This document shows positions 1 to 64,000 of a DNA stretch of 64,000 nucleotides, one piece after another. The translations under genes and the position numbers were made by a program. The notes under the pieces were generated by a model. That model was not told the DNA's origin, did no database searches, and saw only the letters and a list, made by a program, of their open reading frames with translations. The first letter of the stretch is position 1. Every line of letters begins with the position of its first letter. Origin of the DNA: Tribonema minus (lineage: Eukaryota; Sar; Xanthophyceae; Tribonematales; Tribonemataceae); contig JAFCMP010000555.1 of the NCBI GenBank assembly GCA_017506865.1, positions 1 through 64,000 of the forward strand, read 5' to 3'.

Positions 1-171
1 GCCTCACTGGGGAGGGGTCACCTCTGAAACGCAAACGGAACAGCGCAACCACGGGCTGAATACTGGCTTGTGGTGGTGGCAGGTCAAAGCTGCACGCCAA
101 TCTGACACACGCCGCAGACGCCGCCATGGTGTTGGCCGTTGGGTACGCCTAGTGATACCGCCGCCGCCACC

Positions 172-350
172 GATCCGGGCCCGCCGCCAATCCCGGGCCC
201 GCCGCCGATCCCGGGCCCGCCGCCGATCCCGGGCCCGCCGCCGATACCGGGCCCCCCGCCGATACCGGGCCCGCCGCCGATACCGGGCCCACCGCCGATA
301 CCGGGCCCGCCGCCGATACCGGACCCGCCACCGATACCCGGCCCGCCACC
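172..350 (+). repeat. 18-bp minisatellite encoding PGPPPI repeats
   Basis: About ten tandem 18-base units of the form CCCGGGCCCGCCGCCGAT. In the LINE frame they encode repeated Pro-Gly-Pro-Pro-Pro-Ile; the reverse strand is equally open. The tract lies upstream of the first in-frame ATG (361), so it may be 5' UTR rather than protein. Confidence 0.85.
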
Positions 351-360
351 ACCTCAGCTG

Positions 361-3300
361 ATGGCCCAGAGCTCTAGACCGCGGCCGATGCCAGAGGTGC
401 CAGTGTGCAGTCAGGTTGCAGAGCTGTGCAGAAGCATGCGCAGACTACACTTGTCGTCAGCCGACTCGGACGAGCCTCAGGGCAGTGGCAGCCACGCGCA
501 CGTCAAGAAGCGCCGCCGCCATCTGTCTAGCCCAGGTGCCGCTAATCACTGTGACAGGGGATGCTCACAGACGAAGCGCCCGCGGCATCAGCCTGCCAGT
601 GACTCGGAGTCTCAAGCGGCGAGTTTACGGGAGGCACTGCCGCCAGCAGCGATGATTGTACTGAGCTTGGTGGTACTACCGCCACCAGCGGCAAATAAAC
701 GCCGTCGGGCGACACTGCCGCCGGATTCACCAGTAGCGACAACGCCAATGCCAAAACGACGTTCGCGGCGGAAAACGCCTTTAGTGACGGCTGCCACTGC
801 CGCACCAGCGGCGGGGCCCGCACCGGCCAACCCGGTGGTTGCACAGCCACGGACGACTGTCACAGCCGCCGCTGCATGCGGTCGCAAGGTTACCTCCGAC
901 TTAACGGCGGCGGCAACGCCACGTGCGGCAGACATGGTGCCAAAACCGCCGGCAGGCGCTGCCGCATCAGATGGCCAACGCGGGGCAGCTGCATCCCGGC
1001 GGGGTCGGCGTCGCGGCGCCAGCGCCGGGCCGCCCCTGGGACGCCTCGGAAGCATTGGCAGCATCAACCGCCCAGAGTCGCCGTCTGGCAAACTGAGTGC
1101 GCTGGCAAAGGCGGTCACCACGACCGTGCCCGTACCGATGGAAGTTGGCGAACCTACCAGTGGGCCAGCGGGTCACCAGAGACGGATCACGTCGCGGCCT
1201 TCGCAGCCAGCTAGCAGCGGCGCCTCTCCCCAGTGGCATCCCGGTCCTCAGCCGATGGAGGTCACCGCAGCGGAAACCCCATGTACTGCAGACATGGTGA
1301 CAACAGCACCAGCGGCCGCAGCGGCTGCTGCACCGGGCGGCGAACGTGGGGCGGCTGCACCCCGGCGGGGTCGGCGCCGCGCCAGCGCCCAAAGCACTGG
1401 CAGCGTCACCCGTCCAGAGCCACAGTCTGGCGGTGCGCTGGCAAAGCCGGTCACCGTGACCATGCCTGTACCGATGGAAGTTGGCGAACCTGGGCCGGCG
1501 GGTCACCAGAGACGAATCACGTCCCGGTCTTTGCAGCCAGCTGGCAGCGGCGCCTCTCTGTCAGGCGGCAGCGTCACCTCTGACGGTAACAGTCGCAACG
1601 GGCACCCAATATCCGGCATCACCGCTATGACAGTTTTGGCGCCCGCCAAGACACCCGCTGCCAACCGGAAGGTCAATATCCCGGGGCTGGACTGCCGCAT
1701 GTGCGACAAGTTCATAGTGCGAGCAAATCCTCAGGCCCCGGGAAAGAATTGCCCAGCGGCACACGCATGTGCACACCAGCGCACGCGCCACACAGGGAAA
1801 GGGAAGCAATTTGCAGAACTGCATGTTCAGCTTTTCCTAGACCACCGACCAATATACGGCGGCCTAGAGCAGGTCTGCGACGGGTGCGGCAACCTCTTCA
1901 TCAGACGCACAGCAGCAAGCGCCACGACACCATCTGGTGATCTAGGGGCCCTGGACCAGTGCGACGCGTGGCGCTGCGCCGACTGCCTCGCAGGCCCGGT
2001 CGCCGCGACAGCATGCACACTGTCAGGCTGTGACCGTGCATCAGGCCATGATCACATTGCTGACATACACACCCGACCAACGACATGCGCGGCGGCAGCG
2101 GGTGGTGCAGCTGTTGGTGGGGGGAATAGCCTGAAGCCAACAGCCGCGCTGCTCGCCGCCGCTAGCAAATGTGGTCCCATACGCAAATTCCTCGGATGCG
2201 AGCACCTGGGGGTAGACCCCAGGCAAGCCCATGCATCTACGTTGGACGGTGTGGCAGATGCGCCGCTGCCGAGACTGACCCGGAGCAGCACAATGGGTGT
2301 GCTGCCTGGCGAAAGTCGTGCTAGCGATAGCGGCGCAACGATGTCAAGCAACGATCGTGTGCCCAGCACACCTGGCAGTGCCGCAGCTGCTGTCGCAGCG
2401 GGCGCTCAGTCTAGCGAATGCCCCAGGGACCCGACGGGATCACACTGGCAAGGCCTGCTGGGGGCGGCTGGCGCACTCGCGCGCAGGGTACGTGCACTGG
2501 CCCTTGCCCCCAATCGGGCACGCGTCACGGTGCTTTGCGCTTGGCCGACGGGTACCAAGCTTGGACCCTGCCGCACGTCACGCCGACTGCATATGCGGCC
2601 GGCGCCCAGCGACGCGCCAGCAACACAGACCCTGCTGGGCCGGACTTCCTGCGCACCGCTGGTGAGTCAGATGCATGACCTGACGGTCACGTTCAGCTTG
2701 CTCTCCCTCCGAGAAGAAGGTAATGACCTGGCAACGGTGTTTGACCAACTCTCCCTTAGGGAACCGGTCGTTGCCAGGTCGCCTCGCCAGCCAGCCGGGA
2801 AACGTGGTGAGTCAGACGTAACGCAGGCTGGTGATAACAGCACCCACGCAACAATGACCGAGACAGCACCTGTCACGGCTATGGTTGCCAGTGGAAAGCG
2901 CAGTCGACGCAGAGGTAAACACAGACGGCGGACGCAGGAGCGACAGGCCCAGTGCGACAATTCTCGTGCACCCCTGGCACCAGCCACCACACCGCCGAGG
3001 GGCGGTGCCTCTGCCCCCTCAGCACCAATATCCGGGCCGGCGAAGGTCACCACCGTGACGGTGGCGACCCGGATACCCTCAACCGTGTGCCATACAGTCA
3101 CCGTGGAGGAGCAGCAAGACGCGCTGGCAAAAGCCACCAACTATGGTTTTCCCACTTGGCACACGGGCCTGCAGGCACTCCACAAACAGGCGCTTGGGGA
3201 AAACACAGCGACGCTAGCACGTGGTGGGGAGCTTCGCCCCGTGAGCAACGTGGGCAACGGCAACTGCCTGATTCATACAGCTCTACACGGCATAGACAGC

Positions 3301-6300
3301 GTCGCAGTTGAGCACGGACTGCCGGCCCCAGCACTGGTGATTGCCATGCGAGAGGCACTGCTGGACGGGATGGTGGCATACGTCACGCAGGGGGCGGGCA
3401 AACAAGGGGCCAGCATGTCATCGATGCGTCAACTGACCGCGCATGCAGCAGCCCAACCTGCGTGTACACGTGAACAATTCGACACGTACGGGACACGCGC
3501 TCGCTGCCTCGCAATCGAGTACGGCACAAATGAAACGGACAGCGCGGACAGCGGGCACACGCTCCTGCTGCAACGCCTACAGGAAGAGGGCGTGTGGGGA
3601 CGGCCCCTCGGTTTGTCTGTGTGGGCCATTGTTGCAGCGGTCTACGCGGTCTCGGTGACGGTGTGGCAGGCCGAGCCTCAGGCCACTGGCAGCACGCAAA
3701 AATCAACAGGGCTGGTGCTGGCACAACTGATGGGGCTGCCAGCGGTATTCGCACCGGCAACTCCAGCTCAGCCTGACTGCCATCTGGATGTGCTGTGGAC
3801 GCCGCCTGGGCTATATACAAATGTGGGACACTTTGAACTGCTTGTCGCCCCTGCGGCAGCTCCGCCCTTGCCAACCACTATGACAGCGTCGGCGACCACT
3901 CAAGCTAACAGCACCCACATCACGGCTCCGAGTCGGACACAGCCCCGTACTGCGCTGCAGTTGCCACAGCAGCCTGAGCCACTGAGGTGTCCTTTATGCA
4001 CACTGGCATTTTGGCAGCTTGGTCAGAAAGAGGACAGCAAACAGCGAGGCAAACTGTCAGCTGCGAGCCGCATGGCACCGGTAGTGGCCCACTTCAACGG
4101 TGGTAGCTGCACGAGGTCGATGCTGAACCCTGAGGCGAGCACATCACACTGTCAGCAAAATCTGGCGGCAGCATACGCCAAGGGCATCCGGCAGCAGGTT
4201 GATCACGACCCATCCGGTGACCGTGCCCCTTCAGGCAGCAGTACCTGCAACACTGGGGCACACCATGCCAAGCGTGTGCAGGAGATGAGCACCATGTATG
4301 GTTGCACGGCAGAAGACTTCCTACGGGCGGTAAGGAAGCTGAGTGCATGCACAGGTGCCTGCGGTCTGGTCCATATGTCAGCCAGCGCGGGGCAGAGGCA
4401 ATGCGCGCTGACCTCGCCATGCCACACGTGTCGACGGAATGGAAGCGCCCCCACGCGCGCACGCCCGGCAGTACCCCCGGGCCAGTCCGAGGGCGGGGGT
4501 GCGGGTAGCGACGGCGCGGCCGCGGCGGCGGGGGCTGCCGCAGCGACACCTCCAAAGCCACCGGCGGTGCCGGCTAGTGGCGCTGCCAACTCAAAGTCCA
4601 GCAAGAAACGCCCGGCGGCCACGGCAACCGGCGCGCAACGCCGGCGCCGAACGGCAGCTGCTGCAGCACCGCCTGGCAGCGCCGGCAGCCGCACTCAGTC
4701 TAACAGCCTAAGGCTGCAGGACAGCAGCCCCCCCCACGGGACGGCCGTGGGATGGGCGGACATGGACTTGGACCCGCCGGACGATGCCGCGTCACCGCCC
4801 CCCCCGACCACCACCACCAGTGGCAGGCCCTCAAAGCCCCAGTCACGAGCATCCCTGGCTTGGGACCTCTCGACGCCCTCGGTCGTCCACGCACTTGACC
4901 AGACCAATGAGGCGGATCTACTGCTGCTACGGTTCACCACGACTGCCAACCCCTTCCGCACTCAGCTGCAGTGCACCCAGTGGGCACGGCTAGTGGAGCA
5001 CGCCACACGACTACTGGCGGACGCCACAGACAGTGCACGTGAGGCGGCACGGGTGCGCCTCCACCATGGTGCCGGGGCGTTTGCTCATCAGGTTTCTCAG
5101 ACTCTAGTGCAGCGCGGCTACAGGCTGCTGCACCTGCTAGCAGCAATGGCCTTTGGTAGGCAACCGGAGGGAACCGGTATGCCGCCTGCGGCCCGGCTGG
5201 CAGCGTTGCTGTCTGGCGACTTTGCGGAGCTACTGAGAAAGACGCTGTCAGCAGCAGCGGCGCTGCGGGCCCCCAAACCAAACAACGCAGCTACGGCGTC
5301 GGCACAAACGAACTTCGATGCCGACTGGACGGAGGCTGACTCCAGGCAGCAAACAGCATGCGCTGCCCTCTCAGGCAAGCGACGGGGGGTAGGCCTGGCT
5401 GCCGCACGACTAGAGGCGCGTGAAGCATGCGCCCCAGCAGACGAGGTCACGGCACAGGTGCTGGCAGCAAAGCACCCTGAAACTGGCACCCGGCCCGGGG
5501 TAGTCGATACGCCAATGGAGCAAGTGCGCGGCCTGGTACGCGACGCCCGGCGGCACTGCTTGCACGGCGCAGGGGTGGCAACGACCGCCGGGCCCGCTGG
5601 CAGCGGCAGTCCCGTCTTCGAATCGGGTCAGGCGCATGATCGCAGCGATAGGCCTGAGGATGCTGCCAGCGCAGCCGGACGGCGCCTCGAGGTGGAGGCG
5701 ACAGACATACTGTCGACCTTGTCCGCAGCAGGGGCGGGGAAGGCAGGAGGGCTGGACGGCCTACGCTATGAACACCTCTTGATGGCCGCTGGGCCTGGTG
5801 CACCAGTGAAAGCAGCCACCCGCCCCGTGGGCAGTGCCTCGCCAGGACTAGCTGGTGATTCAGAATCGGATGTGATGGAACCGGCATTCGCCCATCACCT
5901 GGCCAAGGTGTTCACGACGCTGCTTGTTGAGCCCGAACTGCTGCCGGAGCAATCGCAACGGCTTCTCCGCGCCGCGGCCCTCTCAGGCATAGGACAGAAG
6001 CGGCGTCCGATCGCCTGCTCCAGTGTCTGGCGCAGACTCCTCGGGTCCACAGCGGCACGGGGTGTCAAGGGCAAAATATCGGGGCTGCTGGCCTCCATGT
6101 CGCAGTTTGGCGTAGGATACCGGTCTGGCGTCGAGCATGTGGCAGCGCGCGCGCGCGTGTGGCACGAGCTGTATGGCACCACAATCCAGCTGGACTGTGA
6201 GAACGCATTTAACAGTGTGGATCGCGCCGCCATTGTGCGGGGACTTATGCTCTTCTGTCCGGAGCTGCTCCCGCACTTTGAGTCCGTATACTGTGGTGAC

Positions 6301-8823
6301 ACTGCCCCAGAGATGCGAGTGGAGGTGAACGGTGAAGCTCGCATTATCTGCTCCCACCTAGGGTGCCAGCAAGGGGACCCTCTAGGGCCGCTGTACTTTG
6401 CAGTGGCAGCGGCATTCCTACTCTTCTACCCTGATGGAGTGAGTGCGACGCCCGGCAGTATGCCGGCCTACGGCCACAGCACAGCGGAACCGCCAGCCCC
6501 GCACTGCGCTTTCCTGGATGACCTCAACGTGCTGCAAGCTGCCTACTTCGACGATGCAGCGGCCGCTGGGGTGGCAGAGGTGATCCGTCGGCTTGCGGCA
6601 GGGGGCCTACGCGTTCGACCAGACAAGTCGCTGGCCATTGCCATGCGCGGCACAGTGTTTGATGAAGCGGCCAGAGCACGCCTGCGCGCCCTTGACATAC
6701 CGTTTGTGGACGCCACCATGCCAGAATCCAGTCAGGGCTTTACGTCGGTCGGGGTACCGGTAGGGCACCCAGCCTATGTGCATGCTGCCATGAGCAAGCA
6801 TCTTGTTGACGCAGGGACATGGCGATTGTCGTGGCAGCTAGCTGGGATGGCGCGGCATCACCTACAGGCAGCACAATTCATTCTGCGCAGGTCACTGACA
6901 AAGCGCATGGGCTTCTTAGCTCGGGTCGTTGACACGGCTTTGAGTGAGACATGGCTGCACGCATTTGACGGGTTCTGTGCATGGACGCTTGAACGCATGC
7001 TGCACCTGCACGGCTGCGCTACCGCGGCAGTCATGAAGTCACACCTGCTGGCCGCCTGCACTGCTGGTGACAATGAGGTAGCCAGCAGTGGCAGCGTGCT
7101 GGTATTGCCGCGCTTGGGCCCGCCAGAACTCACGGACATCGCAGTGCCACTGCGGGCGTCACGGTTGCCGGAGCGACGAGGCGGTCTGGGCATGCCGCTT
7201 TTGGGGCTACTGGCACCAGCCGCATACACGGCCCAGGCATGCACAACACTGCGGCCTGCAATAATTCATGCCACTGTGGCAGCAGGGGCCCTGAGGCTCG
7301 GCACTGACGAACACGGCGCAGTCACCTGGTTCGCGCAGCACTCATGCGCAATACGCGAGGACCAGGGACTGCCGCCAATCATCGAGGCCGTGCGACGCTC
7401 TACGCGAGCGCTGACAGCTGATGGCGGCGAAAAATCACGCACAGCTGTGGCCGAGCAGCTCCCAGCATCGTTGCTACGGTGGGCAGCGGATACAACGGCC
7501 GCAGCGTCGACGCTCCCCACTGCGGTGCAAGCGATCTACGCCGCAACTGCCGTCACGGAGACGGGGACCACTGAGCCAGCCCCACACACCCACGGCATTG
7601 TGCCTGGCGCCGAGGCGGCCGCTGCGGCGGCGACCGTACCTGGCCCTCAAGCCGCTGCCGCGGCTGCCTCTTCCACGCCCGCTAAAACACAAACTAGCGC
7701 GGAAGAAAGCAGCTGCAGCGGCGGGCAGGAGGACGACGACGACGACTGGGAGGCCTATGCTGACGAGATCTGCAGAAAGGTAGTGCCCCGCCGCCGGCGC
7801 GGTCACTTCACGCACGGACTACAAGCCGGCCTTTCAAATGTTCTTCGACGTCAATACGAGGACTGCCTGGTGGAGGACCTAGAGGCTGCCTCGGCTGGTG
7901 CCGTGGGCAAGCCGACGCAGGCTACACTTATTGGTGACTTGCGTGACACCAGCCGCCGCCGCCAACAGGCTAGCGCGCGGGTCCTGGCGCAGCTGCGCAG
8001 CCAGCGTGCGTCCGGGGCAATGGCGTGGATGAGCGTGCCACCCGCTGCCAATGACCGCCCGGGTGCGGCGCCCATGTCCAGTATGGCAGCAGCCACGATG
8101 ATTATGGTTGCGATCTTTATAGACGGGTGGGGCATACAGGGCGAGGTGTGCCCATGGCGGTGCAGTGACGTGAGCCCCACCTCCACGCATGCGATCAGCT
8201 GCCCCAGCCAGCACATACGGGGGCACAACGCGACACACACTGCCCAAAAGCGGTGCCTACAGCGCATCTTGAGACAGCACCATGTCTCTATTGTCCGCAA
8301 TGAGGACGCTAGCGTCTTCAAGGTACCGGGGTATCGGGCGGACACAGTCATTGACCCAGGGTGTCTGCACTTTAGCAGTGCATACCGTAACAAGGGAATA
8401 GTGCTAGACACAAGTGTGCGCGCACCCACAGCGAGCTCGTACCTGACAGGCAAAACAAATGCCTCGAACACGGACGGCTATGCTGCTGGGGTGGGGGAGG
8501 ACGCGAAGGTCAAGCACCACACCGGCACCTTGACGTCATCTTGGGCTTTTGTGCCATTCGTGCAGGAGTCGTACGGACGGCTGGGCAAGCAGACAAGCCT
8601 TTTTGTTAAGGAGTTGGCAATGCACTCAGCACTGTGCTCAGGGGGGGGGAAGGCAGATGTGTTACGCAAGGCCGGGTTAGCTAAGCGTCAGATCCACATT
8701 GAGCTGAGCATATCGCTGGCGCGGGAGTTGGCGGAGCGCGTCATGGCATACACACGTGGAGCGCGAATGCTGGGCTGTGTTGCGGCGCCGGTATCCAAAC
8801 TCCTAGGGCACAGCGCAGACTAG
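361..8823 (+). CDS. LINE polyprotein: Cys-rich fingers, OTU protease, reverse transcriptase, zinc knuckle, restriction-like endonuclease
   Basis: One uninterrupted frame ends with TAG at 8821-8823. The first in-frame ATG is at 361, but the frame is open from a stop at 103, so the proline-rich part before 361 would be translated only from a non-ATG start or after splicing. Parts in order: a basic, low-complexity N-terminus; Cys/His clusters at about 1690-2000; an OTU-like cysteine protease at about 3240-3845 (VGNGNCLIHTAL around the nucleophilic Cys, GHFELLV around the His; the usual Asp before the Cys is Asn); a C-x2-C finger near 3990; reverse transcriptase at about 5730-6800 (AGKAGGLDGLRYEHL, LDCENAFNSVDR, GCQQGDPLGPL, active site FLDDLN, then PDKS); a CCHC-like knuckle at about 8145-8215; and the RLE at about 8330-8620 (RADTVID, VLDTSVRAP, FVPFVQESYGRLG). 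The RT and RLE are expected to nick DNA and prime reverse transcription from the target. The role of the OTU domain is unknown. Confidence 0.9.
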   Translation: MAQSSRPRPMPEVPVCSQVAELCRSMRRLHLSSADSDEPQGSGSHAHVKKRRRHLSSPGAANHCDRGCSQTKRPRHQPASDSESQAASLREALPPAAMIVLSLVVLPPPAANKRRRATLPPDSPVATTPMPKRRSRRKTPLVTAATAAPAAGPAPANPVVAQPRTTVTAAAACGRKVTSDLTAAATPRAADMVPKPPAGAAASDGQRGAAASRRGRRRGASAGPPLGRLGSIGSINRPESPSGKLSALAKAVTTTVPVPMEVGEPTSGPAGHQRRITSRPSQPASSGASPQWHPGPQPMEVTAAETPCTADMVTTAPAAAAAAAPGGERGAAAPRRGRRRASAQSTGSVTRPEPQSGGALAKPVTVTMPVPMEVGEPGPAGHQRRITSRSLQPAGSGASLSGGSVTSDGNSRNGHPISGITAMTVLAPAKTPAANRKVNIPGLDCRMCDKFIVRANPQAPGKNCPAAHACAHQRTRHTGKGKQFAELHVQLFLDHRPIYGGLEQVCDGCGNLFIRRTAASATTPSGDLGALDQCDAWRCADCLAGPVAATACTLSGCDRASGHDHIADIHTRPTTCAAAAGGAAVGGGNSLKPTAALLAAASKCGPIRKFLGCEHLGVDPRQAHASTLDGVADAPLPRLTRSSTMGVLPGESRASDSGATMSSNDRVPSTPGSAAAAVAAGAQSSECPRDPTGSHWQGLLGAAGALARRVRALALAPNRARVTVLCAWPTGTKLGPCRTSRRLHMRPAPSDAPATQTLLGRTSCAPLVSQMHDLTVTFSLLSLREEGNDLATVFDQLSLREPVVARSPRQPAGKRGESDVTQAGDNSTHATMTETAPVTAMVASGKRSRRRGKHRRRTQERQAQCDNSRAPLAPATTPPRGGASAPSAPISGPAKVTTVTVATRIPSTVCHTVTVEEQQDALAKATNYGFPTWHTGLQALHKQALGENTATLARGGELRPVSNVGNGNCLIHTALHGIDSVAVEHGLPAPALVIAMREALLDGMVAYVTQGAGKQGASMSSMRQLTAHAAAQPACTREQFDTYGTRARCLAIEYGTNETDSADSGHTLLLQRLQEEGVWGRPLGLSVWAIVAAVYAVSVTVWQAEPQATGSTQKSTGLVLAQLMGLPAVFAPATPAQPDCHLDVLWTPPGLYTNVGHFELLVAPAAAPPLPTTMTASATTQANSTHITAPSRTQPRTALQLPQQPEPLRCPLCTLAFWQLGQKEDSKQRGKLSAASRMAPVVAHFNGGSCTRSMLNPEASTSHCQQNLAAAYAKGIRQQVDHDPSGDRAPSGSSTCNTGAHHAKRVQEMSTMYGCTAEDFLRAVRKLSACTGACGLVHMSASAGQRQCALTSPCHTCRRNGSAPTRARPAVPPGQSEGGGAGSDGAAAAAGAAAATPPKPPAVPASGAANSKSSKKRPAATATGAQRRRRTAAAAAPPGSAGSRTQSNSLRLQDSSPPHGTAVGWADMDLDPPDDAASPPPPTTTTSGRPSKPQSRASLAWDLSTPSVVHALDQTNEADLLLLRFTTTANPFRTQLQCTQWARLVEHATRLLADATDSAREAARVRLHHGAGAFAHQVSQTLVQRGYRLLHLLAAMAFGRQPEGTGMPPAARLAALLSGDFAELLRKTLSAAAALRAPKPNNAATASAQTNFDADWTEADSRQQTACAALSGKRRGVGLAAARLEAREACAPADEVTAQVLAAKHPETGTRPGVVDTPMEQVRGLVRDARRHCLHGAGVATTAGPAGSGSPVFESGQAHDRSDRPEDAASAAGRRLEVEATDILSTLSAAGAGKAGGLDGLRYEHLLMAAGPGAPVKAATRPVGSASPGLAGDSESDVMEPAFAHHLAKVFTTLLVEPELLPEQSQRLLRAAALSGIGQKRRPIACSSVWRRLLGSTAARGVKGKISGLLASMSQFGVGYRSGVEHVAARARVWHELYGTTIQLDCENAFNSVDRAAIVRGLMLFCPELLPHFESVYCGDTAPEMRVEVNGEARIICSHLGCQQGDPLGPLYFAVAAAFLLFYPDGVSATPGSMPAYGHSTAEPPAPHCAFLDDLNVLQAAYFDDAAAAGVAEVIRRLAAGGLRVRPDKSLAIAMRGTVFDEAARARLRALDIPFVDATMPESSQGFTSVGVPVGHPAYVHAAMSKHLVDAGTWRLSWQLAGMARHHLQAAQFILRRSLTKRMGFLARVVDTALSETWLHAFDGFCAWTLERMLHLHGCATAAVMKSHLLAACTAGDNEVASSGSVLVLPRLGPPELTDIAVPLRASRLPERRGGLGMPLLGLLAPAAYTAQACTTLRPAIIHATVAAGALRLGTDEHGAVTWFAQHSCAIREDQGLPPIIEAVRRSTRALTADGGEKSRTAVAEQLPASLLRWAADTTAAASTLPTAVQAIYAATAVTETGTTEPAPHTHGIVPGAEAAAAAATVPGPQAAAAAASSTPAKTQTSAEESSCSGGQEDDDDDWEAYADEICRKVVPRRRRGHFTHGLQAGLSNVLRRQYEDCLVEDLEAASAGAVGKPTQATLIGDLRDTSRRRQQASARVLAQLRSQRASGAMAWMSVPPAANDRPGAAPMSSMAAATMIMVAIFIDGWGIQGEVCPWRCSDVSPTSTHAISCPSQHIRGHNATHTAQKRCLQRILRQHHVSIVRNEDASVFKVPGYRADTVIDPGCLHFSSAYRNKGIVLDTSVRAPTASSYLTGKTNASNTDGYAAGVGEDAKVKHHTGTLTSSWAFVPFVQESYGRLGKQTSLFVKELAMHSALCSGGGKADVLRKAGLAKRQIHIELSISLARELAERVMAYTRGARMLGCVAAPVSKLLGHSAD
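913..1557 (+). repeat. Two-copy internal duplication inside the LINE ORF
   Basis: Segments 913-1226 and 1270-1557 encode related blocks. Both have ADMV near the start, a basic RRGRRR patch, then VPMEVGEP and PAGHQRRITSR. The spacing and order match, so the N-terminal region grew by a tandem duplication of about 300 bases that has since diverged. Confidence 0.75.
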
Positions 8824-8903
8824 GCTGCTGCGTTGACGCAAGCTTTTCGATTGCATAGGCAACCCGGCCTCCCTTGGGCCTTTATAAATACAAGTCCATA
8901 CGT
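8824..8903 (+). other. LINE 3' UTR, conserved in three copies
   Basis: The 80 bases after the stop codon are almost identical at the 3' ends of copy 2 (21214-21293, - strand) and copy 3 (10597-10676, - strand). All three end in CCATACGT and then enter unrelated sequence. A conserved 3' UTR of this kind is the usual recognition site of the element's own reverse transcriptase; that role is inferred. Confidence 0.8.
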
Positions 8904-10596
8904 ACTTATGATCTTGTATTTATAGCAGCCCCAAGGTGGGCTTGATGCGTTGGATAAGAATGCAAAAAACTAAAATCGGACGGGCCCTTAGAGCCCTGCG
9001 TTGCAGGCTTGTACTAGACTCATGGGGGGCAGACACAGCGGCACCCAGTCTGAGCCACACCTATCGTAGCCGATGTCTCCATCTCTTGAGCGAAAACGCC
9101 GGAGGACCGCGGTTATGCCTCTAGTATACATTTGGGCCAGAGGCGCCCGGTCCTCGATTCCTTGCCTAAGCACGCCGCTGACGTGCCTGGCCGAGGTTCT
9201 CTTTCTTGCGTGTTCAAGCAAACGATCTACAGTGTGCCCTGATGCTATCCGTATCCCCATGTTCCAATATCCCCTGCTGCTGCCCAAAGCCGTATCCTCA
9301 CCACACGCGACTCCGCAGCTCCTGCTCACAGCCAGCATCTCCCATCCCCTTGCTGCCTGATGCACCCTCGCCACCATCAGCGCCACCGCGAGTGCTGCCG
9401 CACCTCTCGGTGCTAACGAGCAGTATATATTGTGTACTTGTGCAAGTCTCAGTGTTAAGGTTAAAGCATAACATTGTCAACCAGCTGTGCCAGATAAGTA
9501 TAGCATAGATTTCACAGCATTTGAAGTGATCGTGTATACTTGAGTGAACCTTTAACTTGACACCTTCAAAAGATTGCGGTGCAAACCAAGGTTATTGCGT
9601 TTGTTTGCTTACTTGCTGAAGCAATTGCTTGCAATAAGTCGTCATCGCAAGTCCCCCCCTTGCCCCACTATGGGATCGCCCTGTGTGTCTGGCTCACATA
9701 GAAGCCACTCTGCTCTATGCGTTTCCCATTCTCATTCCCCCTTCCCAACTTCTGCGCCATTCGCCGCAGCTGCATAAGTGAAAAAGCGCTTGATTGTTGC
9801 ACAGAAACTGCAACAGCGTCTCATGCAATGTCCGCGTTTGATGCTTCTGCGGTTGAACTAACAACGAATGAGTAAATGCAGGCCACTCACTGCAGCATGT
9901 CAAAACACATGCTTCGAAGTAATTGTTCTTTTGTACGGTAGAGGTTCAGTACATGGCACGTTTCACCGTGCTTGAATCTGCACGCCATGTCTCATGTAGC
10001 CCTAGGTGTGCCAGAATCAAGCACCCATAGTACAGATTTTTTTGGCACAGCTAAGTGTTGCTCATGACAGTGATTACTGCTTGCCATGTTGCTCCTGCCC
10101 CAATAACAAGCATGCCTGTGTCATGTTGAGCATGTATCACGCACTGACTGCACCGTGACTCCTTCGCTGTCCCTGCTGCACAGGACACCAACGCTTTGGA
10201 ACCTAACGAAACAGACTGCTGAGCTACTTGACAACACCGAGCGAACAAGTAAAGACTTGATTTGTTATCTGAACCAATGTACTTCTATGAAGCTGGCAAC
10301 ACTGAAGATTCTGATCCACACCATACACATCTGATAAGAGTTGTGTATTACATGGACTCATACGCAATGTAAGCCCAGCCCAACTCCCACTTTTGCATCG
10401 ACTTGCATCCGTTTTTCGCTCTTGATACAGTAGGGACACCAAGCTCAAGAACCTGTTTCACTTCTCAGTGCTTGCAAGCAGCTAATTCTGACTTGCATTG
10501 TTCAGGCGTGTTTCTACCACTTGAGTGAAGAGTGAGCTGAATGCTGTCATTGGTGTATAAGGTGCGCCACCATGCACAGGACGTTGTACGTCATGT
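8904..10596. other. No gene recognised between LINE copies 1 and 3
   Basis: About 1.7 kb of moderately AT-richer sequence. I see no convincing exon, RNA gene or repeat array on either strand; the ORFs are short and unconserved. It may be intron of the membrane-protein gene that continues at 10956. Confidence 0.5.
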
Positions 10597-10751
10597 ACGT
10601 ATGGACTTGTATTTATAAAGGCCCAAGGGAGGCCGGGTTGCCTATGCAATCGAAAAGCTTGCGTCAACGCAGCAGCCTAGTCTGCGCTGTGCCCTAGGAG
10701 TTTGGATACCGGCGCCGCAACACAGCCCAGCATTCGCGCTCCACGTGTGTA
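10597..10751 (-). mobile_element. 5'-truncated LINE fragment, copy 3
   Basis: 155 bases match the 3' end of LINE copy 1: the last 25 or so codons of the ORF, its TAG stop and the 3' UTR ending in CCATACGT. Homology stops abruptly at 10751, typical of incomplete target-primed reverse transcription. I see no clear target-site duplication. Confidence 0.9.
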
Positions 10752-10955
10752 CTGGAGAACCAGGCTACAATCGAGTTTTGGCACATCCCTGGAAGTCTTT
10801 GAAGAGTACTGTTCTTGGACTGCATGCAGTCGACCATTGACGTCTTCTTCTGTTCTGTTCGAGGCTCTGGTGCATGCTTCTACGTGCATTTGTTGACGGC
10901 TACATCGAGTCTGTATCATGAGCTACAGCTGGCACCTTTGTTGCCACTTCTGCAG

Positions 10956-13892
10956 GTTATGCTGCACTGAAGGCTTTTACATCGGTACCGCCTCAGACGA
11001 TGCAACACATCTCATCTGTAAACCGTGCGACACAAAGTCCATGGACTGCGGCAGCGCTACTAGTATCGGCATCACCGTGTCCACCGTGCAATTGCGCAAG
11101 GGGTACTGGCGAGAGACACTGAGCACTGATGCGGTGCGAGCATGCTGGAACCCGGCCGCCTGCAGGGGCGGCGCGCCAGCCAGTGACCATCAGCTGGATG
11201 ATTACTGCGCAGAGGGGTACAGCGGCCCATGTAAGTAGAACCCTGTCTTCCATTGCGGTCACAAATGCGTATGACCACACACTTGGCACGAGCATAAGAA
11301 GTGCATATCTTGCAATTTTTAATAGGGTTGAAGCGGAAGTAAACAAGTACAACCTTGCTGGGCGGGCATCACTCTACTTTGTACAACCCTGCTAGGCGGG
11401 CATCAATCTACTTAGATAAGTTACTTGTATACCTAAAAGCTGTAGCTTTGAAGGTCCATAGATTGCTCTGTTTCTCAAGTGCATGTTGACATGCTGTTAC
11501 AGTAGTTGTAAGCTCGTTTTGCCTCGAGTACATCGGTGTCACGGATGCGTACATTTGGTGGCTAAGGTCGTGCATGGGATACACGTAGTCTGTACTCGAA
11601 GTACCATGTTTCAGGTGCATATATGTTGTATCTGCTAACTAAAGGTTAGGATTATGTAGTACTTCGTTTGTTAGGCCAGCTCCAGCTGGTAGCCCAACAC
11701 AGGAGGTGCAGCATCTACTGGCAGCGCTCTTGAATGCGCGTAGTGCAGAAGATGATCAGCAGGTTTTGAACCAGTCCGTGCGGTGACACAGGCTCCAGGT
11801 TGTTTAGCACGAGCTATCCGTAGTATTCTCCTTTCCTCACCTACGAGCGGTAGCGTAGCAGGTGGAGTTCGTGTCAGGATGGCACGGCCAGTCAGCGGCT
11901 AGTTGTTTTCATAGTCATTTTGTTTCCTGAAGAGCTTGACAGATGCCATCTGGGTGAAAAACCAAAGCGTACCACATGAAGTCTGCGCATCAGACTACGT
12001 CAAGTCTTTGACGCTTCATGTCAACTGCAACTGCACATGCGGCTTGCTTGATCCCACTTGCTGCACTGGTGTGCGCAACCCTTCCCTACCACCTGTAGAT
12101 GTGTATCCCAGGAATCAGGGGTCAATCCGCCTACATGCAAGTTACGATGTTGAGCATGTACCTAGACGCACATTTTGCTGATTGCGTTGCACCTTGCATC
12201 GTTTGTTTGTTGTGCAGACTGCGCTGTCTGCACTGCCAATCACATGCACCTTGGCAGCTACACATGCGCCCCCTGCGGAAACTCCGCCATCTCAGCCGTC
12301 ATCGTCATTACGGCGGTGGTGCTGCTGGCGTTTGCTGGGTGCATGCTGTCAGCCGTGCTGGAGTCGCTGCGGCAAAGCGACATGTCTGAGCAGCAGGTTC
12401 AGCATGCAGCGCAGGCGCAGCGCTCAGCAAAGTCGCATTCGCACTCCTTAATGCGCTGCGAATACCAATCGTCGTCTACCAGATTCACACGCAGTTCACC
12501 AGGATAACTGGGGCCCTGCTCCCTCAGGCATACCGCACATTTCTTCAGTGGCTCAGCGTCATAAACTTTGACCTGTGCTGGACGCTGCCAGTTGGGTGCA
12601 TTGTAGATTTGAACTTTTACCAGCGGCTTCTCGTTTCCACGCTGGCGCCGCTGGGCGTTGTCGGGTTGTTGTTTATGCCGCGGGCATCAGCCGCGGTGCT
12701 ATCCCGTGACTCTTTTTCTGCCACATTGGTGGCACAACGAGTCAAGAGTAAGGCAACACGATTAGCCAGCGCTGACCTCCAGCTGCTGTTGGTATTTACT
12801 TTTATCATATTTTCAGGGGTGTCAACAGTGGTTTTCCAGACTTTCGCCTGTGAAGAGTTTGAGGCGACAGGGGCTAGCTTTCTGCGGGCAGACTACAGTA
12901 TATCGTGCCGCACACCTGAGCACAAGGCATACATTGCATACGCAGGCTTCATGATATTTGTGTACCCCATTGGCATACCAGTTCTCTATGGCTGGGTGCT
13001 GCGGCGGCACCGCACACACACAGCAATGCTGCACCGTGACCGCGAGGAGGTGCAGCACGCTTCTGTATTGCTGCCAAGCAAAGAGATGCGCGAGAGAATT
13101 GCCATAGCAGCAGCGGCTGACGAGGCGGCAGCACAGGCGGCAGGGCAGTGGGTGCCCGCAAGTGTCAGAGAAGCACCGTCCCTTTCTGCGCGTACTTCAC
13201 AGAGTGCAGCTGCTGCTATGACAGCAATACCTCAAGCGGTGCCTGCTTCATCCCCAGTGACGCACGCATCTGCGTTCCTGCGCAAGGCGTACCACCAGCG
13301 TGCCGACTATTGGGAGTGCATGGAGTGCATCCGCCGCATCTCACTCACCGGCTCGCTCGTCTTCATCGCACCGGGGACGCCATCGCAGTATGTGGCGGCT
13401 TGCGCCCTGTCGTTCGGCGCAATCGTGATTTATGAGCTGGTGCAGCCGCACCGCTTGCGCGCTGACACGTGTCTGTACACGCTGGGCGGCGTCATCACCT
13501 GGATGACCATGTACCTGGCAGCCCTCACTGGGGGGCCTGCGGCAGCGGCCACTGTGGAGGGCAACGCTTTGAGTGAGCGCGGCGCAGCCGCTGGAGTCGT
13601 GCTCATTGTGCTGAACGTGCTGCTGCTTGTGCTGGCTTTGGCCATGGCGCTTGTTGTGGGGCACACAGTGACAGGTGACCTAAGCGGCATGTCCCTCATG
13701 GAGGTCAGCTCGTTCTATGGCCTCCGCGGCAGCGGTGGAGACGCAAATGATGCAGCCAATGAGCACGTGCAAGGAAAAGGCAGCAACAGCGGGCAGAAAA
13801 AGCACTCAGGCAGTGGTGCAGTTAGCGATAGCCCTGCCGTCGGCCATCAAACTTCTGACAACATTAGCAGTAGACGTGCGGTTTGCAGTTAG
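10956..13892 (+). CDS. Cys-rich ectodomain and multi-pass membrane protein, 3' exons (partial at the 5' end)
   Basis: Exon 10956-11230 follows a CTTCTGCAG acceptor and encodes a Cys-rich ectodomain (EGFYIGTASDD, then GYWRETLSTD and ACRGG). Intron 11231-12217 (GTAAGT to GCAG) rejoins in phase to give SGPYCAVC, the GPxCAVC join typical of these GCC2/GCC3-like (ephrin-receptor-like) ectodomains. A first membrane helix lies at about 12285-12355. Further helices lie near 12627-12675, 12784-12846, 12936-13000 (VYPIGIPVLYGWVL), 13330-13440 (after DYWECMECIRRISLTGSLVFI) and 13590-13670. A polar tail ends at TAG 13892. Between about 12390 and 12444 the reading frame moves by one step; I see no good intron, so this is either a tiny intron, an indel or damage. 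The 5' exons are not identified and may lie beyond LINE copy 1. Proteins of this family are large surface proteins of unknown function in many protists. Confidence 0.75.
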
Positions 13893-15029
13893 GACTTGGC
13901 AGATCGCCATCAATTTCACCAATTTCATTCAAAAGCATGTTTTGTTAACTGATGCAGCCCTGTGGGCAACCTTCAGCTACTTGCTGCATCCACAAACATG
14001 CACGTGACCCTTTTTGTTTTGTCATGCAAGAAGGTGCGGGCTCTAGCCTGAGTGCCTAGGCTACCTCTGATGTTGAGCTGATGTATAGCTCATGCGTGCT
14101 TGTATCTACGCAGCAAATGTATACTGTCAGTGAAGGTGTACGCATATATGACCTGCCCCTCAGGACAGTGCGTCCATGCAGCTGCAATGCACAAAGTCTT
14201 TGGTCCCATGACGCATTATATAGCCTGACATAGGCATGCATGCATTCGGCTGTCGCGTTGTGCCATGATGCGTTGTACAAGCTGTACAGCCAGGAACACG
14301 CAAAGGCTGTGAGGATCTAAAGGGCGCTCATCAGGCAGGTCGCGCGCACAGCGCTCCAAGGACAAGGCGCGCCCCGCGGCGCCGGGGTACATGGGTCCCC
14401 CTGTGTGCGGTGTCGCGGCTGCGGTCACCACCCCTTGTGCGGTGTCGCGGCTGCGGTCACCACACGTGCCGGGACGTTCGGGCACGCGGGCGTGCAGGCA
14501 ATCGACGCGCGCTGCATTGCGGTAGCCCACGCAGTCCCTGCGCATCAGCACTGATCGGCGGTGCAGCTCCACCAGCCGTAAATAGAGCGCCCTGGTCTCC
14601 GACTAGCTGGACTAGCACCTCACGCTGCGGTCGGGCGCATAGTGCCTTGCGATGATCTCGCACCCAACATGTTCACCCTGTGGATAGGCGCAGCCTGATG
14701 ATTGTCAGCAAGAGGCGCTGCAGCAGCATGAGTGTTCATAGCAGCCCTAAGCCTACGAGTGGTCCGCTGCACTCTACTCAGCCGCTGCCTGTATATATTT
14801 TCTGTGTTGTGCGTGCATGGAGTCGCTTCCATTGAAAAGTGGCAGTTGACATCTGACAGTTAAATTGTTTTCTGGCATACATGCAGTACTCACTGCATGC
14901 AGTGGGTGAAAAGCTCCAGGTGCCAACTCTCATTTCCCCCATGCCCCCCCCTTCCCCTCCCCCACCGCTGCCGCTCATACGGCGACTCCTCCCCCCCTCC
15001 CCTCCCCCCTGTTTCTATTGCGGCCATTG
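13893..15029. other. Non-coding stretch with short repeats
   Basis: No exon recognised. It holds a directly repeated unit of about 30 bases (TGTGCGGTGTCGCGGCTGCG..., two copies within 14403-14464). A diverged segment at about 14700-14870 reappears at about 16925-17150 (shared GCTGCCTGTAT, TTGTGCGTG, GAAAAGT and GCAGTTG landmarks). Confidence 0.5.
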
Positions 15030-16168
15030 ATGAACTACGCGAGCCCGCTCAAGTCGAAGCTGCCAGCGCTGGTGACGTTGCTCGAGGCAGCGGCTCAGCA
15101 GCCGACGCGCGGCGCCGCACAGCAGCGCTGGCTGGTGGCGCGCCTGCGTGAGCTGCAGGAGCGCATTGCCGAGACGGATGCCGCAATCGCCGCTGCGGCA
15201 GGCGCACGCGGTTGGCGCCACCGCCGAGGACACGGTGAGCGCAATGAGAGTATCCCTCTGTGACCGCTTACAGTGTTAAACAGGAGTGCCGCTTGTGACC
15301 ACGAGGAGTGGTGTCATGCTTCTACGTACATAACCTAGACTAGGGTGGATGCAGCGGGTCGCGCTGCTGCAACAGGCGCAAGTCGTGGACGCCACTGCCG
15401 AGGACACGGTGAGCCCAACAAGCGCAACCGCTTGCGGCCGCTACGAGTAGTCATCGTTTATGGTGGCGGATGACCGGTACCGCCGTACCGTAGCAGTGTC
15501 ATGCATACCTACCCTAAGCTGAGCTGCACGCGGCAGGGGTGGCGCTGCAGATGTATGCAAGTGGCAACACTGCTAAAGATTTGGTGAGGTTGACGCGCAA
15601 CTGCTTGCAGCTGTTTGGAGCGCCTCGCTTCCCTACCGGCGATTTGACAGAGACCATTGGATTCAAAGTGTGGACGCATTAGTGCGTGTTGCTTGTGAAG
15701 AACCTCGGCGGAGCACCTTGGCGGAGCGGCCGCGCGGCAAGCGCCCATGGGGCAGGGTCGAGCCGCTGCTGCAGTGTCACTACCTCAGGCGCGCACGGTT
15801 GATGTCATCGCTCGGCTCGCTGTGCGTTGGCGCACAGTGTGAGTGCCTGGCTCCTGCACACATGCTGCCAAGTTGGGCAGGCACTAAAACAGCGCAGGCA
15901 CGCTGCCACAGCGGGCACCAATTTTCAATGCTGCCGCATCGCCGCATTCCCGTGCTCACAGGACCCCGGGAACAGAGCGGCGAGCCAGCCCGAGCGCAAC
16001 GCGGCGGTGGCGCTCGACGTGCGCCGCCTGCTCGCGGCGGCCGCGAAGGTGTGGACGGAGGCGTGCACACTGCTCAGCACGAGCAGCGGCAATGAGGAGT
16101 CCATGCGCGACGCGTGGGTCAGCGCGCGGCGCACGAGCGTCAAGCGCAGCAGTCTCGGCGGTGTGTAG
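15030..16168 (+). CDS. Putative small gene with alpha-helical product (hypothetical, exons uncertain)
   Basis: A likely exon to 15234 encodes a helical, Leu/Ala/Gln-rich segment (LKSKLPALVTLLEAAAQQ, then RLRELQERIAETDAAI) and ends at ACG|GTGAGC. A second short piece at about 15358-15401 ends with the same coding string and donor (GCCGAGGACACG|GTGAGC), so one is a duplicate of the other exon edge. The last exon, 15962-16168, follows a CTCACAG acceptor and encodes LDVRRLLAAAAKVWTEACTLL before a TAG stop. Codon composition and splice sites suggest a real gene, but I do not recognise the family. It could also be the cytoplasmic tail of the preceding membrane-protein gene. Confidence 0.4.
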
Positions 16169-18913
16169 GGTTGCGGTTGTAGCTGAGGCGCGCGCGCTGC
16201 GTGGCCCTATCAGCGGCGGTGCTGGCGGCGGCGGCATGGAGTGCTTTGAGCGGTCTGTGTGTTTTTGAATGCGGCGCATTCAACTTCATCTGCAGCATCA
16301 GCAGCAGCAGGGAGCTGCAGCACTGGTGCAAGGTGAAGCTGCCAGTGGGGCACACCGGCTTAAACAGCGTGGTGCCCTGGCCGCACACACCCAGAACAGC
16401 CAGACAGCGCTCTGTGGCGCGCGCAAAACACCTTCAGGTGCTGCCATGAGGGGTTGTGTTGAGGTCACAAACAGTAGCATCAGTCCGGGCATCAGCCCTC
16501 ACCGCAGGCGTACAGCAGCAGCGCCCAAAGCGACACCAGCAAGCCGCACATCGGTTCTCCTGCGTGTACAGGGGCGGCACTGCTACGCAGCTAATGAGCA
16601 ACGACCATCAGGACATCATCATTTTCTCTTTGCAACATTGCTCTCTCTGCCTCCTCTATGCCATGGACGAATCCGAATCGTTGTTGGTGATGCCTGTGCT
16701 GCAGGGCTTGGGGTGTGCATGTGCATCATATATAGCATGCAACATTGACGATGCATGGGGCTTCGGCCTTATACAGGGGAGGCTGGCGCTCATGCCTAAG
16801 TGCGCAGCTGCAGGAATTGAGTGTCATGCCGTAAAGCGGCGGAAGGTTGAACACGCCGCTGTCGTGCTTTTCTGCGTCCAGGTACCGCGCCTGTCGCACA
16901 GACGAAGAGCCTGGACGCACAGACAGCATAAAGGCGCCGCTGAAGCAGAGCGTTCATAGCGCCATGACCTACGCCCTAATCTGCGGCTGCTCCGCCGACT
17001 CGCAGTGCTCGATGGCCTTGGCCTGATTACCTACCGCGCGCGCTGCCTGTATTCTGTATTGTGCGTGTGCATGGATCCATAAATGGAGCCTTCAGCCTCG
17101 CTGAAAAGTAGCAGTTGGTTCTGACGGTTACTTTTCAGTTACGCCAACTAAGACTTTATCTGGGACCAGGACTGTACCATCAGGGCTGTGCAGTGCGGCG
17201 GTCGAGCGTGAATGGAAGAGCGACATGCGACACAGCGGAGTCGGGCGTCACTGAATCGCCGAAAAATGTGGTTCGACGTCATACTTCGTCTCTGTGTAAA
17301 AGGAGCGGGGCTGCGATGGACAAGAGCTTAGCAATGGCAGTGAGAGGAGTAGGGATCGATTCGAAAACTGTTCAATACAGGCGCTCTCTGCGGCGGTGAG
17401 AGACAGAGTGGAGTCCGACATCGTCAAACGGCTATAGCTTGACCGAGGTGAGATGGTTTTGTCAGTGGAGCTTTGTGGTCTGCATAGAGGGCTTCGCCGT
17501 GCAGCTGAGGTCTGTATCGTGATGGTGAGCGACGAGTGGGGCGCAGCAGCGCCTGAGGACGTGGCTGGAGTCGGGCATCCTTGGAGCAGGGAAGTGGGGT
17601 GGCATCGATCTAGGGACTCTTGGGTTGTATTGGCGGCTCCAGCGACAGGTGGGCAAAAGCAGGTAAACCGAGCGAGCTACATTGAAGCGGCAGCTTGTAT
17701 CTGACAGACACTCGCCTGCTTCAATGGCCTCTTGAAGAACCTGATTTTGCGTGACTCCTGGGACCCCTACTGGTTTCCGAGAGTTTCGCAAGACTGCCAG
17801 CGCGCTTTGCCCCACCGGCTAACCCGACCTGGGGTGTGCGAGCGTTTTTGCTCTGTGTCCCTTCCCTCGGGTAATCGATGCCCCGCTCCACCCCCACGTG
17901 GGCTTCCTGGTGGTGTCATCGCGGTGGACAATGAGGCTGGATGCAACGCCATTACCGTCTATGAGCAGGAGGCTACAAGCGGGAGGGAGCCTACGAGCGA
18001 ACGGGGTGAGCGACTGGCAGAAGAGGGAGGAGCTCATGGCAGCGCGTCGTTGGCGCCACGTGTGTGTGAGTGAGGACGGCGTGCGGGCAGCGACAAGTGC
18101 GGGATGGGGATGGCGGCGGCTCAAGGGAAGTGGCAGGCTTCGATTGGGATTCCTAGGGTCGTACTGGCGGCCAAAGCGACTGGTGGGCTATGAAAGGAGT
18201 GCTGAGATAGCTACACCGCAGCATCAGCGTGTTCTCACCGGCCCTCTCCTGCTTTGATGGCCTCTCGGATAGTCTAGTCTTTCGGCATTGCCGGAAGGCG
18301 GGAACCTTTGCCCCAACGGCTCACCCGCTAGGATGTCAGAGCTTCATGCTCTGCACTTCCCTGGAGTCGTCGTTGCCAGCGAGACCCACTTCTGGTTCCA
18401 GATAGCGAGCGTTGTTTCGGTGCACGATGAGGCTGGGCGCAGTGTGAGCTAGTCGTGCACCGATTGGACGCGGCATCAACGAGGCATTGCAAGGCGGAGT
18501 GAAGGTGGGCATCCTTGACATCATTTGGGTGAAAACTTTGACATTGGTACTGAGATGGACTGTGTGGGATGGGTGACAAGAGCGAAAGGGTGAGGTCGAA
18601 GGCGTCAACCCGATGGACAACGAGGCTGTGCATAGCGCTGGAGGAGGGAAGGTGAGAGCGCGTCTTATACCATTTGCTCTTTGCCGCTCTGGCTTGAAGC
18701 TTTTGCGCAGAAACCTCAAGCATGCCATTTGTTGGCCAGCATGTACTGCTTCAGTGCACTGCAGCGCGGGCATTGCTTCAACCTGCACCTTGCCGTATGC
18801 TTCGGTGCTTCTGTTGTGGCTGGCAGCACCCATTCGCTGATTTCTAACTCTCTTGGCGTGAACCAGCTTACATGAGTGTGCTCACTTCAGCATGCCCTGC
18901 TTGTTGTTCACAG
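16169..18913. repeat. Non-coding stretch with degenerate tandem repeats (period about 500 bp)
   Basis: From about 17200 to 18650, motifs recur in the same order. GGACAATGAGGCTGGATG near 17930 matches variants near 18427 and 18615. A block TTGTATTGGCGGCTCCAGCGAC at 17620 matches a diverged block at 18160. CCCCACCGGCTAACCCG at 17810 matches CCCCAACGGCTCACCCG at 18312. The copies are diverged and carry no long ORF. Nothing gene-like was recognised in 16169-17200. Confidence 0.5.
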
Positions 18914-18986
18914 GTGCGTTGCCTACCCTCCTTCGCGCTGGCGCTGTCCCCGCGCCGCGGGGACTGCTTCTGCCCACTGGGGGCAG
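18914..18986 (+). CDS. Possible small exon (uncertain)
   Basis: A 73-base segment lies between a good acceptor (TTGTTCACAG) and a good donor (GCAG|GTGAGG) and has no stop in the frame that reads LPSFALALSP. It could belong to the cyclic-nucleotide-binding gene whose clear exon lies at 20497, but the homology is too weak to assert. Confidence 0.25.
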
Positions 18987-20496
18987 GTGAGGCTTTCATT
19001 ACGCTGTACTGTTACGCATCGCTGCATTTATGCACTGAGCCTGTTTACCTCAACAGTTACATATCATGCAAGATATGCCATAGTATGTAAGGCGATGAGG
19101 CGATGGCCCCCGCGTTAATGGCAGTGTTTGTGCTTCAAAACCGCGTGCAGTGCATACAAGAAAAATGAAGCAAAAACATGCCGGGGCGGACACACTCCAT
19201 TGCGTTTCGCGTGTGCTTCTTCAACGCATTCATCACCGGCACTCAATCACCCACCGCTCACCCACATCTGTTCGCAACTGACCCGCTTTCTGCGCTGTTC
19301 ACTGCTGTGTTTGTCTCTTTGCCGCGCATGTACTCCGTGGATGACCGAGCGCCCTTGAGTCCACCCCCCCCCCCGGAGTTTTTCTGGACATCATTCCATA
19401 CCTACTTGCCTAGGGGCCCATTTCTTGTCCCTAACATGTTTGGGGGCAACATCGCCCATGCTGATCAAGACTGCAGCCTCTAGTAACACGCGCTTTGCGC
19501 GGTGGCATGCGCATCTGTACTGTAGTTGTACTGTCGTTGTACTGCCCCCCCCCCCCCCCCCCCCCCTCGCCTCCTCAAGTAGGCTGAGAATGAGTTTTTC
19601 TTAGTTTTCTGAAATATTTGCTAGATGCCTGCCTGGACTCTCAGAGAGGCGCTTCGGACGCTGACACGCCGTCCCAAAGTGATAAGTCCGCTGGTGCTCC
19701 CTGCCGTGCCACAGTAACATTCAAATCGGTCATCTCTGTCCGCCGATGCTTTCTTCAACACGTGCATTGCCCGCTTCATTGTCTCGCCTCGTGCATGTGC
19801 TTGCTGGTGTGTGCGTACTTTTTCAGTGCACAATTGCAGCATTCTTGAAGCTGCACATCACAAGCTGCTGCGCATTGAGAGTGCGTCTAGAGTAGTGTGC
19901 GAAATGTGTGAGAGACATGTCAGTGCTCAGCATTGTTGCAAATCAAAACGACGTGACATGTGTGAAGTGAGCACACACAAGGTGAAACATGTATAGCTTG
20001 AGATTTTGTGTCGGTGCCTCGCGATACTTGCTAGACTGCCTGCAACACTAACGCGCGTCAAGACACGCTGTCAATCGCTTCCACAATAGGGGCGGGCAAT
20101 CACTGAGCGCTGACTGCACACAGTGCTCAGCGCATAGAGGCCGCACTCATTTTGTGCTCGTTTCTTGCCTTTCAAAGTGCACTCACGCCTTGTCAGTGCA
20201 CGTAGGTCCCGTGAAACCACCTGAATTGGTCAGAAAGCGGCGGCAAAGCTGCCACATAGTATTCCTTCACGATTATTTTTACCCCGCTTGTACTTCACTC
20301 ATTCCGTCGAGCTGTCAGTCAAAGCGTCCATGTGAGGCTCTGTCACTTGCTTGAGTTGCTGCTGGCACATTAATGCACTCACGCTCATTTCTTATGGCAG
20401 GTTTATGCGGGCTGACAGGCAGCAGGGCGCGCAAGCGCAAATCGCATGCAGTGTGTGTATATGTAGGGTTGCCAACAGCGTATCACGTGCGCACAG
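18987..20496. other. Putative intron with a 22-base poly-C tract
   Basis: No exon recognised. A run of 22 C residues lies at 19545-19566, preceded by near-repeats of TGTACTGTAGT. The rest is unique, moderately GC-rich sequence. Confidence 0.4.
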
Positions 20497-20647
20497 GAGT
20501 TAAAGGCCGGGGAGTACATTGCGCGCCAGGGGGAGGCCGGCGACAAGTTCTATGTCGTTGCCAGTGGCAAGGTGTCCTGCTGCCTGCGGGGGGAAGGGGG
20601 CGAGGAAGAGCAGGTATGTATGTATACTAGGGTTGCCAACAGCGTAT
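20464..20647 (+). repeat. Two copies of a 20-base motif flanking the cNMP exon
   Basis: TAGGGTTGCCAACAGCGTAT occurs at 20464-20483 and again at 20628-20647, on either side of exon 20497-20613. A one-base-longer variant (TAGGGTTGCCGACCAGCGTAT) lies on the - strand at 28817-28837, beyond LINE copy 2. The TAGGGTTGCCAAC start resembles hAT-type terminal repeats, but no element body was found. Confidence 0.6.
20497..20613 (+). CDS. Cyclic-nucleotide-binding domain exon (PKG/PKA-regulatory type), fragment of a gene
   Basis: A 117-base exon (39 codons) lies between acceptor CGCACAG and donor CAG|GTATGT. The peptide includes LKAGEYIARQGEAGDKFYVV followed by ASGKVSCCLRG, the N-terminal half of a cNMP-binding beta-barrel (GE-x-I-x-x-QG-E-x-GD-x-FY-x-x-x-G). 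Proteins with this domain include cGMP-dependent kinases, PKA regulatory subunits and cyclic-nucleotide-gated channels. The exon with the phosphate-binding cassette (FGE-x-AL) is not seen downstream. LINE copy 2 begins only 600 bases away, so that exon may lie beyond it or be lost. Whether the gene still works cannot be judged from one exon. Confidence 0.75.
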
Positions 20648-20725
20648 AACGTATATATATATACGTTATATGTATATATACGTTTTATATACCGTTGTAT
20701 GGATTTAGATATACGCTTGGATTAT
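20641..20725. repeat. AT-rich palindromic tract with TATACGTT units
   Basis: Overlapping inverted TATATACGT/ACGTATATA words can form hairpins. A related tract lies at 28740-28816. Both adjoin the TAGGGTTGCC motif. Confidence 0.6.
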
Positions 20726-21293
20726 AATGCCTGTTTCGCCGCCTAGGCGTGTTTCTGCGAAGCGGAAGCAGCGCAGAGTTGCGGCCGCACGCTCCTGCGC
20801 TAAACGAAGCATTCGAAGGGTCGGTACATCTTGATAAATCAACAGGTGCACGTTCTAGTCAGTGGCAAGTACTCACTGCCCATTCAATCAGCTTGCAGTC
20901 GTGACCTCCCAGCACAAAAGCCTGGCTTGCGGTTCAATAGCTGCCTCCTCGACGCATGGTATGCGTAGCGAATGTAAGGCTACAGTCATCATCGGCTACT
21001 GAAGCCTCTGCAGCTATGGTGGTGTGTGAGATGTGCTGAGCCGTGCGTGACTAGAACTTCAACTTCCGATGTTGAACATTGACGGTTATTCCACAGTCAA
21101 TCAGCAGCAGATCCTTTGATTTTATTGACGACAAAAAGGGATTGCAGATGTGGGTTCCTGAGGTCACGCTTGGTGCGCGGTGATGATTACTGCTGAGACA
21201 TCAAATACGTTGCACGTATGGACTTGTATTTATAAAGGCCCAAGGGAGGCCGGGTTGCCTATGCAATCGAAAAGCTTGCGTCAACGCAGCAGC

Positions 21294-24200
21294 CTAGTCT
21301 GCGCTGTGCCCTAGGAGCTTGGATACCGGCGCCGCAACACAGCCTAGCATTCGCGCTCCACGTGTGTACGCCATGACGCGCTCCGCCAACTCCCGCGCCA
21401 GCGATATGCTCAGCTCAATGAGGATCTGACGCTTAGCTAACCCAGCCTTGCGTAACACATCTGCCTTCCCCCCCCCTGAGCACAGTGCTGAGTGCATTGC
21501 CAACTCCTTAACAAAAAGGCTTGTCTGCTTGCCCAGCCGTCCGTACGACTCCTGCACGAATGGCACAAAAGCCCAAGATGACGTCAAGGTGCCGGTGTGG
21601 TGCTTGACCTTCGCGTCCTCCCCCACCCCAGCAGCATAGCCGTCCGTGTTCGAGGCATTTGTTTTGCCTGTCAGGTGCGAGCTCGCTGTGGGCGCGCGCA
21701 CACTTGTGTCTAGCACTATTCCCTTGTTACGGTATGCACTGCTAAAGTGCAGACACCCTGGGTCAATGACTGTGTCCGCCCGATACCCCGGTACCTTGAA
21801 GACGCTAGCGTCCTCATTGCGGACAATAGAGATGGTGCTGTCTCAAGATGCGCTGCAAGCGCCTTTGGGCAGTGTGTGTCGCGTTGTGCCCCCGTATGTG
21901 CTGGCTGGGGCAGCTGATCGCATGCGTGGAGGTGGGGCTCACATCACTGCACCGCCATGGGCACACCTCGCCCTGTATGCCCCACCCGTCTATGAAGATC
22001 GCAATGAAAATCATCGTGGCTGCTGCCATACTGGACATGGGCGCCGCACCCGGGCGGTCATTGGCAGTGGGTGGCACGCTCATCCACGCCATTGCCCCGG
22101 ACGCACGCTGGCTGCGCAGCTGCGCCAGGACCCGTGCGCTAGCCTGTTGGCGGCGGCGGCTGGTGTCGCGCGAGTCACCAATAGGTGCAGCCTGCGTCGG
22201 CTTGCCCACGGCACCAGCCGAGGCAGCCTCTAGGTCCTCCACCAGGCAATCCTCGTATTGACGTCGAAGAACATTTGAAAGGCCGGCTTGTAGTCCGTGC
22301 GTGAAGTGACCGCGCCGGCGGCGGGGCACTACCTTCCTGCAGATCTCGTCAGCATAGGCCTCCCAGTCGTCGTCGTCGTCCTCCTGCCCGCCGCTGCAGC
22401 TGCTTTCTTCCGCGCTAGTTTGTGTTTTAGCGGGCGTGGAAGGGGCAGCCGCGGCAGCGGCTTGAGGGCCAGGTACGGTCGCCGCCGCAGCGGCCGCCTC
22501 GGCGCCAGGCACAATGCCGTGGGTGTGTGGGGCTGGCTCAGTGGTCACTGTCTCCGTGACGGCAGTTGCGGCGTAGATCGCTTGCACCGCAGTGGGGAGC
22601 GTCGACGCTGCGGCCGTCGTATCTGCTGCCCACCGTAGCAACGATGCTGGGAGCTGCTCGGCCACAGCTGTGCGTGATTTTTCGCCGCCATCAGCTGTCA
22701 GCGCTCGCGTAGAGCGTCGCACGGCCTCGATGATTGGCGGCAGTCCCTGGTCCTCGCGTATTGCGCATGAGTGCTGCGCGAACCAGGTGACTGCGCCGTG
22801 TTCGTCAGTGCCGAGCCTCAGGGCCCCTGCTGCCACAGTGGCATGAATTATTGCCGGCCTCAGTGTTGTGCATGCCTGGGCCGTGTATGCGGCTGGTGCC
22901 AGTAGCCCCAAAAGCGGCATGCCCAGACCGCCTCGTCGCTCCGGCAACCGTGACGCCCGCAGTGGCACTGCGATGTCCGTGAGTTCTGGCGGGCCCAAGC
23001 GCGGCAATACCAGCACGCTGCCACTGCTGGCTTCCTCATTGTCACCAGCAGTGCAGGCGGCCAGCAGGTGTGACTTCATGGCTGCCGCGGTAGAGCAGCC
23101 GTGCAGATGCAGCATGCGTTCGAGCGTCCATGCACAGAACCCGTCAAACGCGTGCAACCATGTCTCACTCAAAGCCGTGTCAACGACCCGAGCTAAGAAG
23201 CCCATGCGCTTCGTCAGTGACCTGCGTAGAATGAACTGTGCTGCCTGTAGGTGATGCCGCGCCATTCCAGCTAGCTGCCACGACAATCGCCATGTCCCTG
23301 CGTCAACGAGATGCTTGCTCATGGCAGCGTGCACATAGGCTGGGTGCCCTACCGGTACCCCGACCGACGTAAAGCCCTGACTGGATTCTGGCATGGTGGT
23401 GTCCACAAACGGTATGTCAAGGGCGCGCAGGCGTGCTCTGGCCGCTTCATCAAACACTGTGCCGCGCATGGCGATGGCCAGCGACTTGTCTGGTCGAACG
23501 CGTAGGCCCCCTGCCGCCAGCCGGCGGATCACCTCTGCCACCCCAGCGGCCGCTGCATCGTCGAAGTAGGCAGCTTGCAGCACGTTGAGGTCATCCAGGA
23601 AAGCGCAGTGCGGGGCTGGCGGTTCCGCTGTGCTGTGGCCGTAGGCCGGCATACTGCCGGGCGTCGCATTCACTCCATCAGGGTAGAAGAGTAGGAAGGC
23701 CGCTGCCACTGCAAAGTACAGCGGCCCTAGAGGGTCCCCTTGCTGGCACCCTAGGTGGGAGCAGATAATGCGAGCTTCACCGTTCACCTCCACCCGCATC
23801 TCTGGGGCAGTGTCACCACAGTATACGGACTCAAAGTGCGGGAGCAGCTCCGGACAGAAGAGCATAAGCCCCCGCACAATGGCGGCGCGATCCACACTGT
23901 TAAATGCGTTCTCACAGTCCAGTTGGATAGTGGTGCCATACAGCTCGTGCCACACGCGCGCGCGCGCTGCCACATGCTCGACGCCAGACCGGTATCCTAC
24001 GCCAAACTGCGACATGGAGGCCAGCAGCCCCGATATCTTGCCCTTGACACTCCGTGCCGCTGTGGACCCGAGGAGTCTGCGCCAGACACTGGAGCAGGCG
24101 ATCGGACGCCGCTTCTGTCCTATGCCTGAGAGGGCCGCGGCGCGGAGAAGCCGTTGCGATTGCTCCGGCAGCAGTTCGGGCTCAACAAGCAGCGTCGTGA

Positions 24201-27200
24201 ACACCTTGGCCAGGTGATGGGCGAATGCCGGTTCCATCACATCTGATTCTGAATCACCAGCTAGTCCTGGCGAGGCACTGCTCACGGGGCGGGTGGCTGC
24301 TTTCACTGGTGCACCAGGCCCAGCGGCCATCAAGAGGTGTTCATAGCGTAGGCCGTCCAGCCCTCCTGCCTTCCCCGCCCCTGCTGCGGACAAGGTCGAC
24401 AGTATGTCTGCCGCCTCCACCTCGAGGCGCCGTCCGGCTGCGCTGGCAGCATCCTCAGGCCTATCGCTGTGATCATGTGCCTGACCCGATTCGAAGACAG
24501 GATTGCCAGCTGGCCCGGTGGTCGTTGCCACCCCTGCGCTGTGTAAGCAGTGCCGCCGGGCGTCGCGTACCAGGCCGCGCACTTGCTCCATTGGCGTATC
24601 GACTACCCCCGGCCGGGTGCCAGTTTCAGGGTGCTTTGCTGCCAGCACCTGTGCCGTGACCTCGTCTGCTGGGGCGCATGCTTCACGCGCCTCTAGTCGT
24701 GCGGCAGCCAAGCCTACCCCCCGTCGCTTGCCTGAGAGGGCAGCGCATGCTGTTTGCTGCCTGGAGTCAGCCTCCGTCCAGTCGGCATCGAAGTTCGTTT
24801 GTGCCGACGCCATAGCTGCGTTGTTTGGTTTGGGGGCCCGCAGCGCCGCTGCTGCTGACAGCGTCTTTCTCAGTAGCTCCGCGAAGTCGCCAGACAGCAA
24901 CGCTGCCAGCCGGGCCGCAGGCGGCATACCGGTTCCCTCCGGTTGCCTACCAAAGGCCATCGCTGCTAGCAGGTGCAGCAGCCTGTAGCCGCGCTGCACT
25001 AGAGTCTGAGAAACCTGATGAGCAAACGCCCCGGCACCATGGTGGAGGCGCACCCGTGCCGCCTCACGTGCACTGTCTGTGGCGTCCGCCAGTAGTCGTG
25101 TGGCGTGCTCCACTAGCCGTGCCCACTGGGTGCACTGCAGCTGAGTGCGGAAGGGGTTGGCAGTCGTGGTGAACCGCAGCAGCAGTAGATCCGCCTCATT
25201 GGTCTGGTCAAGTGCGTGGACGACCGAGGGCGTCGAGAGGTCCCAAGCCAGGGATGCTCGTGCCTGGGGCTTTGAGGGCCTGCCACTGGTGGTGGTGGTC
25301 GGGGGGGGCGGTGACGCGGCATCGTCCGGCGGGTCCACGTCCATGTCCGCCCATCCCACGGCCGTCCCGTGGGGGGGGCTGCTGTCCTGCAGCCTCAGGC
25401 TGTCAGACTGAGTGCGGCTGCCGGCGCTGCTAGGCGGTGCCGCAGCAGCTGCCGTTCGGCGCCGGCGTTGCGCGCCGGTTGCCGTGGCCGCCGGGCGTTT
25501 CTTGCTAGACTTTGAGTTGGCAGCGCCACTAGCCGGCACCGCCGGTAGTTTGGAGGTGTCGCTGCGGCAGCCCCTGCCGCCGCGGCCGCGCCGTCGCTAC
25601 CCGCACCCCCGCCCTCGGACTGGCCCGGGGGTACTGCCGGGCGTGCGCGCGTGGGGGCGCTTCCATTCCGTCGACACGTGTGGCATGGCGAGGTCAACGC
25701 GCATTGCCTCTGCCCCGCGCTGGCTGACATATGGACCAGGCCGCAGGCACCTGTGCATGCACTCAGCTTTCTTACCGCCCGTAGGAAGTCTTCTGCCGTG
25801 CAACCATACATGGTGCTCATCTTCTGCACATGCTTGGCATGGTGTGCCCCAGTGCTGCAGGTACTGCTGCCTGAAGGGGCACGGTCACCGGATGGGTCGT
25901 GATCAACCTGCTGCCGGATGCCCTTGGCGTATGCTGCCGCCGGATTTTGCTGACAGTAGGATCCGCTCCGCCCATCCGCGACCCTGAAACCCAAAAAGCA
26001 ACCGAGCACTTATGCTATAGTGAGGTCAGTCAAAACCCTCAAACAGTTGAAGTTGGATAATAGTAGGTTGTTGGCCTCGCTCAGACGCACCAGAAGAGCT
26101 CTTGGTTGTTGAAGTTGAGATTGGTGGAGCCATGCTATTGCACGTTGAGCAGTGATATGACAGTTGAAGTTAGCATGAAGTTGAAGTTTAAATATCACCG
26201 TTGAAGTTCAATACCACATCAGGATCAATATCAACTTCAACAAGTGAGTAGTCGGCAAATGCCCCTGACATAGGGCTACAGCATGCCATAACCCAACTTC
26301 AATACCAGTTCTGTCCTGGAGACTTTACTACTGGACAAGGGCCTCGGTTGCTTCTTGGCTTTCAGGGTCGCGGATGAGCGGAGCGGATCCTCAGTGTGAT
26401 GTGCTCGCCTCAGGGTTCAGCATCGACCTCGTGCAACTACCACCGTTGAAGTGGGCCACTACCGGTGCCATGCGGCTCGCAGCTGACAGTTTGCCTCGCT
26501 GTTTGCTGTCCTCTTTCTGACCAAGCTGCCAAAATGCCAGTGTGCATAGTGGACACCTCAGTGGCTCAGGCTGCTGTGGCAACTGCAGCGCAGTACGGGG
26601 CTGTGTCCGACTCGGAGCCGTGATGTGGGTGCTGTCAGCTTGAGTGGTCGCCGACGCTGTCATAGTGGTTGGCAAGGGCGGAGCTGCCGCAGGGGCGACA
26701 AGCAGTTCAAAGTGTCCCACATTTGTATATAGCCCAGGCGGCGTCCACAGCACATCCAGATGGCAGTCAGGCTGAGCTGGAGTCGCCGGTGCGAATACCG
26801 CTGGCAGCCCCATCAGTTGTGCCAGCACCAGCCCTGTTGATTTTTGCGTGCTGCCAGTGGCCTGAGGCTTGGCCTGCCACACCGTCACCGAGACTGCGTA
26901 GACCGCTGCAACAATGGCCCACACAGACAAACCGAGGGGCCGTCCCCACACGCCCTCTTCCTGTAGGCGTTGCAGCAGGAGCGTGTGCCCGCTGTCCTTG
27001 CTATCCGTTTCATTTGTGCCGTACTCGATTGCGAGGCAGCGAGCGCGTGTCCCGTACGTGTCGAATTGTTCACGTGTACACGCAGGTTGGGCTGCGGCAT
27101 GCGCGGTCAGTTGACGCATCGATGACATGCTGGCCCCTTGTTTGCCCGCCCCCTGCGTGACGTATGCCACCATCCCGTCCAGCAGTGCCTCTCGCATGGC

Positions 27201-28441
27201 AATCACCAGCGCTGGGGCCGGCAGTCCGTGCTCAACTGCGACGCTGCCTATGCCGTGTAGAGCTGTATGAATCAGGCAGTTGCCGTTGCCCACGTTGCTC
27301 ACGGGGCGAAGCTCCCCACCACGTGTTAGCGTCGCTGTGTTTTCCCCAAGCGCCTGTTTGTGGAGTGCCTGCAGGCCCGTGTGCCAAGTGGAAAAACCAT
27401 AGTTGGTGGCTTTTGCCAGCGCGTCTTGCTGCTCCTCCACGGTGACTGTATGGCACACGGTTGAGGGTATCCGGGTCGCCACCGTCACGGTGGTGACCTT
27501 CGCCGGCCCGGATATTGGTGCTGAGGGGGCAGAGGCACCGCCCCTTGGCGGTGTGGTGGCTGGTGCCAGCTGCCCTAGGGGTGCAGGAGAATTGTCGCAC
27601 TGGGCCTGTCGCTCCTGCGTCCGCCGTCTGTGTTTACCTCTGCGTCGACTGCGCTTTCCACTGGCAACCATAGCCGTGACAGATGCTGTCTCGGTCATTG
27701 TTGCGTGGGTGCTGTTATCACCGGCCTGCGTTACGTCTGACTCGCCATGTTTCCCGGCTGGCTGGCGAGGCGACCTGGCAACGACCGGTTCCCTAAGGGA
27801 GAGTTGGTCAAACACCGCTGCCAGGTCGTTACCCTCTTCTCGGAGGGAGAGCAAGCTGAACGTGACCGTCAGGTCATGCATCTGATTCACCAGCGGTGCG
27901 CAGGGAGTCCGGCCCAGCAGGGTCTGTGTTGCTGGCGCGTGCAGTCGGCGTGACGTGCGGCAGGGTTCAAGCTTGGTACCCGTCGGCCAAGCGCAAAGCA
28001 CCGTGACGCGTGCCCGATTGGGGGCAAGGGCCAGTGCACGTACCCTGCGCGCGAGTGCGCCAGCCGCCCCCAGCAAGCCTTGCCAGTGAGATCCCGTCGG
28101 GTCCCTGGGGCATTCGCTAGACTGAGCGCCCGCTGCGACAGCAGCTGCTGCACTGCCAGGTGTGCTGGGCACACGATCGTTGCTCGACATCGTTGCGCCG
28201 CTATCGCTAGCACGACTTTCGCCAGGCAGCACACCCATTGTGCTGCTCCGGGTCAGTCTCGGCAGCGGCGCAACTGCCACACCGTCCAACGTAGATGCAT
28301 GGGCTGGCCTGGGGTCCACCCCCAGGTGCTCGCATCCGAGGATTTTGCGTATGGGACCACATTTGCTAGCGGCGGCGAGCAGCGCGGCTAATGGCTTCAG
28401 GCTATTCCCCCCACCAACAGCTGCACCACCCGCTGCCGCCG
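21294..28441 (-). pseudogene. LINE copy 2 polyprotein remnant (OTU, RT, RLE regions), broken
   Basis: The frame is open from the truncated 5' end at 28441 down to the MITE at 26391 (OTU protease region, VGNGNCLIHTAL conserved). It resumes after the MITE, loses one base near 25545 relative to copy 1 (a CCGGTGGC stretch reads CCGGTAG), and continues open through the whole RT (LDCENAFNSVDR, GCQQGDPLGPL, FLDDLN). A two-base loss near 21833 then separates the zinc knuckle from the RLE (21294-21830). So it has two frameshifts, one insertion and a 5' truncation. The RT segment alone (21814-25539) is still a 1,241-codon open frame. Confidence 0.88.
25958..26391. mobile_element. 434-bp MITE with about 49-bp terminal inverted repeats
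   Basis: The element begins AGGATCCGCTCCGC and ends with its reverse complement. The inverted repeats extend about 49 bases with 3 mismatches. Target CAGT is duplicated at 25954-25957 and 26392-26395, and removing the element plus one CAGT restores the LINE copy 1 sequence (GACAGTGTGATG). There is no coding capacity. The interior contains about eight copies of GTTGAAGTT or its complement AACTTCAAC. The superfamily is not assigned; a 4-bp duplication and AGGAT termini do not clearly match one I know. Confidence 0.92.
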
Positions 28442-30700
28442 TTGCACTGCTGACACCACTTGATCTTGGAACTGCTGCTGGTGACTGGTGTGATGCACCT
28501 GAAAGTTACCGTTTGCATTGGCAATTGCTGCTGCATGACATATGCAGCACCACTGTTTGCGCACTATGCATGAAAACAAGCCTAGAAACATATTGAAATC
28601 AGGAACTGGTGGTGCATGCACTGGATGCCCAGGGGTGCATACATGTAACATGAATGCATTACTTTCAGCTGTGAATACACTCTATCGGGCATAAAGAAAA
28701 GAAAATTAAATCGGAGTTTGTCTTCAGAATCTGGGCAATTAATATACGTTGTTATACGCAGTATAGATCATATATACGTTATATAAATACGTTATACGCA
28801 GTATATGGATTTCCATATACGCTGGTCGGCAACCCTATGTATATGAAAGCGAAAGGATGCACTTCATGGTACTTCATGCAATCTGAAGTAATGCAAACAT
28901 GTATGATTGTACGCTTTTGTTTGTATGTGAAGCAGCTTGCAAATGTGCGCGTATGCGAAGCACGCAGGCAGCTGCTGAACATCTGGATGGAGACAACGAT
29001 TGTTGCATGCGCACGCCCACAATCAATCATGAAAACCTGACCGCAAAGCATTACTGCTCGAGCGCCACTGTACAGCATGCTCGCATGGGGGGTTGCTTGC
29101 TGTGACTGCGGTTGTTGACGCCACACTCGCGGGCAACGCTGGAACGAACAGCACAGTGGGCTTGCTGTCCAGAACCGTTGAACGGCCGCAGCTGAGCAGC
29201 GCTGCTGATGTGAGAGGCCTCATTCGCAGATGCGTCACTCATGCATCGCTCCGCATGCTACTCCAGCACCAGCGCGCCGCTGCTCTGCCACTGTACCACC
29301 ATCAGCGCCGCCACCACTGTTGCGCCTGACGTCCACACCGGAAGGCCTTCGCGGGGGCCGCGCTGCATTGCAGCGGCGCTTTGCTGAGCGCTGCTGCCGC
29401 TGCCGAGCGCTCGCATCCAGCTTGTCGCAACGCTCGAGGGCATCGGATTAATTGCAGTGCAGGATTGCAAATGGCACGCCCCGTCATGGTTTCGGGGCGT
29501 GCTGCTGCATGTGGCAACCGCTGCGTCACACTGCTGCATGGCTGCCACTGTGGGCCTGTCGCATGCCATGACCGCAGCGCGGCGCCCTGCGGCTTCGTCT
29601 GCCGGAGATTCACGCAAACCATAGAAATCGCAAGCATACACTGACTATGTATGCTACTTCAGCTACTTCCCGGCGTGTCTCTTCCAGAGCGCAGGTAGAT
29701 GTGACGTCAACTGGTGTGTGCTTTGCCAGGAGTGTCCGCTGCTGGCTGCAGTGCTGGGAATGGCGAGGACTCTGTGGGGTTGCAGTGCACGCAGAGAGCG
29801 CTGGACCTGCTCTGCACAATGAAGTTGCCAACTTCTCCTGGCGCGCGGCAGCGGCGGCTGAGGCTGATGCGTTTTCAGGTGCGTTCTGGCAGCTGCTTAC
29901 CGCATCCGCGGTGCTATAGAGATGCTGGGTGTGATTGCACATCGACGTAAAGCTAGCATGACGCTCGCACGTGCAGCGGCCAAAGTAGTTGATTTTTCCG
30001 CATGCAAACTTCAATTTTGCGTGCACTGTTAGTCTTGAAAAGTGATCGGTACGTACCCGGGGCCCGAAACCCATACATGCAATCTTTGGGATATCCTGAA
30101 TCGGCATGCATTCGTGTGGCATGTTACCTTCCAGTTTCTTGGAGCCCAGAGTTGCACATTTTAGGCATGATACATTTGCCCGTGCAATTGTTAACTCATC
30201 ACCCCTTGGCATGAATGGCTGTCACAGTGATTGCACAACAATAACAGGTGCAGCAATTCAAGACGATGCTGCTTTGTAGAGGCTTTCATCGACAATCAGA
30301 ACCACCACACCGCTCACCACTATCTTCATTCTCATTCGTGTCGTCGCCGTGCGTCGCTGCCGCCGCACTGGCCACTGCAGCCTCTGTTGGCGTTGCCACT
30401 GCTGCTGCCTGCGCCGTAGCCGCTGCGCGCGTGGCCATCTTCTTGGACTTAGGTCCAGGAATCCTGCCGCCACCTGCGCGGGCCATGAGGGCGACAAAGC
30501 TGCCGAGCTCCGAGCGTCGCGAGGAATGAGAGGATGACACCGCGCCGCCATCCCTGCGAGCATGCGTGCGTGCACACTGCCGCCGCAGATCCGTACTTTC
30601 CCCGTGGCCATGGCCGCTCCGCCTTCAGCTCCTTTTCTGGCTAACGGCGGAGATGCGGCGGGGCAACAGCGCCAGCGGCGGCAGCGGCGCCGGCAGCGGC
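28442..30700. other. No gene recognised between LINE copy 2 and the IFT144 remnant
   Basis: It contains the AT-rich TATACG tract at 28740-28816 and the TAGGGTTGCC motif (28817-28837, - strand). Two small - strand ORFs (29258-29641, 127 codons; 30286-30540, 84 codons, Ala-rich) have no recognisable domain. No WD40 repeat was found, although IFT144 would need about 600 codons of WD40 sequence upstream of its C-terminal half. Confidence 0.45.
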
Positions 30701-31415
30701 GGCGGCAGCGGCGGCGGATGACGGGAATGCCGTCGAGCTGCACGCCGTACTGTGCGGCACGACCGGCAGCACCTCCTTGCCATGGAGGTGCTTGAGGTGG
30801 AGGCGGCGGCGTGCGTGTACTGTGGCCTCGGCGACGCCGGCATGGTGAGTGCCGCCGCTGCAGCGGGTGCGCTGCGGAGGCTGCGAACAACTGGCCGGCG
30901 GCGGCGGGCGCAGCAGCCGTAGGCGCACGCGCATGCAGCCGCTTAACTGCGCTGCACATACATGCATATTGGGGCTTAGACACCGACGGCCAAATGCGTG
31001 CGCGCACCTGCAAATGACTAGCGCAGAGCTGCGGCGCATGGTGCGCAGCTGCGGAGATGCGAGCTGCGGCGCGCGAGGCACGCGGTGGCGCCTCACGGCA
31101 CATGCAGTGTTCTGTGCCGGCTCCTGCTGCGCGTCCTCGCATGCCTGCCTGCTGTGCGCAACTGTCATCGGTGCTTTGGCACTCACTCAACGGAGAGCGC
31201 GAGGCCGGCAGAGGCGGCTGCAGAGGCGGCTGCTGGCAGGCGCGCTGGCAGCGACAGCGCTGCACAGCGCGTGCGGTGCCAGAATACCACACTTCAGTCA
31301 CCTGACATGCTGGTGAAATGCAATACTCGTGACACGGGCGCGCGCAACCTCCGGTGCGCCTTAGCGGTTGAGCGAGGCGCGTGCTCGCGGCAGATGTGCA
31401 CGTACCTCTGCGCAG

Positions 31416-31460
31416 CGTTCAGTGTCGCAGCTCCGCGGCCTCGAGCGCGCGGCGGCAGTA
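31416..31460 (+). repeat. Echo copy of the IFT144 exon start
   Basis: CAGCTCCGCGGCCTCGAGCG at 31425 nearly repeats the start of the true exon at 31633 (CAGCTGCGCGGCCTCGAGCG). The upstream copy sits just after its own CTCTGCGCAG acceptor. It also encodes RSVSQ in front, closer to the family's conserved MSLEQI than the downstream exon is. Confidence 0.65.
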
Positions 31461-31992
31461 GTGCGACGTACCGACCGTGATGCGCAGTGCGCAGTCATTG
31501 CGGTGCGGCTGGCCGCGGCACACGCGCACGCAGCGGCGCACATCGAGGCCGTTATGACATGCTTCATACCTGCCTTCATGCGCAGTGCTCAACATATCGT
31601 GGTGCGATGCACAACGCACCGTCGCGACGACGCAGCTGCGCGGCCTCGAGCGCGCGGCGGTGGCGGAGGACCTGCGCCTCCTTGCGGGCGAGGTCGCGGC
31701 GCTGTTCGGTGACGACGGCCTCGTGCAGGAGCTCATGCTGGGCAGCGTGCGCCCGCTGGCAGCGCTCCACATGTATCGCAACCTGCTGCACTGGCAGCAG
31801 GCGCTCAAGCTTGCGACGCGCTGCGGCCGGGCGCGGTGCCAGAGGTGCGTCGCCGTCGTCGTCACCTTCATTTTTTTGTGTTGTAGTGCAGTGGGGCGGC
31901 GCGCGTGCGAGGGAGGTGACGCTTGCTTCATTGGTGTTGTGTGAACGTTTGTCGTGGTATATCGCGGTTGGCCCTGACTAACACCTGGCCCT

Positions 31993-32036
31993 ATACCCTT
32001 AACCCTAACCCTAACCCTAACCATTACCCTAGGTGC
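31993..32036 (+). repeat. Telomere-like CCCTAA repeats in an IFT144 intron
   Basis: About five CCCTAA-type units (CCCTTAACCCTAACCCTAAC...) on the + strand, 290 bases before the next exon. Confidence 0.9.
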
Positions 32037-34932
32037 TTGCTGCGGACGCCACCCTGGATGTCGAAGGATTGTCTATATTGGGATGTGCGCTTGCGTCTGA
32101 GCAGTATGCTCACCTCATTATAGTAGTACTTGTAAATGTAATCCTCCCCGTCATGACCTCTGCCCAGGTCCAGCACAGCCTTGGCCAATGACCTCACTGA
32201 CAGCTCAACGACCGATGCCCGTAGATGCCACCAGGGCATGCGAAGGCGGTGCTGCCACCACCGCCGGGGCACAGTAGAGATTGACCATTTTCCCCCTCCC
32301 CCTTCCTCGCTTCTGCGGCCGCATGGCAGATCAGCGCCGCATACGCGCAGCAGCTTGAGTTCCCCGGCGAGAGTGACACGGCGCTACGCCGCATGTTCCA
32401 GCAGGTGCTCGCGGGCCTCGACGACGGCGCCGCCGCCGCCGCCGCCGCCGCCGCAGCTGGCAGCACCGCCGCTGCCGCTGCGCAGCTGCGCGCCACCTGC
32501 GCCGCCGGCGCCGCGCAGCTGCGCGCCACCTGCGCCGCCAGCGCCGCACAGCTGCGCGCCACTTGCGCCGCCAGCGTTGCGCGCTGCACGCTGCGGCTTG
32601 GCAACGTACGGCGCAGGGTTGCGCTGGCGCGGGCAGCAGCGGCCGGCGACAGCGGCGGCGGCGGCGGCGGCGGCAGCGGCAACGGCGGCGGCGGTGGCGG
32701 CGGTGGCGGCAGCGGCAGCTACGGCGTGCGGCTGCTGCGCGAGTGCGCAGCGGTACTGACATGCGCCAGCGCGGAGAGGCAGCGGCGCTGTGGGAGGCAA
32801 GCGACCAGTGTGAGAGCGCGCTCGCGATCTACCTGGCGGCGCGCAACATGCTGCAGGCGGCGGCGTCAGCGCCGAAGGTACGATGCGCTGCGCACACCTT
32901 CCCCCCGCCAACCCCCCCCCTTCTTGCGCATGCATGGGACAAGGGGCCTTTTTGCCGCCGCTCGGTGTGTCGGCATTTGTAGTGCCTGTTCGAGCGTCGG
33001 CAGAGGGCCGGCGCTTGTCATTACTGACTGCGCAGAGCGCCGCTGCGCTGCGGGCTATGTGCCGCATCATGGTCGCGCGTCATCGCCCTCTGCACCCTGT
33101 CGTGCTTGAGATATATCTGGGCGCCAGCTTTTCGCGGGGCTGACTGCCATGGGGAGTGCAGCCTACGGTGCTCGGAGCTGAGCATTCATGTCTCACAGAG
33201 CACACAATGCCCCCCCTTTGACCCCCCTCCCCCCCCCCCTGCCCGCCCCTCTCCTCCCCGAGCATACACGTCCGCCGGGCACAATGGCCCCCTTCTAACC
33301 TCAACACCCCCCCCCCCCCCCCCCTCTTTCTCTCCTCCGTTCTGCGCAGGTGACGCCGCCCAAGCTGCTGGGGCAGTACACACGCGCGTGCGAGGCGGCG
33401 GGTCAGTGGAACGCGGCCGCGGCGGCGCACGAGCGCGCGCATGGACGGCGTCGTGCCCCTTTAGACCAACTGGACCAGGTGGCTCTCCCCGCCCCCCATC
33501 ACTGTGGTGTCTCAGGTGAGCATCGCAGCGCACGGATCGCCCCCCCCCCTTCACTGTGTGTCTCTGGCAAACACCGCAGCGCACGGACTGCAGGAGAGTG
33601 CTCCCGCTTCTGCAGCAGCGTGCTCAGGTGCTTGCAAACCTCGTTGCCGCTGATGCGCGCTGAGCCTACCTAACTACCCGAATGCGTGCGGCGCGCGTCA
33701 GCTCAATATCAATGCTCAGATGGCGGGCGGGTTGACAGCGCCTTGTGCGGCGTGTTCGACGGTCGCGCGCTGCTGCAGCAGCAGCCGGCAAAAATTGCGC
33801 CTTGCCGGAATTCGACAGCGCTGCAGCACTCACGTTCTTTCATCAAACCTCACTGCAGCTGGCCCGGTGTGCGCCGACGCCCCCCCTCCTCCCCCCCGCT
33901 GCTGCGCGTCACGCGCTCCTCTTGCGCGTTCTCGCCGCCGCCGCCGCGCCACAGCCGCCGCAGCCGGAGCGCGCCTTCGCAATCGTGCGCGCGCGAGCGG
34001 TGCGGGCGCCGAGACGGTCTCGCGCTACTACATGACCGCCGGCGACTGGGGCGGCGCCATCGAATTCCTGCTCGTGGCGCAACGCGCGGACGAGGCGTTC
34101 GATCTGGCACACGCGCACGGGCAGATGGCGGCGTTCGTCGATCCGCGCGTGCGCAGCGGCGGCGGCGGCGGTGGTGGCGCGGCGGCGGCGGCGGCGGGGG
34201 CGGGGGCGCTGCCGCTGGCGGACGCGCTACGCGTGGCGCGGTACTAAGAGGTGCAGGGGGACCTGGGCACGGGGAAGCGGCACTACGGGGCGTGCGGGCA
34301 GCACCACCGCGGGCTGCAGCCCGTTGAGGCGGAGGTTGCGGCGGCGATCAGCGTGGTCGGGCGCACGCGCAATGACATGCTCATGCACACCCTCATCGAC
34401 TACCTCGTGGGCGAGGCGGACGGCATCTTCAACCAATATCTGCCGCCTGTACCTCGCGCTCGGCAACTACCAGAAGGCGGCCAAGATGGCCATCATCTTT
34501 GCACGCCAGGAGCAGTTGCGCGTGCATGCAAGTTTGCTGTATGCGTGTGGGGTGGCGGTGCCGCTCGTCATGGAGCGGCAGCCGCACGTTGCGCGCGTCA
34601 CACAGTTAAAGTTTGTGGTGCTATGACGCTGCCTAGAGCGGTCCTGTATCATATATGTGTTGGTCAGCGCATTGCTGCTTGCGCTGTTGTGCTGCGTGCG
34701 GTCGCCATGGGAGATGGATGCCGTCATCACAGGGTCATTGCGACTGCTTTGCGCTGCTAGGCGCAAAACGGTTTCTCGTGTACTCCCTTTTGACGGACAC
34801 CCCGCGTAACGTTGCCCGCAAGCCTGGCCGTGTGCGCGGTAGAACCTACAGCATAACCTATGACGACCACTTTCAACGGATAGCAGCACTCTGCCTAATC
34901 CGCTCTTGCTCGGCCACCTGACAATGGATGCA

Positions 34933-35062
34933 GTGCTCCGCCTAACCCTAATTTTGACCCTAACCCAAACCAAACCTTATTCCTACCCCTATCCCTCACC
35001 CTAACCAAACCCTGACCCCACGCTGACCTCACCATATGTAACCCTCACTCTAACCCCAACCA
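34933..35062 (+). repeat. Degenerate telomere-like CCCTAA array in an IFT144 intron
   Basis: About 130 bases of decayed CCCTAA/ACCCCAA units run up to 20 bases before the acceptor of the exon at 35084. Confidence 0.85.
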
Positions 35063-35399
35063 CTCATGCGTGCGCCGTGGCAGGACGTCGGCAACAACCG
35101 CGAGGCGCACGCCGTCCTCTACCAAGCGATGCGGCGCCTGGAGGATCAGCGCGTGCGCGTGCCGCAGGCGCTGCGGCACCTGTTCCTGCTGCTGCACTCG
35201 TACACGCTCGCCAAGCGCCTTGCACGGCGCGGCGAGCATCAGGGCGCGGCGCGCATGCTGCTGCGTGTCGCGTGCTCCGCATTACGCTTCCCACGCACAC
35301 GGTGGCCGTGCTCGCGAGTCATCGAGTGCCAGCGCGCGGATCTGCACGAGCGCATTCGAGTACGCGAGCGTGCGGCCGGAGCTCCTTGTGTGGTGCACT

Positions 35400-36614
35400 G
35401 GCTTGTGTCACCTACTTCAACTCTCTGTTTCCTCGGGATTGGGACAGATCTGCTCAGCCAGATAAAGTTCTTGGCTGGCGGTTACGGGAAGTTGAGTTTG
35501 GTTGGTTGTTTTCTGTCACCTTCAGAGTGAGTGATAGCCTGAAATACACTCATACTGGAGTGCTGCTGTGGGTGTCAGTGTGTGCTGTCTGCTCTGTTCC
35601 TCACTGCTCACGTGCATAGTAAGCACGTCACTTGGGGTAGAATTAGGGTCAGGTTTGCGGTTGCGGTGTGGTAAAGAGAGTGGGGGCCAAGACTGATGCT
35701 GATGTCCCCAGGCACATCTCAAGCAGTCCAGACTCAGCCATCGCGAAATCAGCCGCGCTGTGAGGTTTTGATGGTGTTTCTTGCGGCAACAGCTGCATCT
35801 GCTGCTCTTGGTTGCAGTGAATGAGTTGTTAACGCAGCGCTGAACTCCGCACCGCTGCTTGCTGCCGCAAACGAGCCCGCCGTGCAAGTCAAAGCCGCCT
35901 GCATTCTTGTTGAAGTTGTGGCCGTTTCTTGTTTGAGCGGCTTTGAAGAGAGACTTCCCGAAACGTTTCAGCGAGTCGCAGCTTTCTAGTAGAATTCTGT
36001 CGCATCCGTGGCTGTCGTCTGCCGCCGCCGCCGTGCCGTGCAGCTTTCTCCCGCAGCCGCCGGTTGTCTTACTAATCAGGCTCCCACAGCTGCAATGACC
36101 ATGCTCCTGAGCACTCCCATGATGGCATTGTGTGCTGGATTTTTTAATCCACTAGCAGCAGCAGCATGAGGTGCCATTTGCATGGATGAGTCCACATTAT
36201 GGCCGCGCTGTCTTCTGAGGCTCCCTACACAGTGGTGGGGCCTCCGGCGAGTGGGAGACAAAATAGCACATCAACCGGTGGATGCAAAGCTGAGCGTGGC
36301 GCACGACACATTTCTGCACATGCCATGCGTGCGTGCTCCATGGAGAGCATCATGAGATACATGCGTGGAGATCAGCACGTTGAGAGGTAGCAGCACACCA
36401 GGAGGGGAGTGGGGTAGTTCATCATGCGCGACACAGCTTCGTTCAATTTACCGCCCCAGTGACATGAGCACCCTTCGCCACCCGGAAGCAGCGCGGAAAG
36501 CCATGTGAGCCAAAACAAAAAAAAAAAAGGTCGCGAAGTTCACCTGGATCTGAAAGTTACGAGTTGAAGTTTTAGATTAGTTGAATTAATCAAGGCAGCG
36601 CGTACAGCGGTGCC
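35400..36614. other. No gene recognised
   Basis: The expected Cys-rich zinc-binding C-terminus of IFT144 is not visible here. A poly-A run lies at 36518-36529, and a GTTGAAGTT word lies at about 36563, fifty bases before the next start codon. This is probably the 3' flank of the IFT144 remnant and the promoter of the leucine-rich-repeat gene. Confidence 0.45.
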
Positions 36615-37988
36615 ATGACTCCTCGCCCACCTCCTCATCAGCCTACTGGAGGTCCGCACACTGTCCGAGTGTTTGAGTTACTGGCGGCCGCTCATCTGCT
36701 GCCGAAGGAGGGCTGGGGTCTCTCGCGAGAGCTGGCTGCCGCTGCCGTTCCTTTCGCGAAAGCGAGGATGGAAGCGACGGCGCACATCCCACCATTAACG
36801 GTGACACGCATCCTAAGCGGCGCCACCAAGCGGCTGCTGAGCGTGGAGTTGAAAGGCGACTTCACCAATTATCCTCCGCTGCCCCTACCTGAGATCCTCA
36901 TCCGGCTGAAGCTCGTCAGCTTTAAGGGGATGCTGGTGTCGGTGCCCTCCAGTTTGCGATGCCTTCATCTCAGCATGTCGCTCGACGATGGAGAACAAAT
37001 CGTCCCAGGCGAAGTTCAAGCCTTCCTGGGGCATGCAGCGGCTCTCATCAGTAGTGCGCAGCAGCTGGAGGAGCTATGTCTGTGCGGCCCCATGTCGGAC
37101 CAGGGTCTCCAGTCAACGCTCTCTCTCAGCACTGCCTTGCGCACTTCAATGGCACTGAGGACCCTGGAGCTCGAGTCTTGGGACATGGACTCGTGGGAGC
37201 CACAGCAGCTGCTGCTGTCACCGGAGTTAGCGACGCTCAGGTTGATGGAATGTAATTTCAACTTCGAGGATTCGAGAGAGATCATCACGATGGTTTGCTT
37301 GCCTGAGCACTTGAAGACTCTCGAGTTGAAAAATTGTCTTGCGGATCAGGAGTTGAGCTTTGGTAGGCTGCCATTGACACTGCGTCGTTTTCTGATTGTG
37401 CCTTCTAGCGTTGATGTCATTTTCACGCAGGGGCTGCCTCCAGGCCTCATGGTGTTTGGGCTGGGCAATGGACATTTCCCATTTGCCATACCTGCTCAGA
37501 TGCTGCCAGAAAATCTGGAGGAGCTCATGGTTGCAGGATCATGTGATCGATTAGAGTCTCTGCCTCCACGCTTGCGCGTGCTGAGGTTGGCCGGCTATGA
37601 ACACCAGCTGCCACCATTGCCGGACACCTTGGAGATTCTCGAACTGCGCAGTTGCAGCGATGTCGTGCATTTGCCAGATCAGTTGCGCTCACTGTCGCTG
37701 TCATGGCATACAGCCCCTCAGTTGCCCAGCGTCTGGCCGCCATTCCTGGAGCACTTGACGTGCTGGTCAGAGCGGACCAACGCAACAGAGCCTGTGATAG
37801 ACAGTCTGCCTTCGACACTCCGTAGCCTACACATTAACGGCTGTCGTATTGCTCATTGGCCGCAGCACCAGCTGTATGAAGTGTGTGTCGGCAAGCAGTT
37901 CACCCAGCCCGTGCAGCGCGCGCGTGTGTTGTCAGTCTCATTCAACTGCCTGTCTATGCCCGGCAGTGCATGGCGTGACGGAATGTAA
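36615..37988 (+). CDS. Intronless leucine-rich-repeat protein (457 aa)
   Basis: ATG at 36615 sits in a favourable GCC context; the frame closes with TAA at 37988. From about residue 200 the protein is a series of about ten repeats near 21 residues long with the pattern LP-x-x-L-x-x-L-x-L (LPEHLKTLELKNC, LPPRLRVLRLAG, LPDTLEILELRSC, LPDQLRSLSLSW, LPSTLRSLHINGC). This recalls FNIP/LRR repeats of amoebae and algae. There is no signal peptide, membrane helix or catalytic domain, so it is probably a cytosolic binding scaffold; no partner can be named. It lacks introns although its neighbours are intron-rich, which suits a multigene LRR family or a retrocopy. SPT6 starts 595 bases downstream on the same strand. 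Confidence 0.85.
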   Translation: MTPRPPPHQPTGGPHTVRVFELLAAAHLLPKEGWGLSRELAAAAVPFAKARMEATAHIPPLTVTRILSGATKRLLSVELKGDFTNYPPLPLPEILIRLKLVSFKGMLVSVPSSLRCLHLSMSLDDGEQIVPGEVQAFLGHAAALISSAQQLEELCLCGPMSDQGLQSTLSLSTALRTSMALRTLELESWDMDSWEPQQLLLSPELATLRLMECNFNFEDSREIITMVCLPEHLKTLELKNCLADQELSFGRLPLTLRRFLIVPSSVDVIFTQGLPPGLMVFGLGNGHFPFAIPAQMLPENLEELMVAGSCDRLESLPPRLRVLRLAGYEHQLPPLPDTLEILELRSCSDVVHLPDQLRSLSLSWHTAPQLPSVWPPFLEHLTCWSERTNATEPVIDSLPSTLRSLHINGCRIAHWPQHQLYEVCVGKQFTQPVQRARVLSVSFNCLSMPGSAWRDGM

Positions 37989-38582
37989 ATTTATTTGTTG
38001 AAGATTGCGGCTTGACCGTATGCCACACAGAAGACACCAATGTACAAGTTCGTTTCCCCCACATCAGTTTGAATTTTTCGGTTGCTGTTTGGTGTGATTG
38101 ACATTTGACCGTGTCCACGATGAGGTGTGGTTGTTGGATTTGTAGCCGTGCTTGCTTGTGCAACTTGGCCTCCTCTGTGTCCTTTAATGAGGTTTACCCA
38201 CATATCCGCATGTACCGACCTGCCTAGTTGTGAAATGGCCAGTCACAATGTGAGCCGGGAGCTGGCCACATCCCAAAGAATGAGTTGTCCGACCACGCTT
38301 TCATCGTTTCAGCCAAGCCAGCTAGGGGTAGGTAGGTATGGAAATGACAGGGTAGGTAGGTATCTTTCCCTCGGCTAGCGATGTTTGAAGAAGCTGCGGC
38401 AGGCGGTGCTTGTGTCGTGGCCAAGCATAGTGCAGTTGGAACCAGGGCGGTTCACCTGTTTGGCTGGCGCGAGCACCTTCAGGTGGTCTGGCTGCCTGGT
38501 ACGAAAGATCGCACAACAGGGTCATACACATCCAACACAGCGCTGCTAGTAAAGCAGGACGACAGGGCGTAAGCCCGTAGCC

Positions 38583-41500
38583 ATGAGTGAAAGCGAGGGC
38601 GACAGCTCCTTTGCTGGTGAAGATGCGCCCAAGGCTGGCGGCGATGCTGGCTCAGACAACAACAGCGACGCTGGCAGCGGCGCAGATAGCGATGCTGGCA
38701 GCGATGGCGGCGCCGCCGCCAAGCGCAAGAAGGGAGGGTCTGATGAGTCCGGTGCATCGGGCAGCGATGAGGGAGAGATATCGGAGGATGGCGCTAAGCC
38801 GAAGAAAAAGAAAAAGCGGCGGAAGGGGGGAGATAACGCTGCTGCTCGGAGGCGAGCCAGGGCGCTGTTTGACGAGGAGGCTGAAGTCAGTGGCAACGAG
38901 GAGAGCGGAGGATCTGTAAGTGCCTGGTGATTGCATGGTTTGCCCCTCATGGCTACTGCCGCACCTAGCAGCTCTGCTGTCATTGGTGCTGCACAGTGCT
39001 GTTGCAAAAGTGTAGTTAACAGCGAAAGCGCTGCAATATCTTCGCTGCAGCATGCACATCGACCATGTCTGAGTGGAGCACTCAACAGGCAACATCACCC
39101 GAGCTGAATTGATCGAATGCGCGCTGCTCCAGGGCAGCACTGCTCTCGCAGTAAAAAACAGGGCAGTGGTGAGATAGCGTTGCCCAAGCAACTTCTCACC
39201 CTATCGTTGGGTGGGTGGCAGCTCAGTTTTGCTTCAACTCATCACTTGAATTGTGGCACCACAAGTCACAGTGTCTCGTATGACCATAAAGTGCGACACC
39301 AAGCTTCGAGTCCACTTCAACTTAATGCATCTTCAAAATAGGTGCAGGCGGTGCTGCTGAAGGGAGTTGCTGCCCCAACTTTGCCATGCAGGCAGTAATG
39401 ACATGGTGCACAATGACGGCAGCATACGTGGTACCCAAACAGCAGCATTGTTCTGCAGTTACCTTACTTAAGCTCTGAAGGCGTTCGCTGCGTAAACGCA
39501 AGTACCATGCCCCGTGTGTGCTGACGCACACCTGCTTTCTACAACTACTTCAACTCTGCAAAAAGTGGAACTAGCAGCACTGCAAGATGTGGTGGGTTGG
39601 GTAAAGCAGCGTGTCAAGGATATTGTAGCTACACTGCAGGATGCCCGCTGTGCAGCATGGGCAGCGGCATGTGCTGCAGACACAGAGCCTGCCTGCAGGC
39701 TTTTAAACCAACAAACGAACCGCAGCAATCCTTATTGTTCAAGCACAGTTTCGTACTGCTAGATGGTACTCAGGAACGCTGCACTGACTGCTCTCGCATA
39801 AGATTGCAGGAAGCGTAACGTCAAGTACCTCTTGCAGTAGTAGGCTACCACCGCGATGCAACTTGAGGTTTGAGTCATGAAGACCTTGCGACAGTGAAAA
39901 ACTACTTCAAGCACATACTGAGCTGAGCCAGCTGTACATGTGGTTAGTATATACTCGTCACATCTACATGTTCGTCAAATCTGCACATGGCAGCTGCCCT
40001 ACACTGCAGTGAAGGCAGGGAGCTGATGGCAGTCTTGTTGCGCACTCGTGGCGAGTGTCACTCTGTTGACATTTGGATTCATCACTGTAGAGACACAAGT
40101 AATCATTGGTGCATCAAGCTGATCGTGCTGGTGCGCCATGTCCCGTACTCTAGGGACGTCATAATTGGACGTTTGTTGCGACTACATGAGCTAGGCAGTA
40201 TGATCACCTACCCAACTTATCCACAGTTCTCCTGTGAGAATGCGTGTACCTGGGCTGACATGAGTGCAGACTCGCCCATTCTATGCTAGAAGTCGCCATG
40301 CAGCTTTGAGGCAATCCGTACTCATTGCCACGCCAGGGGAGAGCAGGCAGGGCAGGCACAGTAACATTGGGCATGTACACAAAGCAATGGCAGCAAGCTA
40401 TATTACAGCACCACTTGGGGTGCTCACTCATCGCCACGATCACCACAAATTTGCTGCTACTTGACTCAGCCTATTCCGTTCACAGGTCAATGGCATTTCC
40501 CCCTAACAATATTATTGCACACGGCTTTGACTGATAAGTGGGCCAGTTCATGTACTATCGCCTGTTTCCATCACTGCTTTGAGAATGAGAGATGCAGCAA
40601 TGTCAGCCATAACATCTTGGTGGTGGCCGATGACAAGAGGAGAGTCACCTCTCCAGCACCTATCATGTTCTTTGAAGCATGTGCATATCGCGCATGCTAC
40701 CACATGTCCCAGCAGCTACTTTGAGGTGTGACATCAGACCTCAGGGAACGCAACCCCTCATATGCGTGCACAAGGGTACACGCCACACCAGGCGGCCTTG
40801 GAGAGACGACGCGCGCAGGGCAACTCCGCAGACTGCACTCTGTCACAGGATGAGGCTCACTCCGCGATAGAATGAGAATCATGTTGCACCTGTCTCAACC
40901 CCTCAATGCACACGACCCCCCCCCCCCCCCCCGTGTCACCGCTCAGGAGGATGAGGGCTCCGACGGCCCCAACGAGTACCAGCGCGACGGCTTTGTGGTG
41001 GACAGCGACGAGGAGGAGGGGCGCCGCGTGAAGGGCGGGCGCAAGAAGAAGAAGCTCACGCGCCTTAAGCGCGTCAAGGAGGCGCTTGCGCCGGTGAGCC
41101 CTGCTGCGCGGCAAATCATGCAGCACCAAACTAACGAACGGTGTAGACGAGTCGGCGGGACGCGATGCAAACCAAGCGAACTCACGCGGCTGCAAAGAAG
41201 CAGAAGCTGAGCGCGCATGCGTGTGCGTTGGGCAGCGTATGCATCACTTTTCAGTGCGTGCTGATGTCAACGTGTGGCGCGCCAAAAGCAGCAGAGCCTT
41301 GCTGCAAACTTCGCACAGAATACCAGCCTGATCAGGCGCTGCTAAAGACCAGGTTCACCGCTTGGTCTGCGCGTTCCAGCAGCAGTGCTCAGGTCGTGAG
41401 TACTGGCAGTTGAAGTTGATGTTTGGTCAGTGCGACAACAAGGAATTCGTACGCCACATTGGGTGTGGCGCAGAAAGTGCATCACACCTTGACGTACGCT

Positions 41501-44500
41501 GTCTAACTCACCTTACATCATGCATCAAGCCAATCTACTTTGAGCTTGCGCAAGACACAGAGGATGGACCGGTGCCGGTCCATCCCAGTAGCATCAGTGC
41601 TCAAATGGGAGCCTTGTCGGTGCACGCAGTCCAAGTTGAACAGCGTGCGATTGAGGCTCTTCTGCACAAGTGCATGATGCGGAGGAGCGGAGCGCTCGAT
41701 GTGAAGTTGTGCATCGCCGGCGCGCGGTGCCCAATGCTCAGGTAATCTGTGTCGTGCTCACTGCAGTCGCCTGTGCTCGTATAGGCTTGTGTGTTTGGTC
41801 GCTGCTTATGCACAAAATCTCACCTTATCAATGTCATTTGCTCCGTGCACCGGCCCTTCTGTTCGGTCACTCAATGCCTGCATTGTGCTCAACGCAATCG
41901 CCGGCACTTGCGCTGCTTCGCAGGACATCGACGATCTGGAGCTGGTGCGCGACGCCCAAATAGCACAGGGCGTCGTGCCGGACGAGGCGCTGGAGAGGGA
42001 GACGCAGGAGGCGCTGGAGGCGCGCAACGCCAAGGTGATCAATGACTGGAGTTGAAGTTTACTGGAGTTGAAATTTATTGGAGTGAGTTTAGCTATTGAG
42101 GATATGTTGGCTACGCGCTACACAGATGCCATTCCCTTGATATGGATTGACTGGAGTTGAAGTTTACTGGTGTTGAAGTTTATGTTGAAGTTCACTGATG
42201 GTCGTGCTACATATGATGTTCTCTGAAAAATATGAAGTGCTTGCCGTGCCGGATGAGGGGCAGGAGAGCGAGGCGCTGGAGGCGCGCAACGCCAAGGTGA
42301 CTGGAGTTGAAGTTTACTGGAGTTGAAGTTCAGTGTTGGGTTGGAATTGACGTTATCTGGATATGTAGTGCTTGCTGTGCCGGACGAGGCGCTGCACAGG
42401 GGAAGGCGAAGGAGGTACTGGAGGCGCGCAACGCCAAGGCAACTGACATGGATTCATGAAATTGAAGTTGACTGCACAGGGCTGTGTTAGCGGCGCAAGA
42501 CAAGCGTGGATCAGCATGCACAGCGCGCATACGTGTTGCAGGCAGTGGTAAAGGTGGAGGCGCAGGAGGCGCTGGAGGCACACAACATGCAGGTGGCAGA
42601 GACGTCAATGAGTTTACTTGAAGTTTATTGGAGTTGAAGTTCAGTTTTGGTTGCGTGCTACACATGTATTCCCCGGATATGTAATGCTTGCCGTGGTGGA
42701 CGAGGCGCTGGAGAGGGAGGCGCAGGAGGCGTGCCATGCTATGGTAATTTGCTGTTGCGCATGGAAGATGAAGTTCTTGGAGATGAAGTTCGCTGGCGAT
42801 GCAACCCGCCTTCGAGCCATGCCCCTTCCTCGTGTCCTAATTATCATGCGACGGATCTTGCTGCCAGCAGTGCTCATTGCCACCCCATCAGAGCCCTAAC
42901 ACCATCGCTTCATAATGCATTGTCTGCGCCCACGGGACCTGGCGCAGCAGCTGTTTGATGACGAGTGGGCTCGCATGACCCCCCTCCCCTGCGCCTCACC
43001 CCTTTCTCGTATCCTCATCATCATGCAATGGGAGCTTGCTGCCAAAGCAGTGCTCATCCCTCCGCTGGAGGCCTGACACCATCCTTTGTAATTCATTGTT
43101 TGCGCCCACAGGACCTGGTGCAACTGTCTGACGAGGATTCGGTCGCACGACCCCCCACCCCCCTTCCCCTCACTTCAGCCATGCCCCCCTCGCTTTCGTC
43201 ATCATCATCATGCAACGGAGCTTTCTGCCACTGGAGGCCTGACACCATAATTTGTAATGCATTGGTTGTGATGCCTTGTTTGTGCCTGCAGGACCTGGCG
43301 CAGCAGCTGTTTGACGAGGAGTCGGACGGCGATGGGGGCGCGCGGCTGCGCGCGCAGGAGGGCGCCCCCGCGCGCCGCCCCGTCCGCGAGGACGACTTTG
43401 ACTCTGAGGACGAGGGCGACTTCATTGTTGACGACATTGGCGGCATGTACAGTCAGGTATTGTTCGGTACTTTATAGAGTACTTCTAAAGTATATGTAAG
43501 TATGTACATCAACAAGTACACTTCTAAGAAGTACACTTTTCGCGCCCTGAGCGAGAATTAATAAAAAGTACACTTTGGCTTTGAGCACGAGGGCGACTTC
43601 ATTGCATTGGCGGGGATATGCGCGTGGACGCCGATGACGAAGGCGACTTCATGTACTTGAAGTACAGCTGAAGGTTGTACCTATGCTCGATTCAGCATAA
43701 ATGCTCGACTCCAAGGACGAGGGCACCTTCAATGTTGACGGCGCATGCAGTCTTGTACTTCGAAGTATGCATTGCTGTGAGCTACACGATCATCGTAACA
43801 CGACAGCAACCATCTGATCTTGCGCCTGTTGATACTGCCAGCCTGAAGCCCACAACGACGGCAACTTCAACAACTGACTTGTCGCTGCCGCTCGTCGCCG
43901 CGTAATCTGTCTACATTGCAGGAGCGCCGCAGGCAGCGGCGCAAAGAGGGGGGCGTCGCGGTGGCCGGGGAACGCATGGGGGGTCCGACTGACGAGCAGG
44001 TGAGGAAGGTTCCTTAAGCGCAAGCGCCGTACTTGAGGAACGTCCGCTCTGCGCAGGCGCTGCACTCAATACTGGTCTGCCGTACATGACTGCTTGCGTG
44101 ACAGAGTAGCTTGAGCTGCGCCTAATGGACGTGCACATGGGCTTTTGTGGGGGCACGAAGGGGCGGGGGGCGCTTGCTGCGGTCGTGCCGTGCAGCAGCA
44201 CTCAGTGGGGAAGTGGACGAACGCTTTGCTGGCCGCAGGACGATACTGGATCATTGCAGATGCACTGCGGACAATCAGCTCCATGTTATGTGATGTACAA
44301 CTTCTGGGTCATCAACGAACCCCCCTGCACGACTGCGGTCCGCACTTCAACTACTTGAAGTTCAGGGGCATCACCGCAGCGCAGCGACTTGCCTTGCACG
44401 TGGGGCGCGCTCAAGCTGGTCCGCCGCCGCGCGCACGCGCCACCGCTCTTGTATCTCACCCCCTCTTCCCGCGATCACCAACCGCACAGATGGAGGAGGC

Positions 44501-47500
44501 CATGGAGCTGTTTGGCGATGGCATCATCGACATGATGCGCGAAGGGGGCGGCGATGGGGGCGACGCCATGGACACGAGCGGCGGCGTAGGCGCGCGCGCG
44601 GCCGCGGCTAAGGCGGCGGCGACGGCGGGCGTGGAGCCCGCGATACTGCGCCAGCACTTCATCACGCGGGTACGTGCCGCTGCAGTCCCCCCCTGCGTGC
44701 GCTTTAGGGTTGGGATTAGGGTTGGGGTTGGGGTTATAATGGGCGTTGACGCGCATCGCGTCGGCGGACGCCCGCGATATGCTACGACAGCACTTCGCTC
44801 GCCCTCGGCCCGCCATGGCGCGCGGCAGCCCCTCCTGCGCGCGCGTTAGGGTGAGGGTTAGGGTTAGGTTAGGGTTTGGATAGGCGCTGCTCTGGTGGTA
44901 GCGCGCAGCGTGTCGGCGGGCGCGCGCGATATTCTGCGACAGCACTTCGCCTCGCCCTCATCCTTCGGGTACATGCTGCAGCCCCCCCTCCTGTGCGCGC
45001 TTTAGGGTTGGGGTTGGGATTAGGGCTAGGGTCTGGATAGGCGCTGCTCTGGTGGTAGCGTGCAGTCACGTACGCTTTGTTTATTCACTATGGGTATGTA
45101 TGCCCCTCAAATTCACCATGGGGTTTGTAAACAATGAATACGCTCGGAGGGTGTATCCCTTGCCTTCACCATGGCTCTGTATCCCCTTCACATTCACCAC
45201 GGCGTACATGCAGACCCCTCGCACCTGCGGCCGCGCCAGGACGACCGCGACACCCAGGCGCGCGACAAGCACCCCTCTTGCATTCGCTAGGGGTATGTGT
45301 CCCTTTGTTGACTATGGGTATGTATCTCACATTCACCATAGGTACGTGCATACCCCTCGCACCCGCTGCCGCGCCAGGACAGCCGCGACATCCAGGCACG
45401 CAACAAGCACCCCTTGCATTCACTAGGGGTGTGCATCACTTGCATCCACCATGACAATGTATCTCTCTCATTCACCATGGGTACCTGTGCATGTATTCCT
45501 CGCACTCAGGATGACCGCGACATCCAGGCGCGCGACAAGCCGGAGCGCATGCAGCTGCGCATGCCCGACCGCGGCGCCATCACGGACGTAGAGCGCAGCG
45601 AGGAGGCGCGCTGGATACTGCCGCAGCTCGACATGGTCGCTGGCCAGCACACGGAGACGCTGCAGGCCATCGAAAAGGTGAGCATGCTACGGTATGTATG
45701 GTGTGTGGCGCATGCAGATGTCGCAGTTACAAGTATGGCAACGGTAATGATGGGGAGGCGCGCTGGATACTGCCGCAGCTCGACATGGTCGCTGGCCAGC
45801 AAATGGAGACGCTGCAGGCCATCGAAAAGGTGAGCATGCTACGGTATGTATGGTGTGTGGCGCATGCAGATGTCGTAGTTACAAGTATGGCAACGGTAAT
45901 GATGAGGAGGCGTGCTGGATACTGCCGCAGCTCGACATGGTCACCGGCCAGCACACGGAGACGCTGCAGGCCATTGAAAGGTGAGCATGCAACGGTATGT
46001 ATGGTGACGATGGGTTGAAGAGGCGTGCGGCATTCTGCCGCAGCTCGACGTGGTCGCCGGCCAGCACACGGAGACGCTGCAAGCCATCGAAAGGTGATGT
46101 GCTGCAGCACATGATACGGTATGTAGCGTATTCTACGGTATGTATGGTGTGTGTCACAGTTACAAGTGTGGAAGCTGATTATGGGTTGAAGACGCGCGTT
46201 GGATACTGCCGCAGCTCGACAAAGTCGCCGGCCAGCACACGGAGACGCTCCAGGATATCGAAAAGATGATCTGTCGCAGCGCATTCTACGGTATGTAGCT
46301 CATTCTACGGTATATACGATGTGTGATGCCTGCAGTTGTTACAGTTACGAGTGTGGTGATCTGTCGCAGTGCACTCTACGGTATACTTCGAAGTATATGA
46401 TGTGGGGTGCCAGCAGTTGTCACAGTTACAATTGTGGCTCTGCTACAGGGCATTCTATGGTAGGTACAATGTGTGCTGCATGCAGTTGTCGCAATTGCAA
46501 GTGTGGTGATCTGCCGCAGTGCATTTCAAGGTATATATGGTGTGTGGACCACAGTGTGGTGCATGCAGTTGTCACTTCCTCGTGCAAATTGAGCCTCATC
46601 GCAGTGCCCCCCCCTGTACGACCTGAACGACCCGCAGTGCCATCATCTGCCGCTCCATCGCATGTCAATCTATCAATCTACATAGCACCCGCGATGTGCG
46701 CAGCGCTTCTGCCGTTCGCCCCCGCGTATGCGCCGCTGACACGCGCGCGCGACCCGCGACGCGTCCCCCAGGTGCTGTTCTTCATAGAGGCGGAGAGCAT
46801 GGAGGTGCCCTTCATCACGCACAACCGCAAGGACTGGTACCACCCGCACCTCCGGCGCCAGGACCTCTGGCGCATCTACGATCTGGACGAGAAGTGGGAG
46901 AAGATCAGCAAGCGCAGGTATGTATATGAGCTAGTGCGCTCGCATGATGCAATTCAAGTTGAAGTTCTGCGCCCGCGCCTTTCAGAGACTGAGTCTCAGA
47001 CCGTATTCCTAAGCATCGGTGATGAGTCAGCACTGCAACAGCTGCGGTGTCGCCATCGCCGCCAAGTGTAACAATTCCTTTACACGGTGGTATGGCACAC
47101 TGTTGTCCCCACCCGCCCGCTCACGCCGCTTCAACCCCCCCCCCTCCCCCCCCCCCCCGACCCTAACCCTAACCCTTACCCCAGGGAGGGCGTCGCCAAG
47201 GTTGCCAACGCGTTCTGGCGGCGCCTGCGCGGCGACTCCGACTCGGAGGACGACGAGGGCCGCGGCGAGTCAGAGTCGGCGTACTCGAGCGAGACGGAGG
47301 AGAAGCGCCGCAGCAGGCTCGCTGAGGAGGTAGCGCGCCGCGAGGACGTCGAGCTCCGCATTCGCCGCGCGGAGAAGGCGCTCGAGGCGGCGCGCGGCGC
47401 GCTCGCGGAGGCGGAGGCGGCGGCGACGGCGGGGGCGGAGGCGGTGAACGCGCAGCGCGCCGCGGCGGCAGCGGCGGCGGCGGCGGCGGCGGCGGGGGCG

Positions 47501-50500
47501 GGCGGCGAGGGCGGGGACAGCAGCGACGAGGAGGGAGCGGCGGTGCGCGCGGCGGCGGCAGCGGCGGCGGCGCGCGCGCCCGCGACGGACGCGGAGCTCA
47601 CGGCGGAGCTCGACCGGGTAAGTATCCGTCTTGCTTGCTCAGGATCACCTATGAACTGCCAGGAGTCGATGAGTAATTGTTCTTTTTTGCGACTTGTGTC
47701 ATTACAGTTAGATTGCAAAGAGCAAATCTGAATTTCAACTCAACTCTTATTGCCGGAGCGGAACGGAGTGGTCCTCTCACGAGCCGGACTCTGTTGTTCG
47801 GTGCGACAGCGCGGCACAGCGAGGCAATACTTCGACACGAGTGCAACGCAACCATGTTAGCGTTGAGGATGGGATAACAGAGTACAGTTGCTCAAGACGA
47901 GGGCAGGGTCAGCAGGTTAAAGTCAGGGTTGCGCGTGGGGTTAGCACATGACCCGGCGCGTAGACGGAAACAGCCAGTCAAGCCGAGGCGTGGCACTGTG
48001 GTGGACGAGATGAAAATTGCACGATGAAGACGCATTCAGAGGCAGCGGCTGCGGCGGTGTTAGGGTTTCCCTAACCCCAACTCTAATTTCAACGTGCCTA
48101 ACCCTAACCCTAACTCTACATCGTCCCCTGCGAAGCTTGCGCGCCACCGCGAAATGGCGCACCTGGCATCGCGGAGCTGTGTTGCAGAACAGTCTCGCCA
48201 ACGCGTGCAATCGCGATGTTCTGCTAGAGTGTTTGTTGTAGCAGCTGTGGGATCCCAAGGCTGTCTGCTCTGTGCCCAGCGCACGTCCTTCACAACATCA
48301 ACTTCAACTTGCATCATAGAATCATTTAGCACTCGCCGTGCAGCACATTGCAGGACCCTCTGTGTGACACGATGGGCAGACCTTGAGTTGAAGGTTTACC
48401 CACAGCGTATCACGCTGGCGTCAGCGGAATATATCTGGGGCCAGAAATGATCGTGATTGTAATACCACTTCGGCTATTGTTGCTGGTGTGCTCTGAATGT
48501 GGGTCATACTGGCAATAGTCAGGTTGAACTTTGGCCTTACAATGTGAGCGTCACTTCACACGCTGCGACTGCAGACTCGCCGCGCCGCCGAGACGTCCAA
48601 CACGTACCTGGAGGGCCTGAAGGGCGAGCTGGCCGTGGAGCTGCAGGAGCAGCAGCAGGACGCGCAGGAGCGGCGGCGGCGCCAGCGCCAGCGCAAGCAG
48701 GCAAAGCGGTATGTAATCAGACAGAATACATTTTTGGCTTATGGCTCTTGAAGTAGAACTGTCTCAAGCGCAACTGAGACCGTTTCAGCATGGCTACAAT
48801 GCAGGAGTGACAGAGCAGCAGCAGGACGCGCAGGAGCGGCGGCGGCGCCAGCGCCAGCGCAAGCAAGCAAAGCGGTATGTATGCATGTAGGCTTTCAGGT
48901 TGTGGAGTAGAAGTTTCGCAAGTAATCCCGAGACCGTTGCAGTATGGCCACAGTGCAGCAGTGGCAGTGCACAGTCAGCAGCAGCAGGACGCGCAGGAGC
49001 AGCGGCGGCGCCAGCGCCAGCGCCAGCAGGCAAAGAGGTTTGCATTTGAATTAGGCATTCCTGTTAATGAGGTCAGAAACTCTTAGAGTCATCAATGCTG
49101 TTTCGGTAGGGGGCACACTGCAGGAGTGACAGCGCACAGCAGGACGCGCAGGAGCGGCGACAGCGCCAGCGCCTGCGCAAGCAGGCCCACACTTGAAGTG
49201 CATTGTGTTCTTCTGCTAGTGCGTTCACAACTTGAAGCGCACATGCGCATTGACACAATTTCAAATACTGGCACAATTTGAAGTACGTCTACGACATATG
49301 CATCACGCCTGCGGCAGGGCAGGCCCGCTGTGACGCGCGAACATGCGTCACAGGCAGCGACGACGACGAGCGCGCACACGCCCGTACTTCAATTACACGT
49401 GTGCACAACTTCAAGTCAAGATGCAGTACTGCAAGTGCACTGCATGCATCACAACAAGCGCGCGCGCGCCTGGACACGTCTGTGTGCCTGAAGTACACAT
49501 GCATAGACTGGTGATAACCGTCATGTCGATCATCTGGGCTGTTAGATGCACGACGCGAGGACAGTGATGCACTACACATAAACGTAGCGGACGTTCAGTA
49601 CAGCAGCTTGAATGGCGGCAGTGCGCTCGTGCACTTGAAGTACGGGCACGAGCAATGATCCGGTGCATACATAGCGGACGTTCGGGACAGCATATCGGAT
49701 GGTAGCGGGTACGCGTGTGCGGTTCACGTACGGAAGTATGCGCGCGCGTCGCGTTTGCTGGCTCGGGCGTGAACGCGTGCTCGTGCAGGCTCGTTCGTCC
49801 CTGCCAGTGGTGCGGCGCACACACGGCGGACATAGCTTGCAGAGTATGAAAAGCGCTGAGTTCAGCCAAGTTTGAATTGGAGGAATGAATTAGTACAAAC
49901 AGAAATCAGGAGTGCACGTGTGTACTCCATGTGTACTATGCGCCGGATCGTTGCACGCGCCCGTACTTCAACTGCACACGTGTGCCCGCTACCATTCAAC
50001 ATGCTGTACTGAACGTCCGCTATGTTTGCGCCGCGTCATTGGCAGGGAGGAGCGCGCGCGCGCGCGCAAGGAGATCCGCGACTCGCTGAGCGAGGAGGCC
50101 GCGCTGTTCCCGGAGACGTACAGCTCGCTGCTCGCGGAGGTCGACGAGGACCAGCTCAGGGACCTGCAGGTGGGTTCCTGTACCGTCCTGCCTGTTTCTC
50201 GACCAGTATCTCTTTGTGGTTGGTTGCCTTCGTGCACATACTTCTTCAATATCAAGTTCAATTTGAAGTTTCCAGGCTGTTGTTCCGGGAGACGTACAGC
50301 TCGCTGCTCGCAGAGGTCGATGAGGACCAGCTCAGGGATTTGCAGGTGGGCTTTTGTACCATCCTGCCCTTTTCTCGACCAGTATCTTTGTGGTTGGTTG
50401 CCTTCGTGCACATACTTCTTCAATATCAAGTTCGATTTGAAGTTTCCAGGCTTGTGTTCCAAGAGACGTACAGCTCGCTCTCGCAGGGGTCGGCGAGGAC

Positions 50501-53500
50501 CAGCTCAGGGACCTGCAGGGTCAGCTCTTGCACTGTCCCGTTCGTTGTCTCAAACAGTTTCTTTTGTGGTAGGCTGGCTGCCTTCGTGCACATACCTCAG
50601 TGTTAGTGTCAACTTCAAGTGTCCAAGCTGTTGCTGCTTGCGGAGGTCGACGAGGACCAGCTCAGGGGTTTGCAAGTGGGCCTTTGTCTACAACATCCTG
50701 CCCTTCTCTCAACTGGTACCTCCGTGGTGCAACCAACCAATCGCCTGCGTGCGCCTAGGTCAGCATCAAATTCAACTTTAAGTTTCCAAGTTTTTTGTTG
50801 GAGACGTACACCTCGCAGTGGTCGACGAGGACTGGCTCACGGTTCTGCAAGTGAGCTCTTGCACCACCCTGCCCTTGTGCAGATCCATGTTCCATTGGTT
50901 GTGCCCTCATGCACAAACATTAGTATTAACTTCACCTTGAACTGACCACGGGGACGTACGGCGTGCAGAAGTCGGAGAAGACCAGCTCAGGGACGTGCAC
51001 GTCAGCTCTTGCGACAGTCCCGCCCTTCTGTTCAGCCGCATTGTGTCAATTGCCCTTCATGCACATTACTTCCACACCTGAAGTGCTGACTTGAAGTTTA
51101 CACGGTGCGCCCGAGCTTGCTGCTGGCAGATTGTCGATGATGACCAGCTCAGGGGCCGTTAGCAAAAGAAAAAGTGTTTGGAAATGTTGTCATGTGCCTT
51201 TGAGACGTCAGTTCGAGTGCCGCAATCAACATCTTCAATTCTGTGTGGCGAGGGAGCCCCTTGCTGTTTGTGCGTTTGGCATCTGTGCACAGTCACAATG
51301 TGCCAGGCGTGCCCGTTTGAACATTTGCGTCCATTGCTCGCGTGGTCTCCGCGGCATCACACGCGAGTGCCGCCGCTGCAGGCACCAAAACGCTCACGCA
51401 CCGCATTACTTAGGGCTAGGTTTAGCGTTAGGGTTAGCTAACCCTAAGTCTAACGTGAGAGCTCTAGTGATTTATTGATGAGGCGCCTGAGATGGCGCCG
51501 CGCTGCTCTTCATGAGTGCTCCAGCGCCCTCGCTCCCCCGTGTGCAATCTATGTAATCGCTTGTCCCTCCTAAATATAAAAGTTCTGCAACGGCAGCTCA
51601 AACGCGCCTGTGCGCACACGCCACCGCTCAGCTGTGTGACTCTCCCTTTTCTTTACGCAAAACGTGAAGTGTACACTAACTTTCGGTGCTAGCCTACCAG
51701 CTGGTACTCTGCCGCCGTTAACGTGCCTACACGTGCTGGATGATACCAGAGAAGAAGCGATGCACGTGCTGCTTGCTCTCCCTGGACTCTTTGCAAAAAC
51801 TCACACTCCGAGGCCTGTTCTCCAATTATTCATGCAATACTTGAGCTGTACACAAACTTCAATACCCCTTCTCGTCAACGCCACAGGAATACATGGCGCT
51901 CGTGACGATGGCCGGCGCTGGCACGGAGGACGCGCCATCGCAGTCGATACGCGCGGGGTCGACCTCGCAGGTCAGTCGTGAACGCTTGTCATCATGGACA
52001 TGAATCACTGACCGGTTCATTCACGTTCATGATCGCGAGGACGCGCCATCGCAGTCGATACGCGCGGGGTCGCCTTCGCAGGTCGGTTGGGAGTGCTTGT
52101 CATCCTGTGTATGAAACAGTGAATAACGCATTCACGTTCATGATCGCGAGGATGGTGCTCAATCTCAGATGATATGCGCATGGTCAACCTTGCAGATCGC
52201 TTGTGAAGACTGATTGCCCGCAACCAGCGGTCACGCCCGCGACGCGTACCGCCACTGAATGCTCCTACGTCCGCACCTACATGTTGAAACGCGACGCACA
52301 TATATGCTGCATGCCACCTCCGTGGTACGCCGCCCGCGTTCAGTTGCACGCCGCGCAGCAGTGCATGTCGCGCTACGACCGCGGCGCGTACCGCCACTGC
52401 CTGAACGCTTCCACGTATGCACCCACGCATCGATGATCAACATGTCACTCACTGGCGCACATTTGTAGAAGTACATGCTCCGCGCAGCGCCACAGGCGCG
52501 CGCCGTGGTACGACCGCGATGCGTACCGCCACTGCCTAAACACTCCCAAATACGCACCCACGCATCGAAATCAATACGTTAAGCGGCGCGGAGCATGCAC
52601 TCACTGACGCACACACACGCTCCGCGCCGCCGTTGTGGCCCAGCACCACAAGCTCGCATCGCGCTACGACCGCGACGCGTACCGCCACTGCCTTAACACT
52701 CTCAAACGTGCACCGAAATATTGATCAGTACTTCATCAGTACACCATAGCAGAAGATCACTCACTGGCGCACATTTGTACATGCTGCGCGCAGCGCCACA
52801 AGCGCGCGTCGCGCTACGACCGCAGCGCGGACCGCCACTGCCCAAACACCCCCATACACGCACCCACATATTGATGATCAATATGTCACTCACTGGCACA
52901 CCCTTTGTGCTCCACGCAGCGCCACAAGCGCGAGTTGCGCTGCAGCCGCGCCACAGCCTAGACACTTCAAAGCATGCACCCACGCATTGCTGTCAATACG
53001 TGGAGCGTGCTCTCACTGACGCACATGCACGCTCCGCTGTGGCGCAGCGGCACAAGCGCGCGTCGCGCTACGACCGCGACGCGTACCGCCACTGCCGCCG
53101 CGCGGGGCTGCGGCGCCTCGCGGACGAGTTCTCCATCAGCGCCGCGCAGCTCGGCGAGGCCGTGAGCGGCGGCGGCTACGCGCACGCCGTCGCCGCGCCG
53201 CCGACGCCGGACCAGGAGCCCGAGGTGCTTGCGGCGGGCGTGCGCGGCACGACGAATGCGTTCAAGGACGAGGTGCGTCGCCTGTTGAGTGTGCAGGAAG
53301 TTGAAGTTTGCACGGGCGGCAGCGGTGAGTCGCCTGTTGAAGTTTTTAGGAAGTAGATGTTTTGTGAGTGTGGCGGCTACGCGCACGCCGTCGCCGCGCC
53401 GCCGACGTTGGACCAGGAGCCCGAGGTACTCGCAGCGGGCGTGCGCGGCACGACGAATGCGTTCAAGGACGAGGTGCGTCGCCTGTTGAAGGTTTGTTTC

Positions 53501-56500
53501 AAGAAGTTGATGTTTGTGTCAAGGACGAGGTGCGTTGCCCATTGAAGTTGAAGTTTACGTGAGCAGTGGCGCGGCTACGCACACGCGGCGACAGGCCAGG
53601 GGCCCGAGGTGCTCGCGGCGGGCATGCGGGGCACGACGAATGCGTTTATGGACGAGGTGCGTCGCCTGTTGAAGTTTGCGGTAGGTTAAAGTTTGCTAGA
53701 GAGGCGCGCGCGCTGCTGCTGCACCCGTCGCCGCCACAAATGTCGTGCGTCCTTTTAGAGCATTCTCGCACGCAAACGGCGGACGTGCGTGGTGCGACGG
53801 TCGCGTCCAAGGACAAGGTGCGTCGCCCGTTGCAGTTTGCAGGAAGTTGAAGTTTGTGGGAGAGCTGCGCGCGCTTCTACGCCCGTCGCTGCCGCGAATG
53901 TTGGGCGTTCTTTTTTGGCATTCTCAAACGCAAGGGGCAGGCGTGCGCGGCGCGACGGACGCTGTCAAGGACGAGGTGCGTCGCCTGTTGACTTTTGCCG
54001 TAATGCTGCGCGCGCGGCTGCGCTCGTCGTCGCCGCGAATGTCGTGCGTCTTTTGGGGACCTTCTCGAAATTCGAAAGCCGTTGCGGCACCGTATGTGAG
54101 CGGCCGCGCGCCTGATGCTTCACCTTGGATGAGCTGGCCCCTTTCAGGTGCATGTGGTGACTTTTGCCGTAAAGCTGCGCGCGCAGCTGCGCTCGTCGTC
54201 GCCGCGAATGTTGTGCGTCTTTTGGGGACCTTCTCGAATTTTGAGAGCCGTTGCGGCACCGTATGTGAGCGGCCGCGCCTGATGCTTCACCTTGGATGAG
54301 CTGGCCCCTTTCAGGTGCATGTGGTGACTTTTGCCGTAAAGCTGCGCACGCGGCTGCGCTCGTCGTCGCCGCGAATGTTGTGCGCCTTTTGGGGACCTTC
54401 TCGAAATTCGAGAGCCGTTGCAGCACCGTATGTGAGCGGCCGCGCGCCTGATGCTTCACCTTGTATGCAGCTGGCCCCTTTCAGGTGCATGTGGGGGTCG
54501 TTGTGGGCCTGTTCTGTAAGTGTGCATCTTTAGGTGCCTTCTTGTAGGGGTCAGCGGCGGCAGTGACGCTTCAGATTCTTGAAGTTCGTGTCGCGCTGCA
54601 CCGCCCAGCGGCGGCCGCTGAAGCGCTTCTCCCCTTGAGTGCAATCGCGGCCGCTGAAGCGCTTCTCCCCTTGAGTGCAATCGCACCACGTCCATGCGCC
54701 TTGTTTCAGGTTGACATTTCTTGAAGTTCATGTCATGCAGCACTGCTCAGCGGCGGCCGCTGACGCGCGCTCCCTCGAGCGCTGTCGCACCACGTCCATG
54801 CGCCTTGTTGTAGGGGTGACGCTCCAGGTTCTTGAAGTTCATGCGCAGCACCGCGCCACGACCGCTGAAGCGCGTTCCTGTCGAGCGCTGTTGCACCACC
54901 TTAACGACGGGCTCACTCACAACCGCTGCCGCCACACCACGCGCTTGTTGCCCTTTTCAGGCGGCCGTCTTGAAAGCGGTGCAGCACATGCTGGCGTGCG
55001 AGATTGCGGCGGAGCCGCGCGTGCGCCGCGCCTGCAGGCAGGCCTACCGCGCAAGGTGAGATGCTCTCGGTAGTGCCTGCTGGTCTGCTAAGCTCTGTGT
55101 GTTGGTCTGAGCTTTTTTTTTTCCATTGAGCTTCATCTTCTTTATTGCAGTGAATGAGCGCTATTTTTTCGAAGCGCTGTATTGTGCTCCTGGCTTCGGC
55201 CCCCTCCTCCCCCCTTACAGTAGGCTCACAAGCTGAGCGTCATCATCGTTTTCATATCCTCTAGCGCAGCATTGCTTCACAAAGTGGTGAGGGCGAGGCA
55301 AGTGCGCCATGTGATACCTCGAATGGCACAGCACCTCTCTCGCCCACCACTCACGCCATCAGTGTTAGGAACAGTTTATCAACTTAGCACCATTACTGCT
55401 GTACCTTGGTCTACAAGTTGTTCATGTTGCTCCTGCAGAGCTTCACTCGCCTTCTTCTGCGCTGCCGACGCCTGCTCCAGCGCTCGGTATCAAAGGGCAT
55501 TTCTCAACTTTGCCGATGCACCAGCTATTGCCTCTAATGCAGCTGTATCAAACTCTTCGATTGCTGCCAATCAGCTTGATGTGTGAGTTGGCACGCTGCC
55601 GACTCCCTCCCCCGCCGGGGCCTGCGCGTCGAAATGAGTCAAAGATAGAAGAGCTCTGAGTGACAAGCAGTTGTTAAAATTGAATGCCTTCCACCAATGA
55701 CCGTGGTCGCCGCTGCTGCGGCAATTGGCCACGAGTCAGACAGTGCCACCATATACCCATTCTACGCCTGGTCCCCCTTCGCACCATCACTGCTGTACTG
55801 AGCGTTGCCACTGCTTGCCCATATTGCGCGCTCTTGCTGAGCAGCGCCACGCTGTCCACGGCGCCGACCGCGCGCGGCAAGCACGAGATCGACTTCTTCC
55901 ACCCGCAGCATGGCCTGCAGTACCTGGAGCGCAAGGTACGTGCGGTGTGTGAGCCGGTGTTTCCAAGTCAGAGTCTCAAGTCAGAGTGTCAATGTTGCTT
56001 CGTTCACCCGCAGCTCGGTCTGCAGTACCTGCAGGGCAAAGTAGGTCCGGTGTGTGAGTCAGTGTTTCAAGTCAGAGTCGCAAGTCAGAGTGTCCATGTT
56101 GGTTGCATTGCAGTAGGGTGGTTTGCGTGCGTGAAGGACTTTCTTAAAGTGAGGATTAGGGTTAGTAGGATTAGGGTTAGTAGTGTTAGGCAAGTAGTTG
56201 AAGTGCACACCTTCAACAATGTTGCGGTGACACTGGCCAGTGAACGCACGTCAGCAGCGACAGGAGCTGGCGGTGTATTGCCAGTGTTTGTGCTTGCATG
56301 TCGTACTACTGTTTTTGGCACACGTATGCAGCGCAGAGGGGGGCGGCGGCATTGCGATACTGCTGGCGCTGATAGTAACATGCGTTGCTTTCAACATGCC
56401 TGTGAGAATGCACAAGTGCAAGCGCCACCGTCGCAACTGAGTGGTTTCGAAGCACATTACTGTGTTGCATGATGCCCAGCACGCATGCGTGAATGTGCCA

Positions 56501-59500
56501 CTGACAACCTCCACCATTGCAGCATGTTTACTTCTGTAGCATATTCTGGTGTGGGTGGAAGTCTAGCATGCGAGTCAGCCAACGACTTCTTGCCTGTACT
56601 TGATGTCCCTGCTTGCCAATCCGCAGCCGCTCCTGCAGTACCTGCACATGAGCATGGAGAGCAGGCTGGGCGTTGGCGGCGACGGCGCGCAGTTCCTGCG
56701 CATTGAGAGGGCGCAGAAGGTGATTACTTCAACATGAATCTCAACTGAGGTCCACCATCGTATCGAGAGAGCCTTTGCATGAACATTGCTGCGCGCTTCA
56801 CGCACCAAGTGCGGCGCAATTCATGCTCCGGCCTCGGCTAACAGTGAGACCCGCAAAACGTGGAGGGCCTTGGCATGGCACATTGCTGCACGCTCTCATA
56901 CAACGAATGTGGAGTGGTTCATCCTCGTAAATTCATCTTCAGGCCTCGGCTATCGCCGGGAGCCACCCGACCAAGCCGCAAGGTGCACTTCTGAAGCTGC
57001 GACTGCCTCAACTACCCATTCGAGTCACCGCAGCGCCTGGAAGACGATACGGCGCCTTGACTGTAGAAATGAGGTTTTGCAGTAGTTCCGCAGCGTGTCG
57101 CTCTGTCGTCCTCCTGTGCCGATGACGTGCCGCAGCTGCCGCCTGCAGATGCAGCGCGCGGGTCATCAGACGCGCGCCCTCCCCACCACCGTGGTTTGGC
57201 GCTGCTGCTGCCTTGCAACATCAATTCTTCAACTTGCGGTGCGCCAGGTCTCCAGCAACCGCAGGCCCGAGATCCGCTGCTGGCCTATCAGCTGCGCGTC
57301 GCGACAGTTGCCCGCTACATACGCGGAATCCTGCCCGACGTGCCGTCGTCAGTTGGCAGGACGGCCTTCTGACGTACCCGATTCCGTTGGCGGTTTCAGT
57401 TCTTCACCTTGAAGTGGGACCAGTCCTTGGCGATGGCGCGCCACCATTCCCCTTGCCAGCCCACTTGCTGCGATGTTTGGCTGCGTCAACCCTGAACCCT
57501 GACCCTGCGTCCAATCCTAACCCTCAACTGACGCTCCGCTCAACGTGCCAGGACGGCCTTCTGTCGTACACGATTCACCCGCCCGAGAGGCTCGTCCAGG
57601 GCAATGACTATGACACGTACGGAGTCATCGTCACCTCGTTTGAGGTGAGAGCGCAATCACGTTGGCACGCTGTTGGGTGTCTACTTGGTGCGTGCTTTCG
57701 CCGTACATATGTGTATGCGAACCGCATGAGGGTATGTATGTACAACGACCATGATATGTACCGCGCGATCATCACCACTTGCAAGGTGAGCGGAGTGCAA
57801 CGGGGTGCTCGCGTGACATCAACACGACTCGTGAGGAATTCTGAGAGGCGCGGAATACGGTCCGGAACGTCCTTTTTTCTGGTGCATGGCATCAATCCGG
57901 AGTGCAGCGCCATCGGCCGAGAACGGGTCTTTGCATATCCTGCTTCCTGTCATCATCCCCCACCGTGGGTGCACTTCAACCTGATCGCTACCGCATGCCA
58001 CATTGGCAGCAGCGCTGCCCCAGAAAATTGACACTCCCTGCTCATGTCCTCGATGTACACAACCAAGCGCACAGAGCTCGCCCCGAGCGCGGTACTTCGT
58101 CTAACTTCAACCCCTACTTCAACTTGTGCTGCCCCGCCGCAGCTGGACCTGGACGTGTTTATGCGGCTGCTGGTGCCGTACTACAACCCGGTGAACCCCG
58201 CTGCGTCAGGTAAATGGACATGAATCAGAAGATTGCAGATCTCTAGGTGACAAGAGGTGGTCAGCCGTCAAGTTGAATGCCTTCCACCAATGACCGTGGT
58301 CGCCGCTGCTGCAGCAATTGGCCACGAGTCCAACAGTGCCATCGTAAACATCGTGCACACAGCGGAGGTGTCCAATGTTGATTCCTTTGTGGTTCTACTT
58401 ATGCTCAGTGTCTCGCCATTCTCGAATGTAGGCGTTTTGGTGACTGTGCGCGCGACGTGTCTTCATGGAACTGTGCGGCAAACTCACGACCGTCCACCGG
58501 GCGACGTCGTGCTGCTGCTGCTGCTGTCCCTGGATGGTACCCACACAGCGCACTAGACCTGAACCCCAGGAAAGCTACGACACACTAGGAAAGCTACGAC
58601 ACATTTTGAGACCTCGACGCGTAATGTACGCGCAAGCCGCATGCCGCTGGATGTCATAGTTGGAGGCAGTCACGAACCAGACCGTGCTGATCCCACGCGC
58701 ACGGAGAGCTTGGCGAGGCTCTACATTGCCAGGGCTTGTGAGATGTGAAGGCTGCAGGTCGAGAAGCTGCACGACCTCGCCCATTACTCAACTCAATATA
58801 CGCAGCAAAGACGTCGCGAGAATTCGAATGAGGCAGCATCGGAGCTCATTGGCAAGGCGGCCGAGCGCCCCCTGGCTGACAGTGTCCGGAACCCTACGAA
58901 GCTCTTGTGCTGCGTAGGCCGTAAGCGGTAAGACACAAATTTGTTTGATTGATCGACCAATCTGTTCGTTCAGCACTCGTCATCATCTTCATCACACACA
59001 GCCAGAGTGCAACACGGCAACGGCATCGCAGCTTGCGATACAGAGCAGCAACCTTGATGCTGAGACCATGATGTTGAGCAGGAGGCGCTCGGCCGCCTTG
59101 CCAATGAGCTCCGATGCTGCCTCACTTGAATTCTCAAGACATCTTTGCTGCCTGCGAATAACGAGTGAAGTAGTAGGCTAGGTCGTGCAGCGTCTTCTTC
59201 GCCTGCAGCCTTTGGGCACTGTCCATACCACGAGTCCTGGCAGCGTGGAGCCTCGCCATTGGAGTCGCCGAGCTCTCCGTGTCGGCGCGATCAGCGCTGT
59301 CTGTTCACGACTGTGCCTCCAACTATGACCTCCAGCAGCATGCCGGTCGCGCGCACGTTACGCGTTGTGGTCTCAAGACGTGTGTCGTGGCTGTCCTGGG
59401 CATCGGGTCTAGTGCGCTGTGTGGGTACCACCCAGGGACAGCAGCAGCAGCAGCACGACGCCGCCCGCCTCGGTCCATGCCTTTGATGCATTTTCTGTTG

Positions 59501-62437
59501 CGTCTGCTGGTACGCCGATCGCCTAGTGTGTCCTAACGTCCTCAGCTGTGCTTTCGTCCGGTCGATGCCGAGCGCCTCAACTTGGCTCTGAACCATCACC
59601 ACTTACATAAAATGCCGTCATAGCACAACACACTTTACCAACTACTTTGGTCAATGTGCATTCCATATCAAAGTTTGGTTGGTCGTATCTAAATAAAACT
59701 TGAAAACAAAATGACTCACCTTGTGCCGCACTCCCCTTTATAGCACAACGCATTTTACCAACTACTTCGAAGTACTTGAGTTTATGTGCATTACACATGG
59801 CAAAATTTGGCATGTCGTAATTAAAATCATACTTCAAGAAGTACTTGGAAGTAGTTGGAAAACCAAATGACTTGCATCTTGCCACATATCCCCCCCCCCC
59901 CCCATCTCTGCCGCAGGCGTCGTCGCAAGCCAGTGGGCGGCGCTGCGGCAGGAGGTGCTGCGCAGCGCCATCGTCGACCACCTGCTGCCCTCGCTGGAGG
60001 CGGAGGCCGTGCAGGAGATGCGCACCAAGTGAGTCGCTCACTCACTCACTCACTCATTTACTCAGTCATAATGAATTCACCTGTTTTGTCAACACAATCC
60101 ATGGATGCGCGACGTCACCGCCGACTGCCTGCTGCCGCCGCTCCGAGGCGGACGCGGTGCGGGAGCTGCACACCAATCGAGTCACTCACTCACTTGTTCA
60201 TTCACTCAATTATAATGGATTCAGCCGCTTTGTCAATGCGCGATGCCACCGCCGACTGCCTGCAGCCGTTGTCTCAAGGCGGATGCGGGCATCAGATGCG
60301 CACCAGATGAGTTCACTCGTTCACTCACTCACATTCAGTCATTCACTCTGGTGGGAATGCATACTGCATGTGAGACTCGTGAGTCGCTCATTCACTCACT
60401 CATGCATGTATTCATCCTGTTGGGACTCAAACCTGCATGTAAGACTCAACGTGCAGTTCGTACACAAACCACATGTATAGGGTGGTGTGAAGCGCTGCTT
60501 ATTGTACTTGCTGTGTGCGCACAAGCGGCAATTGAGGTCTCATGTACTTGCATATCAGGTGTACTGTACACATTTGTTTGCCAACGAAGCTCACTACAAC
60601 GGTCGCATGCTTGCTCACTGTGGCAGAGCGCGCGAACAAGTGGCACTGGAGGCCGCCAATGCCCTGGGCAGGAGACTCGAGGTACGCCACCCTGATTCAC
60701 GATGAGATTAGCGCGTATGCACCAGAGGTCCTTGTCGGCAGGCAACTGACCGCCTTTACTGCGGTCAGTTTGTGGGGGTCGTTGGTGGATTTCCTGCCGC
60801 CGTGTGTGCGCCGAAAAACTTCAAGCTCGGTCCATGTATGTTTGCTGGTGCATGGTAGAAGTATTACACCTTCAGGCTCTCCACTGGGCAGGAGACTCGA
60901 GTTTCAACACGCATATGGCCGCCTTGGTCCTCCGAGAGCCGCACATTACATGCTTTGAATGTGTTGAATGTATTCATGTTCATTTGTCGTGCGTGGTACA
61001 CAAAGTCACTTGCAAACCGCGATCGTCACTGTGTGCGCGTGCTCTCTTGCGGCAGATGTCATGCGCCCTACATACTTCTACTTTGAATGTGTTTCATAAG
61101 CATGTTCATTCGGCGTGCTTGGTGCACTAAGTCACTCGTGCACCTCAATTGACACCATGTGAACTGCAATCCACACTGTGCGCACATGCTCTGTTGTGGC
61201 AGATGGTACCCTGGTCTTTGAAACAACGACCTTCTTGACCGCCTCACTTCTGACCCCCGTGAATCATGACTGACAATGCGTGCATGTGACTGGTGTGCGG
61301 CAGATGGCATTGCGGTCCCCCAAACACCTTATATACTTCAAATGTGTCATATCATGCTCATTCATCACGCATGGTGCACACAGCCACTGATCAACTATGG
61401 CCGACAACACGCGCGTGCCGTTGTTGTGCTGTATGGCAGATGGCACTGCGGTCCCCCGAGAACCGCACCCCACATACTTATATGTGTTACATTTGTGCAT
61501 GTTCATTCCTCATGCACAAAGTCACCAATTGACACTACGTAAACTGCACTTGACACTGTGCGCGCGCGCTCACTCGCGGCAGATGGTGCTGTGGTCCACT
61601 GAAAAAACGACCCTCTTGACCGCCTCACCCCTGACCCTGGTTAATCATGACTGACAATGCGTGCGCGTGACTGGTGATGGCAGATGGCTTTGTGACCCCG
61701 CAAGCACTTTCTTTCATGTACTTCAATGTGTCATCTTTTGTTCATTCATCACGCATGGTGCACACAGCGACTGGTGAACACCGTGACCGATAACCTGCGC
61801 GTGCCGTTGCTGTATGGCAGTTGGCGCCGTGGTCCCGAGGAAACAACACTCCACGTACTTCAAATTTGTGCAGGTTCATTCGTTGTGCAGGGTGCACAAA
61901 GTTACTGGTGAACCGCAGTCGTCACTATGTGACCGGCAATTGACACTGTGCGCGCGTGCTCTCTTGTGGCAGATGGCACCGTGGTCCCTCGAACACCGCA
62001 CCCCCTTCGAGCGCCTCACCAACGACCGCACGATCTGCACACTGTACACGTCGAGTGCGTCATAGAAGTACAAGTATGTTCACTTATCATGCATGGTGCA
62101 CCCACCCACTGACAAATCATCCCTGACAATGCGAGCGCGCCGCTGCCGCATTGCAGATGGCGTCGTGGTCCCCCGAAAACCGCACCCCACATACTTTGAA
62201 TGTGTCCCGTAAGCATTTTTACTGCCGTGCGTGGTACATAAAGTCACTGACGAACCGCATTTGACAGTATGTGAACCGCACTTGACACTGCGCACGCGTG
62301 CTTGCTCGTGACAGATGGCGCCGTGGTCCCCCGAAAACCGCACCCCCTTTGAGCGCCTCACTAATGACCCGCACGAGCGCAAGCAGCTGGACTCTGTGTA
62401 CGCTGTGGGCGTCCACATGTCCAGGGAGTCATCAGAG
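38583..62437 (+). CDS. SPT6: Transcription elongation factor / histone chaperone SPT6, 21 exons, 3' end beyond the window
   Basis: Exons: 38583-38915, 40947-41093, 41924-42034, 43292-43456, 43922-43999, 44490-44669, 45510-45677, 46772-46917, 47185-47617, 48575-48708, 50046-50169, 51887-51970, 53048-53272, 54961-55055, 55845-55935, 56627-56719, 57552-57644, 58143-58209, 59917-60028, 60627-60681, 62315-62437. All junctions are GT-AG and in phase, giving 1,019 codons without a break. Landmarks: acidic/basic N-terminus; NEYQRDGFVVD (exon 2); EGDFIVDD (4); DKPERMQLR (7); MEVPFITHNRKDWYHP and DLWRIYDLDEKW (8); RYDRDAYRHCRRAGLRRLAD (13); EPRVRRACRQAYRAR (14); GKHEIDFFHPQHGLQYL (15); DGLLSYTIH (17); GRRLEMAPWSP (20/21). 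SPT6 travels with RNA polymerase II and restores nucleosomes. The RNase H-like core, helix-hairpin-helix, S1 and SH2 parts must follow past 64000. Exon 9 adds an Ala/Glu-rich insert. Introns make up about 87 % of the span. Confidence 0.93.
42246..42743 (+). repeat. Four downstream echoes of SPT6 exon 3
   Basis: The 3' end of exon 3 (GACGAGGCGCTGGAG...CGCAACGCCAAG followed by GTGA) recurs in decayed form at 42246-42296, 42377-42438, 42554-42592 and 42693-42743. Spacing is about 140-155 bases after the first. Between copies lie repeats of GGAGTTGAAGTTTACTGG. Confidence 0.9.
42905..43145 (+). repeat. Two upstream echoes of SPT6 exon 4
   Basis: The sequence leading into exon 4 (ATGCATTG...CAGGACCTGGCGCAGCAG) recurs upstream at 42935-42967 and 43112-43145. 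Each copy has its own intron end (TTCATAATGCATTGTCTGCG or similar); spacing is about 178 bases. Confidence 0.88.
43573..43755 (+). repeat. Three downstream echoes of SPT6 exon 4
   Basis: Fragments of the exon 4 end (GACGAGGGCGACTTCATTG) recur near 43573-43615, 43629-43654 and 43703-43752 in increasingly altered form. Confidence 0.75.
44670..45035 (+). repeat. Two downstream echoes of SPT6 exon 6 with co-amplified TTAGGG-like tracts
   Basis: The exon 6 end (GCGATACTGCGCCAGCACTTC) recurs at 44760-44799 and 44911-44960. Each unit is followed by a CCCCCTGCGTGCGC-like segment and a TTAGGG-rich tract (44704-44734, 44848-44879, 45003-45032), so the telomere-like repeats were duplicated with the exon edge. 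Confidence 0.88.
45200..45420 (+). repeat. Two upstream echoes of SPT6 exon 7
   Basis: GACCGCGACATCCAGGCGCG, the exon 7 start, recurs with changes at 45236-45271 and 45377-45412. The same CCCCTCGCACC-type intron end precedes both. The CATTCACCATGGGTATGT segment between them is also repeated (45085-45485). Confidence 0.88.
45751..46580 (+). repeat. Four downstream echoes of SPT6 exon 7, then intron-only repeats
   Basis: The exon 7 3' part (GGATACTGCCGCAGCTCGAC ... ATCGAAAAG|GTGAGC) recurs at about 45751-45831, 45910-45981, 46018-46094 and 46189-46266. Identity falls away from the exon. The first two units also keep the intron start (ATGCTACGGTATGTATGGTG). From 46265 to 46580 only the intron part (ATTCTACGGTATG...GCAGTTGTCACAGTTACAA) continues, about four more times. 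Confidence 0.93.
47130..47184 (+). repeat. Poly-C and telomere-like repeats forming the 3' splice site of SPT6 exon 9
   Basis: A C-rich run (47136-47158) is followed by ACCCTAACCCTAACCCTTAC and then CCCAG. Here telomere-like C-strand repeats directly serve as the pyrimidine tract of the exon 9 acceptor. Confidence 0.85.
48050..48118. repeat. Telomere-like repeats, both orientations, SPT6 intron 9
   Basis: GTTAGGGTTT is followed at once by CCCTAACCCCAACTC and then CTAACCCTAACCCTAACTC. Confidence 0.85.
48813..49186 (+). repeat. Three downstream echoes of SPT6 exon 10
   Basis: The coiled-coil coding end of exon 10 (CAGCAGCAGGACGCGCAGGA...AAGCAGGCAAAGCGG|TATGT) recurs at 48813-48872, 48975-49038 and 49137-49186, each after a GCA(G)GAGTGACAG or similar lead. 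Confidence 0.9.
50284..51165 (+). repeat. Six downstream echoes of SPT6 exon 11
   Basis: The exon 11 end (GAGACGTACAGCTCGCTGCT ... CTCAGGGACCTGCAG|GTGGG) recurs near 50289-50345, 50461-50517, 50632-50676, 50801-50851, 50955-51001 and 51119-51160, about 170-190 bases apart. The intervening intron text (CTTCGTGCACATACTTCTTC...TTGAAGTTTCCAG) is copied too. Decay increases with distance from the true exon. Confidence 0.93.
51411..51452. repeat. Head-to-head telomere-like repeats, SPT6 intron 11
   Basis: TTAGGGCTAGGTTTAGCGTT and AGGGTTAGC run into CTAACCCTAAGTCTAAC, a near palindrome of degenerate TTAGGG units. Confidence 0.85.
52030..52200 (+). repeat. Two downstream echoes of SPT6 exon 12
   Basis: GAGGACGCGCCATCGCAGTC, the exon 12 end, recurs at 52037-52080 (with GCAG|GTCGG retained) and at 52148-52197 (strongly changed). 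Confidence 0.9.
52210..52960 (+). repeat. Six upstream echoes of SPT6 exon 13
   Basis: The exon 13 start (CGCTACGACCGCGACGCGTA, CCGCCACTGC) and its GCGCAG acceptor recur near 52212, 52355, 52485, 52640, 52797 and 52920. Unit length is about 125-160 bases with a repeated CACCCACGCATCGATGATCA/CTCACTGGCGCAC middle. Copies nearer the true exon at 53048 are not consistently better preserved. Confidence 0.92.
53371..53990 (+). repeat. Downstream echoes of SPT6 exon 13
   Basis: TACGCGCACGCCGTCGCCGC through AAGGACGAG|GTGCGTCGCC recurs at 53374-53473 (nearly perfect). Partial copies lie near 53521, 53571-53657, 53790-53826 and 53940-53980. Confidence 0.9.
53991..54490 (+). repeat. Three near-identical 165-170-bp tandem repeats in SPT6 intron 13
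   Basis: Units begin TTTTGCCGTAA and end CTTTCAGGTGCATGTGGTGA (about 53991-54162, 54163-54327, 54328-54490). They differ at only a few positions, so this is the youngest amplification in the gene. Each unit carries a strong acceptor-like CCCCTTTCAG|GTGC. Confidence 0.93.
54560..54900 (+). repeat. Tandem repeats of about 125 bp with a nested 38-bp duplication, SPT6 intron 13
   Basis: Three units share CTTGAAGTTC(A/G)TG, GCGGCCGCTGA and CACCACGTCCATGCGCCTTG. Inside the first, GCGGCCGCTGAAGCGCTTCT is repeated at once. Confidence 0.85.
55684..55752 (+). repeat. Dispersed repeat shared by SPT6 introns 14 and 18
   Basis: ATGCCTTCCACCAATGACCG and the following 50 bases recur almost unchanged at 58277-58345. 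The two introns therefore share a young duplicated segment of at least 70 bases. Confidence 0.88.
56005..56090 (+). repeat. Downstream echo of SPT6 exon 15
   Basis: CTGCAGTACCTGCAGGGCAA followed by GTAGGTCCGGTGTGTGAG repeats the exon 15 end and its donor at 55905-55960. Confidence 0.85.
57341..57790 (+). repeat. Echoes on both sides of SPT6 exon 17
   Basis: GGACGGCCTTCTGACGTACC at about 57358 copies the exon start at 57551. AACGACCATGATATGTACCG...AAG|GTGAGCGG at 57736-57792 copies the exon end and donor at 57602-57652. Confidence 0.85.
58505..59459. repeat. Large inverted repeat (foldback) in SPT6 intron 18
   Basis: The left arm, about 58505-58872, is matched in reverse complement by the right arm, about 59081-59459. 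For example GTGCTGCTGCTGCTGCTGTC at 58510 pairs with GACAGCAGCAGCAGCAGCAC at 59437, and GGAGCTCATTGGCAAGGCGG at 58840 pairs at 59090. Arms are roughly 370 bases, diverged by many substitutions, with a spacer of about 210 bases. No terminal motif or target duplication is evident. Confidence 0.85.
59615..59870 (+). repeat. Two-copy tandem repeat before SPT6 exon 19
   Basis: ATAGCACAACACACTTTACC near 59622 recurs as ATAGCACAACGCATTTTACC near 59741. Both are followed by AACTACTT, TATGTGCATT and an AAATGACT(C/T)- segment. Confidence 0.85.
60080..60320 (+). repeat. Downstream echoes of SPT6 exon 19
   Basis: Degenerate copies of the exon 19 end and the following TGAGTCGCTCACTCACTCAC tract recur at about 60095-60190 and 60239-60330. 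Confidence 0.8.
60875..62195 (+). repeat. Ladder of about nine upstream echoes of SPT6 exon 21 (and one of exon 20)
   Basis: CTGGGCAGGAGACTCGAG at 60887 copies the exon 20 end. The exon 21 start with its acceptor (GGCAGATGGCGCCGTGGTCC, then CCCGAAAACCGCACCCC) recurs in altered form near 60916, 61199, 61302, 61436, 61579, 61680, 61817, 61971 and 62153, before the true exon at 62315. Between copies, CATGCATGGTGCACACAG and GTGACTGG-type text repeats as well. Confidence 0.92.
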
Positions 62438-63187
62438 GTGAGTAAATTGAAGTTTGTGTACCTTGAAGTGCATGTGGTACATGAAAGCACTCGAAGTGTG
62501 TAAATGAGGTGAAGTCTGCAAGTGTGTCGTATTCAAGACTGTCGCTTTCAAGGGAGGCCAGTCATCACAGGTATGTCTCCAAGCGCGTATGTGTATACTT
62601 GACGTACGTGCACGACATGTCACACAACTTTGAGAGCAATGAAGTATGGAATATGCAACCCTAGTCTTAAAGCGAGGGCTTGTCTCCGCAGCTTCACGAC
62701 CGATGCTTGAACAGTGAATTTGCGTGATACTTGTATTCAACAAAGCTGAAGCGTATCACAGCAATTTAGCACACGGCCGCGTGTGCTGTGCGGTTGCTTT
62801 CCGGCTTAATTTGAAGCCAAGTTCAACTATGGTCACACTACCCCTAGTTAAATACTTCAATTCCTAGGTCTGGATAGGTCAGCTTAGGGTTAGCCTTAAC
62901 CCTAGTTAAGCCCCAGGAATATAGGAGCGGTCACCGTATAAGAGCGGTGATTAAGAGCGGTGAGGCTGGGGGGACGGAGCCACTCTTCTATCTTGACCCC
63001 CCCTGTACCGACAGCGGCTCCCATGTCAGCCATCCCCCCAATTACATTGCGGCAGGTCAACCTACCATGTGTTCATTAGGGGGTTTCCGCTGAAGTCGCA
63101 CAACCGTGGAAGTCGCAAAACACGTGGCCGCACAGAAACATGACGTTACCTCCGGAGGAACAAGTGGGCCCTTGCACGGGGGCCTCT
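62438..63187. other. Start of SPT6 intron 21, no further exon seen
   Basis: The next SPT6 exon (RNase H-like core) was not found before 64000. The stretch holds a few degenerate TTAGGG/CCTTAACCCTAG units at 62870-62915 and otherwise unique sequence. Confidence 0.55.
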
Positions 63188-63302
63188 GACTTAGAAAATG
63201 CGACTTTGACGTTGCAACGCAAAGTCAAAGTCAAAGCAAAGTCACGAAGTCGCCACGCGAAGTCAAAGTCGCTTTTGTCAAAGCAAAGTCAAAGTCGCAA
63301 GC
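63188..63302 (+). repeat. Array of AAAGTC hexamers
   Basis: About fifteen AAAGTC or close variants (AAAGTCAAAGTCAAAGCAAA and so on) in 115 bases. Confidence 0.9.
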
Positions 63303-63337
63303 CTGCTTTCGAGCGACGCGAGCTCTCTCGCGATCCG

Positions 63338-63739
63338 CCTGCGGCAGCACATGCCGTCAAGTCTGGGCGCCGCGGCGACGCTATCGACCTCTCGGACAGC
63401 ACCCCAAGGCCGATTAAGCCCACCCGCAACTCATACCATGACCCCCATGACATGCGCATCAACTGATGCTTTTATCAACTCAGCGAGTATGCTCAAGCAG
63501 ACACGCGAGAAACCTGACCGTTCGCAAAAGAGGATGATGGAAGAACTAGTTGAAAATGGTCAGGTTTCTTGAGTGTTTGCTTGAGGACACTTGCTGAAGT
63601 CGCCAAAGGCATCAGTGATGCGCGTGTCGTTGGGGTCATGGTACGAATCGCGCGTGCGCTTAATGGGCCTAGGGGTGCTGTCCATGAGCTCTATAGCGTC
63701 GCCGCGGCGCCCAGACTTGACCGCGCATGCTGCCGCAGG
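63338..63739. repeat. Inverted duplicated coding-like fragment (arms of about 180 bp, spacer of 38 bp)
   Basis: Arm 63338-63520 reads SGRRGDAIDLSDSTPRPIK on the + strand. Arm 63559-63739 reads SGRRGDAIELMDSTPRPIK on the - strand, both facing the centre. Differences include several silent third-base changes, as expected of once-coding sequence. The protein family is not recognised. Confidence 0.85.
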
Positions 63740-63789
63740 CGAAAAGAGGGCGTGCGTGTTGGAAGCTTGGTTCTTAAACCCAATCCTAC

Positions 63790-63836
63790 ACCCTACCACC
63801 ATGTCAATCCCAACCCTAACCCTAACCTTAACCCGC
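63790..63836 (+). repeat. Telomere-like CCCTAA repeats near the right edge
   Basis: CCCAACCCTAACCCTAACCT and flanking degenerate units; these do not form a terminal telomere, since unique sequence follows. Confidence 0.85.
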
Positions 63837-64000
63837 GTCATCTCCACCACGCCGTCGTAGTCAGGTGAAGGCTTCACCCCGGACTCGCTACATAGTCAAG
63901 GGTTCAAATCTTGTTATTTACCCATCAACGACACCGGTACAACCACCAACACACCAACAGTGAATAAAAGAAAACATCCTGATGCAAAAAGTATTGGAGT

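Follow-up and report, generated by a model that had tools for sequence, protein, structure and literature searches.

The introns of the SPT6 gene in the DNA analysed here (a stretch of 64,000 nucleotides from Tribonema minus, hereafter the window) probably grew largely via recurrent local tandem duplication of segments of roughly 100–200 bp, a reading to which we give a probability of about 0.7. The introns carry tandem arrays that are private to each of them, many of the repeated units straddle splice junctions, the copies are of different ages, and introns 3, 6, 12, and 13 are filled by arrays almost completely.

Exons 1–21 of the gene occupy 38583..62437 on the + strand, and the gene extends past the last modelled exon, beyond the window. 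The exon edges were placed by eye and then checked by a script. The 21 modelled exons comprise 3,057 nt (1,019 codons) without any stop codon, the 20 modelled introns (267–2,031 bp) are all of the GT-AG type, and every junction is phase-compatible. A preliminary description of this DNA had stated that the 1,019 codons of the true exons are intact and in phase, and this model bears it out. The open stretch over exon 8 matches the Pfam domain HTH_44 (the SPT6 helix-turn-helix domain), and in a phmmer search the candidate exon chain, exons 7–9, matched PDB SPT6 chains (best E = 1e-12). Exons 14, 13, and 15 were weakly placed by a piece of human SPT6 (E = 0.004, 0.056, and 0.34, respectively). Judged from its sequence, the gene is eukaryotic SPT6, and we infer that the modelled splice sites are those used by the cell. 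An SPT6 query found no relative among viral contigs, and an Rfam search gave no match. A tRNA-Arg call by ARAGORN at 53032-53129 overlaps the start of exon 13 and is probably a false positive.

Copies of the exon edges were sought by comparing each of the 40 edges (up to 120 nt of exon plus 30 nt of intron) with its own adjacent intron. This search gave 56 matches, 37 on the donor side and 19 on the acceptor side, which belong to 17 of the 40 edges and 14 of the 21 exons. The lone match of exon 16 (E16; the other exons are abbreviated likewise) sits within a copy of E15, because 24 nt at the end of E15 resemble the start of E16; leaving E16 out reduces the numbers to 55 places, 16 edges, and 13 exons. 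The support for E20 consists of one 18-nt match. When non-flanking introns were searched identically, 752,392 bp yielded 3 matches, as compared with 56 in 41,596 bp of adjacent introns, so that the chance expectation for the adjacent introns derived from the non-flanking ones is 0.17 matches. At a stricter score cut-off, the numbers were 46 and 0, respectively. When the exon part alone was used (70 nt of the exon end, or the entire exon where shorter, with the intron part excluded), the ends at 19 of the 40 edges outscored all the non-flanking introns and 100 dinucleotide shuffles. The exon-edge copies in the adjacent introns are therefore confirmed as real and far above chance, as are the exon-edge echoes that the preliminary description had claimed for the SPT6 introns.

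The matches vary in extent: 25 of the 56 cross the junction and have 8 nt or more to either side of it, 27 are purely exon-side, and 4 are purely intron-side. The deepest reach of any copy into its exon is 102 nt, and none of the 56 matches contains a whole exon. The copies also have a definite order: copies of the end of the upstream exon lie near the donor and copies of the start of the downstream exon lie near the acceptor, which is what junction duplication predicts. One to seven copies are recognizable per edge. The 45–50 copies, 13 exons, and units of 100–190 bp given earlier are all close to these measured values, and the earlier statement that this is not ordinary tandem exon duplication agrees with the finding that no copy holds a whole exon. 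The further claim that the copies keep the exon edge together with its splice site is true of many of them but not of all.

The arrays and copies are distributed along the gene as follows.

41974..42745, + strand: E3 donor-side array, first part of intron 3 (exon 3 is 41924-42034)
42810..43328, + strand: E4 acceptor-side array (exon 4 is 43292-43456)
43572..43740, + strand: three short E4 donor-side copies from the edge search, exon part alone
44628..45065, + strand: E6 donor-side array (exon 6 is 44490-44669)
45080..45540, + strand: E7 acceptor-side array (exon 7 is 45510-45677)
45600..46573, + strand: E7 donor-side array, unit about 152 bp, main copies from 45754, 45904, 46017, and 46188
48647..49186, + strand: E10 donor-side array, copies from 48813, 48977, and 49118
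50105..51157, + strand: E11 donor-side array, six copies, unit about 176 bp
51926..52207, + strand: E12 donor-side array, unit 111 bp
52233..53096, + strand: E13 acceptor-side array, six copies
53171..54494, + strand: E13 donor-side array, continuing into a 167-bp x 3 array at 53989-54494
54563..54899, + strand: tandem array with no detectable exon sequence, ending 61 nt before exon 14
55893..56104, + strand: E15 donor-side two-unit array, unit 105 bp
57354..57384, + strand: E17 acceptor-side single copy, 28/31 identical, AG kept
59959..60447, + strand: E19 donor-side array
60911..62376, + strand: E21 acceptor-side array, seven copies, occupying most of intron 20

Tandem Repeats Finder and self-BLAST found head-to-tail copies of a single unit in the SPT6 introns, that is, tandem arrays. 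Introns 3, 6, 12, and 13 are nearly all array, with one array from either end, and merely 91, 26, 36, and 129 nt, respectively, lie outside the arrays. Exon sequence is not detectable in the 167-bp x 3 array, and part of the E21 acceptor-side array consists of a composite unit some 381 bp long. The introns contain the motif TTGAAGTT 23 times and control DNA of similar length 2 times, the intron count being partly due to array copies; intron 3 has 9 of the occurrences and intron 13 has 8, both introns being array-filled, and others are in intron 11 and elsewhere.

The repetition was also examined with the exons removed. Local direct repeats then cover 8,694 of 20,798 intron bp (42%) and occur in 11 of the 20 introns, as compared with 684 of 20,798 bp (3.3%), in 4 of 20 equal pieces, of other window DNA (8906-21200 and 28600-38500 joined, with the large retroelement copies excluded), in which an ORF with FNIP repeats is the only recognized gene and which may itself be transcribed. 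None of 200 shuffled introns contained such repeats. Within the window, these repeats are concentrated in the SPT6 introns. Their offsets cluster at 105–177 bp, and the larger offsets include multiples. Among the repeated 30-nt segments of the whole introns, 708 of 3,592 are exon-like and 2,884 are not, which indicates that intron-derived parts are repeated too. No array sequence matched any other SPT6 intron when the 20 introns were compared, so each array is private to its own intron. The sole match between introns is a dispersed repeat of introns 14 and 18, located outside the arrays (about 130 bp, 81% identical; 55631-55756 and 58217-58349, respectively). Two results count against the explanation by tandem duplication: an intron-only array is absent in 9 of the 20 introns, including the 2,031-bp intron 1, and the scarcity of arrays in the control DNA is not explained by it.

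Several other elements are present in the window. Large retroelement copies, inverted relative to each other and about 97–98% identical, occupy 106-8820 and 21214-28441; in the former, a frame of about 2,900 aa is open and matches the reverse transcriptase family RVT_1 weakly, below the Pfam cut-off, and in the latter the frame is split into shorter ones. A 467-aa open frame with a FNIP-repeat match is located at 36585-37985. Neither this ORF nor the reverse transcriptase had relatives among viral contigs. Short interstitial telomere-like runs (CCCTAA/TTAGGG) were found at 31989-32031, 44704-44884, 47161-47172, 48060-48113, and 63814-63825, several of which fall in SPT6 introns. Intron 10 contains an inverted repeat (49580-49733/49937-50041, about 82.7% identical) and intron 18 another (58498-58874/59079-59467, 75.7% identical), each possibly a foldback element; a comparison of 49000-51000 with phages gave no match.

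The copies differ in age. Over 13 edges, the identity of the exon-proximal copy lies between 78% and 98%, which points to duplication events of different ages. The E7 donor-side main copies have exonic identities of 97.4, 94.7, 89.5, and 88.5% with growing distance, and the E10 donor-side copies, in the order listed above, have 98.4, 96.6, and 85.5%. For counting such ladders, matches with less than 15 nt of exon depth or less than 25 aligned nt were dropped, as were edges left with a single copy. Over all arrays, the younger copy is nearer to the exon in 44 pairs and the opposite holds in 30 (p = 0.12). In the donor arrays, the numbers are 30 and 12 (p = 0.015); the acceptor arrays have no age gradient with distance (14 versus 18 pairs), which counts against the explanation by tandem duplication. 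Clean or nearly clean donor ladders are those of E7, E10, and E13, and the E3 ladder runs in the reverse direction. The copies had been called progressively altered, which fits the donor arrays as a group, E3 excepted, but not the acceptor arrays.

The kind of change was also examined. Substitutions between exon and copy occur at codon positions 1, 2, and 3 with frequencies of 0.084, 0.107, and 0.142, respectively (p = 0.001), and the excess at position 3 fits protein selection acting on the exon alone. Among the 158 changes private to copies, 45 would be synonymous and 113 nonsynonymous; the would-be synonymous share of 28.5% is close to the 27.8% expected without constraint (p = 0.86). By this measure, the copies decay free of coding constraint. 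The changes private to exons number 6 synonymous and 7 nonsynonymous, not enough to indicate protein selection on their own (p = 0.21). Simple neutral decay does not predict one further result, which hence counts against the explanation by tandem duplication: the similarity between echoes is higher in exon-derived parts (0.75) than in intron-derived parts (0.68), and this was so in 8 of 12 arrays, although the contrast is blurred by detection through exon similarity and by extrapolated junction positions. Conversion by cDNA, specially preserving the exon-derived parts, was considered and dropped, given the modest size of this difference and the minority of exon-like segments among the repeated ones.

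The proposed course of events is as follows. Many founding segments would have straddled a splice junction and thus comprised up to 102 nt of exon edge, the splice site, and adjoining intron. Their duplication would provide two splice sites, and use of the one closest to the complete exon would preserve the frame. The frame-keeping copy would then stay exon, and the other would be spliced out within the lengthened intron; donor-side copies would consequently be found downstream and acceptor-side copies upstream. Duplication together with frame retention would therefore explain, without special machinery, the copy rule set out in the preliminary description. In later rounds, slippage or unequal exchange between units, or fresh duplication at the same edge, would give rise to one to seven copies, and the spliced-out copies, being unconstrained by coding, would decay. 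The ancestral introns were presumably short, and if they were shorter than the unit, most duplications would have had to cross a junction. The underlying DNA process may have been microhomology or replication slippage. Recurrent junction-spanning duplication, longer introns, and decaying copies are thus retained from the earlier interpretation; targeting of junctions by the process is, in view of the lenient null model below, no more than possible.

Targeting of junctions by the duplication process is possible, and the corresponding alternative, which we regard as unlikely, is that duplication starts at the exon–intron boundaries and adds units beside the exon, at donors above all; possible triggers would be R-loops or breaks linked to transcription or splicing. 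Every one of the 16 intron-only arrays has an end no more than 91 nt from a splice site, and in 11 of them the distance is 10 nt or less; the 16 include two weak or distant pairs, which were kept in the placement tests (intron 10, 49374-50011; intron 18, 59620-59825). A strict null model, in which the arrays were randomly placed wholly inside introns, matched this in 0 of 100,000 trials. In a lenient model, the arrays were allowed to reach 60 or 100 nt into exons, junction-crossing arrays being otherwise clipped. The number of arrays within 10 nt is ordinary under this model (P = 0.12 and 0.35 for reaches of 60 and 100 nt, respectively), the number within 40 nt gave P = 0.020 and 0.064, and the summed distance remained below expectation (P = 0.005 and 0.022). 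Contact with exon edges is nearly expected because the arrays fill the introns so fully. A strong claim of junction targeting was accordingly demoted to a rival explanation: the strict null was rejected, yet the signal was mostly gone under the lenient one. The donor ladders (p = 0.015, or 0.0005 with the exception E3 dropped post hoc) and the near absence of arrays from the control DNA also speak for a junction-directed process. However, the acceptor arrays form no ladder, the case rests on one gene, and the control DNA may be transcribed. It is a tentative and rather doubtful extension that junction-coupled duplication, adding unit upon unit beside exon edges and mainly at 5' splice sites, is the main route of intron growth in this lineage; if so, every intron would hold a dated record of its own lengthening.

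It is very improbable that the copies are functional, i.e., alternative exons or decoy splice sites retained for SPT6 regulation. Of the 26 copy donors, 19 still have GT, and of the 17 copy acceptors, 15 still have AG. Such retention would suit a role of this kind, but it is about equal to that of the flanking positions, so that selection neither in favour of decoys nor against them is apparent. Moreover, the copy-private changes ignore the reading frame, and all the copies are partial exons. Among the 1,415 intronic GT sites, real donors excluded, 11 reach or exceed the score of the median real donor; copies make up 8 of the 11, and these 8 are confined to introns 7 and 13. These strong donor-like copies could plausibly be decoy splice sites, and they raise the question of how splicing finds the true edge when copies account for most of the top-scoring intronic donor-like sites.

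We consider it equally improbable that the introns owe their birth to tandem genomic duplication of AGGT-holding exon segments, with the echoes as birth marks, although a mutation of the same kind is outlined as intron gain in PMC3443670. Such a birth puts the start of the downstream exon behind the donor and the end of the upstream exon before the acceptor. The order can be tested in introns 3, 6, and 12, in which both flanking exons have array copies at their own ends; it is the reverse there, and this origin is contradicted for these three introns. For intron 15 alone, the 24-nt similarity between the end of E15 and the start of E16 would fit. This similarity across intron 15 (55845-56719) is the top one among 20 end–start pairs; the start of E16 may be a captured copy of the end of E15, or the likeness may be due to chance, and the junction of intron 15 may have another history than those of the other introns. 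An assembly artefact from mis-joined or error-rich reads is extremely unlikely, as the copies differ by about 2–26% from their exons and carry their own indels, and the exons stay open over 1,019 codons.

Intron lengthening is usually credited to transposons or to unrecognizable drift. In growth by tandem duplication, the constrained exon edge serves as a fixed reference, from which the age, order, and size of the lengthening events are readable in the sequence.

Several known systems resemble the SPT6 arrays in part. Internal gene duplication, as Gao and Lynch reportedly described it in 2009, involves small duplications that arise often and have their ends in exons as well as introns. The SPT6 duplications share these properties, but they occurred in repeated rounds at the same edges and formed multi-copy decaying arrays over much of one gene. 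Potato RdRp is said to have gained an intron through tandem genomic duplication. This route of intron gain, as outlined in PMC3443670, is also a small local intragenic duplication with splice-site sequence whose extra copy is hidden by splicing. The SPT6 introns, however, appear to have been lengthened when they already existed rather than created, their copies straddle a real junction and, in introns 3, 6, and 12, lie in the opposite order, and the exon echoes at the far ends, AGGT to AGGT, that mark such a gain were not found in introns 3, 6, and 12. Tandem repeats are likewise concentrated in the introns of Daphnia pulex, in which the excess concerns units of 1–5 and 7–8 bp and units above 8 bp are fewer (PMC3152781), whereas the SPT6 offsets are 105–177 bp and the units bear exon edges. 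Introners, summarized in PMC9860276 as transposable elements across many genes, mainly in fast-evolving lineages such as green algae, also shape introns by repetitive DNA, but the SPT6 arrays are private to each intron, and the one match among the 20 introns lies outside the arrays. Tandem exon duplication with mutually exclusive exons differs in that no SPT6 copy is a whole exon with both splice sites, and the copies are unconstrained. In addition, relatives of Chlamydomonas have conspicuously long introns of unknown advantage (PMC8226300), and a green alga rich in repeats is reported in PMC5741210. The open-licence literature, represented mostly by titles and the beginnings of abstracts, gave no account of junction-straddling arrays that lengthen introns; still, the earlier statement that no described system is like this one was too strong, since tandem genomic duplication and intronic tandem repeats are already described. 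The ingredients of the SPT6 arrays are thus known, and their combination, for which no description was found, varies known types of mutation in a striking way within a single gene.
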